Source: Nocardia vinacea (GTDB lineage Bacteria; Actinomycetota; Actinomycetes; Mycobacteriales; Mycobacteriaceae). From it: DNA of 64,000 nucleotides. Numbering within the stretch: the stretch's first letter is position 1; each line of letters starts with the position of its first letter. A model generated the notes under the pieces. The model was not told where the DNA came from, searched no databases, and worked only from the letters and a program-made list of their open reading frames with translations. The DNA lies in assembly GCF_035920345.1 (NCBI RefSeq), contig NZ_CP109149.1, positions 1,364,001-1,428,000 on the forward strand, given 5' to 3'. Of the stretch, positions 1-64,000 are shown one piece after another. A program made the translations under genes and the position numbers.

Positions 1-133
1 CGCGGCACCGACCATGGCGGCATGGCGCAAGCGACTGTTCATCGCCACCTCCTACATCACCGCCGACGCCGCCGAATATTTCGGCCTGCCGGGTGAGCGG
101 ACGGTCATCATGGGTTCGCGCATCGAGGTGTGA
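1..133 (+). CDS. kup: Kup potassium transporter, C-terminal 43 residues (5' end outside window)
   Basis: The frame is open from the window edge to the TGA at 131-133. The visible tail (RKRLFIATSYITADAAEYFG, then LPGERTVIMGSRIEV) matches the cytoplasmic C-terminus of KUP/HAK/KT potassium uptake proteins, which end in a motif like FGLPxDRxVxMGxxxEV. KUP proteins are multi-pass plasma-membrane K+/H+ symporters, but the membrane part lies upstream of the window. No downstream co-directional gene is close, so this looks like the end of a transcription unit. Identification rests only on the short tail. Confidence 0.8.
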   Translation, partial: AAPTMAAWRKRLFIATSYITADAAEYFGLPGERTVIMGSRIEV

Positions 134-474
134 ACACGATCGAATCGGCCTCGCGGACATTCATCGGGACCGTAAGGGCGCCATCAGTATTGAGCCTGCC
201 GAACCCGGGCAGCACGTTCGCGCATCAGCGCCTGCGGTATTCGGTGAGGGTGGGTCTGGATCGGGTTACGGGCGGGCGTGGGCGAGGTATTCGGCCCACC
301 TGAGTTCGAGTTGGCGCTCGCGCATCTGCGTGTACCCGAATCGGTGTGACTGCGACTGTGGTGCCGTCACTAGGACGGCCCGGGACGGTAGCGGCGAGCG
401 GAGGCGGTCCGGACGTCGACTGCCAGGCCCGCTCAGTTGGCGGAGGCGAAGCGCCAACCGACGGAGGGGAAGCC
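134..474. other. Intergenic stretch without a recognised gene
   Basis: This lies between the kup stop and the stop of the convergent secreted-protein gene. A 34-codon reading frame on the minus strand (266-370, GTG start) encodes a peptide ending MRERQLELRWAEYLAHARP. Its composition is plausible for protein but I recognise no family and see no ribosome binding site, so it is not called. No strong hairpin was seen. Confidence 0.5.
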
Positions 475-987
475 CTAGCCGATGAACTGGCCGATGATCG
501 CACCGACCGCACAGCCGATGATGGCACCCACCAGGAAGAACCAGATCCCGATGAGAATGCCGATGACACAACCGATCACCTCGCCGACCTCGACGACGGC
601 GAAGACTCCCTGTGCCTGGTGCTGCCCGGGCACGGGGGCCGATGCCGGGGTCAGCGTCAATTCCGTGCCGGTGTTGTCCAGCGTCGGCGTGAGGTTGAAC
701 GTCTGCCCGGTCTGGGCCTGCAATGTCCTCGGAATGGTGCCGACGACGGTGCCGTCGTCCGCGGTCACGGTGACCGCGTCGGGGCCGAGCGTGAATCTGC
801 CGGAGGCCAGCCGGACCAGCGCGCTGGTGTGAACGGCGGCGAGGGTGGTGGTGTAGGCGACGGGGCCGGCGTTCGCGCCGACGGTGACGTCCGAGGCCAC
901 CCCGGCCTGACCGTTGGCCATGACAGTGGTTGTGCCGGTGGCCGCGATGGCCAGGATCGCAGTCGCCAGGAGCTTCTTGATCTGCAC
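475..987 (-). CDS. Secreted or membrane-anchored protein with glycine-rich hydrophobic C-terminus
   Basis: The 170-residue protein starts MQIKKLLATAILAIAATG, a clear signal peptide of about 25 residues. A middle beta-type domain (about residues 30-120) has repeated T/V-rich strands. The C-terminal 40 residues (from GVFAVVEVGEVIGC to GAIIGQFIG) form a strongly hydrophobic, glycine-zipper-like hairpin containing two Cys. It shares this architecture with the protein at 58741-59424, including a TxxDxxGxTLxLT-like segment before the hairpin, so the two are paralogs. I believe the family is a nocardial secreted family (possibly DUF8020); function is unknown. The hairpin could anchor the protein in the membrane or cell envelope. 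Confidence 0.75.
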   Translation of the reverse strand: MQIKKLLATAILAIAATGTTTVMANGQAGVASDVTVGANAGPVAYTTTLAAVHTSALVRLASGRFTLGPDAVTVTADDGTVVGTIPRTLQAQTGQTFNLTPTLDNTGTELTLTPASAPVPGQHQAQGVFAVVEVGEVIGCVIGILIGIWFFLVGAIIGCAVGAIIGQFIG

Positions 988-1314
988 CGCACTTCCATTC
1001 GTTCCGATTTTCGACGTTCCCAGACGAACGGCACTGAATAGGATCGCTCCCGGCTATCTTCTTGCCTTCGGACAATATCGCATGTCAGAGCAAATCATTG
1101 CCGCATACACCGCTCGTTAGCTATTTCATCGCAATCATTCTCCGGTGCGCGACGGCCCGTCGAGCCGGGCTACCGACGTGGAAATGCCCCATGTCGAGGT
1201 CACCTGAGACCGCACGGTAGCCGATGAGCGTGCATATCTCGGGCGGCGCGTGCGGACCCGGCACTACGCAGTACCGCCGATCGAGTTGCCCGCGCATGTC
1301 TTCGGCAATGTTCA
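988..1314. other. Intergenic stretch upstream of the secreted-protein gene
   Basis: This holds the presumed promoter region of the minus-strand gene starting at 987. The base composition around 1000-1130 is more AT-rich than its surroundings, as expected for a promoter. I see no recognisable coding sequence, and the reading frame at 1121-1348 has no family resemblance. Confidence 0.4.
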
Positions 1315-2207
1315 TCAGGGTCGGGCGGTGTGAGCGGAGTACTGCCATGCACCTTCACGCTCTAGCCAGGTGGTGAAATCCAGCAGTTCCGGATGGCATC
1401 GCCGCAGCGACACGATGTCGGCATTCCAGCCTCCGCCCTGGTTGGCGAACCGGTAGCCGGCGAGGGCGTCGGGGTCCTTGTCCGACAATGCTTCTCGTGG
1501 GATCGCTCGGTATTCGATCGGTTGTCCGAGGGACCGGCTCATGGCCTCGGTGATCTCGGTCATGGTCAGCTCGTCGCCCGCCAGTTCCACCGCGGCTCCG
1601 ATGTATTCGTCCGGGTGAGTGAAAGCCCGTGCAGCGAAGACACCGATGTCGGTACCCGCGATCAGCTGCACGGGAACGTCCGGATGAATGACATCGGTGA
1701 GTACTCCCTCGCGCAAGCCGAAGCGGGGGTCGAGCTGGTTCTCCATGAAGCGCACCGGGCGTAATGCGGTGGTCGGCAGGCCGAGCCGAGTCGAGTATCT
1801 CTCCAACTCCGCCTTGCTCTGCCAGCGGCGAATGCCGTGATCGGCGTCCGCAGCGCCGACCGAGGCGTAAACGAAGTGAGCAACCCCGCTGCCGCGGCTG
1901 CATCCGCGACATTGCGGCCGAGCCTCAGTTCATCGGCGACGGTGAAGCCGGGAGGTGTGCCAGGGTATCCCACGGTCGGTTGCACGCTGAACACCCCGTG
2001 AACACCCGCCGCCGCCGTATCCAGCGTGGTTCGGTCGCCCATATCGCCAGGCGCCAGTTCCGCACCCGCCTCTGCCAACACCCGAGCACCGGCCGTGTCC
2101 GGGTCACGCACCAGCGCACGCACCCGCCAACCCGCCGCCAGCAGTGCACGAGCCGTTGCGCCGCCCTGGGTGCCCGTCGCTCCGGTAACCAACACGATGT
2201 CCGACAT
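1315..2207 (-). pseudogene. NmrA-type NAD(P)-binding protein, split by a one-base frameshift
   Basis: The N-terminal part (start 2207) has the Rossmann start [16 protein letters not shown] and the NmrA-like segment [11 protein letters not shown]. From about 1884 the matching protein continues in another frame as [20 protein letters not shown], then [20 protein letters not shown], and runs to the TGA at 1315. The break sits in a C run at 1884-1887 (four bases; five would restore the frame). The repaired protein would be about 298 residues, normal for NmrA/HSCARG-type atypical SDRs, which sense or use NAD(P)H. A homopolymer indel could be a sequencing error rather than a mutation. It is divergent from the TetR gene at 2320 and shares its operator region. 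Confidence 0.8.
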
Positions 2208-2252
2208 CGCAGCCTCCTCGAGTAGCGCTGTTCGCCTGTATCGGCAATAAGT

Positions 2253-2300
2253 GGGGATTGTCCCCGTTTAACCGTCGGCTACGATACGGGGACTATCCCC
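2253..2300. promoter_or_regulatory. Pair of identical-type palindromic operators between nmrA-like and tetR genes
   Basis: Two copies of GGGGA-N3-TCCCCGTTT occur at 2253-2269 (centre TTG) and 2288-2304 (centre CTA), 35 bp apart centre to centre and in the same orientation. Each is a perfect 5-bp-arm inverted repeat with a conserved 3' GTTT. They sit in the 112-bp space between divergent genes. This is the usual place for TetR-family operators, so the TetR protein at 2320 probably controls both itself and the NmrA-like gene. Confidence 0.75.
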
Positions 2301-2319
2301 GTTTTGCAATCGGAGTGTA

Positions 2320-2889
2320 ATGACACCAGCCCCGAGTAGACCGGCTCGCGCCGACGCGCTGCGCAATTACGAGCGGCTCATCACCGCCGCCACCAATGCC
2401 TTCGCCGAACACGGCCCGCAGGTGCCGCTGGACGACATCGCACGCGCCGCCGGGGTCGGCAATGCCACGCTCTACCGCCATTTCCCGACCAGACAGGCAC
2501 TACTGGAAGCGGTCCACCACGACCACATAGAGGCACTGGTCCACCGAGCCGGCGACTTGGCCACGGCACACGCCCCCGCCGAGGCGCTCAGGTTGTGGCT
2601 CGACACCGTTGTCGCACAGGGCAGCGCCACCCGCGGCCTGGCGGCCTCGCTGCTCGCAGTCATAGGCACATCGACCGAATCTTGGTGCCGGAAAGAAATA
2701 TTCGCCACGGCAACCGGCCTTTTGCAGCGCGCTCAGGATGCGGGCGAGATCCGTTCCGGGCTGACCGCACCCCAGTTACTGAAGCTCGTCAACGCGATAG
2801 CCCTTGCCACTGAAGGAGATCCGGACCGAACCCAGCAAGCCCATACGCTGCTGGACTTCCTCTTCGACGGCCTTCGCATCCAAGCGTGA
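2320..2889 (+). CDS. TetR/AcrR family transcriptional regulator
   Basis: The 189-residue protein has an N-terminal TetR helix-turn-helix at about residues 18-62 (AATNAFAEHGPQVPLDDIAR, then AAGVGNATLYRHFPTRQALL). The rest is a helical ligand-binding domain without a family-specific signature. It likely represses the divergent NmrA-like gene through the twin GGGGA-N3-TCCCC palindromes directly upstream. ATG 2320 is the first start after the second palindrome. Length is normal for TetR proteins. The ligand cannot be read from sequence; similar pairs often respond to electrophiles or redox stress (inference). Confidence 0.88.
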   Translation: MTPAPSRPARADALRNYERLITAATNAFAEHGPQVPLDDIARAAGVGNATLYRHFPTRQALLEAVHHDHIEALVHRAGDLATAHAPAEALRLWLDTVVAQGSATRGLAASLLAVIGTSTESWCRKEIFATATGLLQRAQDAGEIRSGLTAPQLLKLVNAIALATEGDPDRTQQAHTLLDFLFDGLRIQA

Positions 2890-3037
2890 CACTGTGCACG
2901 CGACAGACCTGTGCGCAACTCGAACGGACTGGCCGAACGTTCGCCGATGCCGCTGATCGCGCTGTTCGGAATGGCACATACGGCGCGGCCCGGCCCGGGA
3001 TAGAACGGTCCTGGCCGGGCGGGGATTGGTGTGCCGG

Positions 3038-3212
3038 TCAGTTCGCCACGTTGTCGAATGTGCCGGCCTGGTAGGAGCCGCCTGTGGTCTTGGTGATCAC
3101 CAGCAGCCGGTTGCGGCGTTGGTCATGGCGACCAGGTAGACCAGTGCGGCGATCTGGTCATCGTCGTAGTGCTTGCGCACCAGGAACTCCCGCCGACTCA
3201 CAGCAAAGATCT
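3038..3212 (-). pseudogene. AhpD-like (carboxymuconolactone decarboxylase family) C-terminal remnant, frameshifted
   Basis: On the minus strand the sequence reads REFLVRKHYDDDQIAALVYL then VAMTNA, a typical C-terminal segment of AhpD-like proteins. After one frameshift near 3110 it continues NRLLVITKTTGGSYQAGTFD then NVAN and a stop at 3038-3040. The N-terminal two thirds, including the CxxC region expected in this family, is absent upstream. It is therefore a truncated and frameshifted relic of about 55 codons. Confidence 0.75.
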
Positions 3213-3309
3213 CACCGTGACGGACATCGCCTTCGACTCAGCAATTGGGCGGGAAACATCCTCTTCTGCCGCTGTGCGCGCTGAGCGGAGCGGCTTGCGC
3301 GGTACCTCG

Positions 3310-3328
3310 GAAGATCAACGGGCAGAGC
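3310..3328 (+). repeat. Copy 1 of a 19-bp exact dispersed repeat
   Basis: GAAGATCAACGGGCAGAGC occurs here and again at 5215-5233. Both copies lie in gene-free DNA and are embedded in about 60 bp of weaker similarity. The surrounding stretch 3213-3517 contains no gene that I recognise. Confidence 0.7.
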
Positions 3329-3517
3329 GTCGTACGACCGCCCGCAGTGCGCTTAAGTAGCCGATGAGCGATTGGAATGTAGGCCCGCCCTGGACCGCAC
3401 CGACGGTAGTGGCCGAGGCAGGCTTGGCGGCGTCGCCCACGTGGTCGCCGGGTTCCCTTTTGCTGCAAGTGTTTTCGATGCCGCCATTGTGAGCGTTTTC
3501 TGGAGGCTAGAGCTCGA

Positions 3518-4336
3518 TCAGCCGATCGGTGGTGCGAGGTATTCCAGCGCGTAACCGTCGCCGGAGGCGGTTACGCGGGCGATGCCGGGTGAGTCGAGGT
3601 GGGCTCCGGCTACGAAGTGGTCTGGTTGGGTCAGTTGGTCGAGGAGGGCCGCTCGCGCGGCGCGGGCCTGGGACTGGTTGCCGTCGAACTCCCAGGACAC
3701 GTTCGGCTGATCGAATTGCAGCGTGGGAACGTGCACGGTGTCACCCCAGACGAGAAGGTGGCCGGTGCCGCTGCTGACGTCATAGACGGTGTGACCGGGG
3801 GTGTGGCCCGGTGTCGGGACCGCGGTGGTCCAGTCGTTGATTGCGACCTTCTCCGACATGGGGACGACCCGCTCGCGGATCGGCTTGAGCCGCCCTGTGA
3901 ACACCGAGGTGTCGCCCGCACCGATCCACACGCGCTCGAGTTCGGGAAACGCCTCTGAACCGTCCGGCGCGATCAGCCCACTCACGTGATCTTCGTGGTT
4001 GTGGGTGATGGCTACGTCGGTGATCCGCGCGCGGTCGATTCCCGCTTCGTCGAGTGCGTCGTAGATCAATCCCATGGTGGGGTCGTGCCAGTTGTCGGAC
4101 GCGCCGGTGTCGATGAGAACCGACCGTGTGCCATCGGTGACGAAGAAGGCGTTGACCGACAGCCGCAAGTTGTCGCCGACCAGCGGCACGGCGGCTGGCA
4201 GCTCGTCGAGCGTGCGCCCTTCCTCGTCACGGAGCCGGGTCGGCGGCATGTCGATGTACCCGTCTCGCAACGAGACCATTTGCAGTTCGCCGAACTCGAA
4301 CATGGCATGGTGCTGGCCACTCGAGATCAAACGCAT
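3518..4336 (-). CDS. MBL-fold metallo-hydrolase
   Basis: The 272-residue protein carries the metallo-beta-lactamase zinc motif HNHEDH at residues 112-117, further ligands in TPGHTPGHT (H178) and GDT (D199), and a late GAH. This pattern fits lactonase/glyoxalase-II-type hydrolases such as quorum-quenching or parathion-hydrolase-like members; the substrate is not readable. I chose ATG 4336 because the family-like sequence (RLISSGQHHAMFEFGELQMV) begins there; the open frame continues upstream without similarity. It is divergent from an XRE/cupin regulator at 4446 that probably controls it. Confidence 0.85.
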   Translation of the reverse strand: MRLISSGQHHAMFEFGELQMVSLRDGYIDMPPTRLRDEEGRTLDELPAAVPLVGDNLRLSVNAFFVTDGTRSVLIDTGASDNWHDPTMGLIYDALDEAGIDRARITDVAITHNHEDHVSGLIAPDGSEAFPELERVWIGAGDTSVFTGRLKPIRERVVPMSEKVAINDWTTAVPTPGHTPGHTVYDVSSGTGHLLVWGDTVHVPTLQFDQPNVSWEFDGNQSQARAARAALLDQLTQPDHFVAGAHLDSPGIARVTASGDGYALEYLAPPIG

Positions 4337-4377
4337 GGAACCTCCATCGGGTTGAGCGCCTATCGTCTGTCTTTGAT

Positions 4378-4394
4378 AGAAGACTAGATCTTCT
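4378..4394. promoter_or_regulatory. Inverted repeat between MBL hydrolase and XRE/cupin regulator
   Basis: AGAAGA-N5-TCTTCT spans 4378-4394 in an AT-rich 109-bp divergent intergenic region, followed by TTCTTTAGAAGAA, which partly repeats the same arms. It is a likely operator for the XRE/cupin protein encoded at 4446. Confidence 0.5.
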
Positions 4395-4445
4395 TTAGAA
4401 GAAATATACTGTGGGCGGCGAGATACCGATCGATCGAGGAGCACG

Positions 4446-5054
4446 GTGGTCGAACACGACGGAACCGCGACCGAACCACAGCACGGTGACGACCTGGCGG
4501 GCGACTTCGGCGGTAACGTGCGGCGACGCCGCGAGGAGGCGGGCCTGACGCTGGAACAGCTGTCCACGCGGTCGTCGGTCAGCCGGGCGATGCTGTCCAA
4601 GGTCGAACGCGGTGAGAAGAGCCCGACGATCGGCGTCGCGTCCAGGATCGCCCACGCGCTCGACGCGTCGCTCTCGGAGCTGATCGGTGGGGCAGCCGCT
4701 GCCGCCTCCGGTGCGGCCGTGGTCCTGCGCAAGAACGACCGCCCCGTTTTCCGTGACCCGGAAACCGGCTTCGAGCGGCACATGGTGTCAGCGGCACCGG
4801 GTGCGGGAACAGGCGAGATGGTCCTCCACTACCTCCCCGCACAGGTATCCACCGGGTTGTTGCCCGCGTATCCGCCGGGCACGGAGAAACAACTCGTGGT
4901 GCTCGAAGGCACCCTCACCGTCTTGATCGGCGGTATGAGCGAGACCCTGAACACCGGCGACTCCCTGTTCTTCCGGGCCGACGCGGACCACGGCTTCGCC
5001 AACCGAACGAACGCTCCCTGCGAATACATCATGGTCATCTCGAGCAGAACCTAA
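4446..5054 (+). CDS. XRE-family regulator with C-terminal cupin sensor domain
   Basis: The 202-residue protein has an N-terminal Cro/CI helix-turn-helix at about residues 18-75 (VRRRREEAGLTLEQLSTRSS, VSRAMLSKVERGEKSPTIGV) and a C-terminal cupin at about residues 125-200 (TEKQLVVLEGTLTVLIGG, LNTGDSLFFRADADHGFANR). This two-domain layout is typical of small-molecule-responsive regulators such as PuuR or SutR. GTG 4446 is chosen because CGAGGAG lies 4-10 nt upstream. The divergent MBL hydrolase is the likely target. Confidence 0.88.
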   Translation: MVEHDGTATEPQHGDDLAGDFGGNVRRRREEAGLTLEQLSTRSSVSRAMLSKVERGEKSPTIGVASRIAHALDASLSELIGGAAAAASGAAVVLRKNDRPVFRDPETGFERHMVSAAPGAGTGEMVLHYLPAQVSTGLLPAYPPGTEKQLVVLEGTLTVLIGGMSETLNTGDSLFFRADADHGFANRTNAPCEYIMVISSRT

Positions 5055-5214
5055 ATGGCCCGGATCCGAATAGCTGGCACGAAACGGTGGGCAGCCGCAT
5101 ACGAGGGAGCATCCCACCGGGCACCTGGATCAAATCCTGGCCGGGACCTGATCCTGACACCAGTCTCCAACCAGCTGCAACCCGCGCATTCCGAAGCAGC
5201 CGCGCGGGCCTGCC

Positions 5215-5233
5215 GAAGATCAACGGGCAGAGC
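5215..5233 (+). repeat. Copy 2 of a 19-bp exact dispersed repeat
   Basis: GAAGATCAACGGGCAGAGC is identical to 3310-3328. The copies lie 1.9 kb apart and flank the MBL hydrolase/XRE pair. The gene-free stretch around it (5055-5331) holds nothing else that I recognise. Confidence 0.7.
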
Positions 5234-5331
5234 ACCGTTCGGCCGCTGGCGATGCACTATGCCGATATGCGCGCACGATATCGTCGTTCTACCGGCACGG
5301 GATCGCTATGGTTTGCGCTGTGGCCCTGCTA

Positions 5332-6072
5332 GTGCACCTGACACCGGAGAAGAACGCTCGGCGAATCCGCCGTGCGGGCATCACAGCGCGTGGCTTTGGG
5401 CGCGGAGTGTTCTGTATGCCGGTGATGCCGTCCTATGTGCTGTCGCATCAATGGTTGCGCGAGCTGCGCCGCGGCGGGCAGCGGCTGATCATCGCGGTGA
5501 ATTTCCGGGTACCCGACGACGAACCCGTCCTCGTTGGACACTACTCGGCCGCCAGCACGGAAATGACTGTGGCCGAGGCCGTTTCGGTGATTCTTCACGC
5601 CGAGGACGCGCGCGGATACCAGATCGTCGTACCTCGTTCGATCGCCCCCGCCGAGCTGCATCGAGTTCGGCATGTACGACAGGTGACGGGGTGGCGGTAT
5701 CACCCGAACGCGCACGGTCGCCCGCCCTGTGCCTGTCCTGCGTGCCTGGGACCTGGAGAATTCAAGGCCGCCGACCTTCGCCGCCGGTTCCCCACCGAAC
5801 CCCCGGAGCTCACGAAACCTCAACTGCTGGACCAATTGCGTAACGCGGGCAACGATGACGAGCTGATCGACGCCCTCTACGGCTTGGGCCGTCGTAGTCG
5901 TGGTGATGTCGCCGACATCGCGCACCTGCTCGACCATGCCAACCCCGAGGTCCGTCACGCTCTCGCGTTGGCATTGCACAGTTACCGTGGCAGCGAGGCC
6001 CGCCGACTGGTGGCCCTCTTGGCCGCCGATCCCGATGCCGAAGTACGTGACGCGGCGACGACGCGACCATAG
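5332..6072 (+). CDS. HEAT-repeat domain protein
   Basis: The 246-residue protein has a conserved N-terminal domain (VHLTPEKNARRIRRAGI, GVFCMPVMPSYVLSHQWLRE). A Cys-rich patch (CACPACLG) follows near residue 140. The C-terminal third contains helical HEAT/PBS-lyase-like repeats (DVADIAHLLDHANPEVRHAL, then ADPDAEVRDAA). I recall similar actinobacterial proteins annotated only as HEAT-repeat proteins; the function is unknown, probably protein-protein binding. GTG 5332 begins the family-like sequence; an in-frame ATG at 5308 is the alternative. Confidence 0.65.
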   Translation: MHLTPEKNARRIRRAGITARGFGRGVFCMPVMPSYVLSHQWLRELRRGGQRLIIAVNFRVPDDEPVLVGHYSAASTEMTVAEAVSVILHAEDARGYQIVVPRSIAPAELHRVRHVRQVTGWRYHPNAHGRPPCACPACLGPGEFKAADLRRRFPTEPPELTKPQLLDQLRNAGNDDELIDALYGLGRRSRGDVADIAHLLDHANPEVRHALALALHSYRGSEARRLVALLAADPDAEVRDAATTRP

Positions 6073-6291
6073 CCATCCGCGGACCTTGCTACGACCAAAG
6101 ATCAGCGACTCAACCATGGCGGGAGTTCGCAACAATCGCATCGTCGGCTCGAAGAAGAACACGGCCTGAACGTGCCAGCGGTCCCGACGCGCGGTAATGC
6201 CGCGTGGAGCGCGTTCTCGAAACGTCCGCAACTGCCGATTTCAGTGTGCGGCGCGTGCCAGACGGGCCGTGACGCTTCAAACAATGATCTT

Positions 6292-6606
6292 TCATGGAAG
6301 TGATTCACCAGACTGCCAAGTGATCGGAGAGGGCACCCTCGATTCTGCCGTGATCCGCGCCTCATCAACCGAACGGTGCGGCCCGGAATCAGGCCAGAAT
6401 GACGCATCGTTGTGGAGGACTTTGAACGACACGTAATAGGAATGCCCGGCCGAATCAAGGAACGGCTCCTCGCCCACCGCGAGTGTGCCCTCTTCTCGGG
6501 CCACCTCGTACCAGAAGTCGTAGTCGAGACGGACGACGAACACCGGCACGAGAACGACGTCGGCATACAGCCACGAACCCGTAGCGACGATCTCCCGGCC
6601 GTTCAT
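6292..6606 (-). CDS. Small uncharacterised protein
   Basis: The 104-residue frame (start MNGREIVATGSWLYADVVLV) has protein-like composition, with a beta-rich N-terminal half and aromatic residues (DYDFWYEVAREEGTLAVGEE). I recognise no family. No clear ribosome binding site precedes ATG 6606. It stands alone between gene-poor stretches, so it may be a real orphan gene or a relic. Confidence 0.5.
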   Translation of the reverse strand: MNGREIVATGSWLYADVVLVPVFVVRLDYDFWYEVAREEGTLAVGEEPFLDSAGHSYYVSFKVLHNDASFWPDSGPHRSVDEARITAESRVPSPITWQSGESLP

Positions 6607-6725
6607 GATGACCAGATGCTATGCGGGGGTTGGGGGACACTCGTTTCGGCGCCTGGCCAACGTCCTATATTGCCGCGACCCGCGCGTTCGGGAACGTCCG
6701 CATCTGCCGCTTATCGAGCGGTTTT

Positions 6726-7193
6726 CTACTGGTCATGATCGGTGCAGACCTCGAGGACACTGTGAGCAACCATGTCGTCGAGCACGTACATCGGGACGAG
6801 AAGCAGCGACGGTGTGGCGTTGGGAGCAACCATCAGCACGCGGGGTGCCGATCTCGGCGCCCACGAGGTGCCGCAGTTCCGCCGGCAGCCGAAGGTGGCC
6901 CTTCCTCGTCACCGTGGCAGAGCCGTCCACGCTGGGGGACAGGACCGCCTATTCCGCCGCTGGATACGCCAGCCGAGGCGATCACCCGGCTCCCAGACCC
7001 GTGAGGCGACCAGCTCACGGTCCATGATCTGTCCATGCGTATCGACTGGACGCAACGAGTACTCGGCCGCGTCCGGGCGATGAGGGGTGAGCGGCAGCTC
7101 GGCCATGTCTCGTGCCGCGGCTCCCGGATGCTTGACGGCTTGGCCGGGCCCCTCGGACCTGTGTGGAATCGCAGGCGGGACAGTTCTTGTCAT
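6726..7193 (-). pseudogene. AbrB/SpoVT-like DNA-binding protein, broken by two frameshifts and a stop
   Basis: From ATG 7193 the frame reads MTRTVPPAIPHRSEG, then DTHGQIMDRELVASRVWEPG and DRLG. After a shift near 6978 it continues LAYPAAE-stop-AVLSPSV (TAG at 6949-6951), then DGSATVTRKGHLRLPAELRH, LVGAEIGTP. After a second shift near 6850 it ends VLMVAPNATPSLLLVPMYVL, DDMVAHSVLEV and a stop at 6726-6728. The order GHLRLPAxxRxxxG-x-VLxxAxP-x-LLxVxP-x-LDxMVA is typical of actinobacterial AbrB/MazE/SpoVT-type proteins that often accompany integrase genes. Three lesions mark it as a decaying gene, not a single sequencing error. Confidence 0.75.
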
Positions 7194-7281
7194 ATGCCGC
7201 GCCTCCAGCCGCGCAGGCGTCGCAATCGGGCTATGGTGCCAATGTGCTGTTCTATCCAGGTTCGAAGGGGGAATTTGCCCC

Positions 7282-8595
7282 ATGAGCGGGTCAGATCACG
7301 TCTTCTATCCCTGGAGCGCCCAGGCGACCCTGAATCCGGTACCGATCGTCGGCGCGTCGGGCTCGTGGTTCTGGGAGGAGAGCGGCAAACGCTACCTCGA
7401 CTTCTCCTCCCAACTGGTGAATGTCAATATCGGCCACCAACATCCGGATATTGTCGCGGCCATTATCGATCAGGCACAGAAACTCGCGACCATCTCGCCG
7501 ACCGTCGGCAACGAGGCGCGCAGCGAACTGGCCCGGCTGATCGTGGAACGCGCGCCGGGCGAGCTGAACCGGATTCTGTTCACCACCGGCGGTGCGGAGG
7601 CCGTCGAACATGCGGTGCGGTTGGCCCGCAGCTACACCGGACGCACCAAAATGCTTGCCGCCTATCGCTCCTATCACGGCGGCACCGGTGTTGCGATCGG
7701 GTTGACCGGTGAGCCGCGGCGCTGGGGTGCCGAGCCGACCAATGTCGACGTGGTCCGCTTCTTCGGGCCGTACCCCTACCGATCCCCTTGGGGCACAAGC
7801 ACTCCCGAAGAAGAGACGACGGCGGCGCTGAACCACCTGCGCCAGGTCATCGAATTGGAAGGGCCGCAACACATTGCGGGCCTGATCCTGGAGACGGTGG
7901 TCGGCACCAACGGTGTGCTCGTGCCGCCGCCGGGCTATCTCGCCGGTGTCCGGGAACTGTGCGACGAATTCGGCATCGTCTATATCGCCGATGAGGTGAT
8001 GGTTGGATTCGGCCGGGTCGGTGAGTGGTTCGCGGTCCAGGCCTTCGATGTCGCACCCGATATCATCACCTTTGCCAAGGGCGTGAACTCCGGTTATGTT
8101 CCGCTCGGCGGTGTGCTGATGGCCGAACGGATCGCGCAGCGCTACGACAATACGGTGTATCCCGGCGGACTCACCTACGCCGGACATCCCCTCGCCTGTG
8201 CCGCGGGCATCGCCTCGATCAATGTCTTCGAACGCGACGGCATCCTCGACCATGTGCGCACGGTCGGCGTGGATGTACTCGGAAAGGGTCTGGCGGAGTT
8301 GGCGTCTCGGCATCCGAGCGTCGGCGAGGCGCGCGGCCTCGGCTTCTTCTGGGCACTGGAGTTGGTGCGCGATCCACACACCCGCGAGCCGCTGATCCCG
8401 TTCGCGGCCGCCGGCTCCGCCGCCGAACCGATGAACCGGGTCACCGCCGCCGCCAAGGAGCGCGGGCTGTGGCCGTTCAATGCCGGTAACCGCTTCCAGA
8501 TCGCGCCGCCGCTGACCACCTCGGCCGACGAACTGCGCACGGGGCTGGAGATCGTCGACGAGGTGTTGGAGGTCGCCGACGAATACGTGGGGTGA
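7282..8595 (+). CDS. Class III pyridoxal-phosphate aminotransferase
   Basis: The 437-residue protein has the full class III aminotransferase fold. The cofactor-binding TTGGAEAVEHAVRLAR lies near residues 101-116 and YRSYHGG at 128-134. The signature IVYIADEVMVGFGRVGEWF includes D237, and the Schiff-base lysine is K266 in TFAKGVNSGY. It transfers an amino group from an omega- or alpha-amine to a keto acid; relatives include beta-alanine:pyruvate and taurine-type aminotransferases, and substrate is not readable. ATG 7282 follows a purine-rich GAAGGGGG. The stop overlaps the region upstream of the glycosyltransferase at 8676. Confidence 0.92.
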   Translation: MSGSDHVFYPWSAQATLNPVPIVGASGSWFWEESGKRYLDFSSQLVNVNIGHQHPDIVAAIIDQAQKLATISPTVGNEARSELARLIVERAPGELNRILFTTGGAEAVEHAVRLARSYTGRTKMLAAYRSYHGGTGVAIGLTGEPRRWGAEPTNVDVVRFFGPYPYRSPWGTSTPEEETTAALNHLRQVIELEGPQHIAGLILETVVGTNGVLVPPPGYLAGVRELCDEFGIVYIADEVMVGFGRVGEWFAVQAFDVAPDIITFAKGVNSGYVPLGGVLMAERIAQRYDNTVYPGGLTYAGHPLACAAGIASINVFERDGILDHVRTVGVDVLGKGLAELASRHPSVGEARGLGFFWALELVRDPHTREPLIPFAAAGSAAEPMNRVTAAAKERGLWPFNAGNRFQIAPPLTTSADELRTGLEIVDEVLEVADEYVG

Positions 8596-8675
8596 ATCGC
8601 CTGCTGACCGGCGGAGGAAATGGCCGTTTCCCGCTACGTTCGATCGGTCCACCTCGGAACTCCGCAGGAGCTGAC

Positions 8676-10208
8676 GTGACCGACACCGCCGATCGTCGGG
8701 AGTCGACCGCCACCGAGGCGCGCCCGCCAATGGCGACCGTGGGCGTCGGTGTCATCGCCGCCGCGTCCGCGGCCGTCTTGGTGTTCTCGACCAGCCGCTA
8801 TGACTACTTCGGCGATGAGCTCTACTTCCTGGCGGCGGGTCGTCGGCCGTCGTTCGGCTATGCCGATCAAGGTCCGGTATTGCCGATGCTGGCGCGGTTG
8901 ATGGATACGATCGCACCCGGAAGCTTTTTTGTGCTGCGGCTACCCGTTGTCGCGCTGACCGTCCTCGGCATCGTGCTGTGCGCGGTGATCGCGCGTGAAC
9001 TCGGCGGCGCAGCGGCGGCCCAGGTGCTCGCCGCCCTCGGCTACGCGACCTCACCGTTTCTGCTGCTCCAAGGCAAAATGCTGACCACCAACGCGGTCGA
9101 CACCGTGCTCTGGGTGATCATTACCTGGCTGGTGGTGCGCTGGGTGCGGACCCGCCGTGATCGCCTGCTGCTGTGCGCTGCACTGGTTACCGCGGTCGAT
9201 ATGCAAGTGAAATGGCTGATTCCGTTCTTCTGGATCGGCGTCGCGGTGAGTTCGCTGATCTTCGGTCCGCGCGAACTGGTGCGGCGGCCGCTACTGTGGC
9301 TCGGCGGTGTCGTCGTGGTCGCGGCGACCGCGCCGTCACTGATCTGGCAGGCGCGCAACAATTGGCCGCAGCTGTCGATGGGCGAGGTAATCAGCGGTGA
9401 ACAGGGCATACTCGGCGGCCGGGTGCTGTTCGTGCCGCTCGCGGTGCTGCTGGCGGGGTATCTGGGAGCGGCACTGTTGGTCTATGGCGGGTGGGCGCTG
9501 CTGTGCAATGCCTCGCTGCGCCCGTACCGGTTCCTCGGTGCGACTCTGCTGATACTCGTCGCCGTCTTCCTGGTGATCGGTGGCCGGATCTACTACGTCG
9601 CCGGCATGTTCGGTGTGGTGATCGCGGCGGGTGCGGTCGGTCTCGTCGGACTCGCGGATCGACTGAATCCCACACCGAAACGCTTGGTCTCAGTGATCGG
9701 TGTGGTGCTCGCCGCCGTCGCCGCGGGCTATGTGCTGTGGTCGACGCCGTGGCGCGATGCCGCGCACGTCGAGCCACCCGCCGATGACGCCGAGGCCGCC
9801 ATCAATATCGGTGTGTACGGTGAATTCGGTTGGCCCGAACTGACTTCCGCCGTCCTCCAGGCCTATGAATCGCTCACCCCGGCCGAAGGTGCCGACGCCG
9901 TCATCGTGACCGACACCTACTGGCAGGCCAGCGCCCTGGACCAATTCGACCGCGATCGCCTGCCACCTATCTACAGTCCGAGCCGCGGTTTCGGCTACTT
10001 CGCCATGCCACCCGACAATGCCTCGGCCGTGATCGCCGTCGGCGTGAACGAAGCCTTCCTGCACTGGGATTTCGACGACGTCGAACCAGTTGCCAAGGTG
10101 GACAGTCGAATCGGCTATCCGGGCAACACCCAGAACGTCACCGTGTGGAAATGTACCGGTCTGCGCCACCCGTGGTCGCAGGTGTGGCCGACCTGGATGC
10201 ACCTGTAG
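8676..10208 (+). CDS. GT39/ArnT-like membrane glycosyltransferase
   Basis: The 510-residue protein is a polytopic membrane protein of the dolichyl/polyprenyl-phosphate mannosyltransferase superfamily. The conserved acidic loop after the first membrane segment is visible (SRYDYFGDELYFLAAGRRPS), followed by GYADQGPVLPMLARL. About ten hydrophobic helices follow, then a soluble C-terminal domain from about residue 370. Such enzymes move a sugar from a polyprenyl-phosphate donor across the membrane onto lipid or protein. GTG 8676 is chosen because GCAGGAG lies 6-12 nt upstream; an in-frame ATG at 8592 lacks such a site. It is probably co-transcribed with the aminotransferase. Confidence 0.87.
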   Translation: MTDTADRRESTATEARPPMATVGVGVIAAASAAVLVFSTSRYDYFGDELYFLAAGRRPSFGYADQGPVLPMLARLMDTIAPGSFFVLRLPVVALTVLGIVLCAVIARELGGAAAAQVLAALGYATSPFLLLQGKMLTTNAVDTVLWVIITWLVVRWVRTRRDRLLLCAALVTAVDMQVKWLIPFFWIGVAVSSLIFGPRELVRRPLLWLGGVVVVAATAPSLIWQARNNWPQLSMGEVISGEQGILGGRVLFVPLAVLLAGYLGAALLVYGGWALLCNASLRPYRFLGATLLILVAVFLVIGGRIYYVAGMFGVVIAAGAVGLVGLADRLNPTPKRLVSVIGVVLAAVAAGYVLWSTPWRDAAHVEPPADDAEAAINIGVYGEFGWPELTSAVLQAYESLTPAEGADAVIVTDTYWQASALDQFDRDRLPPIYSPSRGFGYFAMPPDNASAVIAVGVNEAFLHWDFDDVEPVAKVDSRIGYPGNTQNVTVWKCTGLRHPWSQVWPTWMHL

Positions 10209-10221
10209 GTACGCTGCGACC

Positions 10222-10596
10222 ATGACATCTGGGCAAACCGAGATCTGGCACAACCCGCGGTGCAGCAAGAGCCGCAATGCCACCGCACATCTGGACGAGG
10301 CGGGCGTGGAGTACAAGGTCCGGCGCTACCTCGACGATCCGCCCACGGCGGCGGAATTGCGGACGGTGCTTAAGCGGCTGGGCGCCGAGCCGTGGGATAT
10401 CACCCGCACCGGTGAGCAGATCGCCAAGGATCTGGGTGTATCCGGCTGGGGACGCACCGCCGCGGACCGGGAGCGCTGGATCGAAGCGCTGGCTGCGAAT
10501 CCGCAGCTGATCCAGCGGCCGATCGTGCTCACAGCCGACGGCGGTGCGGTCGTCGCGCGCGATGAGCAGACCTTGGAATCGCTGGACCCTTCGTAG
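10222..10596 (+). CDS. ArsC/Spx-family thioredoxin-fold protein (arsenate reductase-like)
   Basis: The 124-residue protein has the ArsC-type start EIWHNPRCSKSRNA with the nucleophilic Cys at residue 14, and the later RPIVLTADGGAVVARDEQTL segment whose Arg is conserved in glutaredoxin-dependent arsenate reductases. No arsenite pump or ArsR gene is nearby, so arsenate reduction is family-based only; some members (YfgD, Spx) have other roles. It begins 13 nt after the glycosyltransferase stop and is likely in the same transcript. Confidence 0.85.
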   Translation: MTSGQTEIWHNPRCSKSRNATAHLDEAGVEYKVRRYLDDPPTAAELRTVLKRLGAEPWDITRTGEQIAKDLGVSGWGRTAADRERWIEALAANPQLIQRPIVLTADGGAVVARDEQTLESLDPS

Positions 10597-10623
10597 CCGA
10601 AATAGCCGGTAGGGTCGGCATTT

Positions 10624-11304
10624 ATGAAGGTACAACTGCGTCATAGTCCGGCCTCTGCGGTCGCGCGGTGCTTCCTGGCCGGCGGTGAGCCGATGCGGGT
10701 CGAGAGCGGCGCCATGGTCGCGCATTCGGCGGGAGTTTCGTTGCAGGCCAAGGCCGAAGGCGGCATTCTCGCCGGGCTGAAGCGTTCGGTGCTGGCGGGT
10801 GAATCATTTTTCGTCTCGACCTTCACCGCACCGGCGCAGGGCGGCTGGGTGGACGTGGCGCCCGCATTGCCAGGCGACATGCTGAACCTGCAGATCACCC
10901 CCGATCGGCCGTTCTTCATCAGCCGCGGCGGTTGGATCGCGAACTCGCACGGCGTGCAGGTCGAGGGCAAATGGGGCGGTGTTGCGAACCTGTTCGGCGG
11001 CGAGGGCGGCTTCGGTCTGCGCGCGCACGGCGAGGGTGAGGTGGTCGTCGGTGTATTCGGCGCGATCGATGTGATCGATCTGCAGCCCGGCGAGCCGATC
11101 ACCATCGATACCGGCCATGTGGTGGCCTATGACCTGGCCATGAACTTCACCATCCGGCGCGCGGTATCCGGGCGTTCCATCCAGTCGCTGAAGTCGGGCG
11201 AAGGCTTCGTCTTCGACTTCACCGGACCTGGCCGGGTGTTGCTCCAGACCCGCAATCCGGGAGCCTTCGCGGCATGGGCGGGGTCGGTGGCGTCCTCGGG
11301 TTAG
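10624..11304 (+). CDS. AIM24/TIGR00266 family protein
   Basis: The 226-residue, beta-rich protein matches the AIM24 family: GGEPMRVESGAMVAHSAGVS near the start, GGILAGLKRSVLAGESFFVS in the middle, and late FDFTGPGRVLLQTRNPGAF. AIM24 members form trimeric barrels related to TRAP; the bacterial function is not established. It follows the ArsC-like gene by 27 nt in the same direction. Confidence 0.9.
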   Translation: MKVQLRHSPASAVARCFLAGGEPMRVESGAMVAHSAGVSLQAKAEGGILAGLKRSVLAGESFFVSTFTAPAQGGWVDVAPALPGDMLNLQITPDRPFFISRGGWIANSHGVQVEGKWGGVANLFGGEGGFGLRAHGEGEVVVGVFGAIDVIDLQPGEPITIDTGHVVAYDLAMNFTIRRAVSGRSIQSLKSGEGFVFDFTGPGRVLLQTRNPGAFAAWAGSVASSG

Positions 11305-11391
11305 TCACCGGTTTTCACGGCTCTCTTACCTGCTGGACACGTAGCTCGTGCAGAATGCAACTTTCATATCGGGTCCAGCAAGGGAATGTAC

Positions 11392-11463
11392 ATGGAGCTC
11401 CTCGAAGTCGTCGCGAACCTCTTCACCCAGGTCATGGGTGCTATGAGCGGTAGCGCCGCCTGA
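11392..11463 (+). CDS. Possible 23-residue amphipathic peptide
   Basis: ATG 11392 opens a 23-codon frame, MELLEVVANLFTQVMGAMSG ending SAA, with AAGGGA 7-12 nt upstream. The peptide is hydrophobic and helical in character. A strong hairpin follows 13 nt after the stop, as expected for a short transcription unit. This arrangement argues for expression, but the frame is very short and may be coincidental. Confidence 0.4.
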   Translation: MELLEVVANLFTQVMGAMSGSAA

Positions 11464-11476
11464 CAGAACGCAGGCT

Positions 11477-11513
11477 CATCGGCCCATCAGGTCCTCGACC
11501 TGGTGGGCCGATG
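11477..11513. terminator. Strong hairpin between convergent units (bidirectional terminator)
   Basis: CATCGGCCCA-T-CAGGT is followed by a 5-nt loop and then ACCTG-G-TGGGCCGATG, a stem of 15 paired bases with one mismatch. It separates the plus-strand unit ending at 11463 from the minus-strand Nudix gene ending at 11519. No long T tract follows, which is common in actinobacteria. Confidence 0.8.
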
Positions 11514-11518
11514 GCGTT

Positions 11519-12052
11519 TCAAGCCAGCAGCTGGTCGGTGAGGATGCGGGTGTCGGGGACGAACGGCCAGGTCGGGTCGGCCAGATGTGCGCGCAGTTCG
11601 GCATCGGTCCACCACCAGCCGTCCACGATCTCCTCGGGCTGGTGCCGGATGGGCCCGTCGTAGCGCAACTCGTAGGCGAACAGATGGCAGCGCATCGGCG
11701 TGCCCTGCCAGCTGCCGTCCCAGGACGCGCTGGCCCGCAGGGGGAGCGGTGGTGCGTCGGCGGGCAGGACGATGCCGAGTTCCTCGGCGAGTTCACGGAC
11801 CGCGGTCTGCGCCGGGGTCTCGCCGGGATCGACGACACCACCAGCAAGGCAGTCGTACATACCGGCGAAGACCATCTTGGTATCGGTGCGACGGTGCACA
11901 TAGACGCGTTCGCCGTCGCCGGAGCGAACGAGCACACCCGCACTGGCATGCCAGATACCGTCGCGATAGACGGTGGCCCGGTCGGCCGTGCCGATTTCGC
12001 AGCCCGCGGCGTCATAGACCGCGATCATCTCCGACTGAGGGTGCACGAACAC
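11519..12052 (-). CDS. Nudix hydrolase
   Basis: The approximately 177-residue protein contains a complete Nudix box, GGVVDPGETPAQTAVRELAE then ELGI, matching Gx5Ex7REUxEExGU. Upstream is WHASAGVLVRSGDGERVYVH, and downstream is WWWTDAELRAHLADPTWPFV. The layout resembles YfcD/IPP-isomerase-like Nudix proteins that hydrolyse a nucleoside-diphosphate-linked substrate; the substrate is unknown. The start is uncertain: GTG 12052, GTG 12046 and ATG 12028 are all in frame and none has a good ribosome binding site. Confidence 0.85.
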   Translation of the reverse strand: MFVHPQSEMIAVYDAAGCEIGTADRATVYRDGIWHASAGVLVRSGDGERVYVHRRTDTKMVFAGMYDCLAGGVVDPGETPAQTAVRELAEELGIVLPADAPPLPLRASASWDGSWQGTPMRCHLFAYELRYDGPIRHQPEEIVDGWWWTDAELRAHLADPTWPFVPDTRILTDQLLA

Positions 12053-12256
12053 CGGTCGAGAGTAACCTGATCTCCGCACGCAGTACCGCCCACGGCAAAT
12101 GACTGCGAATCCGCTTGCTCGGGTAGTCATTACGCCGTGCGGGTTGGCGTCACCGGGGTACGGACAGTCGTGGTCAGCGTCACGTGGTCCTCGTCCCGCG
12201 TGATCCGGTAATGGCAGTGACCTGACACCGCTCTGAACCGGCTTCACCGCCACAGC

Positions 12257-13252
12257 TCAGACCCGGTCTCGGTCCATTCCAGGCTGTGGAGCGACGTAGG
12301 TGGCGGCCGCGCGGCGGAACCAGCGTTCCCGTGACCGCAATGCCCGCCGGCTCACCTCGGCGCGCGGCACCAGCCGGTCGAAGCCGTGCCAGCAACCCGG
12401 GTAAACCTCGAAGTCCACCGGCACCCCACACGCACGCAAACCATCCACATAAGCGACTGTCTCGTCCAGGAACGGCTCGAGTTCGCCGACGTAGGTGAAA
12501 GTGGGTGGCAGGCCCCGCAGATCGATTGCGCGGGCGGGCGCGGCATATATCGGAACACGTTGTGTCCCATACAGATCGCGCAGATACAGCTTCCATGCGG
12601 TCACCAAAGTGACGGTATCGAGCATTGGGGCGTCATTGTCACACGAGGAGGCAGTGCACACCCGGTCATCGATCATCGGGTAGATCGGCATCTGGAAGGC
12701 TATATTCACCTCACCGCGGTCCCGGGCGAGCAGTGTCAGCGCCGCCGTCAGTCCGCCGCCCGCACTCTCGCCCGCCACGACCAGCTGATCCGGACGAATG
12801 CCGAGCCGAAACGCGTTGTCGCGCATCCAGATCAGCGCGGTGTAGCAATCGTCCAGAGCCGCGGGATACGGCTGGTCGACGCTGCGTCGATAGTCCGGGG
12901 CGAGGATGACACATCCGGTCTTGACGACCATCCGGCGATAGACCGCGACATCCTGTTCGGGCCGTCCGAGGAAGTAGCCGCCGCCATGCAGCCAGAGCAC
13001 GCCGGTGGCGGCGGGGGCCGGTTCGAGCGGCGAGTAGATCAGCATCCGCAGCCGGGTGCCATCGCCTCGCTCGATGCCGACCTGTCGCACCCGCATCGTT
13101 CTCGACACACCGATGCGTGCCAGCGGCGCCACCGCGTCGACGAGCTTGGCCGTGCGCCGTAATCGCCGTTCATCGTGCGAGGACATCAATCGGCGAATCC
13201 ACACGCCGGTGCGCCGCAATTGCTTGTCGATCATCGCGTCGCTGATTTTCAT
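12257..13252 (-). CDS. HSL-family alpha/beta hydrolase (esterase/lipase)
   Basis: The 331-residue protein has the oxyanion motif HGGGY (residues 89-93), the nucleophile GESAGG with Ser163, and a late acid/His pair in GELEPFLDE and CWHGFD. These define the hormone-sensitive-lipase (family IV, Lip-N/LipH-like) esterases of actinobacteria, which cleave short acyl esters in the cytoplasm. ATG 13252 follows GGGAGG. It is divergent from a GMC oxidoreductase at 13462, and the shared intergenic DNA contains two copies of the cluster-wide TGTCC operator. Confidence 0.9.
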   Translation of the reverse strand: MKISDAMIDKQLRRTGVWIRRLMSSHDERRLRRTAKLVDAVAPLARIGVSRTMRVRQVGIERGDGTRLRMLIYSPLEPAPAATGVLWLHGGGYFLGRPEQDVAVYRRMVVKTGCVILAPDYRRSVDQPYPAALDDCYTALIWMRDNAFRLGIRPDQLVVAGESAGGGLTAALTLLARDRGEVNIAFQMPIYPMIDDRVCTASSCDNDAPMLDTVTLVTAWKLYLRDLYGTQRVPIYAAPARAIDLRGLPPTFTYVGELEPFLDETVAYVDGLRACGVPVDFEVYPGCWHGFDRLVPRAEVSRRALRSRERWFRRAAATYVAPQPGMDRDRV

Positions 13253-13303
13253 GCCGAACCTCCCGAAGGTGCGGTGACGCTATCACAAAAGCGGAACCTT
13301 CTA

Positions 13304-13320
13304 CGAACACCTGTCCAGAC
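13304..13320. promoter_or_regulatory. Operator copy upstream of esterase/GMC pair (no -10 geometry)
   Basis: CGAACACCTGTCCAGAC is identical to the aldA operator (50519-50535) over 17 bp, and the identity continues by one further base. It lies about 50 bp upstream of the esterase start on the other strand and about 90 bp upstream of the second site at 13393. It may serve the esterase promoter or act as an auxiliary site. Confidence 0.6.
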
Positions 13321-13392
13321 AGTTGATCTGTCGATGTGGGCTCGATCGGTCCTGTTCACAAGCACAGTGTTGATTTGGAAGTCTGTTCGGAA

Positions 13393-13414
13393 TAGCATCC
13401 AGACACGTGTCCTG
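13393..13414 (+). promoter_or_regulatory. Promoter/operator of GMC oxidoreductase with TAGCAT-N8-GTGTCC geometry
   Basis: TAGCAT (13393-13398) is followed by CCAGACAC and then GTGTCC at 13407. The AGACA-CG-TGTCC inverted repeat spans 13401-13412. This is the same layout as at the two TetR genes, the P450s and the SDR at 56890. Here the NTG triplet opens only a two-codon frame (GTG TCC TGA). The predicted mRNA would have a leader of about 55 nt before ATG 13462. Confidence 0.65.
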
Positions 13415-13461
13415 AAACGTATTCCGCTCGATCAGGACGTGAGTAGCAGACAGGCGAAATC

Positions 13462-15075
13462 ATGACCGAAGCCGACTACATCGTCGTAGGCGCGGGCAGC
13501 GCCGGCGCCGTCATCGCGGGCCGACTGGCCGAGCACGGCGCCAACGTGATCCTGCTGGAGGCGGGACGCGCGGACAACACCCGACTGGTCTCCAGCCCCG
13601 GGCTGGTCACGATGGTCCACACCATTCCGGCGCTCAAAAAACGAGTGTGCTGGAAGCAGTACTCGATCCCGCAGAAGCACGCCAACGACCGCACGATCCC
13701 CATGACCCGCGGCAAGGTGCTCGGCGGCTCGAGCTCGGTGAACGGCATGCTTTACGTCCGCGGAAATCGAGCAAACTTCGATTCTTGGGCAGCGCAAGGT
13801 AATACCGGCTGGACCTACGAGGAGATCCTGCCCGCCTATAAGCGCCTCGAGAACTGGGAGGGCGGCCCCGACGCCTATCGCGGCGCCGGAGGACCCATCC
13901 AAGTCACCCGCCAGAAGGACCTCACCCCGATCGGCGAAGAGTTCATGACCGCAGCGTCCGAAACGCTCGGGACACCGATTATCGAGGACTACAACGGCGA
14001 ATCGCAGGAAGGCATCTCGATCTTCCAGCAGAGTGTCTGCAATGGCTTGCGCTACAGCTCTTCTCGCGCATTCATCACCGAACGGCCGAATGCGGGCCTG
14101 CAGGTCATCACGCGGGTCCACGTGACCCGCATCGTCATCGAGAACGGCCGCGCCACCGGCGTCGAAATCCAGGAGAACAACGGCGCGCGCCGAATCGTCC
14201 ACGCCGGCAAGGAGATCATCGTTTCCGGCGGCGTGATCGGCTCGCCGCAACTGCTCATGCTCTCTGGCGTCGGCCCGGCAGCACACCTTCGTGAACTCGG
14301 AATCACCGTGCACGCGGATCTACCGGTAGGCCAGAACCTGCACGATCACATGTTCGTGCCCATGACCTACATTTCAAAGAAAGCCATCCACCGCGGCATA
14401 CCCACGTATTTCGCCCGCGCGCTCCTGCGCGAACTGCGCCGTCCGGACAGTTCCTGGATGGGTCGCACCGTGTTCGAGGCCGTCGGCTTCGTCAAGACCA
14501 AATTCGCCGAGGCCGGTTACCCGGATATGCAGCTGCACAGTCTGCCGTGGAACTATCCGGTGCCCAATCAGGACGAGGACAAGATGTACCTGGTGGAGCG
14601 CCGCCCCGCACTGACGGTACTGCCCAGCCTGATCTATCCGAAGAGCCGTGGTGAGCTGAAATTGGCATCGACGGATCCCTTTGCCGCGCCGCTCATCGAC
14701 CCCGGCTATCTGAGCGATCCCCGCGATACCGAATTCCTGATCGAAGGCATCAGGACCGTCCGGGAGATCATGGCGCACAAGAGTATTGCCGGTGACCTCG
14801 TCGAGGAGCACACGCCCGGTAGGGAACTGATGGACGAGTCCGCGCTGCGGCGGGAACTGCCCAACCGGGTGCATTCGATCTATCACCCGGTCGGCACCTG
14901 CCGCATGGGCGTCGATGAGGCGGCCGTGGTCGACCCCGCGCTGAAGGTACGCGGCATAGAAGGGCTACGGGTCGCTGACGCTTCGATCATGCCGAGCATC
15001 ACGGGCGGCAATACCAACGCACCGTCGCTCATGATCGGTGAGAAGTGCGCGGAGATACTCGGCACCGTCGGCTAA
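13462..15075 (+). CDS. GMC-family FAD-dependent oxidoreductase (choline/alcohol dehydrogenase-like)
   Basis: The 537-residue protein starts with the FAD-binding motif DYIVVGAGSAGAVIAGRLAE and contains both GMC signatures: GKVLGGSSSVNGMLYVRGNR near residue 80-100 and SGGVIGSPQLLMLSGVGPA near 255. The C-terminal active-site segments are SIYHPVGTCRMGVDEAAVVD (catalytic His) and ITGGNTNAPSLMIGEKCA (Asn). Such enzymes oxidise primary or secondary alcohols, including choline, polyethylene glycol and terpenoid alcohols; the substrate here is unknown. Its promoter carries the operator shared with the P450 and mce units, suggesting a role in the same oxidation pathway. Confidence 0.92.
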   Translation: MTEADYIVVGAGSAGAVIAGRLAEHGANVILLEAGRADNTRLVSSPGLVTMVHTIPALKKRVCWKQYSIPQKHANDRTIPMTRGKVLGGSSSVNGMLYVRGNRANFDSWAAQGNTGWTYEEILPAYKRLENWEGGPDAYRGAGGPIQVTRQKDLTPIGEEFMTAASETLGTPIIEDYNGESQEGISIFQQSVCNGLRYSSSRAFITERPNAGLQVITRVHVTRIVIENGRATGVEIQENNGARRIVHAGKEIIVSGGVIGSPQLLMLSGVGPAAHLRELGITVHADLPVGQNLHDHMFVPMTYISKKAIHRGIPTYFARALLRELRRPDSSWMGRTVFEAVGFVKTKFAEAGYPDMQLHSLPWNYPVPNQDEDKMYLVERRPALTVLPSLIYPKSRGELKLASTDPFAAPLIDPGYLSDPRDTEFLIEGIRTVREIMAHKSIAGDLVEEHTPGRELMDESALRRELPNRVHSIYHPVGTCRMGVDEAAVVDPALKVRGIEGLRVADASIMPSITGGNTNAPSLMIGEKCAEILGTVG

Positions 15076-15084
15076 TGCCTGTGG

Positions 15085-15110
15085 CCCTGCTGATATTCAC
15101 TCCAGCAGGG
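15085..15110 (+). terminator. Hairpin after GMC oxidoreductase
   Basis: CCCTGCTG at 15085-15092 pairs with CAGCAGGG at 15103-15110, 9 nt after the GMC stop, and is followed by AAAAGGG. The stem is 8 bp with a 10-nt loop, so it is a moderate terminator candidate. Confidence 0.4.
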
Positions 15111-15327
15111 AAAAGGGTGGCCCTCCAGAACCCGCGATCGTCGATCGAGAGACGTCAGCTTCTCCCATCCCGGAACGCGAGTCGCCAACCGGCGGAAGTC
15201 GGCAACCACCGCCGATCCTACGTCGAGGTCTATCCGCTGCGAGCACCGTCGGGAGGGGCGGATCACCGAATCGGTTCCACGCCGTCGCTCAGGAGGGCCA
15301 ACCGGTCGTGCCTGCATAGATGGCCCT

Positions 15328-15582
15328 ATGCCCGGTGCACAGCGATTCCGTGTCACGACTATCGCCGAGGACGCCTCGGTTACTCATCTCGAGCTGTTCT
15401 TCGATTTGGTGATCGTTTTCGCGTTCACCATGGTCACCGACATGGCCGCGCACGAGACCACGGCGATCAACCTGTTGCGGGCCGTTATGACCTGGAGATC
15501 ATCATTTAGATCGATTGACCAGGTGCTTCGGGCGCTGTTGAATAGGGCTGCTATAGCTCATCGACCGTATAGGCCGCAATGA
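15328..15582 (+). pseudogene. ltrA-like gene, N-terminal fragment
   Basis: The first 55 residues (VTTIAEDASVTHLELFFDLV, IVFAFTMVTDMAAHETTA) match the start of low-temperature-requirement A (LtrA) membrane proteins, whose hallmark is LELFFDLVFVFA. Similarity stops near 15495 and the frame ends after about 84 codons, whereas LtrA proteins are about 370-400 residues. The rest is missing, and the following XRE gene starts at 15579, so a deletion or insertion has joined the two. Confidence 0.75.
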
Positions 15583-16889
15583 TTGTCAAGGAGTGGACCG
15601 GACCCGAGGTCCAAGCGCTGAGAAGGATCGCGCTGCGCGAAACACAGGAGGAATTCGCCGAAACCACGGGCTTTTCGGTGCACGCGGTCCGGAAATGGGA
15701 GAAGGCCACTCAACCCTTGCGCGGCCGGGCAGCGGAAGCGATGGACACGGTGCTCAGCCGTCTCGACGAGCGACAACGGGAGCGGTTCCGGGCCCCCGGG
15801 TGGGTGGATGCCGTGAACGAACCGGCGATCCAAGGCTCGAATGCGTCTGTGGTTACCAGCGCAACAGATAACAACGGGCTTGCCGGCGATGCCGGGAGGT
15901 CTACCGAATTCGCCGAATGGGCCGGCAATAGCCGGCCGGACCAACTGACAGTTGACGCGCTGGCATACGAATTGGCCGGGATCGCACAGCGGTTCGTCCA
16001 CGGCTCGCCGCAGCCGCTGCTGTCAGAGCTGTCGTTTGTCCGTGACCGGGTACGCGCGGCACTACAGGCGGGACCACCTCCGCAACGTGCAAGTGAGTTG
16101 TTGTTTCTGGGTGGGCTGGCGATCGAACTCCTCGCTCAAATAACCGGCATTCTCGGCGCCACGATCGTGGCCATGCAGCACGCGCTCGCGGCCGAATCGT
16201 TGGCCGAGCGAGCCGGTCACCGGGACTTACGAGCATGGGTCATCGGTACGAAGGCGCTGATCGCCGAGTGGAGCGGAAACCTTCCGTCGGCCCTGGCCTT
16301 CGCGCGAGAAGCCGCGGCGTACGCCCCCGCCGGGCATCAGCGGATCCGGCTGGCAGCCCTCGAGGCGCGGTGTGCGGCCCGGACGGGCCAGCGCCAGGCC
16401 GCCGAATCGGCGATAGCGCGGGCCCTGCGTGCTTTCGAGGCCGGACTCACCGGCGCGGACGCGGTCGCGCAGTTCGGTGGGGTACTGCACTTCCGACCCG
16501 CGAAGATGGCGTGCTACATCGGTACGACCTACCGAATCCTCGGTGATCACCGAAATGCCGAGTTGTTCGCGCTCGGTGCCGTGCAGGGGTATTGCACCGG
16601 CCCGGCCCACGAACGCTCCTACGGCCATGAAGCAGTAGCTCGAGCCGACGTAGCGATCATCCGCATCGAACGTGGCGCGCTCGACAGTGCCGACGAGGTC
16701 CTCGCACCCGTATTCGACTTGCCCGAGAGCCAACGCGTTCCCCGCGTCATCGAAAGCATGCGCACCGTCCAGAAGTCGTTGCATACCAGGGGCGATGTGA
16801 ACGGTGCGACAGTCGGAGCCCTCGGCGCACGCATCGACAGGTTCACCGCAACCGATGTGCTGCGACTGGAGCGCTCGATTGCCTGCTGA
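15579..16889 (+). CDS. XRE-type helix-turn-helix protein with TPR-like C-terminal region
   Basis: The 436-residue protein starts with a helix-turn-helix (LRRIALRETQEEFAETTGFS, VHAVRKWEKATQ). About 320 residues of alpha-helical repeats follow, with TPR-like spacing (QHALAAESLAERAGHRDLRA, IAEWSGNLPSALAFAREAAA). This architecture is common in actinobacterial XRE regulators that pair with small effector genes. No ribosome binding site precedes ATG 15579; TATAGG ends 5 nt before it. The start lies in DNA fused to the ltrA remnant. Confidence 0.8.
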   Translation: MIVKEWTGPEVQALRRIALRETQEEFAETTGFSVHAVRKWEKATQPLRGRAAEAMDTVLSRLDERQRERFRAPGWVDAVNEPAIQGSNASVVTSATDNNGLAGDAGRSTEFAEWAGNSRPDQLTVDALAYELAGIAQRFVHGSPQPLLSELSFVRDRVRAALQAGPPPQRASELLFLGGLAIELLAQITGILGATIVAMQHALAAESLAERAGHRDLRAWVIGTKALIAEWSGNLPSALAFAREAAAYAPAGHQRIRLAALEARCAARTGQRQAAESAIARALRAFEAGLTGADAVAQFGGVLHFRPAKMACYIGTTYRILGDHRNAELFALGAVQGYCTGPAHERSYGHEAVARADVAIIRIERGALDSADEVLAPVFDLPESQRVPRVIESMRTVQKSLHTRGDVNGATVGALGARIDRFTATDVLRLERSIAC

Positions 16890-16946
16890 CATCGCCGATG
16901 TCAGCCTGGCAGCGGGTGAGCCTGGGCCGACATTGCTCGGTCTACA

Positions 16947-16966
16947 GTCCGAAGCGCTTGGGCTGC
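16947..16966 (+). repeat. Copy 1 of a 20-bp exact dispersed repeat
   Basis: GTCCGAAGCGCTTGGGCTGC recurs exactly at 59472-59491. The centre AAGCGCTT is palindromic. The copy lies in the 377-bp stretch between the XRE/TPR gene and the DUF4254 gene, which otherwise contains only the likely promoter of the latter. Confidence 0.65.
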
Positions 16967-17266
16967 CCTAGAAAAACCCCGCGCCGCACCCCGTACCGTC
17001 CGCGTAACCGAAATGGCCGCGTGCGGGTTGTCCGACTTGGGTACCGCCAGGACGGTATGTAGCGGAAATGTGCGACTTTCGGATCAGTTACGGCGCTTTG
17101 CTGGACACGGTCGCTCGGCAAAGCTGGAAACGCACCCGGAGTGGCAGCCGCTGAGGTCGGTACCCGTCTCCGCAGGCGTGTACAGCGGTATCGCCAGAAC
17201 CGTTACACGGCAATCCAATCCACCGTGTCTGGTCGCCACGCCGGGTGCACCTACCAGGAGGCGCCC

Positions 17267-17779
17267 ATGCAACGACCCACCTCGCCCTCCCGGGACCGGT
17301 GGCTGAAGCTCGTCGATGTCCAAGAGTTGGCGTGTACCCGCGTATCTCACCAAAGTTCGCAGGTTCTCGGTCTGCCGGGCGTGCGAGAAATCTTGGCCGC
17401 GGTACTCGGCGCACAGTCCACAGCGGCTGCGCGGGAACAACATACGATCGCGCGATGGGCGGGCGAGCTGGCCCACATTTGTTTACAAGGCCACAACCCG
17501 CACTCTGGCGATGCGCGGGTGCGGGCGGTGCGGATCATCCGGATCATCGACTTCTGGATCGAAGTCTATGTCCGACAGGACCGTGACGTTCAGGTCGAAC
17601 CGGGCGAGACCATCGGAACGGTAATCAGTCGGATAGCGGAAGTCGGCGCAGAGCTGTACAGCCTCGAGGTTTCGCGGATTCCCGGGAACCCGTCGGCCGC
17701 CATTCTAGAGCGCAAACTCGATCGCCTTGCCAAGCAATACACGGCTCGCGCCACCGCGCTCGCCGCCGCTGGGCGCTAG
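17267..17779 (+). CDS. DUF4254 domain protein
   Basis: The 170-residue helical protein contains the DUF4254 core HTIARWAGELAHICLQGHN, RVRAVRIIRIIDFWIEVYVR and GETIGTVISRIAEVGAELYS. The family is common in Nocardia and its function is unknown; the conserved RxxLxxxIDxWVx helix is the usual marker. ATG 17267 is preceded by CAGGAGG at a spacing of 6 nt. It follows the XRE/TPR regulator in the same direction. Confidence 0.75.
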   Translation: MQRPTSPSRDRWLKLVDVQELACTRVSHQSSQVLGLPGVREILAAVLGAQSTAAAREQHTIARWAGELAHICLQGHNPHSGDARVRAVRIIRIIDFWIEVYVRQDRDVQVEPGETIGTVISRIAEVGAELYSLEVSRIPGNPSAAILERKLDRLAKQYTARATALAAAGR

Positions 17780-17833
17780 CGGCAACGTTCGGGTTCCATC
17801 CGCACATCGGTACGAAGGCGCGAGGTACACAGC

Positions 17834-18862
17834 ATGGTGACACGACCCCACGCGCTCACTGACGCGATCATTCCACCCATTGTGTTGTCCGGAGTGGTGG
17901 AGATAGGACATCACCTCGGCGCATCGGTCGAGTCGTGGTTCTCGGGAACCGGATTGGATTCGGAGCGACTATTCGAGTCCGACATCGTCAATGTCTCCTA
18001 CGATCAATCGGCCACCGTGTTGCGACGCGCCCTGCGCACGCTTCCGCCCGTTCCCTGGGGTATGCGGCTCGGTCAGCGCGACGTCCTGGTCTCGATGGGG
18101 ATGCTGGGAATCGCGCTGAGCGCGTGCGCGTCGCTCGCCGACGCCCTCGTACTGGGTGCCGAATTGCACATGGCCTCCGGCAGTCTGGTCGACATCGAGT
18201 TCGAGACCATCGACGGCGAGGTAGCGCTGAGTCTGCGTCAGCGTGAAACCGATCCGGAGCTGACGACCTTCCTTTTCGAAGAGGCACTGTGTACCGCATT
18301 GACGTTCGTGCGAACAATGCTCGGCGCCAACCGATCACCGCTCTCGGTCGAGTTGTCCTATCCGGCACCGGCGTACGCCCGCGAGTACACCCAGTTCTTC
18401 CGCTGCCCGATCGAATTCGATGCCGCAGCCACCCGGATGCGCTTCCCGACTTCCCTACTGGCTTCCCGACTTCCACACCACCACGAACCGACCCGCAGCG
18501 TAGCCGCGGCCGCCTGCCGCCAACTGATCAGCCTGCCCACCTTCGAGGACGACATCATCACTGCGGTCGAGACCCTGCTCGAGGGCCACACCCGCACCCC
18601 CTTGACAGTGACCGCCGTGGCCCGCCACCTGAACCTCACCGAACGCACGCTACGCCGCCAATTGACCACTGCCGGTGTAAGTTTCAGCGCCGTGCGCGAC
18701 CGGGTTCGCGAACGATGCGCGACCGTCCTGCTGCAGGAGTCGGCCCTGACCATCGGCGCCATTGCCCGTGAGGTCGGATTCAGCAGTGGTCGTGAATTCC
18801 GACGGGCCTACATCCGCTGGACCGGGCGCTCACCGACTGCGGCGCGGTACGAACGGAACTGA
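17834..18862 (+). CDS. AraC-family transcriptional regulator (OruR/ArgR type)
   Basis: The 342-residue protein has an N-terminal arabinose-binding-like effector domain of about 230 residues. The C-terminal AraC DNA-binding domain has two helix-turn-helix units: LTVTAVARHLNLTERTLRRQ and AIAREVGFSSGREFRRAYIR, ending WTGRSPTAAR. This type often activates catabolic genes. The nearest candidates are the minus-strand enoyl-CoA hydratase operon ending at 18991, although that operon has its own TetR. The effector is unknown. Confidence 0.88.
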   Translation: MVTRPHALTDAIIPPIVLSGVVEIGHHLGASVESWFSGTGLDSERLFESDIVNVSYDQSATVLRRALRTLPPVPWGMRLGQRDVLVSMGMLGIALSACASLADALVLGAELHMASGSLVDIEFETIDGEVALSLRQRETDPELTTFLFEEALCTALTFVRTMLGANRSPLSVELSYPAPAYAREYTQFFRCPIEFDAAATRMRFPTSLLASRLPHHHEPTRSVAAAACRQLISLPTFEDDIITAVETLLEGHTRTPLTVTAVARHLNLTERTLRRQLTTAGVSFSAVRDRVRERCATVLLQESALTIGAIAREVGFSSGREFRRAYIRWTGRSPTAARYERN

Positions 18863-18990
18863 TCCACGAGGTGCCTGGGCTCTGGCTGGGCCACAACGAC
18901 CGCGCGACCGAATCCGGTATGCCGTGGATCACCGATTCAATTGAAGCAAACGGTTATCCACGGCGTCCGTCATTGTCTCGGAACTGGGAA

Positions 18991-19809
18991 CTACTGACTT
19001 GCCATGCCGAGGTATTCACCCAGGTTCTTCTCGACCTCATCGAGTCCGATCTGGCCGATAAGCGTGCCGAACTGGGGCAGCCGTGCCTGGAATCCCGGCC
19101 AGGTGACTTCGGAAAGCTCCGACCAGGATGCTCGCAGGTCGGCCTCCGGCGGCAGAGTTGCCCGATTGATCTGCGCCTTGGCGCCCACGACAGCTGCCTT
19201 GTCGAACGATGCGATGCGAGTCGCCACGCCGTTCACGAAGTCGTCGAGTTCGGCATCGGCAAGGGTTCGGGTCACCCATCCGTAGCGCTCGGCCCGATCG
19301 GCGTCGTAGTCCTGGCCGGTGAAGATCGCTTCGAACGCGCGGTCTCGTCCGAGCAGCCGAGGCAGACGGTCCGCGCCGCCCCCGCCGGGTATCAGGCCGG
19401 TCGCGACTTCGGGCTGACTGAAGATCGCTTGTTCACGGCTGGCATAGCGTAGGTCGAAGGCCAGCGTGAGTTCGTCGCCGCCGCCCCTGGTCCGGCCACG
19501 GATGGAGGCGATGCTGACGAACGGCGCGTTCGTCAGCCGGGTGACGAGCTCGATCCAGGTCGGAGTCGAGTCGGCATTTTTCAACCCCAGAAGTTCGGTC
19601 ATCTGGGCCAGATCGGCGTGGTTGAAGAAGTATCCGGGTGTGCTGCTGTCGAAAATGACGACCTGGACTTGTTCGTCGCGGCTCAACGTATCGAGGACCT
19701 CGAGTAGTTGGGTGACGGTATCCGCGCCGACGACGTTCACGGGTGGGTTCGAAAAGGTGACTTTGCGGATCTTCGGTGCCACGGTTTCGATGCTGAACTG
19801 CTGTGTCAT
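18991..19809 (-). CDS. Enoyl-CoA hydratase/isomerase (crotonase) family protein
   Basis: The 272-residue crotonase-fold protein has the oxyanion-hole region SIASIRGRTRGGGDELTLAF. Both glutamates used by enoyl-CoA hydratases are present, in QPEVATGLIPGGGGADRLPR and in AFEAIFTGQDYDADRAERYG. The segment FDSSTPGYFFNHADLAQMTE fits the CoA-binding side. It probably hydrates or isomerises an acyl-CoA in a catabolic pathway. It is the last gene of a four-gene minus-strand unit and starts 63 nt after the hydrolase stop. Confidence 0.87.
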   Translation of the reverse strand: MTQQFSIETVAPKIRKVTFSNPPVNVVGADTVTQLLEVLDTLSRDEQVQVVIFDSSTPGYFFNHADLAQMTELLGLKNADSTPTWIELVTRLTNAPFVSIASIRGRTRGGGDELTLAFDLRYASREQAIFSQPEVATGLIPGGGGADRLPRLLGRDRAFEAIFTGQDYDADRAERYGWVTRTLADAELDDFVNGVATRIASFDKAAVVGAKAQINRATLPPEADLRASWSELSEVTWPGFQARLPQFGTLIGQIGLDEVEKNLGEYLGMASQ

Positions 19810-19872
19810 GGCGTGTGTCCCGTTGCTGAGGTGGATGGATTCGTGCGGGAGATCTGTTTCGAGCGGTGTTCT

Positions 19873-20724
19873 TCAGTCATCGAGGAAGTTGGCTACCTGG
19901 ACAGCGAAGGCTTCGGCGTGCTGGAACAGGAAGGCATGACCGGCGTCGCTGTATCCGAGCAGAGTGGCGTTGCCGGTGTGTTCGGCGGCGGTGTAGGAAA
20001 CCACGGCCGGTGTCATGATGTCGCGCAGGCCGGTGGCGTACAGGACCGGCCGGTCGAGGCATTGCAGGTCGGTCACCACCTGCTCGAACGGGATCGACAT
20101 GTTTTTCCCGATCGCGGTGATCTGGCCCTTGCCCGCTGCCTCGGACACGGCGGGCTCGCCGGTGGTCAACCGGGCGGCGACCCTGGCGAGGTATTCGTGT
20201 CCGGCGGTGCGGCCCGTGTCGGTCTCGGGGAAGAACAGGTACACCAAGTCGTCGCCGGTGACCTCCGGCTTGGTCATGGTGGCGAACACCTTCTCGTCCG
20301 GAGCAGATGCGCCCGGCACCTGACCGCCAGGATTGCTTGCCGCCAGCACCAGCTTGCGAACCAGGTCGGGCCGCCGCAGCGCCACCCGCTGGGCCACGGT
20401 GCCGCCCAGGGTCCAGCCGAGCAGATCGACCTGGGGCAGTCCGAGTGCTTCGATGAATTCGATTGTGCCGTCAGCGAATCCGTCGACGGAGTCACGGGGT
20501 TCACCGGTGGTGTAGCCGACGCCGATGTCGTCGAACACGATCACGTCATGGTCGGCGGCTAGAAAGTCCAGTAGCTGCGGGTCCCACCAGTCGATGGTCG
20601 CGCGGACACGGTTCAGCAGGATCAGGGGGATGCCACCGCGGGGGCCGATGCGCCGATAAGTGAACGTGGCGGACGCAGCGTCCACGGTCAGGTTCTCGGC
20701 ACTGTCCGACATATAGGTGCTCAT
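19873..20724 (-). CDS. Alpha/beta hydrolase with Thr at the nucleophile position
   Basis: The 283-residue protein has the alpha/beta-hydrolase layout: the strand DHDVIVFDDIGVGYTTG, the nucleophile elbow LLGWTLGGTVAQRVALRRPD, then YATGLRDIMTPA (acid) and GYSDAGHAFLFQHAEAF (His). The elbow is usually GxSxGG; here the codon is ACC, giving Thr. The closest relatives by feel are haloperoxidase/esterase-like proteins. A Thr nucleophile is rare and may mean altered or lost activity. It lies between an SDR and the crotonase in the TetR-controlled operon. Confidence 0.87.
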   Translation of the reverse strand: MSTYMSDSAENLTVDAASATFTYRRIGPRGGIPLILLNRVRATIDWWDPQLLDFLAADHDVIVFDDIGVGYTTGEPRDSVDGFADGTIEFIEALGLPQVDLLGWTLGGTVAQRVALRRPDLVRKLVLAASNPGGQVPGASAPDEKVFATMTKPEVTGDDLVYLFFPETDTGRTAGHEYLARVAARLTTGEPAVSEAAGKGQITAIGKNMSIPFEQVVTDLQCLDRPVLYATGLRDIMTPAVVSYTAAEHTGNATLLGYSDAGHAFLFQHAEAFAVQVANFLDD

Positions 20725-20757
20725 GGCGAGCGTCGCTTTCTGTTGTGGTGGAGGGGG

Positions 20758-21570
20758 TCAGGCGGGGAGCCGGTTGAGCTTGCGGAGCTGCTGGTCGAAC
20801 ATGCGGGCGGGCACGAGGCGGCGCATGGTGCTGACCCGAGCGGTCTGGCCGACGGGGTAGCGCAGTTTCGGCTTGGTGTCGGTGGCCGCCGCGACTATCG
20901 CCTTGGCGACGAGGGCGGGGTCATCGCCGCTCTTGACCGCCTCGGCCATGTATTCCTCGAAGACCAGTCGGTGCGTGGCATAGACGTCCAAGGGTTGGTC
21001 GGGTAGCACACTGTTGGCGTCGAAAGCGGTACTGGTCCAAGCGGGTTCGATGAGCAGGGCCCGGACGCCGTATTCGCGGATTTCGTGGTCGAGTGATTCG
21101 GTGTAGCCCTCGATCGCATGCTTGGAGGCGGCGTAGACGGCCATATAGGGCTGCGGCATGAACCCGACGATGGAGGAGATATTGACGATGCGCCCGCTGC
21201 CTTGGGCGCGCAGGTGCGGCAGGACCGCGTTGGTCATGCGGATGACGCCGAAGACGTTGATATCGAAGACACTTCGGGCCTGTTCCACCGAGCTTTCCTC
21301 GGCCGCGCCCGCCGACCCGATGCCGGCGTTGTTGACCAGGATGTCGATCCGGCCGAACTGCGCGATCACCTTCGCGACGAGAGTGGCGACCGATTCGTCA
21401 CTGGTGACGTCGAGGTCGAGGAAGCTCACCCCGTCGGGCGGGGTCAACGCGCTGGTGTTGCGGCCGGTTCCGATTACCTGGAATCCCGCCTCGACCAGGG
21501 CAAGGGCGGCCGATTTTCCGATACCGGAGGATGCGCCGGTGACCAGGGCTACGGGGCGTGATGTGATCAT
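20758..21570 (-). CDS. Short-chain dehydrogenase/reductase (SDR)
   Basis: The 270-residue classical SDR has VALVTGASSGIGKSAALALV (cofactor loop), LVNNAGIGSAG, IVNISSIVGFMP and YAASKHAIEGYTESL (Tyr/Lys pair). Asp in FLDLDVTSDE suggests NAD(P) specificity that cannot be fixed. It resembles retinol/ketosteroid-type SDRs acting on hydrophobic carbonyls. It is the second gene of the operon, 80 nt after the upstream SDR and 33 nt before the hydrolase. Confidence 0.9.
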   Translation of the reverse strand: MITSRPVALVTGASSGIGKSAALALVEAGFQVIGTGRNTSALTPPDGVSFLDLDVTSDESVATLVAKVIAQFGRIDILVNNAGIGSAGAAEESSVEQARSVFDINVFGVIRMTNAVLPHLRAQGSGRIVNISSIVGFMPQPYMAVYAASKHAIEGYTESLDHEIREYGVRALLIEPAWTSTAFDANSVLPDQPLDVYATHRLVFEEYMAEAVKSGDDPALVAKAIVAAATDTKPKLRYPVGQTARVSTMRRLVPARMFDQQLRKLNRLPA

Positions 21571-21650
21571 TGTGAGCTCCTAAAAGTGGTGGTTTCGGTG
21601 TGCTGTAACGAGATTCGTGCGCGACCGGAGATGGCGGGCATCCGAGCCGA

Positions 21651-22364
21651 CTAGCTGCTCGCGACGACTTGGGGGTAGAGGATCGCCGGGTCGGCGGCGA
21701 GCCCAGCCTTGACCTGTCGCGTCAGGTCATCGGCGATCACTTCCAGCGCGTCGGCCTCGATACCATCGAGAGCTTGCGTCGCGACGCTGTGCGGGGAGGT
21801 CTTGGGGGCGTCCACCCCTGCGGTCAGATCGGTGTCGACGTAGCCGACATGCAGCCCGGTGACGCCGATACCGCGCGGGCGCAGCGCGAGGCGCACCGCG
21901 TTTGTCTGCGACCACAGTGCCGCCTTGGACGCGGCGTAAGCATCGGTGCCCGGGACCGCGATCCAGGACAACGCCGAGTGAATGGTCAGGATGTGGCCGC
22001 CGCCGTTGCCTTCCAGAATCGGGGCCAGGGCGCGGGTGACGTGCAGCGCTCCGAAGAAGTTGATGTCGAACTCGCGGCGGATCTCGGTGATCGGTGAGTC
22101 GAGGAACGACGAGCCGAGCGCGGTCCCGGCATTGTTGATCAGGATCGTCACATCCGGTGCGTGCTCGGCCAGCGCCGCGGCGGCGTCCGGGTCGGTGAGC
22201 TCCAACGCGAGGGGGATCGCATCCGGATGGGTGATGGTCCGCGGGTCGCGGGCGGTGGCGTAAACCTTGGCCGCGCCGCGTGCGTAGAGCTGTTCCACTA
22301 GTGCCTTGCCGATGCCGCGGCTGCCGCCGGTGACGAGTGCTACCGAATCTTTGATGCTGGTCAT
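21651..22364 (-). CDS. Short-chain dehydrogenase/reductase (SDR), first gene of TetR-controlled operon
   Basis: The 237-residue SDR has VALVTGGSRGIGKALVEQLY, ILINNAGTALGSSF and YAASKAALWSQTNAVRLALR. ATG 22364 is preceded by AAAAGGAG at good spacing. It is immediately downstream of the perfect 20-bp inverted repeat shared with the divergent TetR gene, so its promoter is probably repressed by that TetR. Substrate is unknown. Confidence 0.9.
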   Translation of the reverse strand: MTSIKDSVALVTGGSRGIGKALVEQLYARGAAKVYATARDPRTITHPDAIPLALELTDPDAAAALAEHAPDVTILINNAGTALGSSFLDSPITEIRREFDINFFGALHVTRALAPILEGNGGGHILTIHSALSWIAVPGTDAYAASKAALWSQTNAVRLALRPRGIGVTGLHVGYVDTDLTAGVDAPKTSPHSVATQALDGIEADALEVIADDLTRQVKAGLAADPAILYPQVVASS

Positions 22365-22376
22365 GGACTGAACTCC

Positions 22377-22425
22377 TTTTGGAAACCGATCTGTTTCCTC
22401 AAGATAAACAGATCGGTTTCCAAAA
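22377..22425. promoter_or_regulatory. Perfect 20-bp-arm inverted repeat (TetR operator)
   Basis: TTTTGGAAACCGATCTGTTT at 22377-22396 is the exact reverse complement of 22406-22425, separated by CCTCAAGAT. It lies in the 88-bp space between the SDR operon start (22364) and the TetR start (22453). This is an unusually long perfect palindrome for a TetR-family operator and probably binds two dimers. Confidence 0.88.
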
Positions 22426-22452
22426 CGCAAGGGGAAGGCTAATCTGAGATTC

Positions 22453-23094
22453 ATGACCGACCCGATACCGCCGGTAGCCTCCGGTTCCACCCGCGACCGG
22501 TTGCTCGACGCCGCCGCACAGTTGTTCTACGAACAGGGCGTCCACATCGGCGTCGACGCGCTGTGCAAAGCGGCCGGAGTGTCCAAGCGCTCGATGTACC
22601 AGCTGTTCAACAGCAAAGACGAGCTGGTGGCCGCTAGCCTGGAACGCATCGCGCCCGACTATCGGGCCGCCCTGCTGCCGGCCGACGACGACCGATCGCC
22701 GCGCGAGCGGATCCTGCACGTCTTCCAACGGTTGGAATACCTGGAACCAGCGCAAGATTTTCGCGGATGCCCCTATGTCGCGGCGGCGGTCCAACTCAAG
22801 TCACCCGAACACCCGGCCAGTCTGGTCGCTCGCCGACACAAGGATGGTCTGACCTCGTTCTTCCAATATGAAGCCGAGCGTGGCGGCGCACCCGACCCCG
22901 TCCTGCTCGCCCGGCAACTGACCCTCGTTTTCGACGGGGCCAGCGCCCGATCGGTCGTCCAAGCCCACGACCTCGACGGTCTCGCCGTAGCCACCGCCAC
23001 CACACTCCTCGATGTCGCCGGTGTTGGTGATTCCCTGCCGCCCAATGGTTTCGCCCAGAATGCGACAGGCTCCGACGCGGGCGCGCAGGATTAA
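22453..23094 (+). CDS. TetR family transcriptional regulator
   Basis: The 213-residue protein has an N-terminal TetR helix-turn-helix (LLDAAAQLFYEQGVHIGVDA, LCKAAGVSKRSMYQLFNSKD). The C-terminal region (YLEPAQDFRGCPYVAAAVQL) resembles the YxxFxGCxxxxA motif of TetR_C domains in regulators of oxidoreductase genes. It is divergent from the four-gene SDR-SDR-hydrolase-crotonase operon and separated from it by a perfect palindrome, so autoregulation and repression of the operon are likely. Confidence 0.9.
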   Translation: MTDPIPPVASGSTRDRLLDAAAQLFYEQGVHIGVDALCKAAGVSKRSMYQLFNSKDELVAASLERIAPDYRAALLPADDDRSPRERILHVFQRLEYLEPAQDFRGCPYVAAAVQLKSPEHPASLVARRHKDGLTSFFQYEAERGGAPDPVLLARQLTLVFDGASARSVVQAHDLDGLAVATATTLLDVAGVGDSLPPNGFAQNATGSDAGAQD

Positions 23095-23425
23095 CACCCG
23101 CATTGGATCCGTTCGTCCAACTCTCGGCGAACCCCATTGACAAAACTATGGTGACACCTCCGGCGTCACGGCTCGACGATTACCGCTACGAATCCCACCG
23201 ATCCCACGCCCGCGGTCGCCGGGGTGCGGATAATCCCTGGCTTCTGCTCCTCAGCGCAGCCGCCGCGCACGCCGACGCGATCGCGTTGCGGTCCATGAGC
23301 ATTCGCTGCAGTGGACCGACCTGCAACTGCAATCAGATATGGGAGCTGTTGTCATCCAGGGCCTCTCCCACGCCGCGCGCTGTGGTCCCGCGTACCGCGA
23401 CAAGTGAACGGGCACAATTCTGGAA
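23095..23425. other. Intergenic stretch upstream of the mce operon
   Basis: No gene is recognised here. Several short open frames lack family resemblance. The regulatory part begins at 23426 with the operator and promoter of the mce operon. Confidence 0.4.
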
Positions 23426-23431
23426 TAGTGT

Positions 23432-23457
23432 CTGGAATGTGGTCCATGTCATATGGT
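23432..23457 (+). promoter_or_regulatory. Operator and promoter of mce operon (CTGGA-N6-TCCAT, TATGGT)
   Basis: CTGGA-ATGTGG-TCCAT (23432-23447) is followed 4 nt later by TATGGT (23452-23457) and AGCGT. The same arrangement, CTGGA-N6-TCCAG-N4-TATGTT-AGCGT, lies upstream of the FabG3-like gene at 34395. The operator would cover the spacer/-35 region of the promoter. Predicted transcription starts near 23464, giving a leader of about 110 nt before the first permease gene. Confidence 0.6.
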
Positions 23458-23575
23458 AGCGTCACCGCGCAGAGATTGAGTTGGTTCGCACGGCCGCGGG
23501 GGACGGCGGGGGCATCGGTGCCCGCCGTCCAGTTCACCCTCGCGGGGTGATTACTCGGCCGGACAAGGAGGTTCG

Positions 23576-24433
23576 ATGTCGGCGGCAGATCTGTCCTTTC
23601 GATCGGATGTCGACGAGATGTCGGCGGCGGGGGTTCTCCGCCGGAATTTCGCCGATACCGTCCTGTCGAGCCTGGCCACGCTCGGTCGCGCATTGCGCAT
23701 CGGCGCCGCCGCGGTCCGCATCGGAGTGACGGACGCGGTGCGCCTGCGCTTCCAGGTGCACGAAACCCTCACGCAGGCATGGTTTTTGATCAGGGTCACC
23801 GCGCTGCCGAGCGTACTGATGGCGATTCCGTTCGGGGTCATCGTTTCCGCGCAGGTCGGCAATATCGTGTCTCAGCTCGGCGCCGACTCGATGATCGGAG
23901 CGGCCGGTGGGCTCGGGGTGATCAAGCAGGGCGCTCCGATGGCCACCGCGATGCTGCTCGGTGGTGCGGGCGCCGCCGCGATCGCGGCCGACCTCGGGGC
24001 GAGGACTATTCGCGAGGAGGTCGACGCCATGCGTGTCATGGGGGTGGATCCGATACAGCGCTTGGTCGTTCCCCGCATCGTGGCGATGATGCTGGTCGCC
24101 CCGCTGCTCAATATCCTGATCATCTTCATCGGAATCGCGTCGGGCTTTGCCGTCGCGGTATCCGCGCTCGGCGTCACGCCGGGCAGCTACTGGCAGTCGT
24201 TCGGTTCCTTCACCACGCCCATCGATATCTGGGTTTCCCTGGTCAAGGCGTTGATCTTCGGCTTCCTGGTGGTCGTCATCGCGTGCCAGCGGGGTCTGGA
24301 GGCCAAAGGTGGACCGCGTGGTGTCGCGGACGGCGTCAACGCCGCGGTGGTGATGTCCGTTGCGGCGGTCGCCGTGCTCAACACCGCGATCACTCAGGTG
24401 GTCACGATGTTCTTCCCGGTAAGGATGGCGTGA
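23576..24433 (+). CDS. YrbE-type (MlaE) ABC permease, first subunit of Mce transporter
   Basis: The 285-residue integral membrane protein matches the MlaE/YrbE permease family (LIRVTALPSVLMAIPFGVIV; LGARTIREEVDAMRVMGVDP, a cytoplasmic EExDA motif; QRLVVPRIVAMMLVAPLLNI). With the second YrbE and the Mce proteins it forms a lipid importer; the ATPase (Mkl) is normally encoded elsewhere. ATG 23576 follows AAGGAGG at 7 nt. It opens a tightly overlapped operon. Confidence 0.95.
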   Translation: MSAADLSFRSDVDEMSAAGVLRRNFADTVLSSLATLGRALRIGAAAVRIGVTDAVRLRFQVHETLTQAWFLIRVTALPSVLMAIPFGVIVSAQVGNIVSQLGADSMIGAAGGLGVIKQGAPMATAMLLGGAGAAAIAADLGARTIREEVDAMRVMGVDPIQRLVVPRIVAMMLVAPLLNILIIFIGIASGFAVAVSALGVTPGSYWQSFGSFTTPIDIWVSLVKALIFGFLVVVIACQRGLEAKGGPRGVADGVNAAVVMSVAAVAVLNTAITQVVTMFFPVRMA

Positions 24434-25296
24434 TGACGGCGAGTCCGTACTTCCCCGCAGGGCTGCGGTGGGTGGGCCGGTTGCAGCGCCGGGTTCATCC
24501 GCTGCGCCCGGTCGAGTCGATCGGGTTCGTGATCGGATTCGGCTGGCAGGTGCTGTCGTCGCTGCCCTACACGCTGATGCACTACCGGCGCCAGACGGTT
24601 GCGGTCATCACGGATATGACGTGGGGGCGCGGCTCGGTCATCATCGGTGGCGGCGTGGTCCCCCTCATGCTGTTGCTGGGCGCCGCGATGGGCGCGTCCA
24701 TCGGTATCGAGGCATTCAGCGCCCTGAATCTGCTGTCGCTCGGTCAGCTCAGTGGTCTCATCTCAGCGTTCGGCGTCACGCGTGAACTGGCGCCGATCGC
24801 AGCGGGCGTCGGATTCGCGGCGCAGGCCGGGTGCCGGATGACTGCGGAGATCGGGTCCATGCGGATCTCCGAGGAAATCGACGCACTCGAGTCGCTCGGC
24901 ATCCGATCGGTGCCGTTCGTCGTGACGACCCGGGTCATCGCCGGAATCGTCGCTGTCGCACCGGCGTTCGTCGTCGCGCTGATACTCAGCTATTTCTCGT
25001 GCGAGCTGATCGTGACCACCATCCACGGCACGCCGTCGGGAACCTACAACCACTATTTCGATCAGTTCGTACTGGGCTGGGACGTGATCGCCGCGACGAT
25101 CAAGGTGATGGTGTTCGCGGTCGCCGTCGTGCTGATCCATTGCTACCAGGGGTTTTTCGCCACGGGTGGGCCCGAGGGGGTCGGCATCGGCTCGGGGCGC
25201 GCCATCCGGGCCAGCCTGGTGTCGATCATCGCCCTCGACATGTTCGCCACCATCGTGCTCTGGGGATTCCAATCTCCCATCTCCTTCACCGGGTGA
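24433..25296 (+). CDS. YrbE-type (MlaE) ABC permease, second subunit of Mce transporter
   Basis: The 287-residue membrane protein carries the same family motifs (GVTRELAPIAAGVGFAAQAG, RMTAEIGSMRISEEIDALES, LGIRSVPFVVTTRVIAGIVA). It follows yrbEA with an ATGA overlap, showing translational coupling. YrbE proteins form a heterodimer in the plasma membrane, as in Mce1/Mce4 systems. Confidence 0.95.
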   Translation: MTASPYFPAGLRWVGRLQRRVHPLRPVESIGFVIGFGWQVLSSLPYTLMHYRRQTVAVITDMTWGRGSVIIGGGVVPLMLLLGAAMGASIGIEAFSALNLLSLGQLSGLISAFGVTRELAPIAAGVGFAAQAGCRMTAEIGSMRISEEIDALESLGIRSVPFVVTTRVIAGIVAVAPAFVVALILSYFSCELIVTTIHGTPSGTYNHYFDQFVLGWDVIAATIKVMVFAVAVVLIHCYQGFFATGGPEGVGIGSGRAIRASLVSIIALDMFATIVLWGFQSPISFTG

Positions 25297-25300
25297 GGTC

Positions 25301-26356
25301 ATGCCTGCTTATGCTCTGCCCGGAACGGAAGTCGGACCCCGCCGCGCCCGCATACTCGGTGCCTGCGCCATTGTGCTGACAGTCCTGACCGCCATCGGCT
25401 GGCGGGTGTGGCCGGACGCCGAGCCGGCGGACGAGATTCGCGTCGCGCTGCTGGTCGGCCGGGTAGGCGAGGGCGTCGGGCCGGGGACGGATGTGCGACT
25501 CGACGGCGTGCGCGTCGGAGCGGTCGCCACTATCGACTCCACCGCGCCCGGCCGACAGCGAATCGAACTGAGCCTGAACGGATCCCAGCTCTTCGGCCTC
25601 ACCGATGCGGTGACCGTCGACTATGCGCCGGGAAACCTGTTCGGAATCAGTGCCATCGAACTGCACTCCAACCAGGGCGGCGCGGCGCTGGCCAACAGAT
25701 CGACGGTCGATCTGACCCGCGACACCGATCGGGTCCGGGATGCCACCCTCGCGGCCCTGCTGAAGTCGACGGGCAGGCTCACCGGCGACGTGCTCACGCC
25801 TGAACTCGTCGAGTTGCTGAGCAAGGTGTCACGGGACCTCAATGCGTTCACTCCGCTGTTGCAGGCCATCGGCGTGACCGCGCGTTCGTTCGCCGAGACC
25901 CAGCAACTGCCGCCGTCGCTGCTGTTCGATCGGTTCGGCTCGGCATTGGTCGGACTCCCGCCGATGTTGACGGGTGGATTGGCCGTGCTGGAGGCGACCT
26001 ACACGAACAAGTATCTGGAGTCTCCGGAGCGCCTCGCGCGATTCAGCGAGATGTTCACGAGGGTCCGGACGGACCTGCTGCCGACCGCCACGACCCTGCT
26101 CGGTACCTCGCGACAGTACTTTTCCGGGCTGTTACCCATCGGCACAACGATTCTCGACCAACTGTCCGCCTCGGTGAGCACGCCGGACCGGTCCGCGCAG
26201 CAGTTGAGCGAACTGCTCGCGCGGGTCAGCGCGGCATTTCACGACACACCGGAGGGGCCGGTGCTCGACGCCGCGGTCGAATTGGATGTGGTGCCCGGCC
26301 TGGCCGCACCACTGTCGGCCATGCTGGCGCAGCGTCCCGCCACGGGGGAGCGCTGA
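25301..26356 (+). CDS. MceA-type protein
   Basis: The 351-residue protein has an N-terminal membrane anchor (ARILGACAIVLTVLTAIGWR). An MCE/MlaD domain follows (VGEGVGPGTDVRLDGVRVGA, VDYAPGNLFGISAIELHSNQ), then a helical region. ATG 25301 follows GAGG four nt after the yrbEB stop. MceA-F proteins assemble a hexameric needle that shuttles lipid across the periplasm. Sequence divergence in the C-terminal part makes the mce subtype unclear. Confidence 0.9.
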   Translation: MPAYALPGTEVGPRRARILGACAIVLTVLTAIGWRVWPDAEPADEIRVALLVGRVGEGVGPGTDVRLDGVRVGAVATIDSTAPGRQRIELSLNGSQLFGLTDAVTVDYAPGNLFGISAIELHSNQGGAALANRSTVDLTRDTDRVRDATLAALLKSTGRLTGDVLTPELVELLSKVSRDLNAFTPLLQAIGVTARSFAETQQLPPSLLFDRFGSALVGLPPMLTGGLAVLEATYTNKYLESPERLARFSEMFTRVRTDLLPTATTLLGTSRQYFSGLLPIGTTILDQLSASVSTPDRSAQQLSELLARVSAAFHDTPEGPVLDAAVELDVVPGLAAPLSAMLAQRPATGER

Positions 26357-27360
26357 TGACCACGCGTTCCCTGCTACTGCGCGTCGCCGTGGCGATACTC
26401 CTGATGGGTGTGGTGCTGGCGGGTGTGTTCCGCTTGGTCGAGCGACCCGTCAGCGGCGAAACCGACACCTACACAGCGATGTTCACCGACGCGAACGGAT
26501 TGCGCCTCGGTGATGACGTGCGCCTGTACGGGGTACAAGTCGGCAAGGTGCGAGACGTCAGTCTGGACGGCACGCTCGCGCGGGTACGCTTCACCGTCAC
26601 CCGCGACCATCCGCTGTTCGCCAACAGCAAGGTCGCGATCCGATACCAGAACCTCACCGGGTTCCGGTATCTCGAGATCCAGCAGCCCGACCAGCCGGGC
26701 GCGCGGCGCGACTCGGAATCGGTCTTCGGCACGTCCGAGACGGTGCCGCCCTTCGACATCACGACCTTGTTCAAGGGCCTGCAGCCGGTCCTGGCGCAGC
26801 TGTCGCCTGATGATCTCAATCAGTTCGCCACCAGCATGCTCGCGGTCATCCAGGGTGACGGCACCGGGCTGGGGCCGGCGCTGGGCGCCATCGAGAAATT
26901 GAGCCACTACGCCTCCGATCGCCAGGCGGTGCTGTCGACGCTGGTGGGCAATCTCTCCCAGATCTCTGATCACCTCGGCGGCAAGTCCGGCAACGCCATG
27001 AAACTGCTGACGAATCTGACCGATCTGTTCATCACCATCAGCGACCAGTTGCCCGGACTCGTCAGCTTCTCGATCGAGATTCCGCCTGTGCTGCAACCGC
27101 TTCGGAGCATGCTGACCGTGCTGGGCGTCACCGGTGACCGCGACAAGGATCTGGACGCCGTGCTGAAGCAGGCATTCCCCGACCCGCAGGAGGCCGTGAA
27201 CGTCTTCGACCGCCTGCCCGGCCTGATCCAGGAGATGACGGCAGCCGTTCCGCAAACCGGGCCGGGGGCCGAACTCACCTGCTCGCACGGTGCCGCAGCC
27301 GCACCCGAACCCCTTCGAATGCTGATCGCCGGACAGAGGATCGTCCTATGTCACAAGTGA
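26356..27360 (+). CDS. MceB-type protein
   Basis: The 334-residue protein has a membrane anchor (LLLRVAVAILLMGVVLAGVF). The MCE domain reads ANGLRLGDDVRLYGVQVGKV, IRYQNLTGFRYLEIQQPDQP, where YQNL-x-RYLEL is typical of MceB. A long helical tail follows, with late Cys residues (ELTCSHG, IVLCHK). It overlaps mceA by an ATGA-type junction and mceC by 13 nt. Confidence 0.93.
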   Translation: MTTRSLLLRVAVAILLMGVVLAGVFRLVERPVSGETDTYTAMFTDANGLRLGDDVRLYGVQVGKVRDVSLDGTLARVRFTVTRDHPLFANSKVAIRYQNLTGFRYLEIQQPDQPGARRDSESVFGTSETVPPFDITTLFKGLQPVLAQLSPDDLNQFATSMLAVIQGDGTGLGPALGAIEKLSHYASDRQAVLSTLVGNLSQISDHLGGKSGNAMKLLTNLTDLFITISDQLPGLVSFSIEIPPVLQPLRSMLTVLGVTGDRDKDLDAVLKQAFPDPQEAVNVFDRLPGLIQEMTAAVPQTGPGAELTCSHGAAAAPEPLRMLIAGQRIVLCHK

Positions 27361-28382
27361 CACTCCGGCGGCGATTCGCCGATCGCCGCCGAGAACGTGC
27401 CGCGGAACGCTTGCCCGCCAACGATCTTCGGTGGGGGATCGCGGGGATAGGCGCCGCCGTGTTGCTGATCATCGCCATCGGTACGGTCTACGTGATTGGA
27501 ACTTCCCCGGAACGAACGTATTCGGCGGACCTGGCGCAGGCCGGAGCCGTCCGGTCCGGTGACGACGTCCGCATCGCCGGGATTCCGGTCGGAAAAGTGA
27601 AATCGCTGACCCTGCTGTCGGATCGGGTCCGGATGGAGTTCACCGTCGCGAAACAGGCATTCATCGGAGATCAGACCACACTCGACATCCGCATGCTGAC
27701 CGTGGTAGGCGGCAACTATGTGGCAGTCGAGCCTGCGGGAACGAAACCGCTGGGAGCTGCGGTGATACCGCAGGAGCGAGTCATGCTCCCGTACAACCTT
27801 ACTCAGGCGTTCCAGGATGCCGTTCAACCGGTCCAGAAGATCGACGGGGACATATTGCGACAGGATCTGGCCGCGGTTGCGCAATCGGTCGGCAACAGCC
27901 CGGATGCCCTTCGCGCAGCCGTGCAGGCGGCCGGTCACCTGGTCGGAATGCTGGACAAGCAGAACGCGGACATCTCCCGCACCTTGTCCATCGCCGACGA
28001 GTATCTGACGGCCTTGAACGAGAACTCCGATGTGCTGGCGAAACTGCTGACGACGCTGGGCACCCTCGAGACGATCGTCCAGAACAATAAGGTACAGGTA
28101 GCCCAGGCCCTGAACGATCTGGCGACCGTCCTGCACGATCTGACTCCGCTGGGACGGGCGTGGGACGAGTCGTTGAAACATCGAGCCCAGCCGCTCGCCG
28201 ACGCGATTCCCAAGCTGCAAGAACTCGGGAGCCGCTTGGGCGCGCTCATCGATTCCCTGCGCGGCTTGGAACAGCGCCTGCTTCCGCTCATGTCGGCCGG
28301 CGGCGGGGTGACCGTCGACCAGTCCGCCGTCACGATCCCGCTGCCGGCGGTATGTGTGCCCGTTCCCGGAGGGGGGTGCTGA
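27348..28382 (+). CDS. MceC-type protein
   Basis: The 344-residue protein has a membrane anchor at about residues 26-48. The MCE domain reads AGAVRSGDDVRIAGIPVGKV, IRMLTVVGGNYVAVEPAGTK. A long alpha-helical region follows, and a short tail containing VCVPVPGGGC. It starts inside the mceB gene. The helical tails of Mce proteins are thought to form the tunnel for lipid transfer. Confidence 0.93.
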   Translation: MSQVTLRRRFADRRRERAAERLPANDLRWGIAGIGAAVLLIIAIGTVYVIGTSPERTYSADLAQAGAVRSGDDVRIAGIPVGKVKSLTLLSDRVRMEFTVAKQAFIGDQTTLDIRMLTVVGGNYVAVEPAGTKPLGAAVIPQERVMLPYNLTQAFQDAVQPVQKIDGDILRQDLAAVAQSVGNSPDALRAAVQAAGHLVGMLDKQNADISRTLSIADEYLTALNENSDVLAKLLTTLGTLETIVQNNKVQVAQALNDLATVLHDLTPLGRAWDESLKHRAQPLADAIPKLQELGSRLGALIDSLRGLEQRLLPLMSAGGGVTVDQSAVTIPLPAVCVPVPGGGC

Positions 28383-28384
28383 AA

Positions 28385-29485
28385 GTGAAGAGAATTCTCG
28401 GATCGAGAGGGCTGATGTCGGCCGCCGTGGTCATCACCCTCGTGCTGGCCGCCGCGTTCGGGCTGAAGCTGAGCAAGCCGAGCCCGCAGATGCGCGGATA
28501 CTGCGCCGAAATGCCCGACAGCATCGGGCTGTACAAGGGCAGCGCGGTCACGATCATGGGTGTGCCGGTCGGCCGGGTCACCGACATCCAGCCGGACGGC
28601 GCCTCTGCCCGTGTGCAATTCACGGCCCGAGCCGACCGCAAGCTCCCGCCGGACGTGGGCGCCGTGACCGTGAGCGATACCCTGGTCGCCGACCGGAAAC
28701 TGGCTCTCATCGGCGCCGAACCGGCCGGCCCGGGCTGGGACGCCGACCGATGTATCACCAAAACCCTGACGCCCAAGAGTCTTTCGCAGACTTTCGAGGC
28801 ACTGACCGGCATCATCGATCGGCTGAACGGCTCTGGAGACCCCGCGCAGCGCACCGCCCTCGCCGACGGGCTGGACGCGCTCGACAACGCTACGGCGGGA
28901 TCCGGTGACCAGATCAACGGCATTGTCCTGCAACTGTCCAAGGCGCTCACCGCGCCCGACGCCGCCATCGGCCATATCGGTAAGCTCCTGGACGCGCTCA
29001 CCGAACTCGCGCATCGGGCCCGCGGGGGATGGCCGCAGGTACAGACGACCGTGACCGGGCTGCCCCAAACCTTCGGTGACATCGTCACCATCGCGTTTCC
29101 GCCCATCATCGAACTCGTCGCCGCGCTGTCCGAGCTACTGCCGCAAGGCAACGACGCCATCATGATGTTCGGGTCACCAGCTTTGCGAGCGCTCGATGCC
29201 ATCCCCGACCTGTCTCACATGATCGCGTCCGGGGTCGGTTCGCTCTCAGAGCTCATTCGGATGGCACCGGCCGTGGCGGCCGGATTCGCGACCGCGATCG
29301 ATCCGGCCTCGGGCAAGCTGACGATCGGCTACGCGCCACCGAAACTCGCACTCGCCCAACAAGATACCGAAAGGGTCTGCGCGGCCGTGCAGACGATCAC
29401 TGGGCAGCAGTGCCAGAGGTCCGACGGCGGTGCGGTGACGGTGCCTGCCCTGCCCGCGCTCCTGGCGGCGGCGAGCGCGCGATGA
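28385..29485 (+). CDS. MceD-type protein
   Basis: The 366-residue protein has a membrane anchor (GLMSAAVVITLVLAAAFGLK). The MCE domain reads YCAEMPDSIGLYKGSAVTIM, GVPVGRVTDIQPDGASARVQ, and the tail includes LTPKSLSQTFEALTGIIDRL. The early YCAxMPDxxGLYxGNxVTxxG pattern is characteristic of MceD. GTG 28385 is chosen because GGAGGGGG lies 8 nt upstream; GTG 28376 is an alternative. Confidence 0.92.
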   Translation: MKRILGSRGLMSAAVVITLVLAAAFGLKLSKPSPQMRGYCAEMPDSIGLYKGSAVTIMGVPVGRVTDIQPDGASARVQFTARADRKLPPDVGAVTVSDTLVADRKLALIGAEPAGPGWDADRCITKTLTPKSLSQTFEALTGIIDRLNGSGDPAQRTALADGLDALDNATAGSGDQINGIVLQLSKALTAPDAAIGHIGKLLDALTELAHRARGGWPQVQTTVTGLPQTFGDIVTIAFPPIIELVAALSELLPQGNDAIMMFGSPALRALDAIPDLSHMIASGVGSLSELIRMAPAVAAGFATAIDPASGKLTIGYAPPKLALAQQDTERVCAAVQTITGQQCQRSDGGAVTVPALPALLAAASAR

Positions 29486-30579
29486 GAACAGTCCACCGGG
29501 TTCGCCGCGTCGGCATGCACGTAATTGCCTGTGTCACTATGGTTTTCACCGCCACCGGATGCGACTTCCAGCCGGCCGATCTGCCCGTGCCCGGGTCCGG
29601 AGTAGGCGGGCCGACTTATCCTCTGCGGATCGAGTTCGGCAATGTGCTCAATCTTCCGCAGGGCGCCAAGGTCATCGCAGACGGTGTCCGGGTGGGTCAG
29701 CTGACCCGGGTCACTCTCGTCGACCCGGTCGCCGCCGCCCCCGGCGGAGTCGCGCGCCGGGGATACGCGATCGCCGACATCGTGATTCGGAAGTCGGTGC
29801 GACTGCCGGTGGGCACCACCGCGGAACTGCGTCAGGAGACTCCACTGGGAGATGTGCACATCGCGCTCACCGAACCGGCGAAAGCCGGCTCGGGCGAGTT
29901 GGAACCGGGCGCGACCATCCCGCTGTCGGATACCGCACAATCACCGTCGATCGAAGACATCCTGGCCGGACTGTCCACGTTCATCGGCAGCGGAGCGGTT
30001 TCGGATTTCCAGAGCATCGTCCGCAAGATGAACGCGGTGATGCCCAGGGATCCGGCCGACACGGCTCGGATCGCCGGCGTGCTGGGTTCAGATCTGTCCG
30101 ACCTGGGCGACCACCTGAACTCGGTCGACGCCCTGCTCGACGGCCTGCAGGCCACGGTGAACGACGGGCTGCAGCAGAACGTGCCGATCTTCGATGATCT
30201 GCTCACCCCCTACGGAGTCCAGCACACCACCGATGCGGTGAACGCCCAGATCGGCGTCATCTTCGTGCTGACGTCGCTGGGGCCCCTCGCCCCCGCTGCC
30301 AAGTGGCTCGCTCCCTTGTTGCAATCGCTCGACGGCACCACCCGGGCAGTGGTGCCCATGCTCTTCGGTAGCCACCCTCTCGATACCGGCTCGCCGTCGA
30401 ACATGAAGCAGCTCGTCGATCTCATTCAAAACAAGATCATTCCATTTGTCGAACGAGGTCCGAAGGTCAACATGGTCGATGTCACGCTCGCCCCCTCGGT
30501 GGGAGCCGCCACGATGTCTCCCGATGAACAGACCAGCCGCATCGTCGACGCCCTCCGGATGATCGGCGCGGTCAGATGA
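29482..30579 (+). CDS. MceE-type lipoprotein
   Basis: The 365-residue protein has a lipoprotein signal peptide ending VFTATGC, with the lipid-attachment Cys at about residue 27. The MCE domain reads FGNVLNLPQGAKVIADGVRV, LRQETPLGDVHIALTEPAKA. MceE is the usual lipoprotein (LprN-type) of Mce complexes. It overlaps mceD by ATGA. A hydrophobic stretch near residues 250-290 is typical for the family. Confidence 0.93.
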   Translation: MRTVHRVRRVGMHVIACVTMVFTATGCDFQPADLPVPGSGVGGPTYPLRIEFGNVLNLPQGAKVIADGVRVGQLTRVTLVDPVAAAPGGVARRGYAIADIVIRKSVRLPVGTTAELRQETPLGDVHIALTEPAKAGSGELEPGATIPLSDTAQSPSIEDILAGLSTFIGSGAVSDFQSIVRKMNAVMPRDPADTARIAGVLGSDLSDLGDHLNSVDALLDGLQATVNDGLQQNVPIFDDLLTPYGVQHTTDAVNAQIGVIFVLTSLGPLAPAAKWLAPLLQSLDGTTRAVVPMLFGSHPLDTGSPSNMKQLVDLIQNKIIPFVERGPKVNMVDVTLAPSVGAATMSPDEQTSRIVDALRMIGAVR

Positions 30580-31532
30580 ATCTTCGTGCGACAGTGTCGC
30601 TCTCGGCGATCGCCGCGGTACTGGTCCTCGGCGTCGGCTACATGACGGTCGGCGTTCTGCATCTGGACCCCAGGCGGACCTACATCACCGCCGACATGCG
30701 GATGGACAACTCGGGTGGACTCGGTCCGAACGCTCCGGTTCTGCTGGCGGGTATTCAGGTCGGCCGCACCGAGTCGGTGAGCAAACAGGCCACCGGCGTA
30801 CTCGTGCGGTTGCGCATCGACAACCGCTACCGCATCCCTGTCTCCAGCGACGTCCGCATCGAGCAGTTGTCTGCCCTCGGCGAGCCGTACATCGAGTTCG
30901 CGCCGCAGACCGGCTCTGGACCGTATCTCGAGAACGGGCAGGTCATCGCGGCGGATCGAGTCAGGACGCCGACGACGATCACGGCCCTGTCCGCCAGGGT
31001 GGTCGAACTGCTGAAGCAGATTCATCCCGAGTCATTCGCGCGCTTGGTCGATACCTTCAACCGTGCGCTGGCGGGAACGGATACCGCGATGCAGACGCTG
31101 CAACGGTCGACCGATCTGCTCGCCGCTGCCCTCCTGAGTCGCAAGGCATCCATCCGCCAGTTGTTCGCCGACGTGCAGGCATTGGGCGGCGACATGGACT
31201 GGCTCGGGCCCTCGCTCGCCGACGCCGGTCCGAAATTCGGCGAGTTCGGCGTGACGCTGAACCAGATTGTGGAGTCGGGTGCCGCGCTGTCCGAAAGCCG
31301 GCCGGTGCCCGACTATTTCACAGGCGACGGGCTCGTCCCGTTTCTCGGCAACCTGACGGCACTGGTGGACAAGATCGGTCCCGGTATCGCACCGCTGGGA
31401 CCGGCCTTGGAACCTGTTGTGAAGGATGCGGTGCGCCGAGCACCCGCCATCGATATCAGTGCGTTGATCGACCAAGCGCTACACGGCGTAGGAGACGACG
31501 GCGCAGTGCATTTCCGAGTTGGCGTCAAGTAG
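30576..31532 (+). CDS. MceF-type protein
   Basis: The 318-residue protein has an N-terminal anchor (VSLSAIAAVLVLGVGYMTVG) and the MCE domain (NSGGLGPNAPVLLAGIQVGR, VRIEQLSALGEPYIEFAPQT). The EQxSAxGEPYxxF segment is typical of MceF. It overlaps mceE by ATGA and ends the six-gene mce set. The tail is shorter than in many MceF proteins. Confidence 0.93.
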   Translation: MNLRATVSLSAIAAVLVLGVGYMTVGVLHLDPRRTYITADMRMDNSGGLGPNAPVLLAGIQVGRTESVSKQATGVLVRLRIDNRYRIPVSSDVRIEQLSALGEPYIEFAPQTGSGPYLENGQVIAADRVRTPTTITALSARVVELLKQIHPESFARLVDTFNRALAGTDTAMQTLQRSTDLLAAALLSRKASIRQLFADVQALGGDMDWLGPSLADAGPKFGEFGVTLNQIVESGAALSESRPVPDYFTGDGLVPFLGNLTALVDKIGPGIAPLGPALEPVVKDAVRRAPAIDISALIDQALHGVGDDGAVHFRVGVK

Positions 31533-31579
31533 CTGGAGTAACTGCCGGACATCGCCGAATCGGCGGAAGGACACCGAAC

Positions 31580-32185
31580 ATGAGCACAACCACCGACGAA
31601 GACGCCGACCGAACCGAAACCGCAAGTGAATCAAAGGTTTCCGACGAACCAGGCCAGCAGCCGCGCACCGTATCGATTCGACTGTCGACGGTACTGGTCA
31701 CTGCTGCGATCTGCGTTCTCACCACCGCCGCAGTGACGTTCGCGGCGCTGTACTGGTCGGCCAGATCGACCATTGCGGACCGCGATGCGAAAGCCGCCGA
31801 TGACCGGCATGCCGAACAGGTCGCGACGGATTACTCGCTGGGCGCGTCGACGATCGACTATCACGACGTCAAGGGCTGGCTGGGCCGTCTCCAGGCCGGT
31901 ACGACCCCCCAGCTCTCGGCCAAGTTCGACGCCACCGCCCCGCAGCTCGAGCAGATCCTGCTGCCGCTGCAGTGGACATCGAAAGCGTCACCGCTGTCCG
32001 CGACCGTGACTTCCGAGTCCGGCGGGATATACAAGGTCAACGCCTACCTCAATGTGACCTCCAGCAGTGCGCAGACGCCGGACGGAGCCCAGACCACCGT
32101 CACGTATTCGCTGACCATCGACCGCAATTCGGGTTGGAAGATCACCGACGTCGGGGGGCTGCAGAACTCGTTGCCGTCGAAATAG
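31580..32185 (+). CDS. Mce-associated membrane (Mas) protein
   Basis: The 201-residue protein has an acidic cytoplasmic N-terminus and one membrane helix at about residues 34-58 (VLVTAAICVLTTAAVTFAAL). An extracytoplasmic domain of the NTF2-like Mas/VirB8 type follows (YSLGASTIDYHDVKGWLGRL, YSLTIDRNSGWKITDVGGL). Mas proteins stabilise Mce complexes. Many mce operons encode two; only one is here. Confidence 0.88.
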   Translation: MSTTTDEDADRTETASESKVSDEPGQQPRTVSIRLSTVLVTAAICVLTTAAVTFAALYWSARSTIADRDAKAADDRHAEQVATDYSLGASTIDYHDVKGWLGRLQAGTTPQLSAKFDATAPQLEQILLPLQWTSKASPLSATVTSESGGIYKVNAYLNVTSSSAQTPDGAQTTVTYSLTIDRNSGWKITDVGGLQNSLPSK

Positions 32186-32252
32186 GGGTCGGCGGGTGAT
32201 TCGGGTCCCGCTGCCGATGCTGTCCTGCGGTGTGCGCTGTGATCGGTTCGAA

Positions 32253-32408
32253 TCAGTATGCGATGAAGAGGATTTCGTCGCGGGTGTACTCGTGCTCGGG
32301 GTGTTTCTCGGCCAGGTGGGCTCGCGTCTTCTCGACAAGGTCGTCCTCGTCCGTGCCACGGACGTACTCACCGCACGGGCAGCTGAGGCGGGTCTTCTGC
32401 ACCATCAT
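32253..32408 (-). CDS. DUF1059-like small protein
   Basis: A 51-residue protein, LSCPCGEYVRGTDEDDLVEK then TRAHLAEKHPEHEYTRDEIL and FIAY, fits the DUF1059 small-protein family. Its marker is a CPCG/CDCG start and an AxxHxxxxH helix that could bind metal. AAGGAG directly precedes ATG 32408 (ATG 32405 or GTG 32402 may be the real start because of spacing). It lies between the mce operon end and the TetR gene and is co-directional with the TetR. Confidence 0.75.
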   Translation of the reverse strand: MMVQKTRLSCPCGEYVRGTDEDDLVEKTRAHLAEKHPEHEYTRDEILFIAY

Positions 32409-32456
32409 CTCCTTGTCCGACGTGCTCGGGTGCCGTGCAGGTCGACGCCTGCACGG

Positions 32457-32975
32457 CTAGCGACGGTCGAGTATGCGCTGCGCGAGCTGTTCGGACGAGC
32501 GGTCGCCGCAGGAATCCGCGGCGTACCCGGTTGCGGCGTCGAACAGGGCGGCGGTGTAGATCGCCTCCAGGTTCTGGAGGATCGTGGTGTCGGGGCGCGG
32601 CCCCAGCGCGGCCCGGATTCTGCGCTGTATCTCACCCGCTGTCCGCGCGCGCAGGCGAAGCACGTCGAGGGCGTCGGATCTGAGATCGTTCTCTCTGCTC
32701 GACGTCATTTGTCCGGATATCGCCCGTGTTTGCGGCGCCGAGATCAGTTGGCGCCATAGCACTTCCGAGATCAATTGGGCATCGGATCCGAAGTATGTGT
32801 GCGCGGACGAGACGTTTACGCCGGCTTCGCAAGCGATGACCTGAACGGTGAGGCCCTCGAAGCCTTCTCGGGCGATGACGGTCCGAGCCGAATCGAGTAG
32901 CCGGTCGAGTATCTCGGCCCGATCTGTCTCGGAGTTGTCGAGCAGCTGACCGGTGACAGACAATTGATCGGACAT
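32457..32975 (-). CDS. TetR family regulator, paralog of the TetR at 44576
   Basis: The 172-residue protein has a TetR helix-turn-helix (LLDSARTVIAREGFEGLTVQ, ACEAGVNVSSAHTYFGSDAQ). It shares the distinctive segment YFGSDAQLISEVLWRQLISA with YFSSKEHLVSEVYWRRLIAA in the second TetR, so they are paralogs. ATG 32975 lies inside the perfect palindrome TCGGACA-CA-TGTCCGA, 8 nt after TAGCAT, suggesting a leaderless, autoregulated mRNA. The frame continues upstream, but the other starts lie ahead of the promoter. It probably controls the adjacent mce operon, the dehydrogenases or both. Confidence 0.87.
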   Translation of the reverse strand: MSDQLSVTGQLLDNSETDRAEILDRLLDSARTVIAREGFEGLTVQVIACEAGVNVSSAHTYFGSDAQLISEVLWRQLISAPQTRAISGQMTSSRENDLRSDALDVLRLRARTAGEIQRRIRAALGPRPDTTILQNLEAIYTAALFDAATGYAADSCGDRSSEQLAQRILDRR

Positions 32976-32989
32976 GTGTCCGAATGCTA
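32968..32989 (-). promoter_or_regulatory. Leaderless promoter with operator over the start codon (tetR, mce-adjacent)
   Basis: On the minus strand, TAGCAT (32989-32984) is followed by 8 nt, TCGGACAC, and then the start codon ATG TCC GAT (from 32975). TCGGACA-CA-TGTCCGA is a perfect inverted repeat and covers the start codon. This is the best-conserved member of the cluster-wide operator. Confidence 0.75.
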
Positions 32990-33058
32990 GTCCGATCTGA
33001 TGTACAAGGCAAGGGACTGCCTGGTCGGATCGGTGATCGCCCGCTGCGGTCGTAGTCG

Positions 33059-33170
33059 TCATCGGTCGAGTTGCAGGTCGCGCCGGAAACGCTGCACGTC
33101 GCGGATTTTCTCGGCTGTGGTCGCGGCGGGCCAGCAGTAGAACATCCAGGGCGTGGTGAGGATGTGCAGG
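33059..33170 (-). pseudogene. C-terminal fragment of an unidentified protein
   Basis: A minus-strand frame reads PDRPAHLHILTTPWMFYWPA then ATTAEKIRDVQRFRRDLQLD and a stop at 33059-33061. Its composition is protein-like (WMFYWP, RFRRDL) and it has no start codon of its own. It is squeezed between the TetR promoter and the DapB-like gene's stop. I cannot name the family; it looks like the last 37 residues of a deleted gene. Confidence 0.4.
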
Positions 33171-33191
33171 TGTGCGGGGCGATCGGGAGTA

Positions 33192-34277
33192 CTACTGCCG
33201 CACCGGCGTCGTGAACACGCCGGGTGCGGTCACCAGGGGGAGGTCGAGCATCGTACGGATGCCGGGCGCGGCCGCGACCACCGCGGGAATGGCGTTCACG
33301 ATGCGTCCAGCTGCCGCCACGATCGCGGCGTGGTTGTGATCGCCCTTGCGGCTGGTTGGGCAGATGTCCACGAAATAGGACGGCTCGCCGGTGATTTCGA
33401 CACGGTACGAGCCGCCCGCCTGTGCGGGTTGCGGCCAATCCGGGCACAAGTCCTCGCGCAGGCGCGTGATGTGCTCGATGACGATGGCCGGGTGCTCGCC
33501 GACCATGCCGCACAGTTCGAATCGCAGTGCGGCCAGACCGCCCTCGGGGATGTGTCCGGCGACGATGTCGAACGCCTCCGCGGCCGGAATCCGTTCGTAG
33601 CGTTCGGTGATCGTGTCCACGGTGATGCCGAGCCCGGTGGCGAGCTGCCGGATCGCGGGCCCCCACGCGAAGCTCAGCACGCCTGGCCGCAACAGCATCG
33701 GGGTTTCGTCGAGAGGTTTTCCGAAGCCCATGACGTCGAACATGACCGTCACGCCGTCGTAGGTCGCGTAGTCGGCGATTTCCATGCAGCGGACCTGCTC
33801 GACGGTCTGGCATGTACCCGTCAGCGCGAAGGGCAGCAGGTCGTTGGCGAATCCGGGGTCGACACCGGTGATGAACAAACTCGAATCACCTTGCCGCGCT
33901 GCCTCTTCAACCGAATCTATGTACTTCTGGGGCAATACTCGCCACGGATATTGCAACAATCCGGGGGCCGAGCCCACGACGTTCACTCCAGCCGCGAGGA
34001 TCCGCCGGCAATCCTCGATCGCCTCGTGCAGACGGGTGTCTCCCATCGCGCAGTAGACGACGCACTCCGGTTCGGTCGCGAGCAGTGCATCGATGTCGCC
34101 GACGGCCGCTATGTCGGTTGTGATGTCGAGACCGGCGAGTTCGCCGGCGTCTCGCCCGACCTTGCCGGGTGTCGACACGCATACGCCGGTCAGCTCGTAG
34201 CGGGGGCTTTCGATGAGGCCGGTGAGGGCAAGGCGGCCGACATTCCCGGTACCGACGTGGGCGACGCGGATGGGCAT
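33192..34277 (-). CDS. DapB-like NAD(P)-dependent dehydrogenase (2,4-diaminopentanoate dehydrogenase-like)
   Basis: The 361-residue protein begins with a Rossmann motif, IRVAHVGTGNVGRLALTGLI, followed by ATEPECVVYCAMGDTRLHEA and ILAAGVNVVGSAPGLLQYPW. The later FITGVDPGFANDLLPFALTG and FDVMGFGKPLDETPMLLRPG are typical of the actinobacterial dihydrodipicolinate-reductase-like family found in steroid and aliphatic catabolic clusters. The true substrate is unknown. ATG 34277 has GAGGAG at 6 nt. It is divergent from the FabG3-like gene and shares operator DNA with it. Confidence 0.85.
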   Translation of the reverse strand: MPIRVAHVGTGNVGRLALTGLIESPRYELTGVCVSTPGKVGRDAGELAGLDITTDIAAVGDIDALLATEPECVVYCAMGDTRLHEAIEDCRRILAAGVNVVGSAPGLLQYPWRVLPQKYIDSVEEAARQGDSSLFITGVDPGFANDLLPFALTGTCQTVEQVRCMEIADYATYDGVTVMFDVMGFGKPLDETPMLLRPGVLSFAWGPAIRQLATGLGITVDTITERYERIPAAEAFDIVAGHIPEGGLAALRFELCGMVGEHPAIVIEHITRLREDLCPDWPQPAQAGGSYRVEITGEPSYFVDICPTSRKGDHNHAAIVAAAGRIVNAIPAVVAAAPGIRTMLDLPLVTAPGVFTTPVRQ

Positions 34278-34337
34278 GGATTCTCCTCGCGAATTGTGGA
34301 TCAGTGCTGGTCAACATGACCTGGTCCAGAGTCCGGT

Positions 34338-34382
34338 CATATTTCCGGACAGTAGTCTGGATTGTGTTCCAGTTCGTATGTT
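34338..34382. promoter_or_regulatory. Overlapping divergent promoters with both operator classes (DapB-like / FabG3-like)
   Basis: For the minus strand, TACTGT (34354-34349) lies 8 nt before ATG at 34340-34338, almost the same sequence as at CYP51 (TACTGTCCGGA). That ATG opens a 9-codon frame ending at 34311, not coupled to the gene. For the plus strand, CTGGA-TTGTGT-TCCAG (34357-34372) lies 4 nt before TATGTT (34377-34382), matching the mce promoter. The predicted FabG3-like mRNA leader is only about 6 nt. Confidence 0.6.
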
Positions 34383-34394
34383 AGCGTGGCCGCC

Positions 34395-35135
34395 ATGGGA
34401 CGTGTAGACGGCAAAGTTGCACTCATCAGTGGCGGGGCGCGCGGGATGGGCGCCGCACACGCGGAATTGCTCGTGGCCGAAGGGGCCAAGGTTGTCATCG
34501 GCGACATCCTGGACGAGGACGGTAAAGCGGTCGCCGAATCACTCGGCGACGCAGCGCGTTACGTCCATCTCGATGTCACCGAGCCGGTGCACTGGGAGAC
34601 GGCGGTGAACGAGGCGCTGCATGCGTTCGGGAAGCTCGATGTCCTCGTGAACAATGCCGGCATCGTCAACGGCGGTCCGCTCGGGAAGTTCGATCTGGAT
34701 AAGTGGCGTCAGATAATCGACGTGAACCTGACCGGCACCTTCCTCGGGATGCGAGCCGTCGTGGAACCGATGGTCGCCGCGGGCGGCGGGTCGATCATCA
34801 ACGTCTCCTCGATCGAAGGACTACGGGGCGCGCCCTGGGCGCACGGCTATGTTGCCTCCAAGTGGGGTGTGCGCGGCTTGGCCAAGTCGGCCGCACTCGA
34901 GTTGGCGCCCCACAACATTCGCGTCAACTCGCTGCATCCGGGCCTGATCCGGACACCGATGACGGAGAACATTCCCGACGACTTGGTGACCATTCCGCTG
35001 GGCCGGCCCGCGCAGCCGTCGGAGGTCGCCACGTTCGTGCTCTTCCTGGCCAGTGACGAATCCTCGTATGCGACGGGCTCGGAGTTCGTCGTGGACGGCG
35101 GTCTCGTCGCAGCGGTACCGCACAAGACCTCTTAA
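34395..35135 (+). CDS. fabG3: FabG3-like 3-alpha/20-beta-hydroxysteroid dehydrogenase (SDR)
   Basis: The 246-residue SDR has [60 protein letters not shown] and [14 protein letters not shown]. As I recall it, M. tuberculosis Rv2002 shares these segments closely (GDILDEEGKAVA, [11 protein letters not shown], SDESSYSTGAEFVVDGG), and Rv2002 is a 20-beta-hydroxysteroid dehydrogenase. It likely reduces or oxidises a steroid-like hydroxyl with NAD(H). Its promoter matches that of the mce operon, linking it to imported substrate. Confidence 0.88.
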
Positions 35136-35319
35136 GAGCCCGCGCGGCATACCTCCTGAGTTCCGGGCATCCTGCACCCGGCCCTGGCCGTATCCGCGCC
35201 CGGATAGCCGCCCGGCCCCCGCGTCGATGCCCCCGCGCGCACCCGCAGAGCGCAGCGGTGAGGCGGCCCGGGGCCGGACGGGCCCGAACCATGATCGAAC
35301 CGCGTATATGGAGGCATCG

Positions 35320-36465
35320 ATGACTTTCGCCGAAGCCAAGCGAACCCGATTGCACGACACTGCCGGCGGGGCGGTGACCATGAGCGAGATCGTGCGTGGC
35401 GTCATCGCCCGGAGAGCGGGTGCGCCCGTCGAATTGGCCGACATCATCATTCCGGATCCCGGGCCGCACGATGTGGTCGTGCGGGTGCTGGCGTGCGGGG
35501 TATGCCACACGGACCTGACCTACCGCGACGGCGGCATCAACGACGAGTTCCCGTTCCTGCTCGGGCACGAGGCGGCCGGGATCGTGGACCGGATCGGCGA
35601 TTCCGTCACCGAGGTAGAGGTCGGCGACTTCGTGGTGCTTAACTGGCGGGCGGTGTGCGGGCGGTGCCGCGCGTGCCGTCGCGGCCGCCCCTGGTACTGC
35701 TTCGACACCTACAACGCCGAGCAGAAGATGACTCTCGGCGACGGGACCGTCCTGACGCCCGCGCTCGGGATCGGCGCGTTCGCCGACAAGACGCTGGTGC
35801 ACGAAGGCCAGTGCACCAGAGTGGATTCCACGATCGACCCGGCGGTCGCCGGGCTCCTCGGCTGCGGCGTGATGGCCGGTCTCGGAGCCGCGCTGCATAC
35901 CGGACAGGTGGGGCGTGGTGACAGTGTCGTGGTCATCGGCTGCGGCGGAGTCGGAGCGGCCGCCGTCGCCGGGGCCGTGCTGGCGGGAGCGACGACGATC
36001 ATCGCCGTCGATCGCGACCCGGCCAAACTGGCCGCCGCGGCAGAGTTCGGCGCCACGCATACGGTCGACGCGTCCGCCGAGGACTCTGTTGCTCGAATCC
36101 AGGAGTACACCAACGGTTTCGGCGCCGACGTCGTCATCGACGCGGTGGGTCGCCCCGAGACCTGGGAGCAGGCGTTCTACGCGCGCGACCTCGCGGGGAC
36201 GGTGGTGCTGGTCGGCGTGCCGACGCCGGACATGCGGATCGCTATGCCGCTGCTCGACTTCTTCTCCCGTGGCGGAGCCTTGAAGTCCTCGTGGTACGGC
36301 GACTGCCTGCCGGAGCGCGATTTCCCCACCCTGATCGAGCTCCACCGGCAGGGACGGTTGCCGCTGGAACTGTTCGTCTCCGAGCGGATAGCTCTCGACG
36401 AGGTCGAAAAGTCCTTCGACACCATGAAATCGGGGCGGGTACTACGATCGGTGGTCGTGCTGTGA
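35320..36465 (+). CDS. mscR: S-(hydroxymethyl)mycothiol dehydrogenase / mycothiol-dependent formaldehyde dehydrogenase
   Basis: The zinc-dependent MDR protein has a catalytic Cys/His ([20 protein letters not shown]), [20 protein letters not shown] and a structural zinc set ([15 protein letters not shown]). Other markers are [33 protein letters not shown] and [20 protein letters not shown], which closely match mycobacterial MscR. It oxidises formaldehyde or nitrosothiol adducts of mycothiol. ATG 35320 has GGAGG at 5 nt and gives 381 residues; ATG 35380 is where family similarity begins. The MBL partner gene downstream is deleted internally. Confidence 0.9.
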
Positions 36466-36704
36466 CCGAGGTATCCGTCCGCAGCGTCGGCGCGGTCCGT
36501 ATCGATAGGGTTGTCACGTCGGGCACCTTCGCGCTCGACGGCGGCAGTTGGGACGTCGAGAACAACGTCTGGATCATCGACTCGCTGCGCGACCGCGTGT
36601 TCACGCTCGCCGCCGACACAGTGGTGCTGACCGGGCATGGACTGGGAACCGATCTCGCGACCGAGAGTCCACACCTCGACGAGTGGATCGCCCGCGGATG
36701 GTGA
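36462..36704 (+). pseudogene. MBL-fold hydrolase (mscR partner) with in-frame internal deletion
   Basis: The 80-residue frame begins with the N-terminus of the MBL protein normally encoded after mscR (RIDRVVTSGTFALDGGSWDV, ENNVWIID). It jumps directly to the family's C-terminus (SLRDRVFTLAADTVVLTGHG, ESPHLDEWIARGW). Intact members are about 205-210 residues, so about 125 residues are gone, including the HxHxDH zinc motif. The GTGA overlap with mscR and the normal C-terminus remain. It cannot be an active hydrolase. Confidence 0.8.
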
Positions 36705-36711
36705 TCCGTAG

Positions 36712-37401
<690 letters not shown>

Positions 37402-37450
37402 CCGGACCGACTTCTGTCGGCCATTTCGCGCACTGCGCGAGTGGTCGGCG

Positions 37451-38476
37451 TCAGTGGGGGAGCGCGTCGCGGAAGATCCCGTTGGCGGCCGTGGTGCGCG
37501 ACAGTGCGTCCGCGGCCAGGATGACCGCGGCGGCGGTCCAGGTGGTGCGCTCCTCGGGCCAGCGTTTGCCGTCGGTGAACACCATTCCGGTCCAATACGA
37601 TCCGTCCGATTCACGCAGATGCTGCATCTCGGTGAAGAGCGCCGCGGCGGTGGCGGTGTCACCGTCGGCGTCGAGCGCCAATACCAGTTCGCAGGTTTCG
37701 GCGCCGGTGACCCACGGCGCGTCGGACACACAGCGGATGCCCAGGCCTGCAACGACGAATTCGTCCCAGTGGCGCCGGATGCGGTCGCGGGCCTGGGGGC
37801 CGCGGACCGCGCCGCCGAGGATCGGGTAGTACCAGTCCATGGAATAGCGGTTCTTATCCAGAAAAGCTTCCGGGTGGTCGCGCAAGGCGCTACCGAGGCG
37901 GCGGCGGGCCGCGGCCCAGTCCGGCCTGGGATCGCCGAGGCGCTCGGCCAGGGCCACCGCACAGCCGAGGCTGTGGAAGATGCTTGAGCAACCGGTGAGC
38001 AGGGCCTCGCCCGAGCTGCCGGATTCGCTTGCGGACCAGTGGATCTCGCCGTGCTCACCCTGCTGCAGGCCCAGTACGAACTCGACCGAGGCGCGGACGG
38101 TGGGCCACATCTCGGCGGCGAATTCGGAATCACCGGTGACGGTGAGGAAATGCAGCACACCGGTGGCCAGGTAAGCACAGAAGTTGGTGTCGGCGTCGTG
38201 GTTCTCGATGACGCCCTGACGGAACTGCATGGGCCAGGAGCCGTCGTCGCGCTGAGTCTTGGCCGACCAGATGTAGGCGTCGCGAGCCTCATCCCACAGT
38301 CCGGCGACGGTGAGCGCCATGGCCGACTCGATGTGATCCCAGGGGTCGGTGTGGCCGCCGGTGAACCAGGGCAGGGCGCCGTCGGGCTCCTGTGCGGCCG
38401 CGATGGATTCACCGCTGCGCCGGATATCGTGGCCGGAGAGGCCGCCGGGAACGGCGGGCAGCTCAGCGTGCGCCAC
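37451..38476 (-). CDS. Alpha/alpha-toroid (prenyltransferase-like) protein
   Basis: The 341-residue protein has repeated QxxDGxxxW-type units (AAQEPDGALPWFTGGHTDPW, AKTQRDDGSWPMQFRQGVIE, HLRESDGSYWTGMVFTDGKR) typical of six-hairpin/terpenoid-cyclase-like toroids. Database entries of this type are labelled prenyltransferase, but a glycan hydrolase-like role is equally possible. GTG 38476 overlaps the end of the methyltransferase gene by 14 nt. It belongs to a minus-strand trio with a methyltransferase and a GT4 glycosyltransferase. Confidence 0.75.
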   Translation of the reverse strand: MAHAELPAVPGGLSGHDIRRSGESIAAAQEPDGALPWFTGGHTDPWDHIESAMALTVAGLWDEARDAYIWSAKTQRDDGSWPMQFRQGVIENHDADTNFCAYLATGVLHFLTVTGDSEFAAEMWPTVRASVEFVLGLQQGEHGEIHWSASESGSSGEALLTGCSSIFHSLGCAVALAERLGDPRPDWAAARRRLGSALRDHPEAFLDKNRYSMDWYYPILGGAVRGPQARDRIRRHWDEFVVAGLGIRCVSDAPWVTGAETCELVLALDADGDTATAAALFTEMQHLRESDGSYWTGMVFTDGKRWPEERTTWTAAAVILAADALSRTTAANGIFRDALPH

Positions 38477-39194
38477 TGTGCACCGCCGGTTTGGTGAAGT
38501 AGAGGGCGACGGATTTGCCGATGAGGGGGTTGAGCATGCGTTCGGCCGTGCGGGTGAGCGCGGGCGCGGACATCATGTCCCACACCAGCATCCGGTGATA
38601 GGCCGCCACCGCCGGATGCGTGTCGTCGGCGACCCCGACCGCGCACTTGAGCCACCAGAATGGGGAGTGCAGGGCGTGCGCGAAATCCTGGTGGACGTAG
38701 CGCACGCCGCGCGCGGTGATCTTGTCGCGCAGCTCGTCGGCCCGGTAGATGCGGACGTGGCCGCCTTCGTTCGCGTGGTACTCGTCCGAAAGCGCCCAGC
38801 AGACGCGTTCGGGCAGCCAGCGGGGGACCGTGACGGCCAGTGCGCCACCTGGTTTGAGGACGCGCACCAGCTCGGCGATTGACTGCTCGTCCTGCGGGAT
38901 GTGCTCGAGGATCTCCGAGGCGATGACCACGTCGAATTCGCCGTCGCCGTAGGGCAGGTCGAGCGCGTCGCCGCGCACGGTCTCGGCCTTCGCGTACTCC
39001 GGCACCTCGCCGGCCGCGGCCATGGCCTCGAACATAACGCCGACATCGGCGAGGTCGGTGGCGTTCTGGTCGAAGGCCACGATGTCTGCGCCGCGCCGGT
39101 ACGCCTCGAAGGAGTGCCGCCCGGCCCCGCAGCCGATATCGATCACGCGCACCCCCGGACCTACGCCCAGACGATCGAAATCGACGGTCAGCAT
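38463..39194 (-). CDS. Class I SAM-dependent methyltransferase
   Basis: The 243-residue protein has motif I (VRVIDIGCGAGRHSFEAYRR), an acidic residue in IVAFDQNATDLADV, and FDVVIASEILEHIPQDEQSI, LKPGGALAVTVPRWLPERVC. The Methyltransf_11-type core is followed by a WWLKC-containing C-terminal region. ATG 39194 is chosen because GGCAGGAGG lies 4-12 nt upstream. It sits between the GT4 and toroid genes, suggesting methylation of a sugar or lipid made by the trio. Confidence 0.88.
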   Translation of the reverse strand: MLTVDFDRLGVGPGVRVIDIGCGAGRHSFEAYRRGADIVAFDQNATDLADVGVMFEAMAAAGEVPEYAKAETVRGDALDLPYGDGEFDVVIASEILEHIPQDEQSIAELVRVLKPGGALAVTVPRWLPERVCWALSDEYHANEGGHVRIYRADELRDKITARGVRYVHQDFAHALHSPFWWLKCAVGVADDTHPAVAAYHRMLVWDMMSAPALTRTAERMLNPLIGKSVALYFTKPAVHSGAR

Positions 39195-39234
39195 GTGACC
39201 TCCTGCCTGCCGGTGATGAGTATCGAAAGATGAA

Positions 39235-40491
39235 TCAACGGTTCGCTCCAGCCGATTCGACCGGTGCGCGGCGGCCGTGCCGCTCGATCGCCTGCTCGTA
39301 GACCGCGACGGTCTGTGCGCCGACGGCGGCCCAGCTGAACACCTCCAGTGCGCGCCGCCGTCCCGCACTTCCCATGTGGTGCAGGCGATCCGGATCGCGA
39401 AGCAGCTGGCCCAGTGTGCGGGTCAGGGCCGTCGCATCGCCGGGCTCGACCAGCGCCGCGCAGGCGCCGGTGACCTCGGGCAGCGCCCCTGCCCGGCTGG
39501 CGACCAGCGGCGTGCCACTGGCCATGGCCTCCACGGCCGGCAGCGAGAAACCCTCGTACAGGGACGGAATACAGGCGACCTGCGCCGAGGCGAGCAGCTC
39601 GGCGAGGTGCTCGTCGCTCAATCCGCTGACCGCGGTGACGATGTCGGCCAGCCCCAGTTCGGCGATGAGCTTCTCGGTCGGCCCGTTGGGCTCCAACTTC
39701 GCCACCAGCCGCAGCTCGATGTCATGGGTATGACGCAGCCGGGCAACGGCTTCGAGCAGATGCGCGATACCCTTGAGCGGCTTGTCCGCGCTGGCTACCG
39801 CGACGATGCGGCCCCGCACCCGAGGCGTCTCGCGCGGCCGGAACAGCTCGGTGTCCACGCCGAGCGGGACGGCGTGCAACTGCTGTGGCGACACCCCGAA
39901 GTCCTCGGCGATGTCGGTCGCCGACGACGAGGACACTGTGATCAGGTCCGGAATCTGCCGTGTTACCCGCTGCTGCATGCCGAGGAATCCGTACCAGCGT
40001 CGCACGAAGGGCTTGCGCCGCCACGGTGCGGCCGCCAGGTCCACCGCCCGGTCGCGGGTGATGGGATGGTGGATTGTCGCCACCACCGGCAGGTGCCGGG
40101 CGATGTCGAGCAGCCCGTAGCCGAGGCACTGGTTGTCGTGCACGACATCGAAATCCTGTGTGCGCGACCATAACAGCCGCGCGGCCCGCAGACTGAACGT
40201 CCTGGGCTCGGGAAATCCGGCGGTCCACATGGTGGCGAGCTCGAGCAGGTCGATCCGGTCGCGGATCTCGCGCGGATGGGGTGTGCGAAAGGGATCGTCG
40301 TCACGGTACAGGTCCAGGCTGGGCACCTCCGTGAGCCGCACGCGCGGATCGAGGTGTTCCGGATAGGGCTGGCCGGAGAAGACCTCGACCTCATGGCCGA
40401 GCTCCGCCAGCCCCTGACTCAAATATCGGACGTAAACCCCTTGCCCCCCACAGTGGGTCTTGCTGCGGTAGGACAGCAGGGCTACGCGCAC
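39235..40491 (-). CDS. GT4-family glycosyltransferase (Rv0225-like)
   Basis: The 418-residue GT-B enzyme begins VRVALLSYRSKTHCGGQGVY then VRYLSQGLAELGHEVEVFSG. It has HDNQCLGYGLLDIARHLPVV, ATIHHPITRDR and the donor-site EGFSLPAVEAMASGTPLVAS. This resembles M. tuberculosis Rv0225. It likely transfers a hexose to a lipid or oligosaccharide in envelope glycan synthesis. GTG 40491 has GGAGGG at 4 nt. It follows CYP125 by 43 nt, but functionally it fits the downstream trio. Confidence 0.88.
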   Translation of the reverse strand: MRVALLSYRSKTHCGGQGVYVRYLSQGLAELGHEVEVFSGQPYPEHLDPRVRLTEVPSLDLYRDDDPFRTPHPREIRDRIDLLELATMWTAGFPEPRTFSLRAARLLWSRTQDFDVVHDNQCLGYGLLDIARHLPVVATIHHPITRDRAVDLAAAPWRRKPFVRRWYGFLGMQQRVTRQIPDLITVSSSSATDIAEDFGVSPQQLHAVPLGVDTELFRPRETPRVRGRIVAVASADKPLKGIAHLLEAVARLRHTHDIELRLVAKLEPNGPTEKLIAELGLADIVTAVSGLSDEHLAELLASAQVACIPSLYEGFSLPAVEAMASGTPLVASRAGALPEVTGACAALVEPGDATALTRTLGQLLRDPDRLHHMGSAGRRRALEVFSWAAVGAQTVAVYEQAIERHGRRAPVESAGANR

Positions 40492-40534
40492 AGGCCCTCC
40501 GCCCTCCGCAGTGCCGCACAATTCGCGCTGATCA

Positions 40535-41776
40535 TCAGTACCGCACTTGCCAATGCTTGATGCCGTTGATCCAGCCCGAACGCAGGCGCTCGGGCTCGGA
40601 GACCTGGGACAGGTTCGGCATCGCGTCGGCGATGGCGTTGAACATCAGATCAATTTCCAGCCGGGCCAGGTTGGCGCCGACGCAGTAGTGTGCGCCCGTG
40701 CCGCCGAAGGCCAGATGCGGGTTGGGGTCGCGCAGGATGTCGAAGCTGAACGGGTTCTCGAAGGCGTCCTCGTCGAAATTGGCAGAGCTGTAGAACAATC
40801 CGACGCGTTGTCCCTGACGGATCAGCTGTCCGCCGAGTTCGGTGTCGGTGGTGGCGGTGCGCTGGAATGCGGTCACGGGAGTCGCCCAGCGCACGATCTC
40901 GTCGGGCGCGGTGCGTGGACGCTGCTGTTTGTAGAGCTCCCACTGGTCCGGATTGTCGACGAATGCCTTCATGCCGTGGGTGATGGCGTTACGAGTGGTC
41001 TCGTTGCCCGCTACCGCGAGCAGAATGACGAAGAAGCCGAATTCGTCCGAGCCCAGGGCTTCCCCGTCGACGTCGGCCTGTACGAGCTGGCTGACGATGT
41101 CGTCGAGCGGATCGGCGCGACGCTGTTCGGCCATGTTCCAGGCATAGCCGAGGATTTCCACCGACGCGTTGGTGCCCGCCGTCGTGGTGGTGGCGTCGCC
41201 GTATTCCGGGTCGTCGTAATTGAGCATCTGGTTGGACCAGTCGAACAGTTTACGGCGGTCTTCCTGTGGTACGCCGATGAGTTCGGCGATGGCCTGCAGG
41301 GGTAGTTCACACGCGACCTGTTCGACGAAGTCGCCGCCGCCCTCTTTCTCGGCCGCGTGCACGATGGCAGCCGCTCGTTCGGTCAGCGCGGCGCGCAACC
41401 CCTCGACGGCGCGTGGACTGAAGCCTTTGGAGATGATGCGCCGGATCTTGGAGTGCTTCGGCGGATCCATGTTCACCAGCAGTGCGCTGGTCAGTTCGAT
41501 CTGCTCGATGGTGATCTGCCCGGGCAGCCGGATGATGGAGCCTTTCTGCTGTGAGGAGAACAGCTCCGGTTTGCGCGAGATCTCTTTGATGTCCTCGTGT
41601 TTGGTGACCACCCAGTAGCCGCCGTCGCGGAATCCTCCGGACTGCGCATCGGTCTGCGGGTTCCACCACACCGGCGCGGTACGGCGCAACTCGGCGAATT
41701 CCTGGACGGGGTTGCGGGTTTCCCAGAGCACCGGGTCGGTGAAATCGAATCCAGCGGGAATGGACGGCGCTGACAC
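40535..41776 (-). CDS. cyp125: CYP125-family cytochrome P450 (steroid C26/C27 hydroxylase-like)
   Basis: The 413-residue P450 has the I-helix AGNETTRNAITHGMKAF, ExxR in DEIVRWATPVTAFQRT and heme loop FGGTGAHYCVGANLARLEID. SIPAGFDFTDPVLWETR, FVEQVACELPLQAIAELIGV and ERLRSGWINGIKHWQVRY closely match CYP125A1, which oxidises the cholesterol side-chain terminal methyl group. AGGAGGAAGC precedes the start. It lies 49 nt after CYP51 in the same direction, so it is probably in the CYP51 transcript. The substrate may be a sterol or another branched terpenoid. Confidence 0.9.
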   Translation of the reverse strand: MSAPSIPAGFDFTDPVLWETRNPVQEFAELRRTAPVWWNPQTDAQSGGFRDGGYWVVTKHEDIKEISRKPELFSSQQKGSIIRLPGQITIEQIELTSALLVNMDPPKHSKIRRIISKGFSPRAVEGLRAALTERAAAIVHAAEKEGGGDFVEQVACELPLQAIAELIGVPQEDRRKLFDWSNQMLNYDDPEYGDATTTTAGTNASVEILGYAWNMAEQRRADPLDDIVSQLVQADVDGEALGSDEFGFFVILLAVAGNETTRNAITHGMKAFVDNPDQWELYKQQRPRTAPDEIVRWATPVTAFQRTATTDTELGGQLIRQGQRVGLFYSSANFDEDAFENPFSFDILRDPNPHLAFGGTGAHYCVGANLARLEIDLMFNAIADAMPNLSQVSEPERLRSGWINGIKHWQVRY

Positions 41777-41825
41777 AGCTTCCTCCTGAAAGGCCGACGT
41801 CTTTGTGGACCGGAATGTGCGGGAC

Positions 41826-43178
41826 TCACCGCCGCCGACGGCGGTAGCGGACGCGGCACGGCTGCTGCAGCTGCACCACCATTTTGGAGTGATCGTTGCG
41901 ATAGGTGTCCGACGGCTGTGCCAGTTCGAACTCCCAGTCCCGCAACAGAATGGAGAAGATCGCTTTGAGCTGCATGAGCGCGAACGGCGCCCCGACGCAG
42001 CGATGACGGCCCGCGCCGAAGGGGATCCAGGTCCAGCGATTTACGATGTCCTCTTGCCGAGGATCAAGGTAGCGGCTCGGATCGAAGGTGTCCGGATCCG
42101 GGAAGTCCTCCGGAATCCGGTTGGAGATCGCCGGAGTCGCGGCCACCATGTCGCCCGGCGCGATCCGGTTGCCACACACCTCGAATTCGTCGCGGGCGAT
42201 GCGCATCAGGATGATCAGCGGCGGATGCAGGCGCAGCGCCTCCTTGAGCGCGGCTTCCAGGTTCGGAATCTGCCGCAGCGCATTGTGACTGACCTCCGAA
42301 CCGTCCGAGTACAGCTCGTCGAGCTCGGTGACGACGCTCGCCAGTGTTTCCGGGTGGCGCAACAGCTCGATGATCGTCCAGGCCGCGGTGCCGGAGGTGG
42401 TGTGGTGGCCGGCGAACATCATGGAGATGAAGATGCCGGTGATTTCGCTGGCGGAGAACCGTGGCGACCCGTTCTCGTCCTGCACCGAGATCAGGACGTC
42501 GAGCATGTCGCGGTCGTCCTTGCCCGTAGGTGGGTTCGCCTCGCGCTGATCCATGATCGCCTGCACGAGTTCGACGAGCTTGACGCGGGCTTCGTCGCGG
42601 CGACGGAAGCTCTCGATCGGCGCGTAGGGATCGACGTAGGCCAGGGCATCGGTGCCCTGCTCGAGTTCGTGATAGAGATGCGCGAAGCGGGAGTCGAGCT
42701 GGTTGCGGAACTTCACACCGATCAGGCAGGACGAGGAGGTGTAGATGGTCAACTCGGCGAAGAATTCGAGCAGGTCGATCTCGCCCTCGTCGTCCCACTG
42801 AGCCAGCATCTGGTCCACTTCGCGGGCGATGGTGGCGGCGTGCCCGCGCATGTGGTCGGCACGCAGGGCCGAATTGTGCAGCATCTCTTTGCGGCGTTCG
42901 GGTGGAGCGTCGAAGACGACGCCCTCGCCGAAGATCGGCTTCATGAACGGGTATGCCGCGCCCTGATCGAGGTCCTCGTCGCTGGCGCGGAAGAAGAATT
43001 CGTTGGCCTCGGCGCCTGACAGCAGGATCACATCGCGCCCGGCGAGCACGAATGACCCGACATCGCCGCATTCGGCGCGAACTCGCCGCATCAGCGCGAT
43101 CGGATCGGTGCGGAACTCCTCCAGGTGCCCGTGCTCATCCTCGCCTCCGGACACTCGCTGCGGCTTGACCAGCGTCAT
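41826..43178 (-). CDS. cyp51: CYP51-family cytochrome P450 (sterol 14-alpha-demethylase-like)
   Basis: The 450-residue P450 matches bacterial CYP51. The I-helix FAGHHTTSGTAAWTIIELLR, LKEALRLHPPLIILMRIARD and SNRIPEDFPDPDTFDPSRYL are present. So are the heme loop WIPFGAGRHRCVGAPFALMQ and YRNDHSKMVVQLQQP. Length equals M. tuberculosis CYP51B1 (451). CYP51 removes the 14-alpha-methyl group of sterols. ATG 43178 is coupled to a 15-codon micro-ORF (ATGA overlap) that begins inside the operator. CYP125 follows. Confidence 0.93.
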   Translation of the reverse strand: MTLVKPQRVSGGEDEHGHLEEFRTDPIALMRRVRAECGDVGSFVLAGRDVILLSGAEANEFFFRASDEDLDQGAAYPFMKPIFGEGVVFDAPPERRKEMLHNSALRADHMRGHAATIAREVDQMLAQWDDEGEIDLLEFFAELTIYTSSSCLIGVKFRNQLDSRFAHLYHELEQGTDALAYVDPYAPIESFRRRDEARVKLVELVQAIMDQREANPPTGKDDRDMLDVLISVQDENGSPRFSASEITGIFISMMFAGHHTTSGTAAWTIIELLRHPETLASVVTELDELYSDGSEVSHNALRQIPNLEAALKEALRLHPPLIILMRIARDEFEVCGNRIAPGDMVAATPAISNRIPEDFPDPDTFDPSRYLDPRQEDIVNRWTWIPFGAGRHRCVGAPFALMQLKAIFSILLRDWEFELAQPSDTYRNDHSKMVVQLQQPCRVRYRRRRR

Positions 43179-43222
43179 TGGAAATCCTTTCCGGGATACC
43201 TGTCCAGACAGATGATGGACAT
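43175..43222 (-). CDS. 15-codon leaderless micro-ORF coupled to cyp51
   Basis: ATG 43222 lies in the operator GGACA-CA-TGTCC, 8 nt after TACTGT (43236-43231), so it is the predicted first codon of the mRNA. The frame MSIICLDRYPGKDFQ ends in a TGA that overlaps the cyp51 ATG (ATGA at 43178-43175). GGAAAGGA for cyp51 lies inside it. It may couple translation of cyp51 to the operator-proximal start. Confidence 0.5.
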   Translation of the reverse strand: MSIICLDRYPGKDFQ

Positions 43223-43236
43223 GTGTCCGGACAGTA
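43198..43236 (-). promoter_or_regulatory. cyp51 promoter with two operators
   Basis: Going downstream on the minus strand: TACTGT (43236-43231), CCGGACAC, then ATGTCC forming GGACA-CA-TGTCC (43228-43217). A second site, CTGTCTGGACAGGT, follows at 43211-43198. Both match the cluster operator. Two sites suggest cooperative repression. Confidence 0.7.
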
Positions 43237-43982
43237 CTATGGTTAAAGCTGCGCGACAAGGCTTCCGGTGTTTTGCCAGGCCGGTGCCACCACTGACGCT
43301 CGATGACGACTGCCAGTGCGCTGATCTCGTCGGCCGGGGAATGTTCGCGAAGTCCGCCGACTGCGCAGCTGTGAATGCTGTGGGCCGCCAATACCTGTGC
43401 GATGCGCGGCGCGTACGACGGCCACATCGCCGCGGAATCTGCCGTTGCGTTGCGCATGTCCGACGAGTCGCGGGAGAGGAGGACGATGTCGGCTTGCGCC
43501 GCAGCGTCTTTCAGGCGGCACGCTGCTCGAGCCGGTAAGAAGACGAAGAGAGATCCGAGGCGCCGAAGCTGCGAGGTGCAGCAGGTGATCCTGTGGTCGT
43601 TGCCGGTGGATGCCGCGGTAACGGTCGGTCCTCCGACGCCAGGCGCACGAGTAAGGCATCGAGACGACCACGGACCGCAACCGCGCCGGACGGCGGTTCG
43701 GCCGGGCATGCATAGCCGGAGCGAAGGCCTAGTGTGCTGTCTCGATCACCTACTGGCTTGTTCCCGGCCTTCGGCCGTATCGAATCGGGAAGTTTCCGCT
43801 GCCGCGCGCGTAGTGTGGACCGGCGGGTCGCGGGGAGGGCGCCGAAGGTGTTGACCCTGCTGAGGTGAGCGGATCATTCTCTACGCCTGGGCAGCACTTG
43901 CCGCTCTCAACATCGTCGCGTGGAGCATTCGGACACGACGAGCCGGATGGACGAAGGACTCGTCGTCGCCGTCGTCCGACGA
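43237..43982. other. Gene-free stretch between cyp51 promoter and tetR stop
   Basis: About 745 bp contain several overlapping open frames on both strands, as expected in high-GC DNA, but none resembles a known family or has a convincing ribosome binding site. In the syntenic M. tuberculosis locus CYP51, SDR and CYP123 genes are contiguous, so this may be the site of rearrangement. Confidence 0.4.
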
Positions 43983-44576
43983 TCAGCTGCCGGCGCCCGG
44001 ATCGGCCAGCAGGCGCCGCGTGGAGATTTCCAGGAGGTCGGCGACCTCTTCGTAAGAGAGCAGTCCCATGCCTGCCTGCAACAGTGCGCCGGCGTAGAGC
44101 AATTCCAGCATCGAGAGACGTTCGGAGTCTTTCGATCCGAGCGCATCGGCGAGTCGGCTGCGAATCTCCCTGCCGATTCGCACCCGCAGATGCTGTACGT
44201 CGGGATCGTCGCCGAGCAGGGCATTGCTGACCGCGCTCGCCAATGCTGGTTCGTTGGCCACCAACATGGAAACCTGACGCAGGACCGCGACCACACGTGT
44301 GGCCGGATCCTCGTCACGAGTCTCCAGTGGTGGGGCGGCGATCAGGCGGCGCCAGTACACCTCCGAGACCAGATGCTCCTTTGAGGAGAAATACGTGTAG
44401 GCGGTGGCTGTTCCGACACCCGCAGCGGCGGCGACCAGTCGTATCGTTGTGCCGGAGTATCCTTCGCGGGACAATACATCGACTGCCGCCGCGGTCAGGC
44501 GGTCGACGGTGTCGGCCTGCTTCTCGGTGAGACGCCGTCGAGTTGCTTCGATGCCGGTAGATGCGAGTTCGGACAT
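43983..44576 (-). CDS. TetR family regulator of the P450 cluster
   Basis: The 197-residue protein has a TetR helix-turn-helix (AAAVDVLSREGYSGTTIRLV, AAAAGVGTATAYTYFSSKEH) and the segment LVSEVYWRRLIAAPPLE shared with the TetR at 32975. By position it corresponds to Rv0767c of M. tuberculosis as I recall that locus. ATG 44576 lies within AGACA-CA-TGTCC, 8 nt after TAGGAT, indicating a leaderless autoregulated gene. It is the best candidate for the protein binding the cluster-wide operator. Confidence 0.88.
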   Translation of the reverse strand: MSELASTGIEATRRRLTEKQADTVDRLTAAAVDVLSREGYSGTTIRLVAAAAGVGTATAYTYFSSKEHLVSEVYWRRLIAAPPLETRDEDPATRVVAVLRQVSMLVANEPALASAVSNALLGDDPDVQHLRVRIGREIRSRLADALGSKDSERLSMLELLYAGALLQAGMGLLSYEEVADLLEISTRRLLADPGAGS

Positions 44577-44590
44577 GTGTCTGGATCCTA
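44569..44590 (-). promoter_or_regulatory. Leaderless promoter with operator over the start codon (tetR, P450 cluster)
   Basis: TAGGAT (44590-44585), then CCAGACAC (8 nt), then the start codon ATG TCC GAA from 44576. AGACA-CA-TGTCC covers the start codon, matching the geometry at 32975 and 56890. Confidence 0.75.
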
Positions 44591-44647
44591 CTGTAGTCTC
44601 ATGACCAGGACAATTGACGTGGGCCCGGTGCCCTGTCGGGCGATTCG

Positions 44648-46273
44648 CTATTGATCGTCGCCCCCTCCCACCCGGTGGTCCGGGATGTGGGTGGCGGCAT
44701 AGTCTTTGGCCCACCGGTAGTCGGGTTTGCCGCTGGGGGATCGGGTGATGGTTTCGGCGACCCAGATGGTGCGAGGCACCTTGTAACCGGCGAGGTGACG
44801 GCGCACGTGGGCGGTCAGCGCGCCGAAGTCCAGCGGCCCAGCGCCTGCGATGGAGACCACCGCGGCGACCTGCTGTCCCCAGCGCTCGTGCGCGATGCCG
44901 ACGACTACAGCGTCGAACACCGAATCATGGGATTTCAGAACGCCTTCGACTTCCTCCACGAACACCTTCTCGCCGCCGGTGTTGATCACCATATTGCCGC
45001 GGCCGAGCAAGGTGATGGAGCCGTCGGCCTCGGCGCGGGCACGGTCGTCGGTGACCACCATGCGGACTCCGTCGACGGTCTTGAACAGGCGCTCCGTCTT
45101 TGCGCTGTCCTTGTAGTAACCCAGCGGCACCGAGCCGGTCTTCGCCAGCCAGCCCTGCGTGCCGGCCGCGACCGGCCGCCCGGAGTCGTCGACCACCACC
45201 GCGCCGCGGCCGGTCTGCACGCGCGGTCCGCGCCCCGGATCATCGTCCTTGTTGGCGAAACCGATTCCGCCGAAGCCTGTTTCGGATGATCCGATGGAAT
45301 CGGAGACCACCGTGGACGGAAACGTTTCCAGCAGAGCGTTTTTCACCGGCTGAGACAGCAGCGCCGCGCCGGAGGCGATGGCCAGCAGCGAGGACGCGTC
45401 CACCGGGTCGGCGGCATAGGCGTCGAGCAGCGGGCGGGCGATAGCGTCGCCAGTGATCACCATGACCTGGGGCCGTTCGCGTTCCACCGTTCGCCACACC
45501 TGTCGCGCATCGAACTTCGACTCGAACACGATGGTATTGCCGGTCCACAGCGCGGTGAACGTGGGCATCATCGCCGCGGCGTGGATCAGCGGCGGCAGGA
45601 TCAGCCAGGTGCTGGGATCGGTCTGCGCGCCGACCCGGGATTGCTGGAATTCGTCGGTGACGGGCTCACCGGTGTAGAAATCGATGCCGCCGCCGAGGAC
45701 CCGCCACATGTCCTCCTGACGCCACATCACGCCTTTGGGCATGCCGGTGGTACCGCCGGTGTACATCATGAACAGGTCGTCGGCGCTGCGCTCGATCTCG
45801 CGACGCGCGGGCGATCCGGCTCCGAGGGCCGCCTCGTAGCTTCCGGCCGTACTGTCGAGGTGTTCGCTGCACAGATCGTCGTCCGCCACGATGGCGTGGC
45901 GCACGCAGGGTATGCGTGAGAGTGCCAGTGCCACAGCAGGTTCGTAACTGCGGTGGTATACCAGGACTTCGATGTCGGCGTTGTCGTAGAGGTAGCACAG
46001 CTCCTCGACGCCGTAACGGTAGTTGACATTGATCGGGACCGCCCGGAGCTTGAAGCAGGCGAGGAGGGTCTCCATGGTCTCGATGCTGTTGTGCATCTGG
46101 AAACCTATATGGGACCCGGTGCTTACGCCGATCGAAGCGAGGTGATCGGCCAGCCGATTGGCCCGGGTGTCGAGTTCGGCGAAGGTGATGCTCCGGCCGC
46201 CGTGGATCAGAGCGATGCGGTCGGGCATCGCGTCGACGGAATGTTCGAATAGGTCAGCGAAGTTGCACGCCAT
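44648..46273 (-). CDS. FadD19-like acyl-CoA synthetase
   Basis: The 541-residue ANL ligase has the phosphate loop MMYTGGTTGMPKGVMWRQED, IGSSETGFGGIGF, GYYKDSAKTERLFKTVDGVR, and a C-terminal catalytic Lys region SPSGKPDYRWAKDY after VEEVEGVLKSHDSVFDAVVV. The segments around MYTGGTTGMPKGVMWRxED and KxDYRWAK resemble FadD19, which activates the C8/C24 side-chain acids of sterols to CoA thioesters. It is the last gene of the six-gene CYP123 operon. Confidence 0.9.
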   Translation of the reverse strand: MACNFADLFEHSVDAMPDRIALIHGGRSITFAELDTRANRLADHLASIGVSTGSHIGFQMHNSIETMETLLACFKLRAVPINVNYRYGVEELCYLYDNADIEVLVYHRSYEPAVALALSRIPCVRHAIVADDDLCSEHLDSTAGSYEAALGAGSPARREIERSADDLFMMYTGGTTGMPKGVMWRQEDMWRVLGGGIDFYTGEPVTDEFQQSRVGAQTDPSTWLILPPLIHAAAMMPTFTALWTGNTIVFESKFDARQVWRTVERERPQVMVITGDAIARPLLDAYAADPVDASSLLAIASGAALLSQPVKNALLETFPSTVVSDSIGSSETGFGGIGFANKDDDPGRGPRVQTGRGAVVVDDSGRPVAAGTQGWLAKTGSVPLGYYKDSAKTERLFKTVDGVRMVVTDDRARAEADGSITLLGRGNMVINTGGEKVFVEEVEGVLKSHDSVFDAVVVGIAHERWGQQVAAVVSIAGAGPLDFGALTAHVRRHLAGYKVPRTIWVAETITRSPSGKPDYRWAKDYAATHIPDHRVGGGDDQ

Positions 46274-46296
46274 GGGAATTCGTCTCTCAGTGGTGC

Positions 46297-47553
46297 TCAG
46301 ACCACGGTCAAGGGCAGCGGGATGCCGCGGTCGGCGAAGCGGAAGTCGGCGCCAGTACTGAACCGGGTGATCGCGACTTCACCGGCTTCGGCGAAGGGCT
46401 TGTCGGCTCGGAGAAAACAAATCGCCAGCTCCTCGTCGGTGTCGCCGACGACATGGGCCGCGTAGTGGGGGTTGACCCCGCGCGCCATGGCCTCCAACGG
46501 CGCGAGGTGCGCCGCGTCGATTACCGACGGCCACACCTGGTCGTGAATGGCTGCACTGTGTTTCGGAAGCCGCAGGCGGACTCCGATCTCGCTCAGATCG
46601 ATGCGTGCTCCGGTGTAGCGCAACGGATTCCACGCCGGATGCAGTCCCAGCACCCGGGCCAGCGCCGAATTGTCGTCACCGAGACCGAGTGCGTCGCGGA
46701 TGCGCTCGGAGGTGAGGCCCGCGATGCCGGTGAACTGTTTGCGCACGATGTCGGCCACCGCGTCGGTGCGGCTGCCGACCGCGATGCGGAAACCCAATGT
46801 CAGCAGATGATGCTGCAGGCATACTTCGTCGGCCATGCGGATCAGGGCGGAGCGGGAGAAGTCCGCGAACCGCAGGTCGCTGAGCAGCGGGCCGGAGTAG
46901 TCGGCGCGGCCCGGATCGGCGGGCTCTATCGGGTCGAGATGCACTCGGGCCGCGTGGGAATCGGCGACCTTGTCGGCATTGGGCGGGATCGGCGGTGGGA
47001 CGTGTGCGGGATCGATGGTGACCGTCCACGCGCAGACCGGATGCCGGTCGGCCGGCACCCGGGGCGGGCGATGGATCGGCCGCACCTGCGCATGCGGATT
47101 GGTCGCGAGCGCGGTGGCATCGAAGGTGGGGTCCTCGATGTCGTGACACATCGATCGCACGTAGGTCTCGCCCATGGGTTCCACGTCGGCCAGCGCACCG
47201 CAGTGGTCGAGCCAGAACTCGCCGTGATCGTGGTCGTCGACCCGGAAGCGGAAGTCCATGAATTGTGGCGGCGCGCCGACCTCCAGTTGCATCCCTTTGA
47301 AGATCGTCTCGACGCTGTCGCCGGTGAACCCGAATGCGCGCTGCATGCGCCGGGTGTAGACGGGGCTTGCCACTTGCCATTCCTCGATCGCGATGGCAGT
47401 CATGCCCTCTCGGCCGAAGGCGGCGATGCTGTGCGCCATCCCGGATCGGTCGATCAGGTGGCCGCTCAGCAGGAGTTCGGGGACCAGAACCGCCAGTTCG
47501 GCTCGCGTCAGGTCCGCGAAACCGCTGGCGCGCTCGGACTTCGCACTCACCAC
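46297..47553 (-). CDS. Uncharacterised 418-residue protein of the P450 operon
   Basis: I cannot assign a function. The protein is soluble, with conserved-looking blocks: FWLDHCGALADVEPMGETYV, RSMCHDIEDPTFDATALATN, PHAQVRPIHRPPRVPADRHP. Histidines and cysteines (DDHDHGEF, WLDHCG, MCHDIEDP) could bind a metal or heme. I recall homologs only as hypothetical proteins beside P450s and FadDs. GTG 47553 overlaps the NTF2-like stop, and FadD follows after 23 nt, so it is an integral part of the operon. Confidence 0.75.
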   Translation of the reverse strand: MVSAKSERASGFADLTRAELAVLVPELLLSGHLIDRSGMAHSIAAFGREGMTAIAIEEWQVASPVYTRRMQRAFGFTGDSVETIFKGMQLEVGAPPQFMDFRFRVDDHDHGEFWLDHCGALADVEPMGETYVRSMCHDIEDPTFDATALATNPHAQVRPIHRPPRVPADRHPVCAWTVTIDPAHVPPPIPPNADKVADSHAARVHLDPIEPADPGRADYSGPLLSDLRFADFSRSALIRMADEVCLQHHLLTLGFRIAVGSRTDAVADIVRKQFTGIAGLTSERIRDALGLGDDNSALARVLGLHPAWNPLRYTGARIDLSEIGVRLRLPKHSAAIHDQVWPSVIDAAHLAPLEAMARGVNPHYAAHVVGDTDEELAICFLRADKPFAEAGEVAITRFSTGADFRFADRGIPLPLTVV

Positions 47554-48098
47554 AGCGGCACCGGCGCTTCGCCGATCGTGTACCAGCCGGGCAGCTTCTC
47601 ACCCGAGGTGGCACGTTCGATGCGCTTCTGCATGCCGTCCGACAGCGCGTTGTCGGTGATCATGTCGAGGAACAGTGCGCTGACGTTGCCGAAGTCGAAG
47701 AAGTCGCGCTGCCACGACCATTGGAAGTTGCCGCCGTAGCGGAACCAGCTGCCGCCGATGCCTTCCGGCGAGTAGTTGCGGCCGTCGGGTCGCTTCTTAT
47801 CGCTGACCTGCTTCCACAGGCCGATGAGGTTGCCGCTGCGCTCGTCGATGACCCAATCCTGGTAGGGATAGGTCCAGCCCTCGAGCCCGTCCATCTCCAA
47901 TCCGATTGCGATGTCGCGGATCTCGTCGCGTCCGACGGCCATGAACTCCTGTTTGGGGCCGTAGTTCCAGCCGTAGGTGGCGTCTTCGGTGTAGTACTCC
48001 GCGAGGGGCCGCCAGTCACCCTCGGCTTCGCATTCCCGGTTGGCCTGCAGCCAGCGGCGCACCATCTCGTCGAGTTCGGCGCGGTCGAAATCGGCCAT
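47547..48098 (-). CDS. NTF2-like (SnoaL/ketosteroid-isomerase-type fold) protein
   Basis: The 183-residue protein has the alpha+beta cone signature: RRWLQANRECEAEGDWRPLA, EYYTEDATYGWNYGPKQEFM, AVGRDEIRDIAIGLEMDGLE, GWTYPYQDWVIDERSGNLIG. It may bind or isomerise the hydrophobic substrate; an NTF2-like protein (Rv0760c) also lies next to the M. tuberculosis CYP51 operon. Catalysis cannot be inferred without conserved acid residues in a structural context. Confidence 0.82.
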   Translation of the reverse strand: MADFDRAELDEMVRRWLQANRECEAEGDWRPLAEYYTEDATYGWNYGPKQEFMAVGRDEIRDIAIGLEMDGLEGWTYPYQDWVIDERSGNLIGLWKQVSDKKRPDGRNYSPEGIGGSWFRYGGNFQWSWQRDFFDFGNVSALFLDMITDNALSDGMQKRIERATSGEKLPGWYTIGEAPVPLW

Positions 48099-48129
48099 GG
48101 CAGGGATCCTTTCGGTTCTCGGTCGGTGG

Positions 48130-48330
48130 TCAGTCGTCGCCGTCGGTGATCGACAGCGCTTGGGTGGGGCAGTAGCGGACGGCTTCTGCGACGGCGGCAC
48201 GGGCAGCGGGACCCGGATTCGGGTCGAGGATTTCGACCTTGCCGTGCTTGGGCACGGTGAAGACCTCCGGCGCCTCGGCATGGCACACGGCGTGGCCTTG
48301 GCACAGATCCAGATCGACGGTGATCTTCAT
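48130..48330 (-). CDS. P450-associated 3Fe-4S/4Fe-4S ferredoxin
   Basis: The 66-residue protein has MKITVDLDLCQGHAVCHAEA, then AVRYCPTQALSITDGDD. Three Cys (CxxxxxC then CP) with His or other residue at the fourth place is the layout of actinobacterial 3Fe-4S ferredoxins that feed electrons to P450s; Rv0763c is the counterpart near CYP51. It overlaps the SDR stop by ATGA. Confidence 0.92.
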   Translation of the reverse strand: MKITVDLDLCQGHAVCHAEAPEVFTVPKHGKVEILDPNPGPAARAAVAEAVRYCPTQALSITDGDD

Positions 48331-49124
48331 GAGCGGCTCCCTGCGTCGCCGGAGAGCACCCGGGCCTCGGGCTGGACTTCGGTGAGCTGAATATGGGCGC
48401 CGCGCGGTGCGGAGACGACCGCGACGATGGAGGTGGCCAGATGGGCGGCGCGCAGCATTTCGGGATGCCGCGCGAAACCCCACTTCGACCAGTCCTCGAG
48501 CACCGGGCCGATGATCTCCGAGGTGGTGTCCATGCCCATGCCGGTGAGAGTCGGGCCGGGCCGCACGAGCGAGGCCCGAATGCCGGTGCCTTCCAACTCC
48601 ATCCACATCTGCCGGGCCATGACCTCGACCGCGGTCTTGGCGGCGGGGTAGGCCCCCATGCGCGGGCGGGGGTTGTTCGCGGTGTCGGAACTGATGATCA
48701 CGAAATCGCCGCGCTGTCTGGCGATCATGCCGGGGATGACGCGGTTGGCCAGCCGTTGCACGCCGATCAGGTGAACGTTGATCTGTTGCAGGAAGTGCTC
48801 GGGACTCATCTCGTGCACCAGGGAGAACGACAGGTCGCCGGCTCCGGACACCACTATCTCGGCCGGGCCCAGCGCGGCCTCGGCGGCGGTGACGAAGGCG
48901 TCGACCGATGCGGTGTCGCCGACGTCGAGGTAGTGCGCGAACGCTTCACCGCCGTTGCTCGTGATCTTCGCGGCGAAGGCCTCGCACTGCTCGATGCGAC
49001 GGGCGCCCAGAGCCACCGGAAAGCCGAGTTCGGCCAGCGCTTCGGCAGTGGCCGCGCCGATGCCGGAGGAGGCCCCGGCGATCAAGGCGGGCCGGCGGTC
49101 GGGGTGGGGTTCGAACCCGGGCAT
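48327..49124 (-). CDS. Short-chain dehydrogenase/reductase (Rv0765c-like)
   Basis: The 265-residue SDR has PALIAGASSGIGAATAEALA, VSGAGDLSFS and YPAAKTAVEVMARQMWMELE with Ser in IISSDTANNP. The position between a CYP123-like P450 and a ferredoxin matches Rv0765c. The NNAG motif is replaced by SGAG, which is seen in this subgroup. It overlaps the P450 stop (TAATG). It probably oxidises the hydroxylated product. Confidence 0.88.
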   Translation of the reverse strand: MPGFEPHPDRRPALIAGASSGIGAATAEALAELGFPVALGARRIEQCEAFAAKITSNGGEAFAHYLDVGDTASVDAFVTAAEAALGPAEIVVSGAGDLSFSLVHEMSPEHFLQQINVHLIGVQRLANRVIPGMIARQRGDFVIISSDTANNPRPRMGAYPAAKTAVEVMARQMWMELEGTGIRASLVRPGPTLTGMGMDTTSEIIGPVLEDWSKWGFARHPEMLRAAHLATSIVAVVSAPRGAHIQLTEVQPEARVLSGDAGSRS

Positions 49125-50329
49125 TACCGGACCTCCACGGTGATGGGAAGTTTGGCGAATCCGCGGACGTTCGTCGAGTGCACGCGTTCGATGCCGGCCT
49201 CGACGAGGTCGTAACCGCGGACGCGAGAGGCGAATTCGCGCAGGGCGATCGTGGTCTCCAAGCGAGCCAGGTGAGCGCCGAGGCAGAAGTGCACTCCCGC
49301 ACCGAAACTGGCGAGGTTGCCTTTGTCGGGACGGTCGATCCGATAGGAGTCGCCGTCTTCGAACACCTCCGAGTCACGGTTGGCCGAGCCGATAAGCAGC
49401 AGTACCTTCGAACCGGCCGGAATCGTCAAGCCGTGCATGTCGATATCGGTCGCGGCGCTACGCGCCACGATCTGGCTCGAGGTGTCATAGCGCAGTGTCT
49501 CCTCGACCCAGTCCGGCACCAGGTCGGGGTCGGCGAAAACCTTGGCGTATTCGCCCGGGTTGCGTGCCGACCAGTACAGGGCGTTGCCGAGCAGTTTGGT
49601 GGTGGTTTCGTTCCCGGCGACCACCATCAGGAACATGAATCCGATGATCTCTTCGTCGCTGAGTCGATCGCCGTCGATCTCGGCGTGCAGCAGTGCGGAG
49701 GTGAGATCCTCGGTTGGCGTGCGCCGCCGTTCGGCGACCATGTCGCTGTAGTAGCCGAGCAGTTTCAGCGCGGCTTCGATGGCCGCGACCGGCACATCGA
49801 GCACGCCCTCCTCGCGGTGGACGACCAGATCGGCGAGCCGGCGTACCTCGGCGCGATCGGTTTCCGGCACGCCCATGAGCTCGGAGATGACGTCCATGGG
49901 CAGCTTCCCGGCGAAATCCTCGATCCAATCGAAGGTTCCGCGCGCCAACGCCGGTTCCAGGTGCTCGAGGGTCAATTCGTGTATCCGGCTGTCCATTTCG
50001 GTCACCCGGCGCGGCGTGAAGCCCTTGTAGACCAGCCGCCGCATGCGCACGTGCCGCGGATCGTCCATGGCGAGAAAGGACATCGTCCTGTGCGCGTGCG
50101 GGCCCCAGGCGGCGGGATCCAGCGACACACCATTGGCGCTGGAGAGCCGCACGTTGTCCCGGAAGGCAGCGATGACGTCGGAGTGCCGCGACAATGCCCA
50201 GAAGTTCAGCTCCGGATTGTGGTACAGCGGGGCGTCGGTGCGCAGGCGCTCGTAGGTCGGGTACGGATCGTCGTGGAACCGATAGTCGTAAGGGTCGAAC
50301 GTGAACGGCTCCAGTGCGGCCGAAGTCAT
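49124..50329 (-). CDS. CYP123-like cytochrome P450
   Basis: The 401-residue P450 has I-helix VVAGNETTTKLLGNALYWSA, ExxR in VEETLRYDTSSQIVARSAAT and heme loop FGAGVHFCLGAHLARLETTI. PYDYRFHDDPYPTYERLRTD, NFWALSRHSDVIAAFRDN and FAGKLPMDVISELMGVPETD closely match M. tuberculosis CYP123 (Rv0766c). The substrate of CYP123 is unknown. It heads the operon P450-SDR-ferredoxin-NTF2-unknown-FadD and is coupled to an 11-codon micro-ORF. Confidence 0.92.
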   Translation of the reverse strand: MTSAALEPFTFDPYDYRFHDDPYPTYERLRTDAPLYHNPELNFWALSRHSDVIAAFRDNVRLSSANGVSLDPAAWGPHAHRTMSFLAMDDPRHVRMRRLVYKGFTPRRVTEMDSRIHELTLEHLEPALARGTFDWIEDFAGKLPMDVISELMGVPETDRAEVRRLADLVVHREEGVLDVPVAAIEAALKLLGYYSDMVAERRRTPTEDLTSALLHAEIDGDRLSDEEIIGFMFLMVVAGNETTTKLLGNALYWSARNPGEYAKVFADPDLVPDWVEETLRYDTSSQIVARSAATDIDMHGLTIPAGSKVLLLIGSANRDSEVFEDGDSYRIDRPDKGNLASFGAGVHFCLGAHLARLETTIALREFASRVRGYDLVEAGIERVHSTNVRGFAKLPITVEVR

Positions 50330-50364
50330 TACACCCCTCTCCAGGAAGACACATAGCTGGACAT
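50329..50364 (-). CDS. 11-codon leaderless micro-ORF coupled to the CYP123-like gene
   Basis: ATG 50364 is in AGACA-CA-TGTCC, 8 nt after TACCGT. The frame MSSYVSSWRGV ends with TAA at 50331-50329, overlapping the P450 ATG by one base (TAATG). GGAGAGGGG inside it can serve the P450. The layout mirrors that at cyp51. Confidence 0.5.
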   Translation of the reverse strand: MSSYVSSWRGV

Positions 50365-50378
50365 GTGTCTGGACGGTA
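50357..50378 (-). promoter_or_regulatory. Promoter/operator of the CYP123-like operon
   Basis: TACCGT (50378-50373), CCAGACAC (8 nt), ATGTCC from 50364. The operator AGACA-CA-TGTCC matches those at the TetR genes. It lies 150 bp from the divergent aldA promoter. Confidence 0.7.
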
Positions 50379-50510
50379 TCACCGACAGGAGTTCATCACA
50401 AAGGTCAACTCCGGATATCGTCAGGATCCAGCGTGACCGAGGGTGTTCGCCACCGTGGTGACGGAGGTTGTCGCCGGGCGTTGCCCTTGCGCCCGGTCAA
50501 GTCTCCGAAC

Positions 50511-50557
50511 TATATTCCGAACACCTGTCCAGACATGTATCGGAGCTTGCATCATGA
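50511..50557 (+). promoter_or_regulatory. aldA promoter/operator with TATATT-N8-CTGTCC
   Basis: TATATT (50511-50516), CCGAACAC (8 nt), then CTGTCCAGACATG; GAACA-CC-TGTCC is the operator. From CTG 50525 a 10-codon frame runs to a TGA that overlaps the aldA ATG (ATGA at 50554-50557), as at cyp51, but a CTG start is uncertain. The 17-bp CGAACACCTGTCCAGAC also occurs at 13304-13320. Confidence 0.6.
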
Positions 50558-52023
50558 ACGGCCTCGTCCCTCCTGAGGGCACGCCCCTGCTGATCGGCGG
50601 CAAGCTGGTCCCCGGCGGCTCGGGCGTCTTCGCGACGATCAATCCCGCGACCGAGGAAGTGCTCGGCCACGCTGCCAACGCCTCGGCCGAGGATATGAAC
50701 GCGGCCGTCGGCGCGGCACAGACCGCCTTCGCCGAGACCGATTGGTCCCGTGATCCCGCCTTCCGTGCGCACTGCCTGCGTCAGTTGCGAGACATCATGC
50801 GCGATCACATCGAGGAGTTGCGCGCGATCACGGTCGCCGAGGTCGGCGCGCCCGTCATGCTCACCAGTGGCCCACAGCTGGAAGGACCGATCGGTGATCT
50901 GTCGTTCTCCGCCGACCTAGCCGAAACCTACTCGTGGGAAACCGATCTCGGCACCGCCGAGCAGATGGGCATCTCGAGCCGGCGCGTGGTCCGCCGCGAG
51001 GCGGTGGGCGTGGTCGGGGCCATCACGCCGTGGAACTTCCCGCATCAGATCAACCTGGCGAAGGTCGGGCCCGCACTGGCCGCCGGAAACACGGTGGTGC
51101 TCAAGCCCGCTCCGGACACACCCTGGTGTGCGGCGGCACTCGGCCCGCTCATTGCCGAGCACACCGACATCCCGGCGGGCGTGCTCAATATCGTCACCTC
51201 CGACGACCACACCCTGGGCGCGCGGCTGGTCGAGGATCCGCGGGTCGACATGATCACCTTCACCGGATCGACCCAGACGGGGCGATCGGTGATGGCGGGT
51301 GCGTCGGCCTCCCTCAAGCGCACGTTCCTAGAGCTCGGCGGCAAATCTGCCGCCATCGTTCTCGATGACGCCGACATCGCGGGCGCCGCGAGCTATACCG
51401 CGTTCTCGGTCGCCCTGCACGCCGGACAAGGCTGCGCGTTGACCACTCGCATGCTGGTGCCGCGCGCGGCCTACGACGAGGCGGTCGCCGCGGCGGCCAA
51501 AGCGCTGTCCGGCATCCGGGCCGACGATCCGACCAAGCCCGGAACCGTGTGCGGGCCTTTGATTTCCGCACGCCAGCGCGATCGGGTGGAGCGCTATCTC
51601 GACATCGCCCGCGCCGAGGGCGGGCGCATCGTGGTCGGGGGCGGCCGGCCGTCAGGCAAAGACCGGGGCTTCTTCATCGAGCCGACGCTCATCGCCGGGC
51701 TCGGCAACACCGCCACCGTCGCTCAGGAGGAAATCTTCGGTCCGGTGCTCGTGGTGATTCCGTACGACGGTGACGCCGATGCGATCCGGCTGGCCAACGA
51801 ATCGCCCTACGGTCTTTCCGGTTCGGTGTGGGGCGCCGATTCCGAACGCGTCGACCGGGTGGTCTCGGGCGTGCGCACCGGGACGCTGAGTGTGAACGGC
51901 GGGCTCTGGTACCACGCCGACGCGCCGTTCGGCGGCTACAAGCAATCCGGCATCGGCCGGGAGATGGGCGTCGCGGGTTTCGAGGAATACCTCGAAACCA
52001 AGTTGATCGCCACCCCTGCCTGA
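50554..52023 (+). CDS. aldA: NAD-dependent aldehyde dehydrogenase (AldA, Rv0768-like)
   Basis: The 489-residue ALDH has VVGAITPWNFPHQINLAKVG, FTGSTQTGRSVMAGASASLK, catalytic Glu in FLELGGKSAAIVLDDADIAG and catalytic Cys in HAGQGCALTTRMLVPR, then QEEIFGPVLVVIPYDGDADA. It oxidises an aldehyde to an acid, plausibly the product of the P450/SDR steps. Its position divergent from the CYP123 operon matches M. tuberculosis aldA (Rv0768). Confidence 0.92.
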   Translation: MNGLVPPEGTPLLIGGKLVPGGSGVFATINPATEEVLGHAANASAEDMNAAVGAAQTAFAETDWSRDPAFRAHCLRQLRDIMRDHIEELRAITVAEVGAPVMLTSGPQLEGPIGDLSFSADLAETYSWETDLGTAEQMGISSRRVVRREAVGVVGAITPWNFPHQINLAKVGPALAAGNTVVLKPAPDTPWCAAALGPLIAEHTDIPAGVLNIVTSDDHTLGARLVEDPRVDMITFTGSTQTGRSVMAGASASLKRTFLELGGKSAAIVLDDADIAGAASYTAFSVALHAGQGCALTTRMLVPRAAYDEAVAAAAKALSGIRADDPTKPGTVCGPLISARQRDRVERYLDIARAEGGRIVVGGGRPSGKDRGFFIEPTLIAGLGNTATVAQEEIFGPVLVVIPYDGDADAIRLANESPYGLSGSVWGADSERVDRVVSGVRTGTLSVNGGLWYHADAPFGGYKQSGIGREMGVAGFEEYLETKLIATPA

Positions 52024-52059
52024 ACTCACCGACATCCAGCACAAGGAGCCGAACACACC

Positions 52060-52429
52060 ATGGCACGTTTCACCGGTCGCACCGCGATCGTCACCGGCGC
52101 GGCACAGGGCATCGGCGCGGCGTACGCCAAAGCGCTTGCCGCGGGTCTGGCCAAGGTCGGCATCAATGGCCTCACCCAGCAACTCGCCACCGAGCTGGGT
52201 GGTTCGAAGATTCGCGTCAATGCCGTCGCGCCCGGACCGATCGACACCGAGGCCACCCAGACCGTCACCCCCCGGGAACATCGTGAAGGACATGGTGTCT
52301 CGCATTCCGATCAAGCGGATGGGCACGCCAGAGGATCTAGTGGGCGCCTGCCTGTACCTGCTCTCCGACGACGCGGGCTGGGTCACCGGTCAGATCCTCA
52401 ATGTCGACGGCGGGCAGATCATCCGATGA
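52060..52429 (+). pseudogene. SDR (Rv0769-like) with internal deletion and frameshift
   Basis: The N-terminus FTGRTAIVTGAAQGIGAAYA, KALAA is joined directly to the late segment GLAKVGINGLTQQLATELGG, SKIRVNAVAPGPIDTEATQT; about 120 residues with NNAG and the catalytic Ser are missing. A +1 shift in a C6 run (52268-52273) precedes NIVKDMVSRIPIKRMGTPED, SDDAGWVTGQILNVDGGQII and the stop at 52429. Both ends match the SDR that follows aldA in M. tuberculosis. It is non-functional. Confidence 0.85.
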
Positions 52430-52617
52430 CGACCGAATCCTTCTTCTGGTTCCCCATTCTCGACCACGTAAGCAACCTCGGCGAGAAGGACCTGTTCCTC
52501 CCGCTCGAACTGGGCGACCGGCTCGCGGTACCACTGCCGCTGGCGCAACCAGCCCTGGGTCGACTTGCGGAGGGGTTCGGCGTCGGAGAGTCGTTGCTCG
52601 ACAAGGAGGCATCATGA
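52426..52617 (+). pseudogene. Remnant of a 3-hydroxyisobutyrate-dehydrogenase-like gene, middle missing
   Basis: The 63-codon frame starts at the ATGA overlap with the SDR remnant and ends at an ATGA overlap with the next gene. The body (HVSNLGEKDLFLPLELGDRL, AVPLPLAQPALGRLAEGFGV) resembles the C-terminal helical domain of HIBADH/6PGDH-type dehydrogenases (KDL-x-LALELGxxxGVPLPL). The Rossmann domain (about 170 residues or more) is absent. Junction overlaps kept at both ends suggest an internal deletion. Confidence 0.65.
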
Positions 52618-53003
52618 CAATTGACGGAAATGCCAATGGCAACAACAGTATCCGGCAGCGCGGACTGGCGAAGATGAGCGAAGTTTACGGCTGGGATTTT
52701 GCGGACGGCCCCGGTGACCTGTTCGGCGTCACCGCGGATCATCTGTTCGCCGAAATCTGGTCTCGTCCCGGCCTGAGCGTCCGGGACCGGCGGCTGCTGC
52801 TGCTCGGAGCCCTCAGTGCGCGAGGACTGTTCGACGTCGCCGAGATCCAGCTCGGCGCGGCGCTGCGCAACGGCGAACTCGCCGAGGAGCAGTTGCGTGA
52901 GGTCGCACTGTTCCTGTGTCACTACATCGGATGGGCGTCGGGCACCAAGCTCGACAACGCGGTCGGCACGGTGCTGGCGCAGGAACGCCGCGAACAATCG
53001 TGA
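52614..53003 (+). CDS. Carboxymuconolactone decarboxylase-family protein (Rv0771-like)
   Basis: The 129-residue all-helical protein has GLAKMSEVYGWDFADGPGDL, RRLLLLGALSARGLFDVAEI and LREVALFLCHYIGWASGTKL, typical of CMD-family proteins such as Rv0771. The AhpD CxxC pair is absent; a single Cys precedes HYIGWA. The function is unknown beyond the fold. It is intact although its upstream neighbours are deleted. Confidence 0.87.
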   Translation: MTIDGNANGNNSIRQRGLAKMSEVYGWDFADGPGDLFGVTADHLFAEIWSRPGLSVRDRRLLLLGALSARGLFDVAEIQLGAALRNGELAEEQLREVALFLCHYIGWASGTKLDNAVGTVLAQERREQS

Positions 53004-53056
53004 GTCAGCCGGGCGTGAATCATGCTGAACCCGAAGCGAGAAGGCAGCAGCTGACC

Positions 53057-53272
53057 ATGTACTCCGGCGGAGAGAACGCCGCGCCTTCAACGCGATCGCG
53101 ACGCCCGCGCCGCGCGGTCACGTCCCGCAGATGCGGAAAAAGCACACCGGGGAGAAGGGCGGCGGGCTACATGCTGATGAAGCCACTGGTTGAAATGGCT
53201 GAAAAGCTCGGCGTCCGAGTGGAATACGACACCCGCATCCAGGGTGCGTGGCGTGGGCCGGGCGGCCGCTGA
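53057..53272 (+). pseudogene. FAD-dependent oxidoreductase (fumarate-reductase/KstD-like) fragment with frameshifts
   Basis: The pieces MYSGGENAA (frame 1), FNAIATPAPRGHVPQMRKKH-TGEKGGG (frame 2) and GYMLMKPLVEMAEKLGVRVE-YDTRI (frame 1 again) fit one stretch of an FAD-binding dehydrogenase of the fumarate reductase/3-ketosteroid-dehydrogenase superfamily. Two compensating shifts and loss of both ends leave about 70 codons of an enzyme normally near 500 residues. Confidence 0.6.
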
Positions 53273-53303
53273 CCGAAATGGACACGAAAGGAATAGCGCC
53301 CGT

Positions 53304-54158
53304 ATGCGATTCGGAATAGTACTGTTCACCAGCGATCGCGGCATCACACCCGCCGCCGCAGCCCAGGCGGCCGAAGAGCGCGGCTTCCGGTCGTTCTTCG
53401 TACCGGAACACACGCACATCCCGGTCAAACGCGAAGCCGCGCATCCCTCGACCGGCGATGCCTCCCTGCCCGATGACCGCTACACCCGCACCCTGGACCC
53501 CTGGGTGTCGCTGGCAATGGCGGCAGCGGTGACCGAGCGCATCGAACTGTCCACCGCCGTCGCCCTTCCGGTGGAGCACGACCCGATCACGCTGGCCAAA
53601 ACTGTCGCGACGCTCGATCATCTTTCCGGCGGCCGCGTCACCCTAGGGGCCGGATTCGGCTGGAACACAGACGAACTCACCGATCACGGAGTACCGCCGA
53701 ACAAGCGGCGCGCCGTATTGCGCGAGTACGTCGAGGCCATGCGGGAGCTGTGGACCCGGGAGGAAGCGAGCTACGACGGCCAGTACGTGAGCTTCGGTCC
53801 CAGCTGGGCCTGGCCCAAACCGATACAGCCCCACATCCCGGTTCTCATCGGCGCCGCCGGTACCGAGAAGACCTTCCAGTGGATCGCGCGCAGCGGTGAC
53901 GGCTGGATCACCACCCCGACCGAAACCGACATCTCCGCCAGACTCGAGCTGTTGCACAAGATCTGGGCCGATGCCGGTCGATCGGGGGCGCCCCGCGTCG
54001 TGGCCCTGGATTTCAAACCGGATCCGGACAAGCTCGCGCGCTGGTCCGCCGAGGGGGTCACGGATGTGCTCTACGGGCTTCCGGATCGATCCACCGAGGA
54101 AGTCCTGCACTATCTCGATCGCCTCAGCGCCAAGCTGGCCGCCTTGGATCTGCCGTAG
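53304..54158 (+). CDS. LLM-class, probably F420-dependent, oxidoreductase
   Basis: The 284-residue TIM-barrel protein starts MRFGIVLFTSDRGITPAAAA. It contains RGFRSFFVPEHTHIP, LDPWVSLAMAAAVTERIELS and DHLSGGRVTLGAGFGWNTDE, markers of the Rv1855c/Rv0953c-like F420-dependent LLM family in mycolate actinobacteria. It uses F420 or FMN to reduce or oxidise an unknown substrate. GAAAGGA lies 10 nt upstream of ATG 53304. It is complete. Confidence 0.9.
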   Translation: MRFGIVLFTSDRGITPAAAAQAAEERGFRSFFVPEHTHIPVKREAAHPSTGDASLPDDRYTRTLDPWVSLAMAAAVTERIELSTAVALPVEHDPITLAKTVATLDHLSGGRVTLGAGFGWNTDELTDHGVPPNKRRAVLREYVEAMRELWTREEASYDGQYVSFGPSWAWPKPIQPHIPVLIGAAGTEKTFQWIARSGDGWITTPTETDISARLELLHKIWADAGRSGAPRVVALDFKPDPDKLARWSAEGVTDVLYGLPDRSTEEVLHYLDRLSAKLAALDLP

Positions 54159-54173
54159 CCGGAAGGCGGTCAT

Positions 54174-54366
54174 TCCGATCGCGGATCCGCTCGCACACGT
54201 TCGCATCCGCGCCGCTCGCCACACCGTATGCGCCCGGATTGCCGATACCGAAGAGCGGCAACGACTCTGGCTCCCTTTGACCGAGTTGTACGCCGATTTC
54301 GATACCTACCAGTCGTGGACGCGGCGCGAGATCCCGGTGGTGATCCTCTCGTGTATGACCCGATGA
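54174..54366 (+). pseudogene. Ddn-type (F420H2-dependent nitroreductase family) C-terminal remnant
   Basis: In frame with the stop at 54364-54366, the sequence reads RHTVCARIADTEERQRLWLP then LTELYADFDTYQSWTRREIP and VVILSCMTR. The TxEERxxLWxxLxxxYxxxxxYQxxTxRxIPVVxL pattern is the end of Ddn/DUF385 deazaflavin-dependent proteins. The N-terminal 80 or so residues are absent; the LLM gene ends just upstream. Confidence 0.7.
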
Positions 54367-54412
54367 CAAGTCCATATCGCTGCGTCGAACGCGCGGCAGT
54401 GAGGAGGCGGAG

Positions 54413-55291
54413 ATGTCCGCAGACAAGAAACTTGCCGGCCGCGGGGCCGTTGTCGTGGGAGGTGGCAGCGGCGTAGGCCTGGCCGTCGCGAGCGCACTGG
54501 CCGCCCACGGCGCGGGCGTCGTGGTCAATTCGCGCAATGCGACGGCGGTGCGCCGAGCGGCCGAAGCCATTGCCCGCAGCGGTGGAAAGGCTTTGGGCAT
54601 ACCGGGTTCCGCGGCGGACGAGGTGGTCGCCGAACAGCTCGTCTCGACCTGTGAGTCGGCCTACGGCGGCATCGATATCCTGGTGAACTGCGCGGGAATC
54701 GCCGAGCCGTTCGGATCATCCATACTGACCGTGACAACCGCCGAGTGGCGTGAGCTTCTCGATTCGCATCTCACGACGGTTTTCAACACCTGCCGCGCGG
54801 CGGCGCCACTGATGGCGGCGCGTGGTGCCGGTTCGATCATCAATACCGGATCGTTCGCCTACCTCGGTGATTACGGGGGTACGGGCTATCCCGCCGGCAA
54901 GGGCGCGGTCGCGAGCCTGACCATGGCAATGGCCGCCGAGCTGAAGGAGTCCGGCGTTCGAGTGAACGCCATCTGCCCGGGGGCGAAGACCCGGCTGTCC
55001 TCCGGCCCCGATTACGAAGCACATATTCGTCAGTTGCACCAGCGGGGCCTGCTCGACGAGATGACCATGCGCGGATCGCTCGAAGCACCGCCACCGGAAT
55101 ACGCCGCCGCGCTCTACCTCTATCTGGCCTCCGAGGCCGCTCGTGCCGTGACCGGTGAGATCTTCATCGCCGCAGGCGGATTCGTCGGCAGGTTCGAACG
55201 CCCGGTGGCGGCGCCGCTGGGTTACCGCGACCATGCGCACGAACAGCCCTGGTCGGTGGAGGAACTGAACCACATGATCGATCGGCGTTGA
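54413..55291 (+). CDS. Short-chain dehydrogenase/reductase
   Basis: The 292-residue SDR has GAVVVGGGSGVGLAVASALA, ILVNCAGIAEPFGS, SIINTGSFAYLGDYGGTGYP (Ser/Tyr) and AGKGAVASLTMAMAAELKES (Lys), plus a C-terminal extension of about 40 residues (RPVAAPLGYRDHAHEQPWSV). GGAGGCGG precedes ATG 54413. The extension and the NCAG variant are seen in SDRs of bile-acid/steroid-type clusters. It is convergent with the truncated fprB. Confidence 0.87.
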   Translation: MSADKKLAGRGAVVVGGGSGVGLAVASALAAHGAGVVVNSRNATAVRRAAEAIARSGGKALGIPGSAADEVVAEQLVSTCESAYGGIDILVNCAGIAEPFGSSILTVTTAEWRELLDSHLTTVFNTCRAAAPLMAARGAGSIINTGSFAYLGDYGGTGYPAGKGAVASLTMAMAAELKESGVRVNAICPGAKTRLSSGPDYEAHIRQLHQRGLLDEMTMRGSLEAPPPEYAAALYLYLASEAARAVTGEIFIAAGGFVGRFERPVAAPLGYRDHAHEQPWSVEELNHMIDRR

Positions 55292-55309
55292 GGCGGCGTC
55301 GGGGCGAGC

Positions 55310-55981
55310 CTCGGTGGCAGAGAAACTTCCGGACAGATCCTCCCCGGGTATGCCCAGACGCCGATCTCCGGATGCGCCGACCGCGTACACGATCGCATGA
55401 CAGTACTCGAGAAGTTCGCGATGCGAGATATCGCTTCCGACATCGACATTCAGGTGGAACCGGACGGAATCGCGTTTGAACGCCGCCCCGAACATATCGG
55501 TGACCCCGCGCGTTTCGGGGTGGTCGGGCGCTACACCGTAGCGGGCCAGGCCCCATGGAGCCGGCAGCCGGTCGAACATCTCGATCTCCACGTGGCCACG
55601 GGAAAGCAGCTGCTCGGCGGCGTAACAGGCGGCGGGGCCGGTGCCGACGATAGCGACACGCAGCGGTCCGCGATCGCGGGGCAGCCGCTGCGTGGTCGCC
55701 GCGGCGATGATCCCGATGTCGAGCGGGTGGTGCCGGAACCAGGCCGCGTTCACCTCTGCGTAGCGGGCCAATTCCGGGGGCAGGTCATCGTCGCCGTAGA
55801 TCGCGTCCACCGGGCAGGCTTCGACGCACGCCCCGCAGTCGATGCAGGTGTCGGGGTCGATGTGCAACATTTCGGCGGTGGCGAAGCCCGGATCGTCCGG
55901 GCGCGGCCGGATGCAGTCGACCGGGCATTCCGTGACGCAACTGGCATCGTTGCAGCAACGCTGCGTGACTATGTAGGCCAT
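55310..55981 (-). pseudogene. fprB: FprB-like ferredoxin/ferredoxin-NADP reductase, C-terminally truncated
   Basis: From ATG 55981 the protein has a 7Fe ferredoxin domain (QRCCNDASCVTECPVDCIRP, DPDTCIDCGACVEACPVDAI) and the start of an adrenodoxin-reductase-like FAD domain (RVAIVGTGPAACYAAEQLLS, FDRLPAPWGLARYGVAPDHP). Similarity ends at GEDLSGSFSATE (about 55310), after some 224 residues; intact FprB is about 560. The frame then runs into antisense of the SDR at 54413. A deletion joined the two genes, removing the NADP-binding part, so it cannot be a working reductase. Confidence 0.85.
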
Positions 55982-56026
55982 GGGCATGTCCTCATGAGAT
56001 AGAAACCGGGAGAGTGGGTTTCGGGA

Positions 56027-56890
56027 TCAGGGATTGCGCAGCCGGTCGTCGTAGCCGCGGCGGGCGTCGCGGTCGACACGGTCGAGGAAGGTGGTGTGCA
56101 CGCCGAGCCGCCTGGCGATGAACTCGCCGAGGGGGCGCGGGGTGAGTTTGTTGAAGGTAGCGAGGACACCCGCTGCGCGGGTCACCGTGACGCGTCGTCG
56201 TGGACGTGCGATGAGCGCGGCAACAGCCGCGGCGACGTCCTCCGGATCGGCCAGCAAGCCGAGCGGAGCGCGGGTCCCCGCGATCAGCTCGGTGCGGGTG
56301 AACGTAGGCAGGACCGCCGAGAATCGGACCCCGCTGTCCCGGTGTTCCAGTCGCATCGCCTCGGTGAATCCGAGCACCGCCTGCTTGCTCGCGCAGTACG
56401 TCCCCAAGCCCGGAGTCGGGTTCTCGCCGGCCAATGAGGCGATGTTCACGATATGGCCCTGTCCGCGCGAAAGCATCCGAGGCAGAGCAAGTTTGGTGCC
56501 GAGCATGACGCCATAGACGTTGATGCCGAGGATACGGCGAGTGATCTCGTCGGACTCCTCGGTGAACCGTCCGACCGGCATGATGCCCGCGTTGTTGATC
56601 AACACATCGATTGGGCCGATGGTGGATTCGACCTTGTCGAGGAATGCCCCGAACGACAGGGCATCGGTGACATCGAGATGGTGCGCGACGACCGGAGTCG
56701 GCTCGGTACCGGCCCGGGCGACCGCGTCGCGGTCGATGTCCCCGACGGCGACATACGACCCGAACCGGGAGAGCTCGTTGGCGATGGCGCGGCCGATGCC
56801 GCGGACCCCACCGGTGATCGCGACGACCTTGCCGTGGTGTGACCGGGAGGCGAGGGCGCGGAATGGAACGAGGTGATGTTTTTCGGACAT
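56027..56890 (-). CDS. Short-chain dehydrogenase/reductase with operator over its start codon
   Basis: The 287-residue SDR has KVVAITGGVRGIGRAIANEL, VLINNAGIMPVGRFTEESDE, VNIASLAGENPTPGLGTYCA and SKQAVLGFTEAMRLEHRDSG, and a C-terminal tail like Rv0068/Rv1245c-type SDRs. ATG 56890 is preferred: it lies in AGACA-CA-TGTCC, 8 nt after TAGTAT, exactly like the two TetR genes. An in-frame ATG at 56914 (again ATGTCCGAA) would lie upstream of that -10. It followed an active fprB before that gene was truncated. Confidence 0.87.
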   Translation of the reverse strand: MSEKHHLVPFRALASRSHHGKVVAITGGVRGIGRAIANELSRFGSYVAVGDIDRDAVARAGTEPTPVVAHHLDVTDALSFGAFLDKVESTIGPIDVLINNAGIMPVGRFTEESDEITRRILGINVYGVMLGTKLALPRMLSRGQGHIVNIASLAGENPTPGLGTYCASKQAVLGFTEAMRLEHRDSGVRFSAVLPTFTRTELIAGTRAPLGLLADPEDVAAAVAALIARPRRRVTVTRAAGVLATFNKLTPRPLGEFIARRLGVHTTFLDRVDRDARRGYDDRLRNP

Positions 56891-56914
56891 GTGTCTGGAT
56901 ACTATTTCGGACAT
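56883..56914 (-). promoter_or_regulatory. Leaderless promoter/operator of the SDR, with a second half-site
   Basis: TAGTAT (56904-56899), CCAGACAC (8 nt), ATGTCCGA from 56890. A second ATGTCCGAA copy begins at 56914, 24 bp upstream. The direct repeat may form part of the operator or reflect duplication. Confidence 0.7.
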
Positions 56915-57010
56915 GGTTCCAGATCAACACCTACGGGCCGTGAATTGCACCCCTCGGCCGGGTGCAGGTTCCGGGTGGGCGCGTGCACATGCCCGGTGTC
57001 CGAGGCTGCG

Positions 57011-57700
57011 TCAGGTCAGCCGCGTAATCACCGCCTCGGCGACGGCGCGGGCGCTGGCAGGGTTCTGTCCTGTGATCAGCCTGCCGTCCTCGACCACATA
57101 CGTGTCGAACGGCTTGTCCGCGAGGCTGTAGTTCGCACCGCGCTTCTTCAGCTCGTCTTGCAAGCTGAACGGAACAGCGTCGGCGCGCTGAGCTGCCTCT
57201 TCCTCCGGCCAGGAGAAGCCAGTGACGTTCTTACCCTCGACCAGCGGATCACCGTTGCCGAGCGTGACCTCCAGCAAAGCGGCTGGACCGTGGCACACCG
57301 CCGACACGATCCGTCCCCTTTCATAGAACCTGGCGGTCAGTGCGGCCAGCTCCGGGCCGCCGAAGTCGAACATGACGCCATGGCCGCCGGTGAAGTAGAT
57401 GGCGTCGTAGTCCTCGACGTCCACGTCGGCCACCGTCTTGGTGTCCGCGAGCAGATTCATGAACTCGCGGTCGGCGTAGCGCTTGCCGGTGCCCAGCTGG
57501 GCGAGCACGTTGCGCGCGAGGCTCTCCGGATCGATCGGCACGTAGCCGCCGGTGGGGCTGGCGATGTCCAGCTCGAACCCGTTGTCCTGGGCATAGTCGT
57601 AGAAGTGTGTCAGCTCACCGAGCCACAGACCGGTGCGCATACCCACCTGTTCGTACTCGCGAGTGTTGGTGACAATGATCAGGATCTTGTCGGTGCTCAT
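57011..57700 (-). CDS. DJ-1/PfpI-family (Hsp31-like) protein
   Basis: The 229-residue protein has the class I glutamine-amidotransferase-like fold with KILIIVTNTREYEQVGMRTG, LDIASPTGGYVPIDPESL, AIYFTGGHGVMFDFGGPELA and nucleophile Cys in IVSAVCHGPAALLEV (elbow CHGP). Members act as glyoxalase III/deglycase-like or chaperone proteins. It is probably co-transcribed with the two small genes upstream (57958 and 58240), under the palindromic operator at 58360. Confidence 0.9.
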   Translation of the reverse strand: MSTDKILIIVTNTREYEQVGMRTGLWLGELTHFYDYAQDNGFELDIASPTGGYVPIDPESLARNVLAQLGTGKRYADREFMNLLADTKTVADVDVEDYDAIYFTGGHGVMFDFGGPELAALTARFYERGRIVSAVCHGPAALLEVTLGNGDPLVEGKNVTGFSWPEEEAAQRADAVPFSLQDELKKRGANYSLADKPFDTYVVEDGRLITGQNPASARAVAEAVITRLT

Positions 57701-57730
57701 ACTGATCTTTCCTCCTGTTCGGTCGGCGGG

Positions 57731-57958
57731 TCACGATCCGCGTTGCCGATATGACGCTGACAGCGATGCTTTCGACATTTCGTTGGCAACAGCGGTGGTG
57801 TGGATCTCGCCGCCATTGACCTTCTCGAACACGAAGGGGGTCCCGGGGTCGATCTCTAGGTGGGTCATGTCGGCGACCGGAATCGGTGTGCCGGTGGGTA
57901 GGTCGGTCTTGTCGCCGGTGGCTACGGTCTCGGCGATGGTCTCGGGCAGGGGTGCCAT
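57731..57958 (-). CDS. Small unknown protein upstream of DJ-1/PfpI gene
   Basis: The 75-residue protein (start MAPLPETIAETVATGDKTDL) is soluble and threonine/proline-rich, with VADMTHLEIDPGTPFVFEKV in the middle. CAGGAGAGAAAAC places a good ribosome binding site before ATG 57958. I recognise no family. It lies 30 nt before the DJ-1 gene. Confidence 0.6.
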   Translation of the reverse strand: MAPLPETIAETVATGDKTDLPTGTPIPVADMTHLEIDPGTPFVFEKVNGGEIHTTAVANEMSKASLSASYRQRGS

Positions 57959-58024
57959 TGTTTTCTCTCCTGACGAGAGTGTGAGAACGCTTCGGTCGGC
58001 CCCGTGGTGTCTCGGTGCTGATGG

Positions 58025-58240
58025 TTACGGCCCCAGGAACAGTCGTTCATAGGGCAGCCGCGGCGGCAAATAGTCGGCGGTATCGCGCACCAATTCGATT
58101 GTGCCCCAAGGCTTACGCCGCCAATCGTGGATGAAATTGCGTACCGCGACCGCGGTGGCGGTGTAGTCGAAGACCATGCCTGCCAGCCAGATCCGCAGGT
58201 GCACATCACCTTCGGACGGGAGCCATCTTTCGATGGTCAC
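58025..58240 (-). CDS. Small unknown conserved-looking protein
   Basis: The 71-residue protein reads VTIERWLPSEGDVHLRIWLA, GMVFDYTATAVAVRNFIHDW, RRKPWGTIELVRDTADYLPP. It has protein-like composition, and GAGGAGG lies 9 nt before GTG 58240. No family is recognised. It may be the first gene of a small unit with 57958 and the DJ-1 gene, downstream of a perfect GATTGTCGACAATC palindrome. Confidence 0.55.
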   Translation of the reverse strand: MTIERWLPSEGDVHLRIWLAGMVFDYTATAVAVRNFIHDWRRKPWGTIELVRDTADYLPPRLPYERLFLGP

Positions 58241-58359
58241 GCCCAATCGCCTCCTCGGGCAATGTGTAATCCTGCAGCGTCCAGTCTTCTTTCGGAGTCC
58301 ATGGGTACCTCGTTCAAGAGTGCAACGGTGTCGATCACACGAGTCGACGGTATATTGAC

Positions 58360-58373
58360 GATTGTCGACAATC
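58360..58373. promoter_or_regulatory. ATTGTCGACAAT palindrome, copy 1
   Basis: GATTGTCGACAATC is a perfect 14-bp palindrome about 120 bp upstream of the small gene at 58240. The same motif lies before the SDR at 61600 and, with one change, before the GMC gene at 62442. TTGTCGACAA-type palindromes are typical of GntR (FadR/VanR) operators. Confidence 0.65.
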
Positions 58374-58650
58374 CTCTGTTTGTGGCAAACTGTCAACCCC
58401 ACGGTGCTCGCGATTCGCTTCGTCGAGAAGAACGCTATCGAACCCAGGTGGTGGAACCGCGTTCGCTGGACGAGCAGCGTCCATAGTTCAGGGAGTACGG
58501 GCGGCGGCGCTCGCGCGGAGCAGTCCGGTGAAAGTGGAAAACTGGCCGATCTGCGGTCGTTGTAGTCGGCGACCGAGGTTGTTGTCGCGGCGTCGGATCG
58601 TGCACTGCGGCGGCTTCGAGCTACCTACGTGCCGACGGCCGTCGGTCCTG
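58374..58650. other. Gene-free stretch between palindrome and hairpin
   Basis: No gene or clear signal was recognised apart from the palindrome at the left and the strong hairpin at 58651-58679. Confidence 0.4.
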
Positions 58651-58679
58651 CCAGGCCCGCACGACGCGGGCCTGGCAGC
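58651..58679. terminator. Perfect 12-bp hairpin downstream of the secreted-protein gene
   Basis: TGCCAGGCCCGC (58651-58662), loop ACGAC, GCGGGCCTGGCA (58668-58679). It lies 62 bp after the stop of the minus-strand gene at 58741. There is no T tract, but the stem is very GC-rich. Confidence 0.65.
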
Positions 58680-58740
58680 GCGTGCCAGCTGTCTGGCTCG
58701 CGTATTCGCCGGTAGGCGGTCTGAAACCGGCGTCAGCGGA

Positions 58741-59424
58741 TCATGCGGGTAATGCGGCGCCGACCACGGCGCCGATTCCCGCGCCGACCGCTCCGCCGGC
58801 GATGGTTCCGGCTTGGATGAAGGTCACTCCGACCGTGATGCAGCCGACGATCGCGCCGGGGATGGCCAAGATCCCGGCGGTCGGGGCGCCGACGGCGGCA
58901 CCTGTACCGAGTGCACCGAGTGCGCAGCCTGCGGCGAACCCGATCGCACCACCCACGGCCGCCCCTATCACGGTGCCCAACGAAATGGCTCCCGGAATAT
59001 CCCGGCGCGCGGGTTCGCTGGCCGGCGCGCTGATCGCTGTCGCCTTCGCGGCCACCGGCTCTTCGGCGGGAACCGGCGATACCGGGGCGAGGCCGAGCGC
59101 CGCCGACTGGCCCTGATCAGCAGTCAAACGCAGAGTGTTGCCAGCGATATCCGCGGTGAACGGGATCGACCGATCGGCCAGCTTGAAAGTGAGCGGCACC
59201 CGCAGGACGACCGTCCCGGCCGCGTTGGTGAGTTCGATCGCATCGCCCACATGCCGGAAACCCCCGGAACTGACCTGGGTGACGACCGTGGCGCCCTCGA
59301 CGTGGGTATTCCAGTCGATTTGTGCGTCCGGAGCCGCGGTGGCGGAGCCGGTGCCGGTCACCAATGTCGCCAGCACGGCGACGCCGGTCAGCGCCGACGC
59401 AAGTGACATTCGAACATGACGCAT
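58741..59424 (-). CDS. Secreted protein with glycine-zipper C-terminus, paralog of 475-987
   Basis: The 227-residue protein has a signal peptide (MSLASALTGVAVLATLVTGT, GSATA-A), a beta-rich domain (HVEGATVVTQVSSGGFRHVG, SIPFTADIAGNTLRLTADQG) and a long hydrophobic Gly/Ala region (ISLGTVIGAAVGGAIGFAAG, CALGALGTGAAVGAPTAGIL). The layout matches the protein at 475-987. Function is unknown; the C-terminus could insert into a membrane. ATG 59424 is used; an in-frame ATG at 59439 is possible. Confidence 0.75.
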   Translation of the reverse strand: MRHVRMSLASALTGVAVLATLVTGTGSATAAPDAQIDWNTHVEGATVVTQVSSGGFRHVGDAIELTNAAGTVVLRVPLTFKLADRSIPFTADIAGNTLRLTADQGQSAALGLAPVSPVPAEEPVAAKATAISAPASEPARRDIPGAISLGTVIGAAVGGAIGFAAGCALGALGTGAAVGAPTAGILAIPGAIVGCITVGVTFIQAGTIAGGAVGAGIGAVVGAALPA

Positions 59425-59471
59425 TACTTGTACTCCCATTCAGGTGGCGAGCCGACAGGGCTCAGTAGCTT

Positions 59472-59491
59472 GTCCGAAGCGCTTGGGCTGC
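59472..59491 (+). repeat. Copy 2 of a 20-bp exact dispersed repeat
   Basis: GTCCGAAGCGCTTGGGCTGC is identical to 16947-16966. It lies about 50 bp upstream of the secreted-protein gene, in a 367-bp gene-free stretch (59425-59791) with no other feature recognised. Confidence 0.65.
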
Positions 59492-59791
59492 ATACCGATT
59501 GGAGTTGCGCTAGCCGGCAACTACAGCCGTTCGAGTCGACATGGTTCGGATTGTCTTCGATGAATCGGAACGCCATTCACATGGCGCGCAGCCGAGATGT
59601 AGGTAACCACCGCGACAGACCGCGCACTGGGCGGGCAAACTCGAATGGCCGCAACGCGCACAACTACGTCCGAACAGCCCCCCCGACCGGGTGCCGACCT
59701 TGATAAACCGCCGAGGAGAACGAAACTCAGTGGGCGTGATCGGCCCATCGCCGCGAACGGAACCGGCGACAATCTGCCAGGATGTCGCATC

Positions 59792-60154
59792 ATGTATCTA
59801 TCCGCTCAAATTCTCGCCGGCCTGATCGCCGCTCTGCACGGCTACATCCTGGTGCTCGAAATGTTTCTCTGGACGACACCGCGCGTCCGTCGAATATTCG
59901 GTGTCAGCGCCGAACTCGCCGACCAGACCAAGGCCATGGCTGCCAATCAGGGCCTCTACAACGGTTTCCTCGCAGCAGGTTTGGTGTGGGGTTTGGTCGC
60001 GTCGAGACCGACCGGCTCCGCGGCACTCATCTTCTTTCTGCTCTGCGTCGCGATCGCCGGCTGCTACGGCGGCTTCACGGTCTCCCGCCGAATCGTGCTG
60101 ATCCAGACCGCACCGGCCGTACTCGCCCTGGCTTTGTTGCTTGCCGGACGTTGA
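59792..60154 (+). CDS. DUF1304 family membrane protein
   Basis: The 120-residue protein has four hydrophobic helices and the DUF1304 signatures HGYILVLEMFLWTTPRVRRI (helix 1 end, conserved E-x-WT) and ANQGLYNGFLAAGLVWGLVA (conserved NQGxYNGFLA). Function unknown. It is complete and stands alone, convergent with the esterase gene. Confidence 0.9.
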   Translation: MYLSAQILAGLIAALHGYILVLEMFLWTTPRVRRIFGVSAELADQTKAMAANQGLYNGFLAAGLVWGLVASRPTGSAALIFFLLCVAIAGCYGGFTVSRRIVLIQTAPAVLALALLLAGR

Positions 60155-60212
60155 TCCTCGGTGCCGAAAGATGTTGCGCCAGATGGCTCGGGTGCTTCGG
60201 TATTCGAGCCGG

Positions 60213-61265
60213 TCAGCCCGGAAGTGGGTGAGTACGGAAAAAGTCCCAGATCACGTCGTTGGCGTTGATCGAGGTGGTGTTGTTGCCCACGACCAGGGGT
60301 GGATACAGCAGCGATGTGCTGCCTGGCCAGATGTGACCGCCGCCGATGATCGAGTACAGCTGGACGGTGGCGTCGGCGGGACACGGATATTCCCGTAGGA
60401 CGACATCGGGGGCGATGCGTCGCTCGGTCGCCTCGGTTTCGCAGCCGTTGCGCCGAGCCCAGGCCGCAGCATCGTCCGGAATGCTCTGCGGGCCGGGGCC
60501 GTTGCGCGTGGTCGCGTCCGGCTGATCCGGACCGGGCGAACTCGAGCCATTAGCAGACGGCAGCCAGCGGACCAGCGGACCAGCGCCTCCGGTGTAGGCG
60601 ACGATAGGGTCGGCGGTGCCGTGGAACGCGAGTACGGGAACCGGTCGTGTCGTCCGACACCACGCGAAATCCTGCAACCCGGCTACTGCGGCAATGGCCG
60701 CGATCCGATCGGAGAGTTGGCACGCCAGTGAGGAGCTTGCGAAAGCACCCATCGATAGTCCCGTGACGTAGATCTGCAGCCGGTCCACGCATAACGTCGA
60801 CTCCACGTGAGTGAGCAGATCCGACAGGTACCGCATATCTCGGCTGCCTTCTCCGAAATCCCACTGGGGCAGGGCCAATTCGTCGAGCTGTGGGGTGATG
60901 GTCACGTAACCCTTCAGGTAGCCGAATGGGGCTAGCGCGGTCCCGTAGTGCGCGACGATGGCCGGTTCGAGGTAGCCGTGCAAGTTGAGCACCAGTGGGA
61001 GCGGATGGTCGGCCCCCGGCGGGACGTCCTGGATGTAGCTTCCCACCGCGCCCTCTGCCGCGAAATTGAGCGTCGAATTGCCTACCGGCCGTGGCGTTTC
61101 CGTACACCCGGCGGATGGCACCGGCTCGGGTGCCTGTCCGTACGCGGTCGTGTCGACGACCGCGACAGCAGCAGCGAAGACGGCGATCACCGCGAGGCCG
61201 ATAATGCTTCGGAAGAGCAGTGGTGATCCCTGGCTGCGTGCAGTGGATATGAAATTGTTGAGCAT
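60213..61265 (-). CDS. Secreted or anchored PHB-depolymerase/feruloyl-esterase-like alpha/beta hydrolase
   Basis: The 350-residue protein has an N-terminal hydrophobic segment (SIIGLAVIAVFAAAVAVVDT) that is a signal or anchor. An LpqC/esterase-PHB-type domain follows: PLVLNLHGYLEPA, nucleophile elbow VTGLSMGAFASSSLACQL, acid in FHGTADPIVAY, and His in IGGGHIWPGS. It likely cleaves an extracellular ester. A GTG start at 61283 is also possible. Confidence 0.85.
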   Translation of the reverse strand: MLNNFISTARSQGSPLLFRSIIGLAVIAVFAAAVAVVDTTAYGQAPEPVPSAGCTETPRPVGNSTLNFAAEGAVGSYIQDVPPGADHPLPLVLNLHGYLEPAIVAHYGTALAPFGYLKGYVTITPQLDELALPQWDFGEGSRDMRYLSDLLTHVESTLCVDRLQIYVTGLSMGAFASSSLACQLSDRIAAIAAVAGLQDFAWCRTTRPVPVLAFHGTADPIVAYTGGAGPLVRWLPSANGSSSPGPDQPDATTRNGPGPQSIPDDAAAWARRNGCETEATERRIAPDVVLREYPCPADATVQLYSIIGGGHIWPGSTSLLYPPLVVGNNTTSINANDVIWDFFRTHPLPG

Positions 61266-61539
61266 CTCGGCAGATTTGCACACCGTGGCCGATCAGTTGT
61301 CGGTAATGCGCCCTTTGTCGTCATTCGGCCACGCGAGCGCTGCATGTCACTTCGAGTCGCTACCGAGATGGTCCTGGTAGACGCAGGTATTCGCACCTAC
61401 TCGTCCGCCGTGGGATGTAAGTGGGCTCGACGGCAACACCGCCGCTCCTACAGTCGCCGACTGGTCGCAGCCGGAAAGTCACGGTGGACATCGGCGGCCC
61501 TTGATTTCCCGGACCGAGACAGGCACACTGATTCAGTCG
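61266..61539. other. Intergenic stretch between esterase and SDR
   Basis: No gene is recognised here. The stretch contains divergent promoters for the esterase and the SDR at 61600; the only clear site is the palindrome at 61540-61551. Confidence 0.4.
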
Positions 61540-61551
61540 ATTGTCGACAAT
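61540..61551. promoter_or_regulatory. ATTGTCGACAAT palindrome, copy 2
   Basis: A perfect 12-bp palindrome 48 bp upstream of the SDR start codon at 61600, close to an AT-rich TAACCAATAT element that may be a -10 region. It matches copy 1 at 58360 over all 12 bases. Confidence 0.7.
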
Positions 61552-61599
61552 AACCAATATGCACTGTGTGTGCTCAGTCCAGAAGGAGATGCGGCGTCA

Positions 61600-62355
61600 A
61601 TGGGTCTGCTCGATGAAAAGGTTGTGATCATCACCGGTGCCGGCGGCGGAATCGGTTTGGACACGGCGTTGCACCTCCACGAGGAGGGCGCGCGTGTGGT
61701 GGCGACAGTGCATTCCGAGTCCGGATTGGCCAAGCTCGATGTCGGTAGCGAACGGCTGGTCGGCCGAGTCGTCGATGTGACCAGCGAGGAACAGGTCAAA
61801 GCATTGATCGAGTTCACTGTGGAGAGGTTCGGCCGACTCGACGGGATCGTGAACAACGCGGGCATCCTGATTCCGGGCACGATTCTGGAGGCCACGGCCG
61901 AGGACTACCAGCGGACCTTCGATGTGAACGTCAAGGGGGTCTTCCTGGGTTCCAAGTACGCCATCCCGGAGCTGCTGAAGTCCGGCGGCGGGTCGATCGT
62001 GAACTTCGGGTCGATCAACTCGGTGGGCGCGGAGAAGATGCTGACCACCTACACTGCCAGCAAAGGAGCAGTGCTGACCCTGACCAAGGCGATCGCGCTG
62101 GACTTCGGGGCGCAGGGGATCCGGGCCAACACGCTGTGCCCCGGTTTCGTGGATACGCCACTGAATGTGCCGCATTACACCGCGCTCGGTGGGCGGGAAG
62201 CGCTCGACGCCGGGCTGGCGGACTTCCAGCCGATCGGTCGTCCGATCCTGCCGCTCGAAATCGCCCACTCCGTTGCGTTCCTGCTCTCGGACCACTCCAC
62301 CGCCATCACCGGGACGGCGTTCATCGTGGACGGCGGCGTCCTGGCCGGAGCCTGA
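61600..62355 (+). CDS. Short-chain dehydrogenase/reductase
   Basis: The 251-residue SDR has KVVIITGAGGGIGLDTALHL, GIVNNAGILIPGTILEATAE, IVNFGSINSVGAEKMLTTYT (Ser/Tyr) and ASKGAVLTLTKAIALDFGAQ (Lys), and a normal C-terminus (GTAFIVDGGVLAGA). AGAAGGAGA precedes ATG 61600. It is followed by a GMC oxidoreductase with the same operator type, suggesting a shared alcohol-oxidising route. Confidence 0.9.
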   Translation: MGLLDEKVVIITGAGGGIGLDTALHLHEEGARVVATVHSESGLAKLDVGSERLVGRVVDVTSEEQVKALIEFTVERFGRLDGIVNNAGILIPGTILEATAEDYQRTFDVNVKGVFLGSKYAIPELLKSGGGSIVNFGSINSVGAEKMLTTYTASKGAVLTLTKAIALDFGAQGIRANTLCPGFVDTPLNVPHYTALGGREALDAGLADFQPIGRPILPLEIAHSVAFLLSDHSTAITGTAFIVDGGVLAGA

Positions 62356-62412
62356 CCGATTCGTGACGGCGCCGGTTCGGGCATCGAAGTTGGCGACTGC
62401 GCGTAATTTAAA

Positions 62413-62424
62413 TCTGTCGACAAT
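62413..62424. promoter_or_regulatory. ATTGTCGACAAT-like palindrome, copy 3 (one mismatch)
   Basis: TCTGTCGACAAT-type sequence with the core TGTCGACA, 18 bp upstream of the GMC start and just after AT-rich TAATTTAAAT. It differs from the perfect motif by one arm base. Its position near the start suggests direct repression. Confidence 0.6.
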
Positions 62425-62441
62425 CGACGAAAGGGGTCGAC

Positions 62442-64000
62442 GTGACCACCTTCAAGCCTGAGCCCGCACCTGATGTCGTCCACCATGAACCCGTTGACGT
62501 GCTCGTGATCGGTGCGGGTCCTTCCGGAGCGGTCGTCACGCACACCGCCGCGGTCGCGGGACTCTCGGTGTTGTGTTTGGAACAGGGCGACTGGGTCAAT
62601 CCCAGCGACTTTCCGGCCAACCATCCCGAGTGGGAACTGCTCATCCAGCACGACTGGGCGCACGACCCGAACGTTCGCGCCCTGCCCGCCGACTACCCGG
62701 TCGACGTGACCGACTCGGATATGTGGCCGGTGATGTTCAACGGGGTGGGCGGTGGATCCATCTTCTACGGTGCGGAGTGGCCGCGCCTGCTCCCGTCGGA
62801 TTTCCGGGTCAAGTCCCTTGACGGTGTCGCCGACGATTGGCCCATCGATTACGACGATCTGAAGCCGTATCACGATGAGGTCGACCGGTTCATCGGTGTC
62901 TCCGGCCTGGATGGCGATACCGCCTATCCGCCTGGGCTGGAGTATCCCTTGCCACCGCACCCGCTGGGCAAGCCGGGCATGACGGCCGCCGCCGCCGCCA
63001 ACAAACTCGGCTGGCACTGGTGGCCCGGTACGAACGCCATTCCCAGCCAGAAGAACAAAACCCTCGCGCAGTGCGCACGAATGGGCGTCTGCGAATGGGG
63101 TTGTCCGCAGGGCGCCAAGGCGTCCTTCGATTTGATCTACCTGCCGCAGGCGCAACAGGCCGGTGCGCGGGTGCAGACGGGCGCGCGGGTGCGCCGGGTG
63201 CGCACCGACCGATCCGGGCAGGCCACCGGCGCGGAGTGGGTTGATCGTTCTGGAACGATTCATTTCCAGCCCGCGCGGGCAGTGGTGGTGTGCGCCAACG
63301 GAATCGGGACGCCCAGACTGCTGTTGCTGTCGGCCGACGAGTCGCATCCCGACGGTCTGGCCAACTCTTCCGGGCAGGTGGGCCGCAACCTGATGCTGCA
63401 CCCCAATTGTGGCTCGATGGGTTTCTACGACGAGAACTTGGAAAGCTGGCGGGGTCCGGCCGGCCAGCTGATCCATTCGATGCAGTTCTACGACACCGAT
63501 CTGTCGCGTGGCTTCGTTCGTGGGGCGAAGCTGCACGCGTTGCCGACACCTGGGCCGCTCAATGCGATCGTCGAACATCGTGGGCTCGACTTCGACGAGG
63601 TGTGGGGGCCGGCGATCCATGATGTGGCCCGCGCCGCCAACAACGGGATCCTGTGGGCGGCGAACGTGGAAGACCTACCCGAAGAACACAATCGGGTGAC
63701 TCTGTCGACCGACCTGATCGACAGCGATGGGTTGCCTGCGCCGAAGATCGAGTACCGGGTCAGCGAAAACACCCGCAAGATCCTCCAATTCACCGTCGAC
63801 CGGATGGTGGAGCTGCACCAGGCCGCCGGGGCCCGGCGGATCTTCACCAAGGAGTTGTGGATCGACCAGCCGGGTCATCTGCTCGGCACCGCCCGCATGG
63901 GTAGCGATCCGGCGACATCGGTCGTCGATTCCTATGGCCGGGCCCACGACGTCGGCAATCTCTACATTGCCGACGGCAGCATCTTCGTCACTTCCGGTTC
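62442..64000 (+). CDS. GMC-family oxidoreductase (gluconate/sugar or sterol-alcohol dehydrogenase-like), 3' end cut by window
   Basis: The 519 visible residues begin with VDVLVIGAGPSGAVVTHTAA (FAD loop) and include LEQGDWVNPSDFPANHPEWE, MFNGVGGGSIFYGAEWPRLL, a Cys-rich CARMGVCEWGCPQGAKASF, VVVCANGIGTPRLLLLS and the late HLLGTARMGSDPATSVVDSY then DVGNLYIADGSIFVTSG. The Cys-rich loop and GTARMG ending are typical of large GMC dehydrogenases related to gluconate 2-dehydrogenase. GTG 62442 has GAAAGGGG upstream. Expected length is about 530, so only about 10-20 residues are missing. Confidence 0.88.
   Translation, partial: MTTFKPEPAPDVVHHEPVDVLVIGAGPSGAVVTHTAAVAGLSVLCLEQGDWVNPSDFPANHPEWELLIQHDWAHDPNVRALPADYPVDVTDSDMWPVMFNGVGGGSIFYGAEWPRLLPSDFRVKSLDGVADDWPIDYDDLKPYHDEVDRFIGVSGLDGDTAYPPGLEYPLPPHPLGKPGMTAAAAANKLGWHWWPGTNAIPSQKNKTLAQCARMGVCEWGCPQGAKASFDLIYLPQAQQAGARVQTGARVRRVRTDRSGQATGAEWVDRSGTIHFQPARAVVVCANGIGTPRLLLLSADESHPDGLANSSGQVGRNLMLHPNCGSMGFYDENLESWRGPAGQLIHSMQFYDTDLSRGFVRGAKLHALPTPGPLNAIVEHRGLDFDEVWGPAIHDVARAANNGILWAANVEDLPEEHNRVTLSTDLIDSDGLPAPKIEYRVSENTRKILQFTVDRMVELHQAAGARRIFTKELWIDQPGHLLGTARMGSDPATSVVDSYGRAHDVGNLYIADGSIFVTSG

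Follow-up and report, generated by a model that had tools for sequence, protein, structure and literature searches.

What a stretch of DNA can hold in about 20 bases is the question raised by eight sites in a 64,000-nucleotide region of Nocardia vinacea (contig NZ_CP109149.1, positions 1,364,001 to 1,428,000; hereafter the window), at each of which a TANNNT hexamer is followed, after exactly eight nucleotides, by an NTG triplet. The original prediction took the sites for a single regulon in which a repressor would cover the -10 element, the transcription start and the start codon of leaderless mRNAs. Checked on the window sequence, the coordinates, strands and spacing of all eight proved correct.

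The sterol gene cluster and its probable regulator

The regulon is not new. It is the known CYP51/Rv0768 sterol cluster, and a 2019 study had already put forward its palindrome as the target of the Rv0767c-type TetR regulator (PMC6593523). Neither this Rv0767c-type locus nor its published motif had been mentioned in the earlier reading. Regulon and motif being already in print, what is added here is the geometry of the operator, namely its register with the -10 element and the start codon that it contains; in the open-licence literature searched, no text was found that links this operator with the start codon of a leaderless mRNA.

In the window, a regulator with a TetR domain (TetR-A, 43983..44576, minus strand; Pfam TetR_N, PF00440, above cut-off) is neighboured by a sterol 14alpha-demethylase-like CYP51 of the Rv0764c type (41826..43178, minus; the query 41826-43019 matches a PDB chain named CYP51-like Rv0764c with an E value of 1.1e-202) and by an aldehyde dehydrogenase (ALDH) of the Rv0768 family (50554..52023, plus; TIGR04284, 869.5 bits versus a cut-off of 775), the combination that marks an Rv0767c-type/CYP51-Rv0768 cluster. 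The window further encodes a CYP125-like P450 (steroid C26-monooxygenase; 40535..41776, minus), an acyl-CoA synthetase directly upstream of the TetR-A gene on the same strand (44648..46273, minus), a dehydrogenase with a DAP_DH_C domain (33192..34277, minus), a short-chain dehydrogenase (SDR; 56027..56890, minus; PRK07825 model above cut-off) and a GMC-family oxidoreductase (13462..15075, plus), the last recognized by a domain match, with no NCBIfam model above cut-off. The protein encoded at 49124..50329 (minus) is a P450 by sequence match, which we take to be CYP123-like from the Rv0764c-Rv0768 gene order. A second regulator, TetR-B (32457..32975, minus), is 37% identical to TetR-A and may share control of the regulon.

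Solved structures provided no name for TetR-A, the best 60 of 84 matches being to generic TetR proteins. The order of the neighbouring genes, together with a Mycobacterium shimoidei relative (L135), suggests that TetR-A is orthologous to Rv0767c. Judged by location and by the published motif predictions, TetR-A is most likely the binder of the predicted site, and control of the regulon by another factor is possible. The letters of the motif are presumably those of motif X, which appears in PMC6593523 as a logo figure and is matched there to the predicted Rv0767c motif. The Rv0767c motif of PMC4482099 is a MEME prediction (E 1.2e-14) that does not reach the level at which that paper speaks of high significance.

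A predicted composite of -10 element and operator

As read from the window sequence, seven of the eight sites share one composite, TANNNT-CCRGACAC-NTGTCC, with that at 34354 as a weak eighth. The form TANNNT-N8-NTGTCC has nine matches in the window versus 0.43 expected, a number reached in none of 100 shuffles; seven are sites of the set, and the other two, at 39768 (plus) and 174 (minus), look like chance. At up to two mismatches, TANNNTNCNGACACNTGTCC has eight matches versus 0.23 expected, comprising six of the sites exactly, the site at 50511 with one mismatch, and a two-mismatch match outside the set at 50495-50514 (minus). The site at 34354 (TACTGTCCGGAAATATGACC) matches only loosely. The full form RGACA-NN-TGTCC, predicted for most sites, is present at six of the eight and missing at 34354 and 50511, and the extended -10 element that had been claimed is confined to one site in eight, TGN preceding the hexamer only at 50378. 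Nor does the operator cover the -10 element: the 10-bp core GACA-NN-TGTC begins 3 nt downstream of it and abuts it.

As had been noted, the NTG is a protein start at three sites. These are the composites at TetR-B (32970..32989, minus; ATG at 32975), at TetR-A (44571..44590, minus; ATG at 44576), where orthologous loci were compared, and at the SDR gene (56885..56904, minus; ATG at 56890, in frame). The broader claim that every site is the leaderless start of the adjacent protein is not supported, since the triplet is out of frame at 13393, 43236 and 50378, is stopped early at 34354 and 13393, and reads CTG at 50511. Upstream of the GMC gene (13393..13412, plus), GTG at 13407 meets a stop at codon 3; the weak composite GGAAATATGACC (34335..34354, minus), upstream of the dehydrogenase gene, is unmatched by the refined pattern. 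These two are the only ones of the seven RTG sites in the window that are neither gene start nor coupled. Upstream of CYP51 (43217..43236, minus), ATG at 43222 opens a 15-codon open reading frame (ORF; 43175..43222, minus) whose TGA overlaps the CYP51 ATG (ATGA), and upstream of the CYP123-like P450 (50359..50378, minus), ATG at 50364 opens an 11-codon ORF (50329..50364, minus) whose TAA and the P450 ATG have one base in common (TAATG). At the ALDH gene (50511..50530, plus), GGAG precedes the ATG at 50554. Short ORFs that run from an operator RTG into the enzyme start at several leadered genes had been left out of the earlier reading.

Distribution in genome, genus and family

Exact matches to the refined motif number seven in the genome, all in two clusters (five in the present one and two in a paralogous cluster at 5.38-5.40 Mb); at up to two mismatches, 11 of 14 matches fall in these clusters, the reversed control giving five. 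The looser pattern TANNNT-N8-NTGTCC, with which the original prediction proposed to search the genome, is not enriched (58 matches versus 90 in the reversed control). The refined motif occurs in 143 of 150 genomes of the genus, N. vinacea included (reversed control, 7), and in 207 of 401 genomes and 20 of 31 genera of the family (reversed control, 6); outside the genus, 155 of 349 family genomes carry it. At loci from other genera, the motif is absent close upstream of 23 of 30 P450 and 6 of 30 ALDH genes. The palindrome core alone was discarded as a marker: RGACANNTGTCC has 32 strand-hits in the genome (11 reversed), many of them outside the two clusters, and a search at the core at 3,209,168 revealed no TANNNT in register.

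The register itself is narrowly set. Of the 220 operator cores that lie close to the start of a reference gene, a class partly defined with a wrong-frame ALDH reference, 189 have TANNNT exactly 14 nt before the NTG, and the next commonest offset accounts for 10; among 240 other cores the same offset is found in 31, the next commonest again in 10.

Probable start codons inside the operator

A protein search gave 77 TetR loci, of which 73 carry the strict composite at the TetR gene and four lack it. The composite is also present in 30 of 30 TetR loci from 15 other genera, a count uninformative on composite frequency because the 35 genomes were picked mostly for carrying the motif and 30 loci were looked at of 49 matches; frame and RTG played no part in that choice. 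In 103 of 103 TetR composites the operator RTG is in frame with the gene, over eight spacings (15, 18, 21, 27, 39, 42, 54 and 60 nt) that are all multiples of three. Although relatedness among the sequences means that the counts overstate independence, this constitutes strong comparative evidence that TetR genes are expressed from a leaderless mRNA with its start codon inside the operator. The hexamer is centred about 11.5 nt before the RTG, where a -10 element for a transcription start at the start codon would be placed; in M. tuberculosis, 73% of mapped primary starts have a TANNNT centred 7-12 bp upstream (PMC3898074). A transcript start 2 nt upstream (5'-ACAUG) is possible at such genes. 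The ATG is in frame in four of four TetR-B sites listed and in three of three of the SDR class, and a leaderless start inside the operator is thus supported, on fewer sequences, for the SDR gene at 56890.

Alternatively, the operator could be an ordinary one, with the palindrome over the transcription start of a leadered TetR mRNA, a downstream ATG or GTG in use and the in-frame NTG incidental. The core itself forces a TG at that place, 50 of 117 distinct TetR sequences have a second in-frame ATG, GTG or TTG before the conserved motif, and at one locus (L092) a stop follows the operator ATG. We nevertheless consider this explanation unlikely: chance would have to keep the frame in all 103 composites over eight spacings, 67 of the 117 sequences have no other in-frame ATG, GTG or TTG before E[AS]TRR, and the free base of the NTG is A or G at 125 of 126 TetR sites versus 27 of 70 ALDH sites.

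The fixed TANNNT spacing at the 189 near-gene cores would also suit an extended promoter element, recognized for instance by an alternative sigma factor, in place of a repressor site. When an in-frame RTG with TANNNT at -14 was the sole condition, so that no dyad entered the search, TGTC came next in 37 of 37 and 21 of 21 distinct TetR 24-mers and GACA came before in 33 of 37 and 21 of 21. With GACA and TGTC thus complementary in 33 to 37 of 37 and in 21 of 21 start sites, with a TetR gene starting at the site in 73 of 77 loci, and with the match to the predicted Rv0767c motif drawn in PMC6593523, a promoter element without a repressor is very improbable.

Short ORFs at P450 and ALDH genes

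With four-base and one-base overlaps both counted, CYP123 leaders with an operator RTG are coupled to the gene in 36 of 53 cases in the true frame versus 4 and 4 in shifted frames, and ALDH leaders with RTG in 19 of 25 versus 2 and 4; for ALDH leaders with YTG the figures are 13 of 43 versus 4 and 21. Either coupled or in frame are 22 of 27 ALDH leaders with RTG versus 17 of 43 with YTG (Fisher p 0.0006). Here too relatedness inflates the counts, and under the loosest clustering linked and unlinked ALDH lineages stand at 7.0 to 2.0 for RTG and at 0.4 to 1.6 for YTG. The operator triplet is CTG or TTG at 32 of the 47 ALDH sites in Nocardia. Among CYP51 leaders no frame clearly stands out (12, 4 and 9 of 37 coupled in the three frames). 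There is thus moderate evidence that many operator RTGs at P450 and ALDH genes begin a short ORF that runs into the gene start, CYP51 being without such a bias. A conserved leader peptide at CYP51 and CYP123 was dismissed for want of the codon-position signature of genes: differences by codon position are 127/103/115 in CYP123 leaders versus 125/90/252 in the genes, and 48/70/80 versus 69/82/450 for CYP51.

Proposed mechanism and significance

On sequence evidence, the sites are likely to be combined promoters and operators that belong to a single regulon, most likely under the Rv0767c-type TetR-A, with the start codon inside the operator at TetR and SDR genes. Of the original prediction, the single regulon and, on comparative evidence, the fixed register of operator and -10 element have held up; leaderless starts of the adjacent protein are predicted at three sites of eight. 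The core, 3 nt downstream of the TANNNT element, would lie across the expected transcription start, so that RNA polymerase would be blocked once the repressor is bound. With its TGTC half-site at the expected RNA start, each operator would place an NTG at the 5' end or at most about 2 nt from it. At TetR and SDR genes this triplet, ATG or GTG, would be where translation of a leaderless mRNA begins. At CYP123-like P450 and RTG-operator ALDH genes, it would usually open a short ORF whose stop overlaps the enzyme start codon, and ribosomes loaded at the 5' end could therefore pass to the enzyme; where the operator has CTG or TTG, an ordinary leader is apparently used. Gene content and the published induction by phytosterol point to a sterol, or a product of its breakdown, as the probable inducer.

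It had also been proposed that the operator acts twice, the repressor blocking transcription and, on the RNA or at initiation, translation from the embedded start codon. A half-site does lie within the start region at TetR genes. However, TetR proteins bind double-stranded DNA, the triplets at the CYP51, CYP123-like, ALDH and GMC genes of the window are not gene starts, and a repressor on the transcription start already explains repression and needs no second step. A separate translational block is unsupported, and we regard it as extremely improbable.

Beyond these composites, a rule of the regulon might be that the repressor half-site is the 5'-terminal start codon of most controlled transcripts, be it for a protein or for a sequence-free coupling ORF. 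We put this forward tentatively, with slightly more doubt than belief; if it is true, the recognition of DNA and the start of translation have evolved together inside about 20 bp. The TetR-gene arrangement is seen in the genus itself and in 15 others, and in Nocardia and many of its relatives about 20 bases appear to combine promoter, switch and start codon. The sterol-cluster regulator, which occurs in Nocardia, in Rhodococcus and in further genera of the family (with a single named locus from Mycobacterium), thereby gains a precise, testable site, and the composite points to the right start codons of the regulator's genes. It would be a natural case of operator, transcription start and start codon unable to evolve separately, and suggests a way in which 5'-terminal start codons and coupled short ORFs can arise from a DNA-binding motif.

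Comparison with known systems

TetR control of lipid and sterol catabolism is also found in the KstR regulon, whose operator motif, presumably AACNNGTT, is different from the present one. TetR-A scores 41.9 bits against the KstR model, for which the cut-off is 280, and so falls outside the KstR family. AACNNGTT is present in 32 of 40 long CYP123 leaders, which suggests that the two regulons overlap.

The closest counterpart is the motif X regulon of the Rv0767c orthologue (G155_05115), a TetR family protein by name, in Mycobacterium sp. VKM Ac-1817D (PMC6593523). There, the palindromic motif stands beside 14 operons, 12 of which respond to phytosterol with a rise of more than 3-fold; KstR sites lie nearby in two cases, and a motif copy near the start codon of the TetR gene was read as a possible sign of autoregulation. 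P450s and aldehyde and short-chain dehydrogenases are common to that regulon and the present cluster. The main text of that paper is without the words leaderless or transcription start and, unlike the present analysis, gives in the portion consulted no -10 register, start-codon frame or coupled ORFs.

Mycobacterial leaderless small ORFs coupled by RTGA tetramers (PMC4633059) resemble the P450 and ALDH leaders in their 5'-terminal RTG and their overlap with the next start, with no link to an operator supplying the RTG stated in the text consulted. The nreAXY promoter of Mesorhizobium (PMC12724321) is likewise a compact, repressor-controlled leaderless promoter, with TTG and TAGNAT elements and a 5' end mapped to the A of the AUG; it differs in that the repressor is of the CsoR/RcnR type and its operator lies between -35 and -10. 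The acuR-acuI-dddL operon of Rhodobacter sphaeroides (PMC3017554) shares with the present system an autogenous TetR repressor and an operator overlapping the promoter, and its leaderless mRNA begins at its AUG. In contrast to the composite described here, the acuR inverted repeat apparently overlaps the promoter and is not the source of the start codon, and it serves one operon rather than a multi-promoter regulon.

Predicted start codons within the operators of TetR genes

The element under study is a composite in which a TANNNT −10 hexamer precedes an operator core, GACA-NN-TGTC, that holds an NTG triplet. A protein search independent of the motif yielded 77 TetR loci (71 from Nocardia, 5 from Rhodococcus, and 1 from Mycobacterium shimoidei, with more than one locus from some genomes), and the strict composite is present at 73 of them; it is lacking at L072, L087, L093, and L115. 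It was also found at 30/30 TetR loci examined in other genera, a set representing 30 of 49 matches from 15 genera in 35 family genomes chosen mostly for motif presence. In 103/103 composites (61 and 26 distinct sequences), the operator triplet is an ATG or GTG (RTG) in the TetR frame, lying 15, 18, 21, 27, 39, 42, 54, or 60 nt upstream of aligned residue 10, the glutamate of E[AS]TRR. No other in-frame ATG, GTG, or TTG precedes this motif in 67 of 117 distinct TetR sequences, a count omitting four further sequences without a recognizable E[AS]TRR. The free base of the triplet is A or G at 125/126 TetR sites versus 27/70 aldehyde dehydrogenase (ALDH) sites, and the distances in CYP51 leaders, unlike those at TetR genes, fall in all three frames. 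At locus L092, upstream of the TetR gene at 10001, the reading frame opened by the operator ATG ends in a stop after four codons; a downstream ATG may be used instead.

Among the loci collected, 220 operator cores lie close to the start of a reference gene, and 189 of these place TANNNT exactly 14 nt ahead of the NTG, every other offset accounting for at most 10 cores; of 240 cores not near such a start, 31 show this spacing (next commonest offset, 10). When only an in-frame RTG and TANNNT at −14 were required at TetR genes, TGTC was found to follow the RTG in 37/37 and 21/21 distinct sites, the four dyad pairs being complementary in 33, 37, 37, and 37 of the 37 and in 21/21. The CYP51 and CYP123 class consensus sequences also carry a TTG 23 nt before the hexamer. 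From the middle of the hexamer to the NTG the distance is about 11.5 nt. In M. tuberculosis, TANNNT is centred 7–12 bp ahead of mapped transcription starts (PMC3898074); a transcription start at the A of the RTG or 2 nt earlier would in each case be compatible with this spacing. At the level of sequence, these comparisons demonstrate one motif in a fixed register with, at TetR genes, the predicted start codon inside it.

Enzyme genes and coupled short ORFs

Of the eight triplets in the window, three coincide with gene starts. At the CYP51 and the CYP123-like P450 of the window, a short ORF from the operator ATG overlaps the enzyme start as ATGA and TAATG, respectively (coupled), and the 13393 and 34354 triplets are neither gene starts nor coupled. 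With the enzyme start moved one or two bases as a frame control, RTG leaders were coupled in 36/53 cases for CYP123-like P450 genes (shifted frames, 4 and 4) and in 19/25 for ALDH genes (2 and 4), and CTG or TTG (YTG) leaders of ALDH genes in 13/43 (4 and 21). Counting coupled or in-frame leaders as linked, ALDH genes give 22/27 for RTG versus 17/43 for YTG (Fisher p 0.0006, weakened by kinship); by lineage at a 0.8 threshold, linked-to-unlinked values are 11.0 to 2.0 versus 4.2 to 3.8. CYP51 leaders have no clear frame bias (coupled 12, 4, and 9 of 37). Within 200 nt upstream, the motif was not found at 23/30 P450 and 6/30 ALDH loci in other genera and at 4 P450 and 4 ALDH loci in Nocardia; by coordinates, many motif-less P450 genes directly follow the TetR gene on the same strand. 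At L255, L260–L263, and L265, all from family genomes, a TGTCC-like site missed by the composite pattern lies upstream of the ALDH gene.

Further sites adjoin the operators. A KstR-like AACNNGTT occurs 26–32 nt before the P450 start in 32/40 long CYP123 leaders (0.22 expected by shuffling; e.g., L016:1606-1700, +), suggesting dual control involving KstR. Half-site-like sequences lie downstream of the CYP51 operator (TGTCTGGACAG, 43200-43210, −) and the CYP123 operator (TGTGTCT, 50347-50353, −), each present in its class consensus, and perhaps mark a second bound dimer. At the SDR site (56881-56914, −), ATGTCCGAAA flanks the −10 on both sides, and at 13393 and 50511 fainter look-alikes immediately precede the −10.

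Cluster identity and distribution

The window encodes CYP51 (41826-43178; the piece 41826-43019 matches a PDB chain named CYP51-like Rv0764c, E 1.1e-202), a CYP125-like P450 (40535-41776), and an ALDH passing the cut-off of the Rv0768 family (50554-52023), with TetR, GMC, SDR, acyl-CoA synthetase, and P450 Pfam domains around these genes; it is therefore a CYP51 sterol cluster. The name CYP123 for the P450 at 49124-50329 follows the order of the genes Rv0764c–Rv0768 in M. tuberculosis.

All eight sites noted earlier were found in place. Six of them match the refined pattern TANNNTNCNGACACNTGTCC perfectly and a seventh, 50511, has a single mismatch, leaving 34354 as a weak site. The loose TANNNT-N8-NTGTCC motif occurs nine times in the window (mean 0.43 in 100 shuffles, none reaching nine), and the proposed genome-wide search with it (10.36 Mb) gave no enrichment, with 58 matches versus 90 for the reversed pattern. 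TANNNTNCNGACACATGTCC has seven exact genomic matches, five in the window and two at 5.386 and 5.397 Mb; at up to two mismatches there are 14 (seven in the window, four in a second cluster, three elsewhere) versus five reversed. The second cluster again has a TetR gene, a divergent P450/ALDH pair, and CYP51. The sterol cluster is seen in two related copies, at 1.377-1.421 Mb and 5.380-5.397 Mb, each with its own operators and its own TetR, the TetRs being 64% identical. An orphan palindrome, GGACACATGTCC (C1:3209168-3209187), without TANNNT in register, overlaps an unrelated ORF's start.

At up to one mismatch, at least one match occurs in 143/150 genomes of the genus, own genome included (reversed control, 7). 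With a slightly different pattern, a family draw gave matches in 207/401 genomes and 20/31 genera (control, 6), namely 52/52 genomes of the own genus and 155/349 outside it; three genera (g3, g9, and g19) are nearly devoid of matches. The nearest named relative of TetR-A, the Rv0767c-type repressor, is from Nocardia vinacea (96%).

Proposed mechanism and the published regulon

TetR-A would bind the operator and repress by covering the transcription start, with a sterol-type inducer; at coupled genes, ribosomes might be handed over from the short ORF to the enzyme. The separate translational block by the repressor that had been envisaged is not supported. Conservation of the short-ORF peptides was looked for and none was found, which agrees with the statement in PMC4633059 that coupling is independent of the peptide.

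In Mycobacterium sp. VKM Ac-1817D, a palindromic motif X adjoins 14 operons, 12 of which are raised more than 3-fold by phytosterol; the 2019 study describing it (PMC6593523) ties the motif to the Rv0767c orthologue and notes a copy close to that gene's start codon. The Rv0767c motif used there for comparison is apparently a MEME prediction (PMC4482099). GAC and GTC are enriched in Rv0767c ChIP sites, according to PMC10312376, in agreement with the GACA/TGTC operator.
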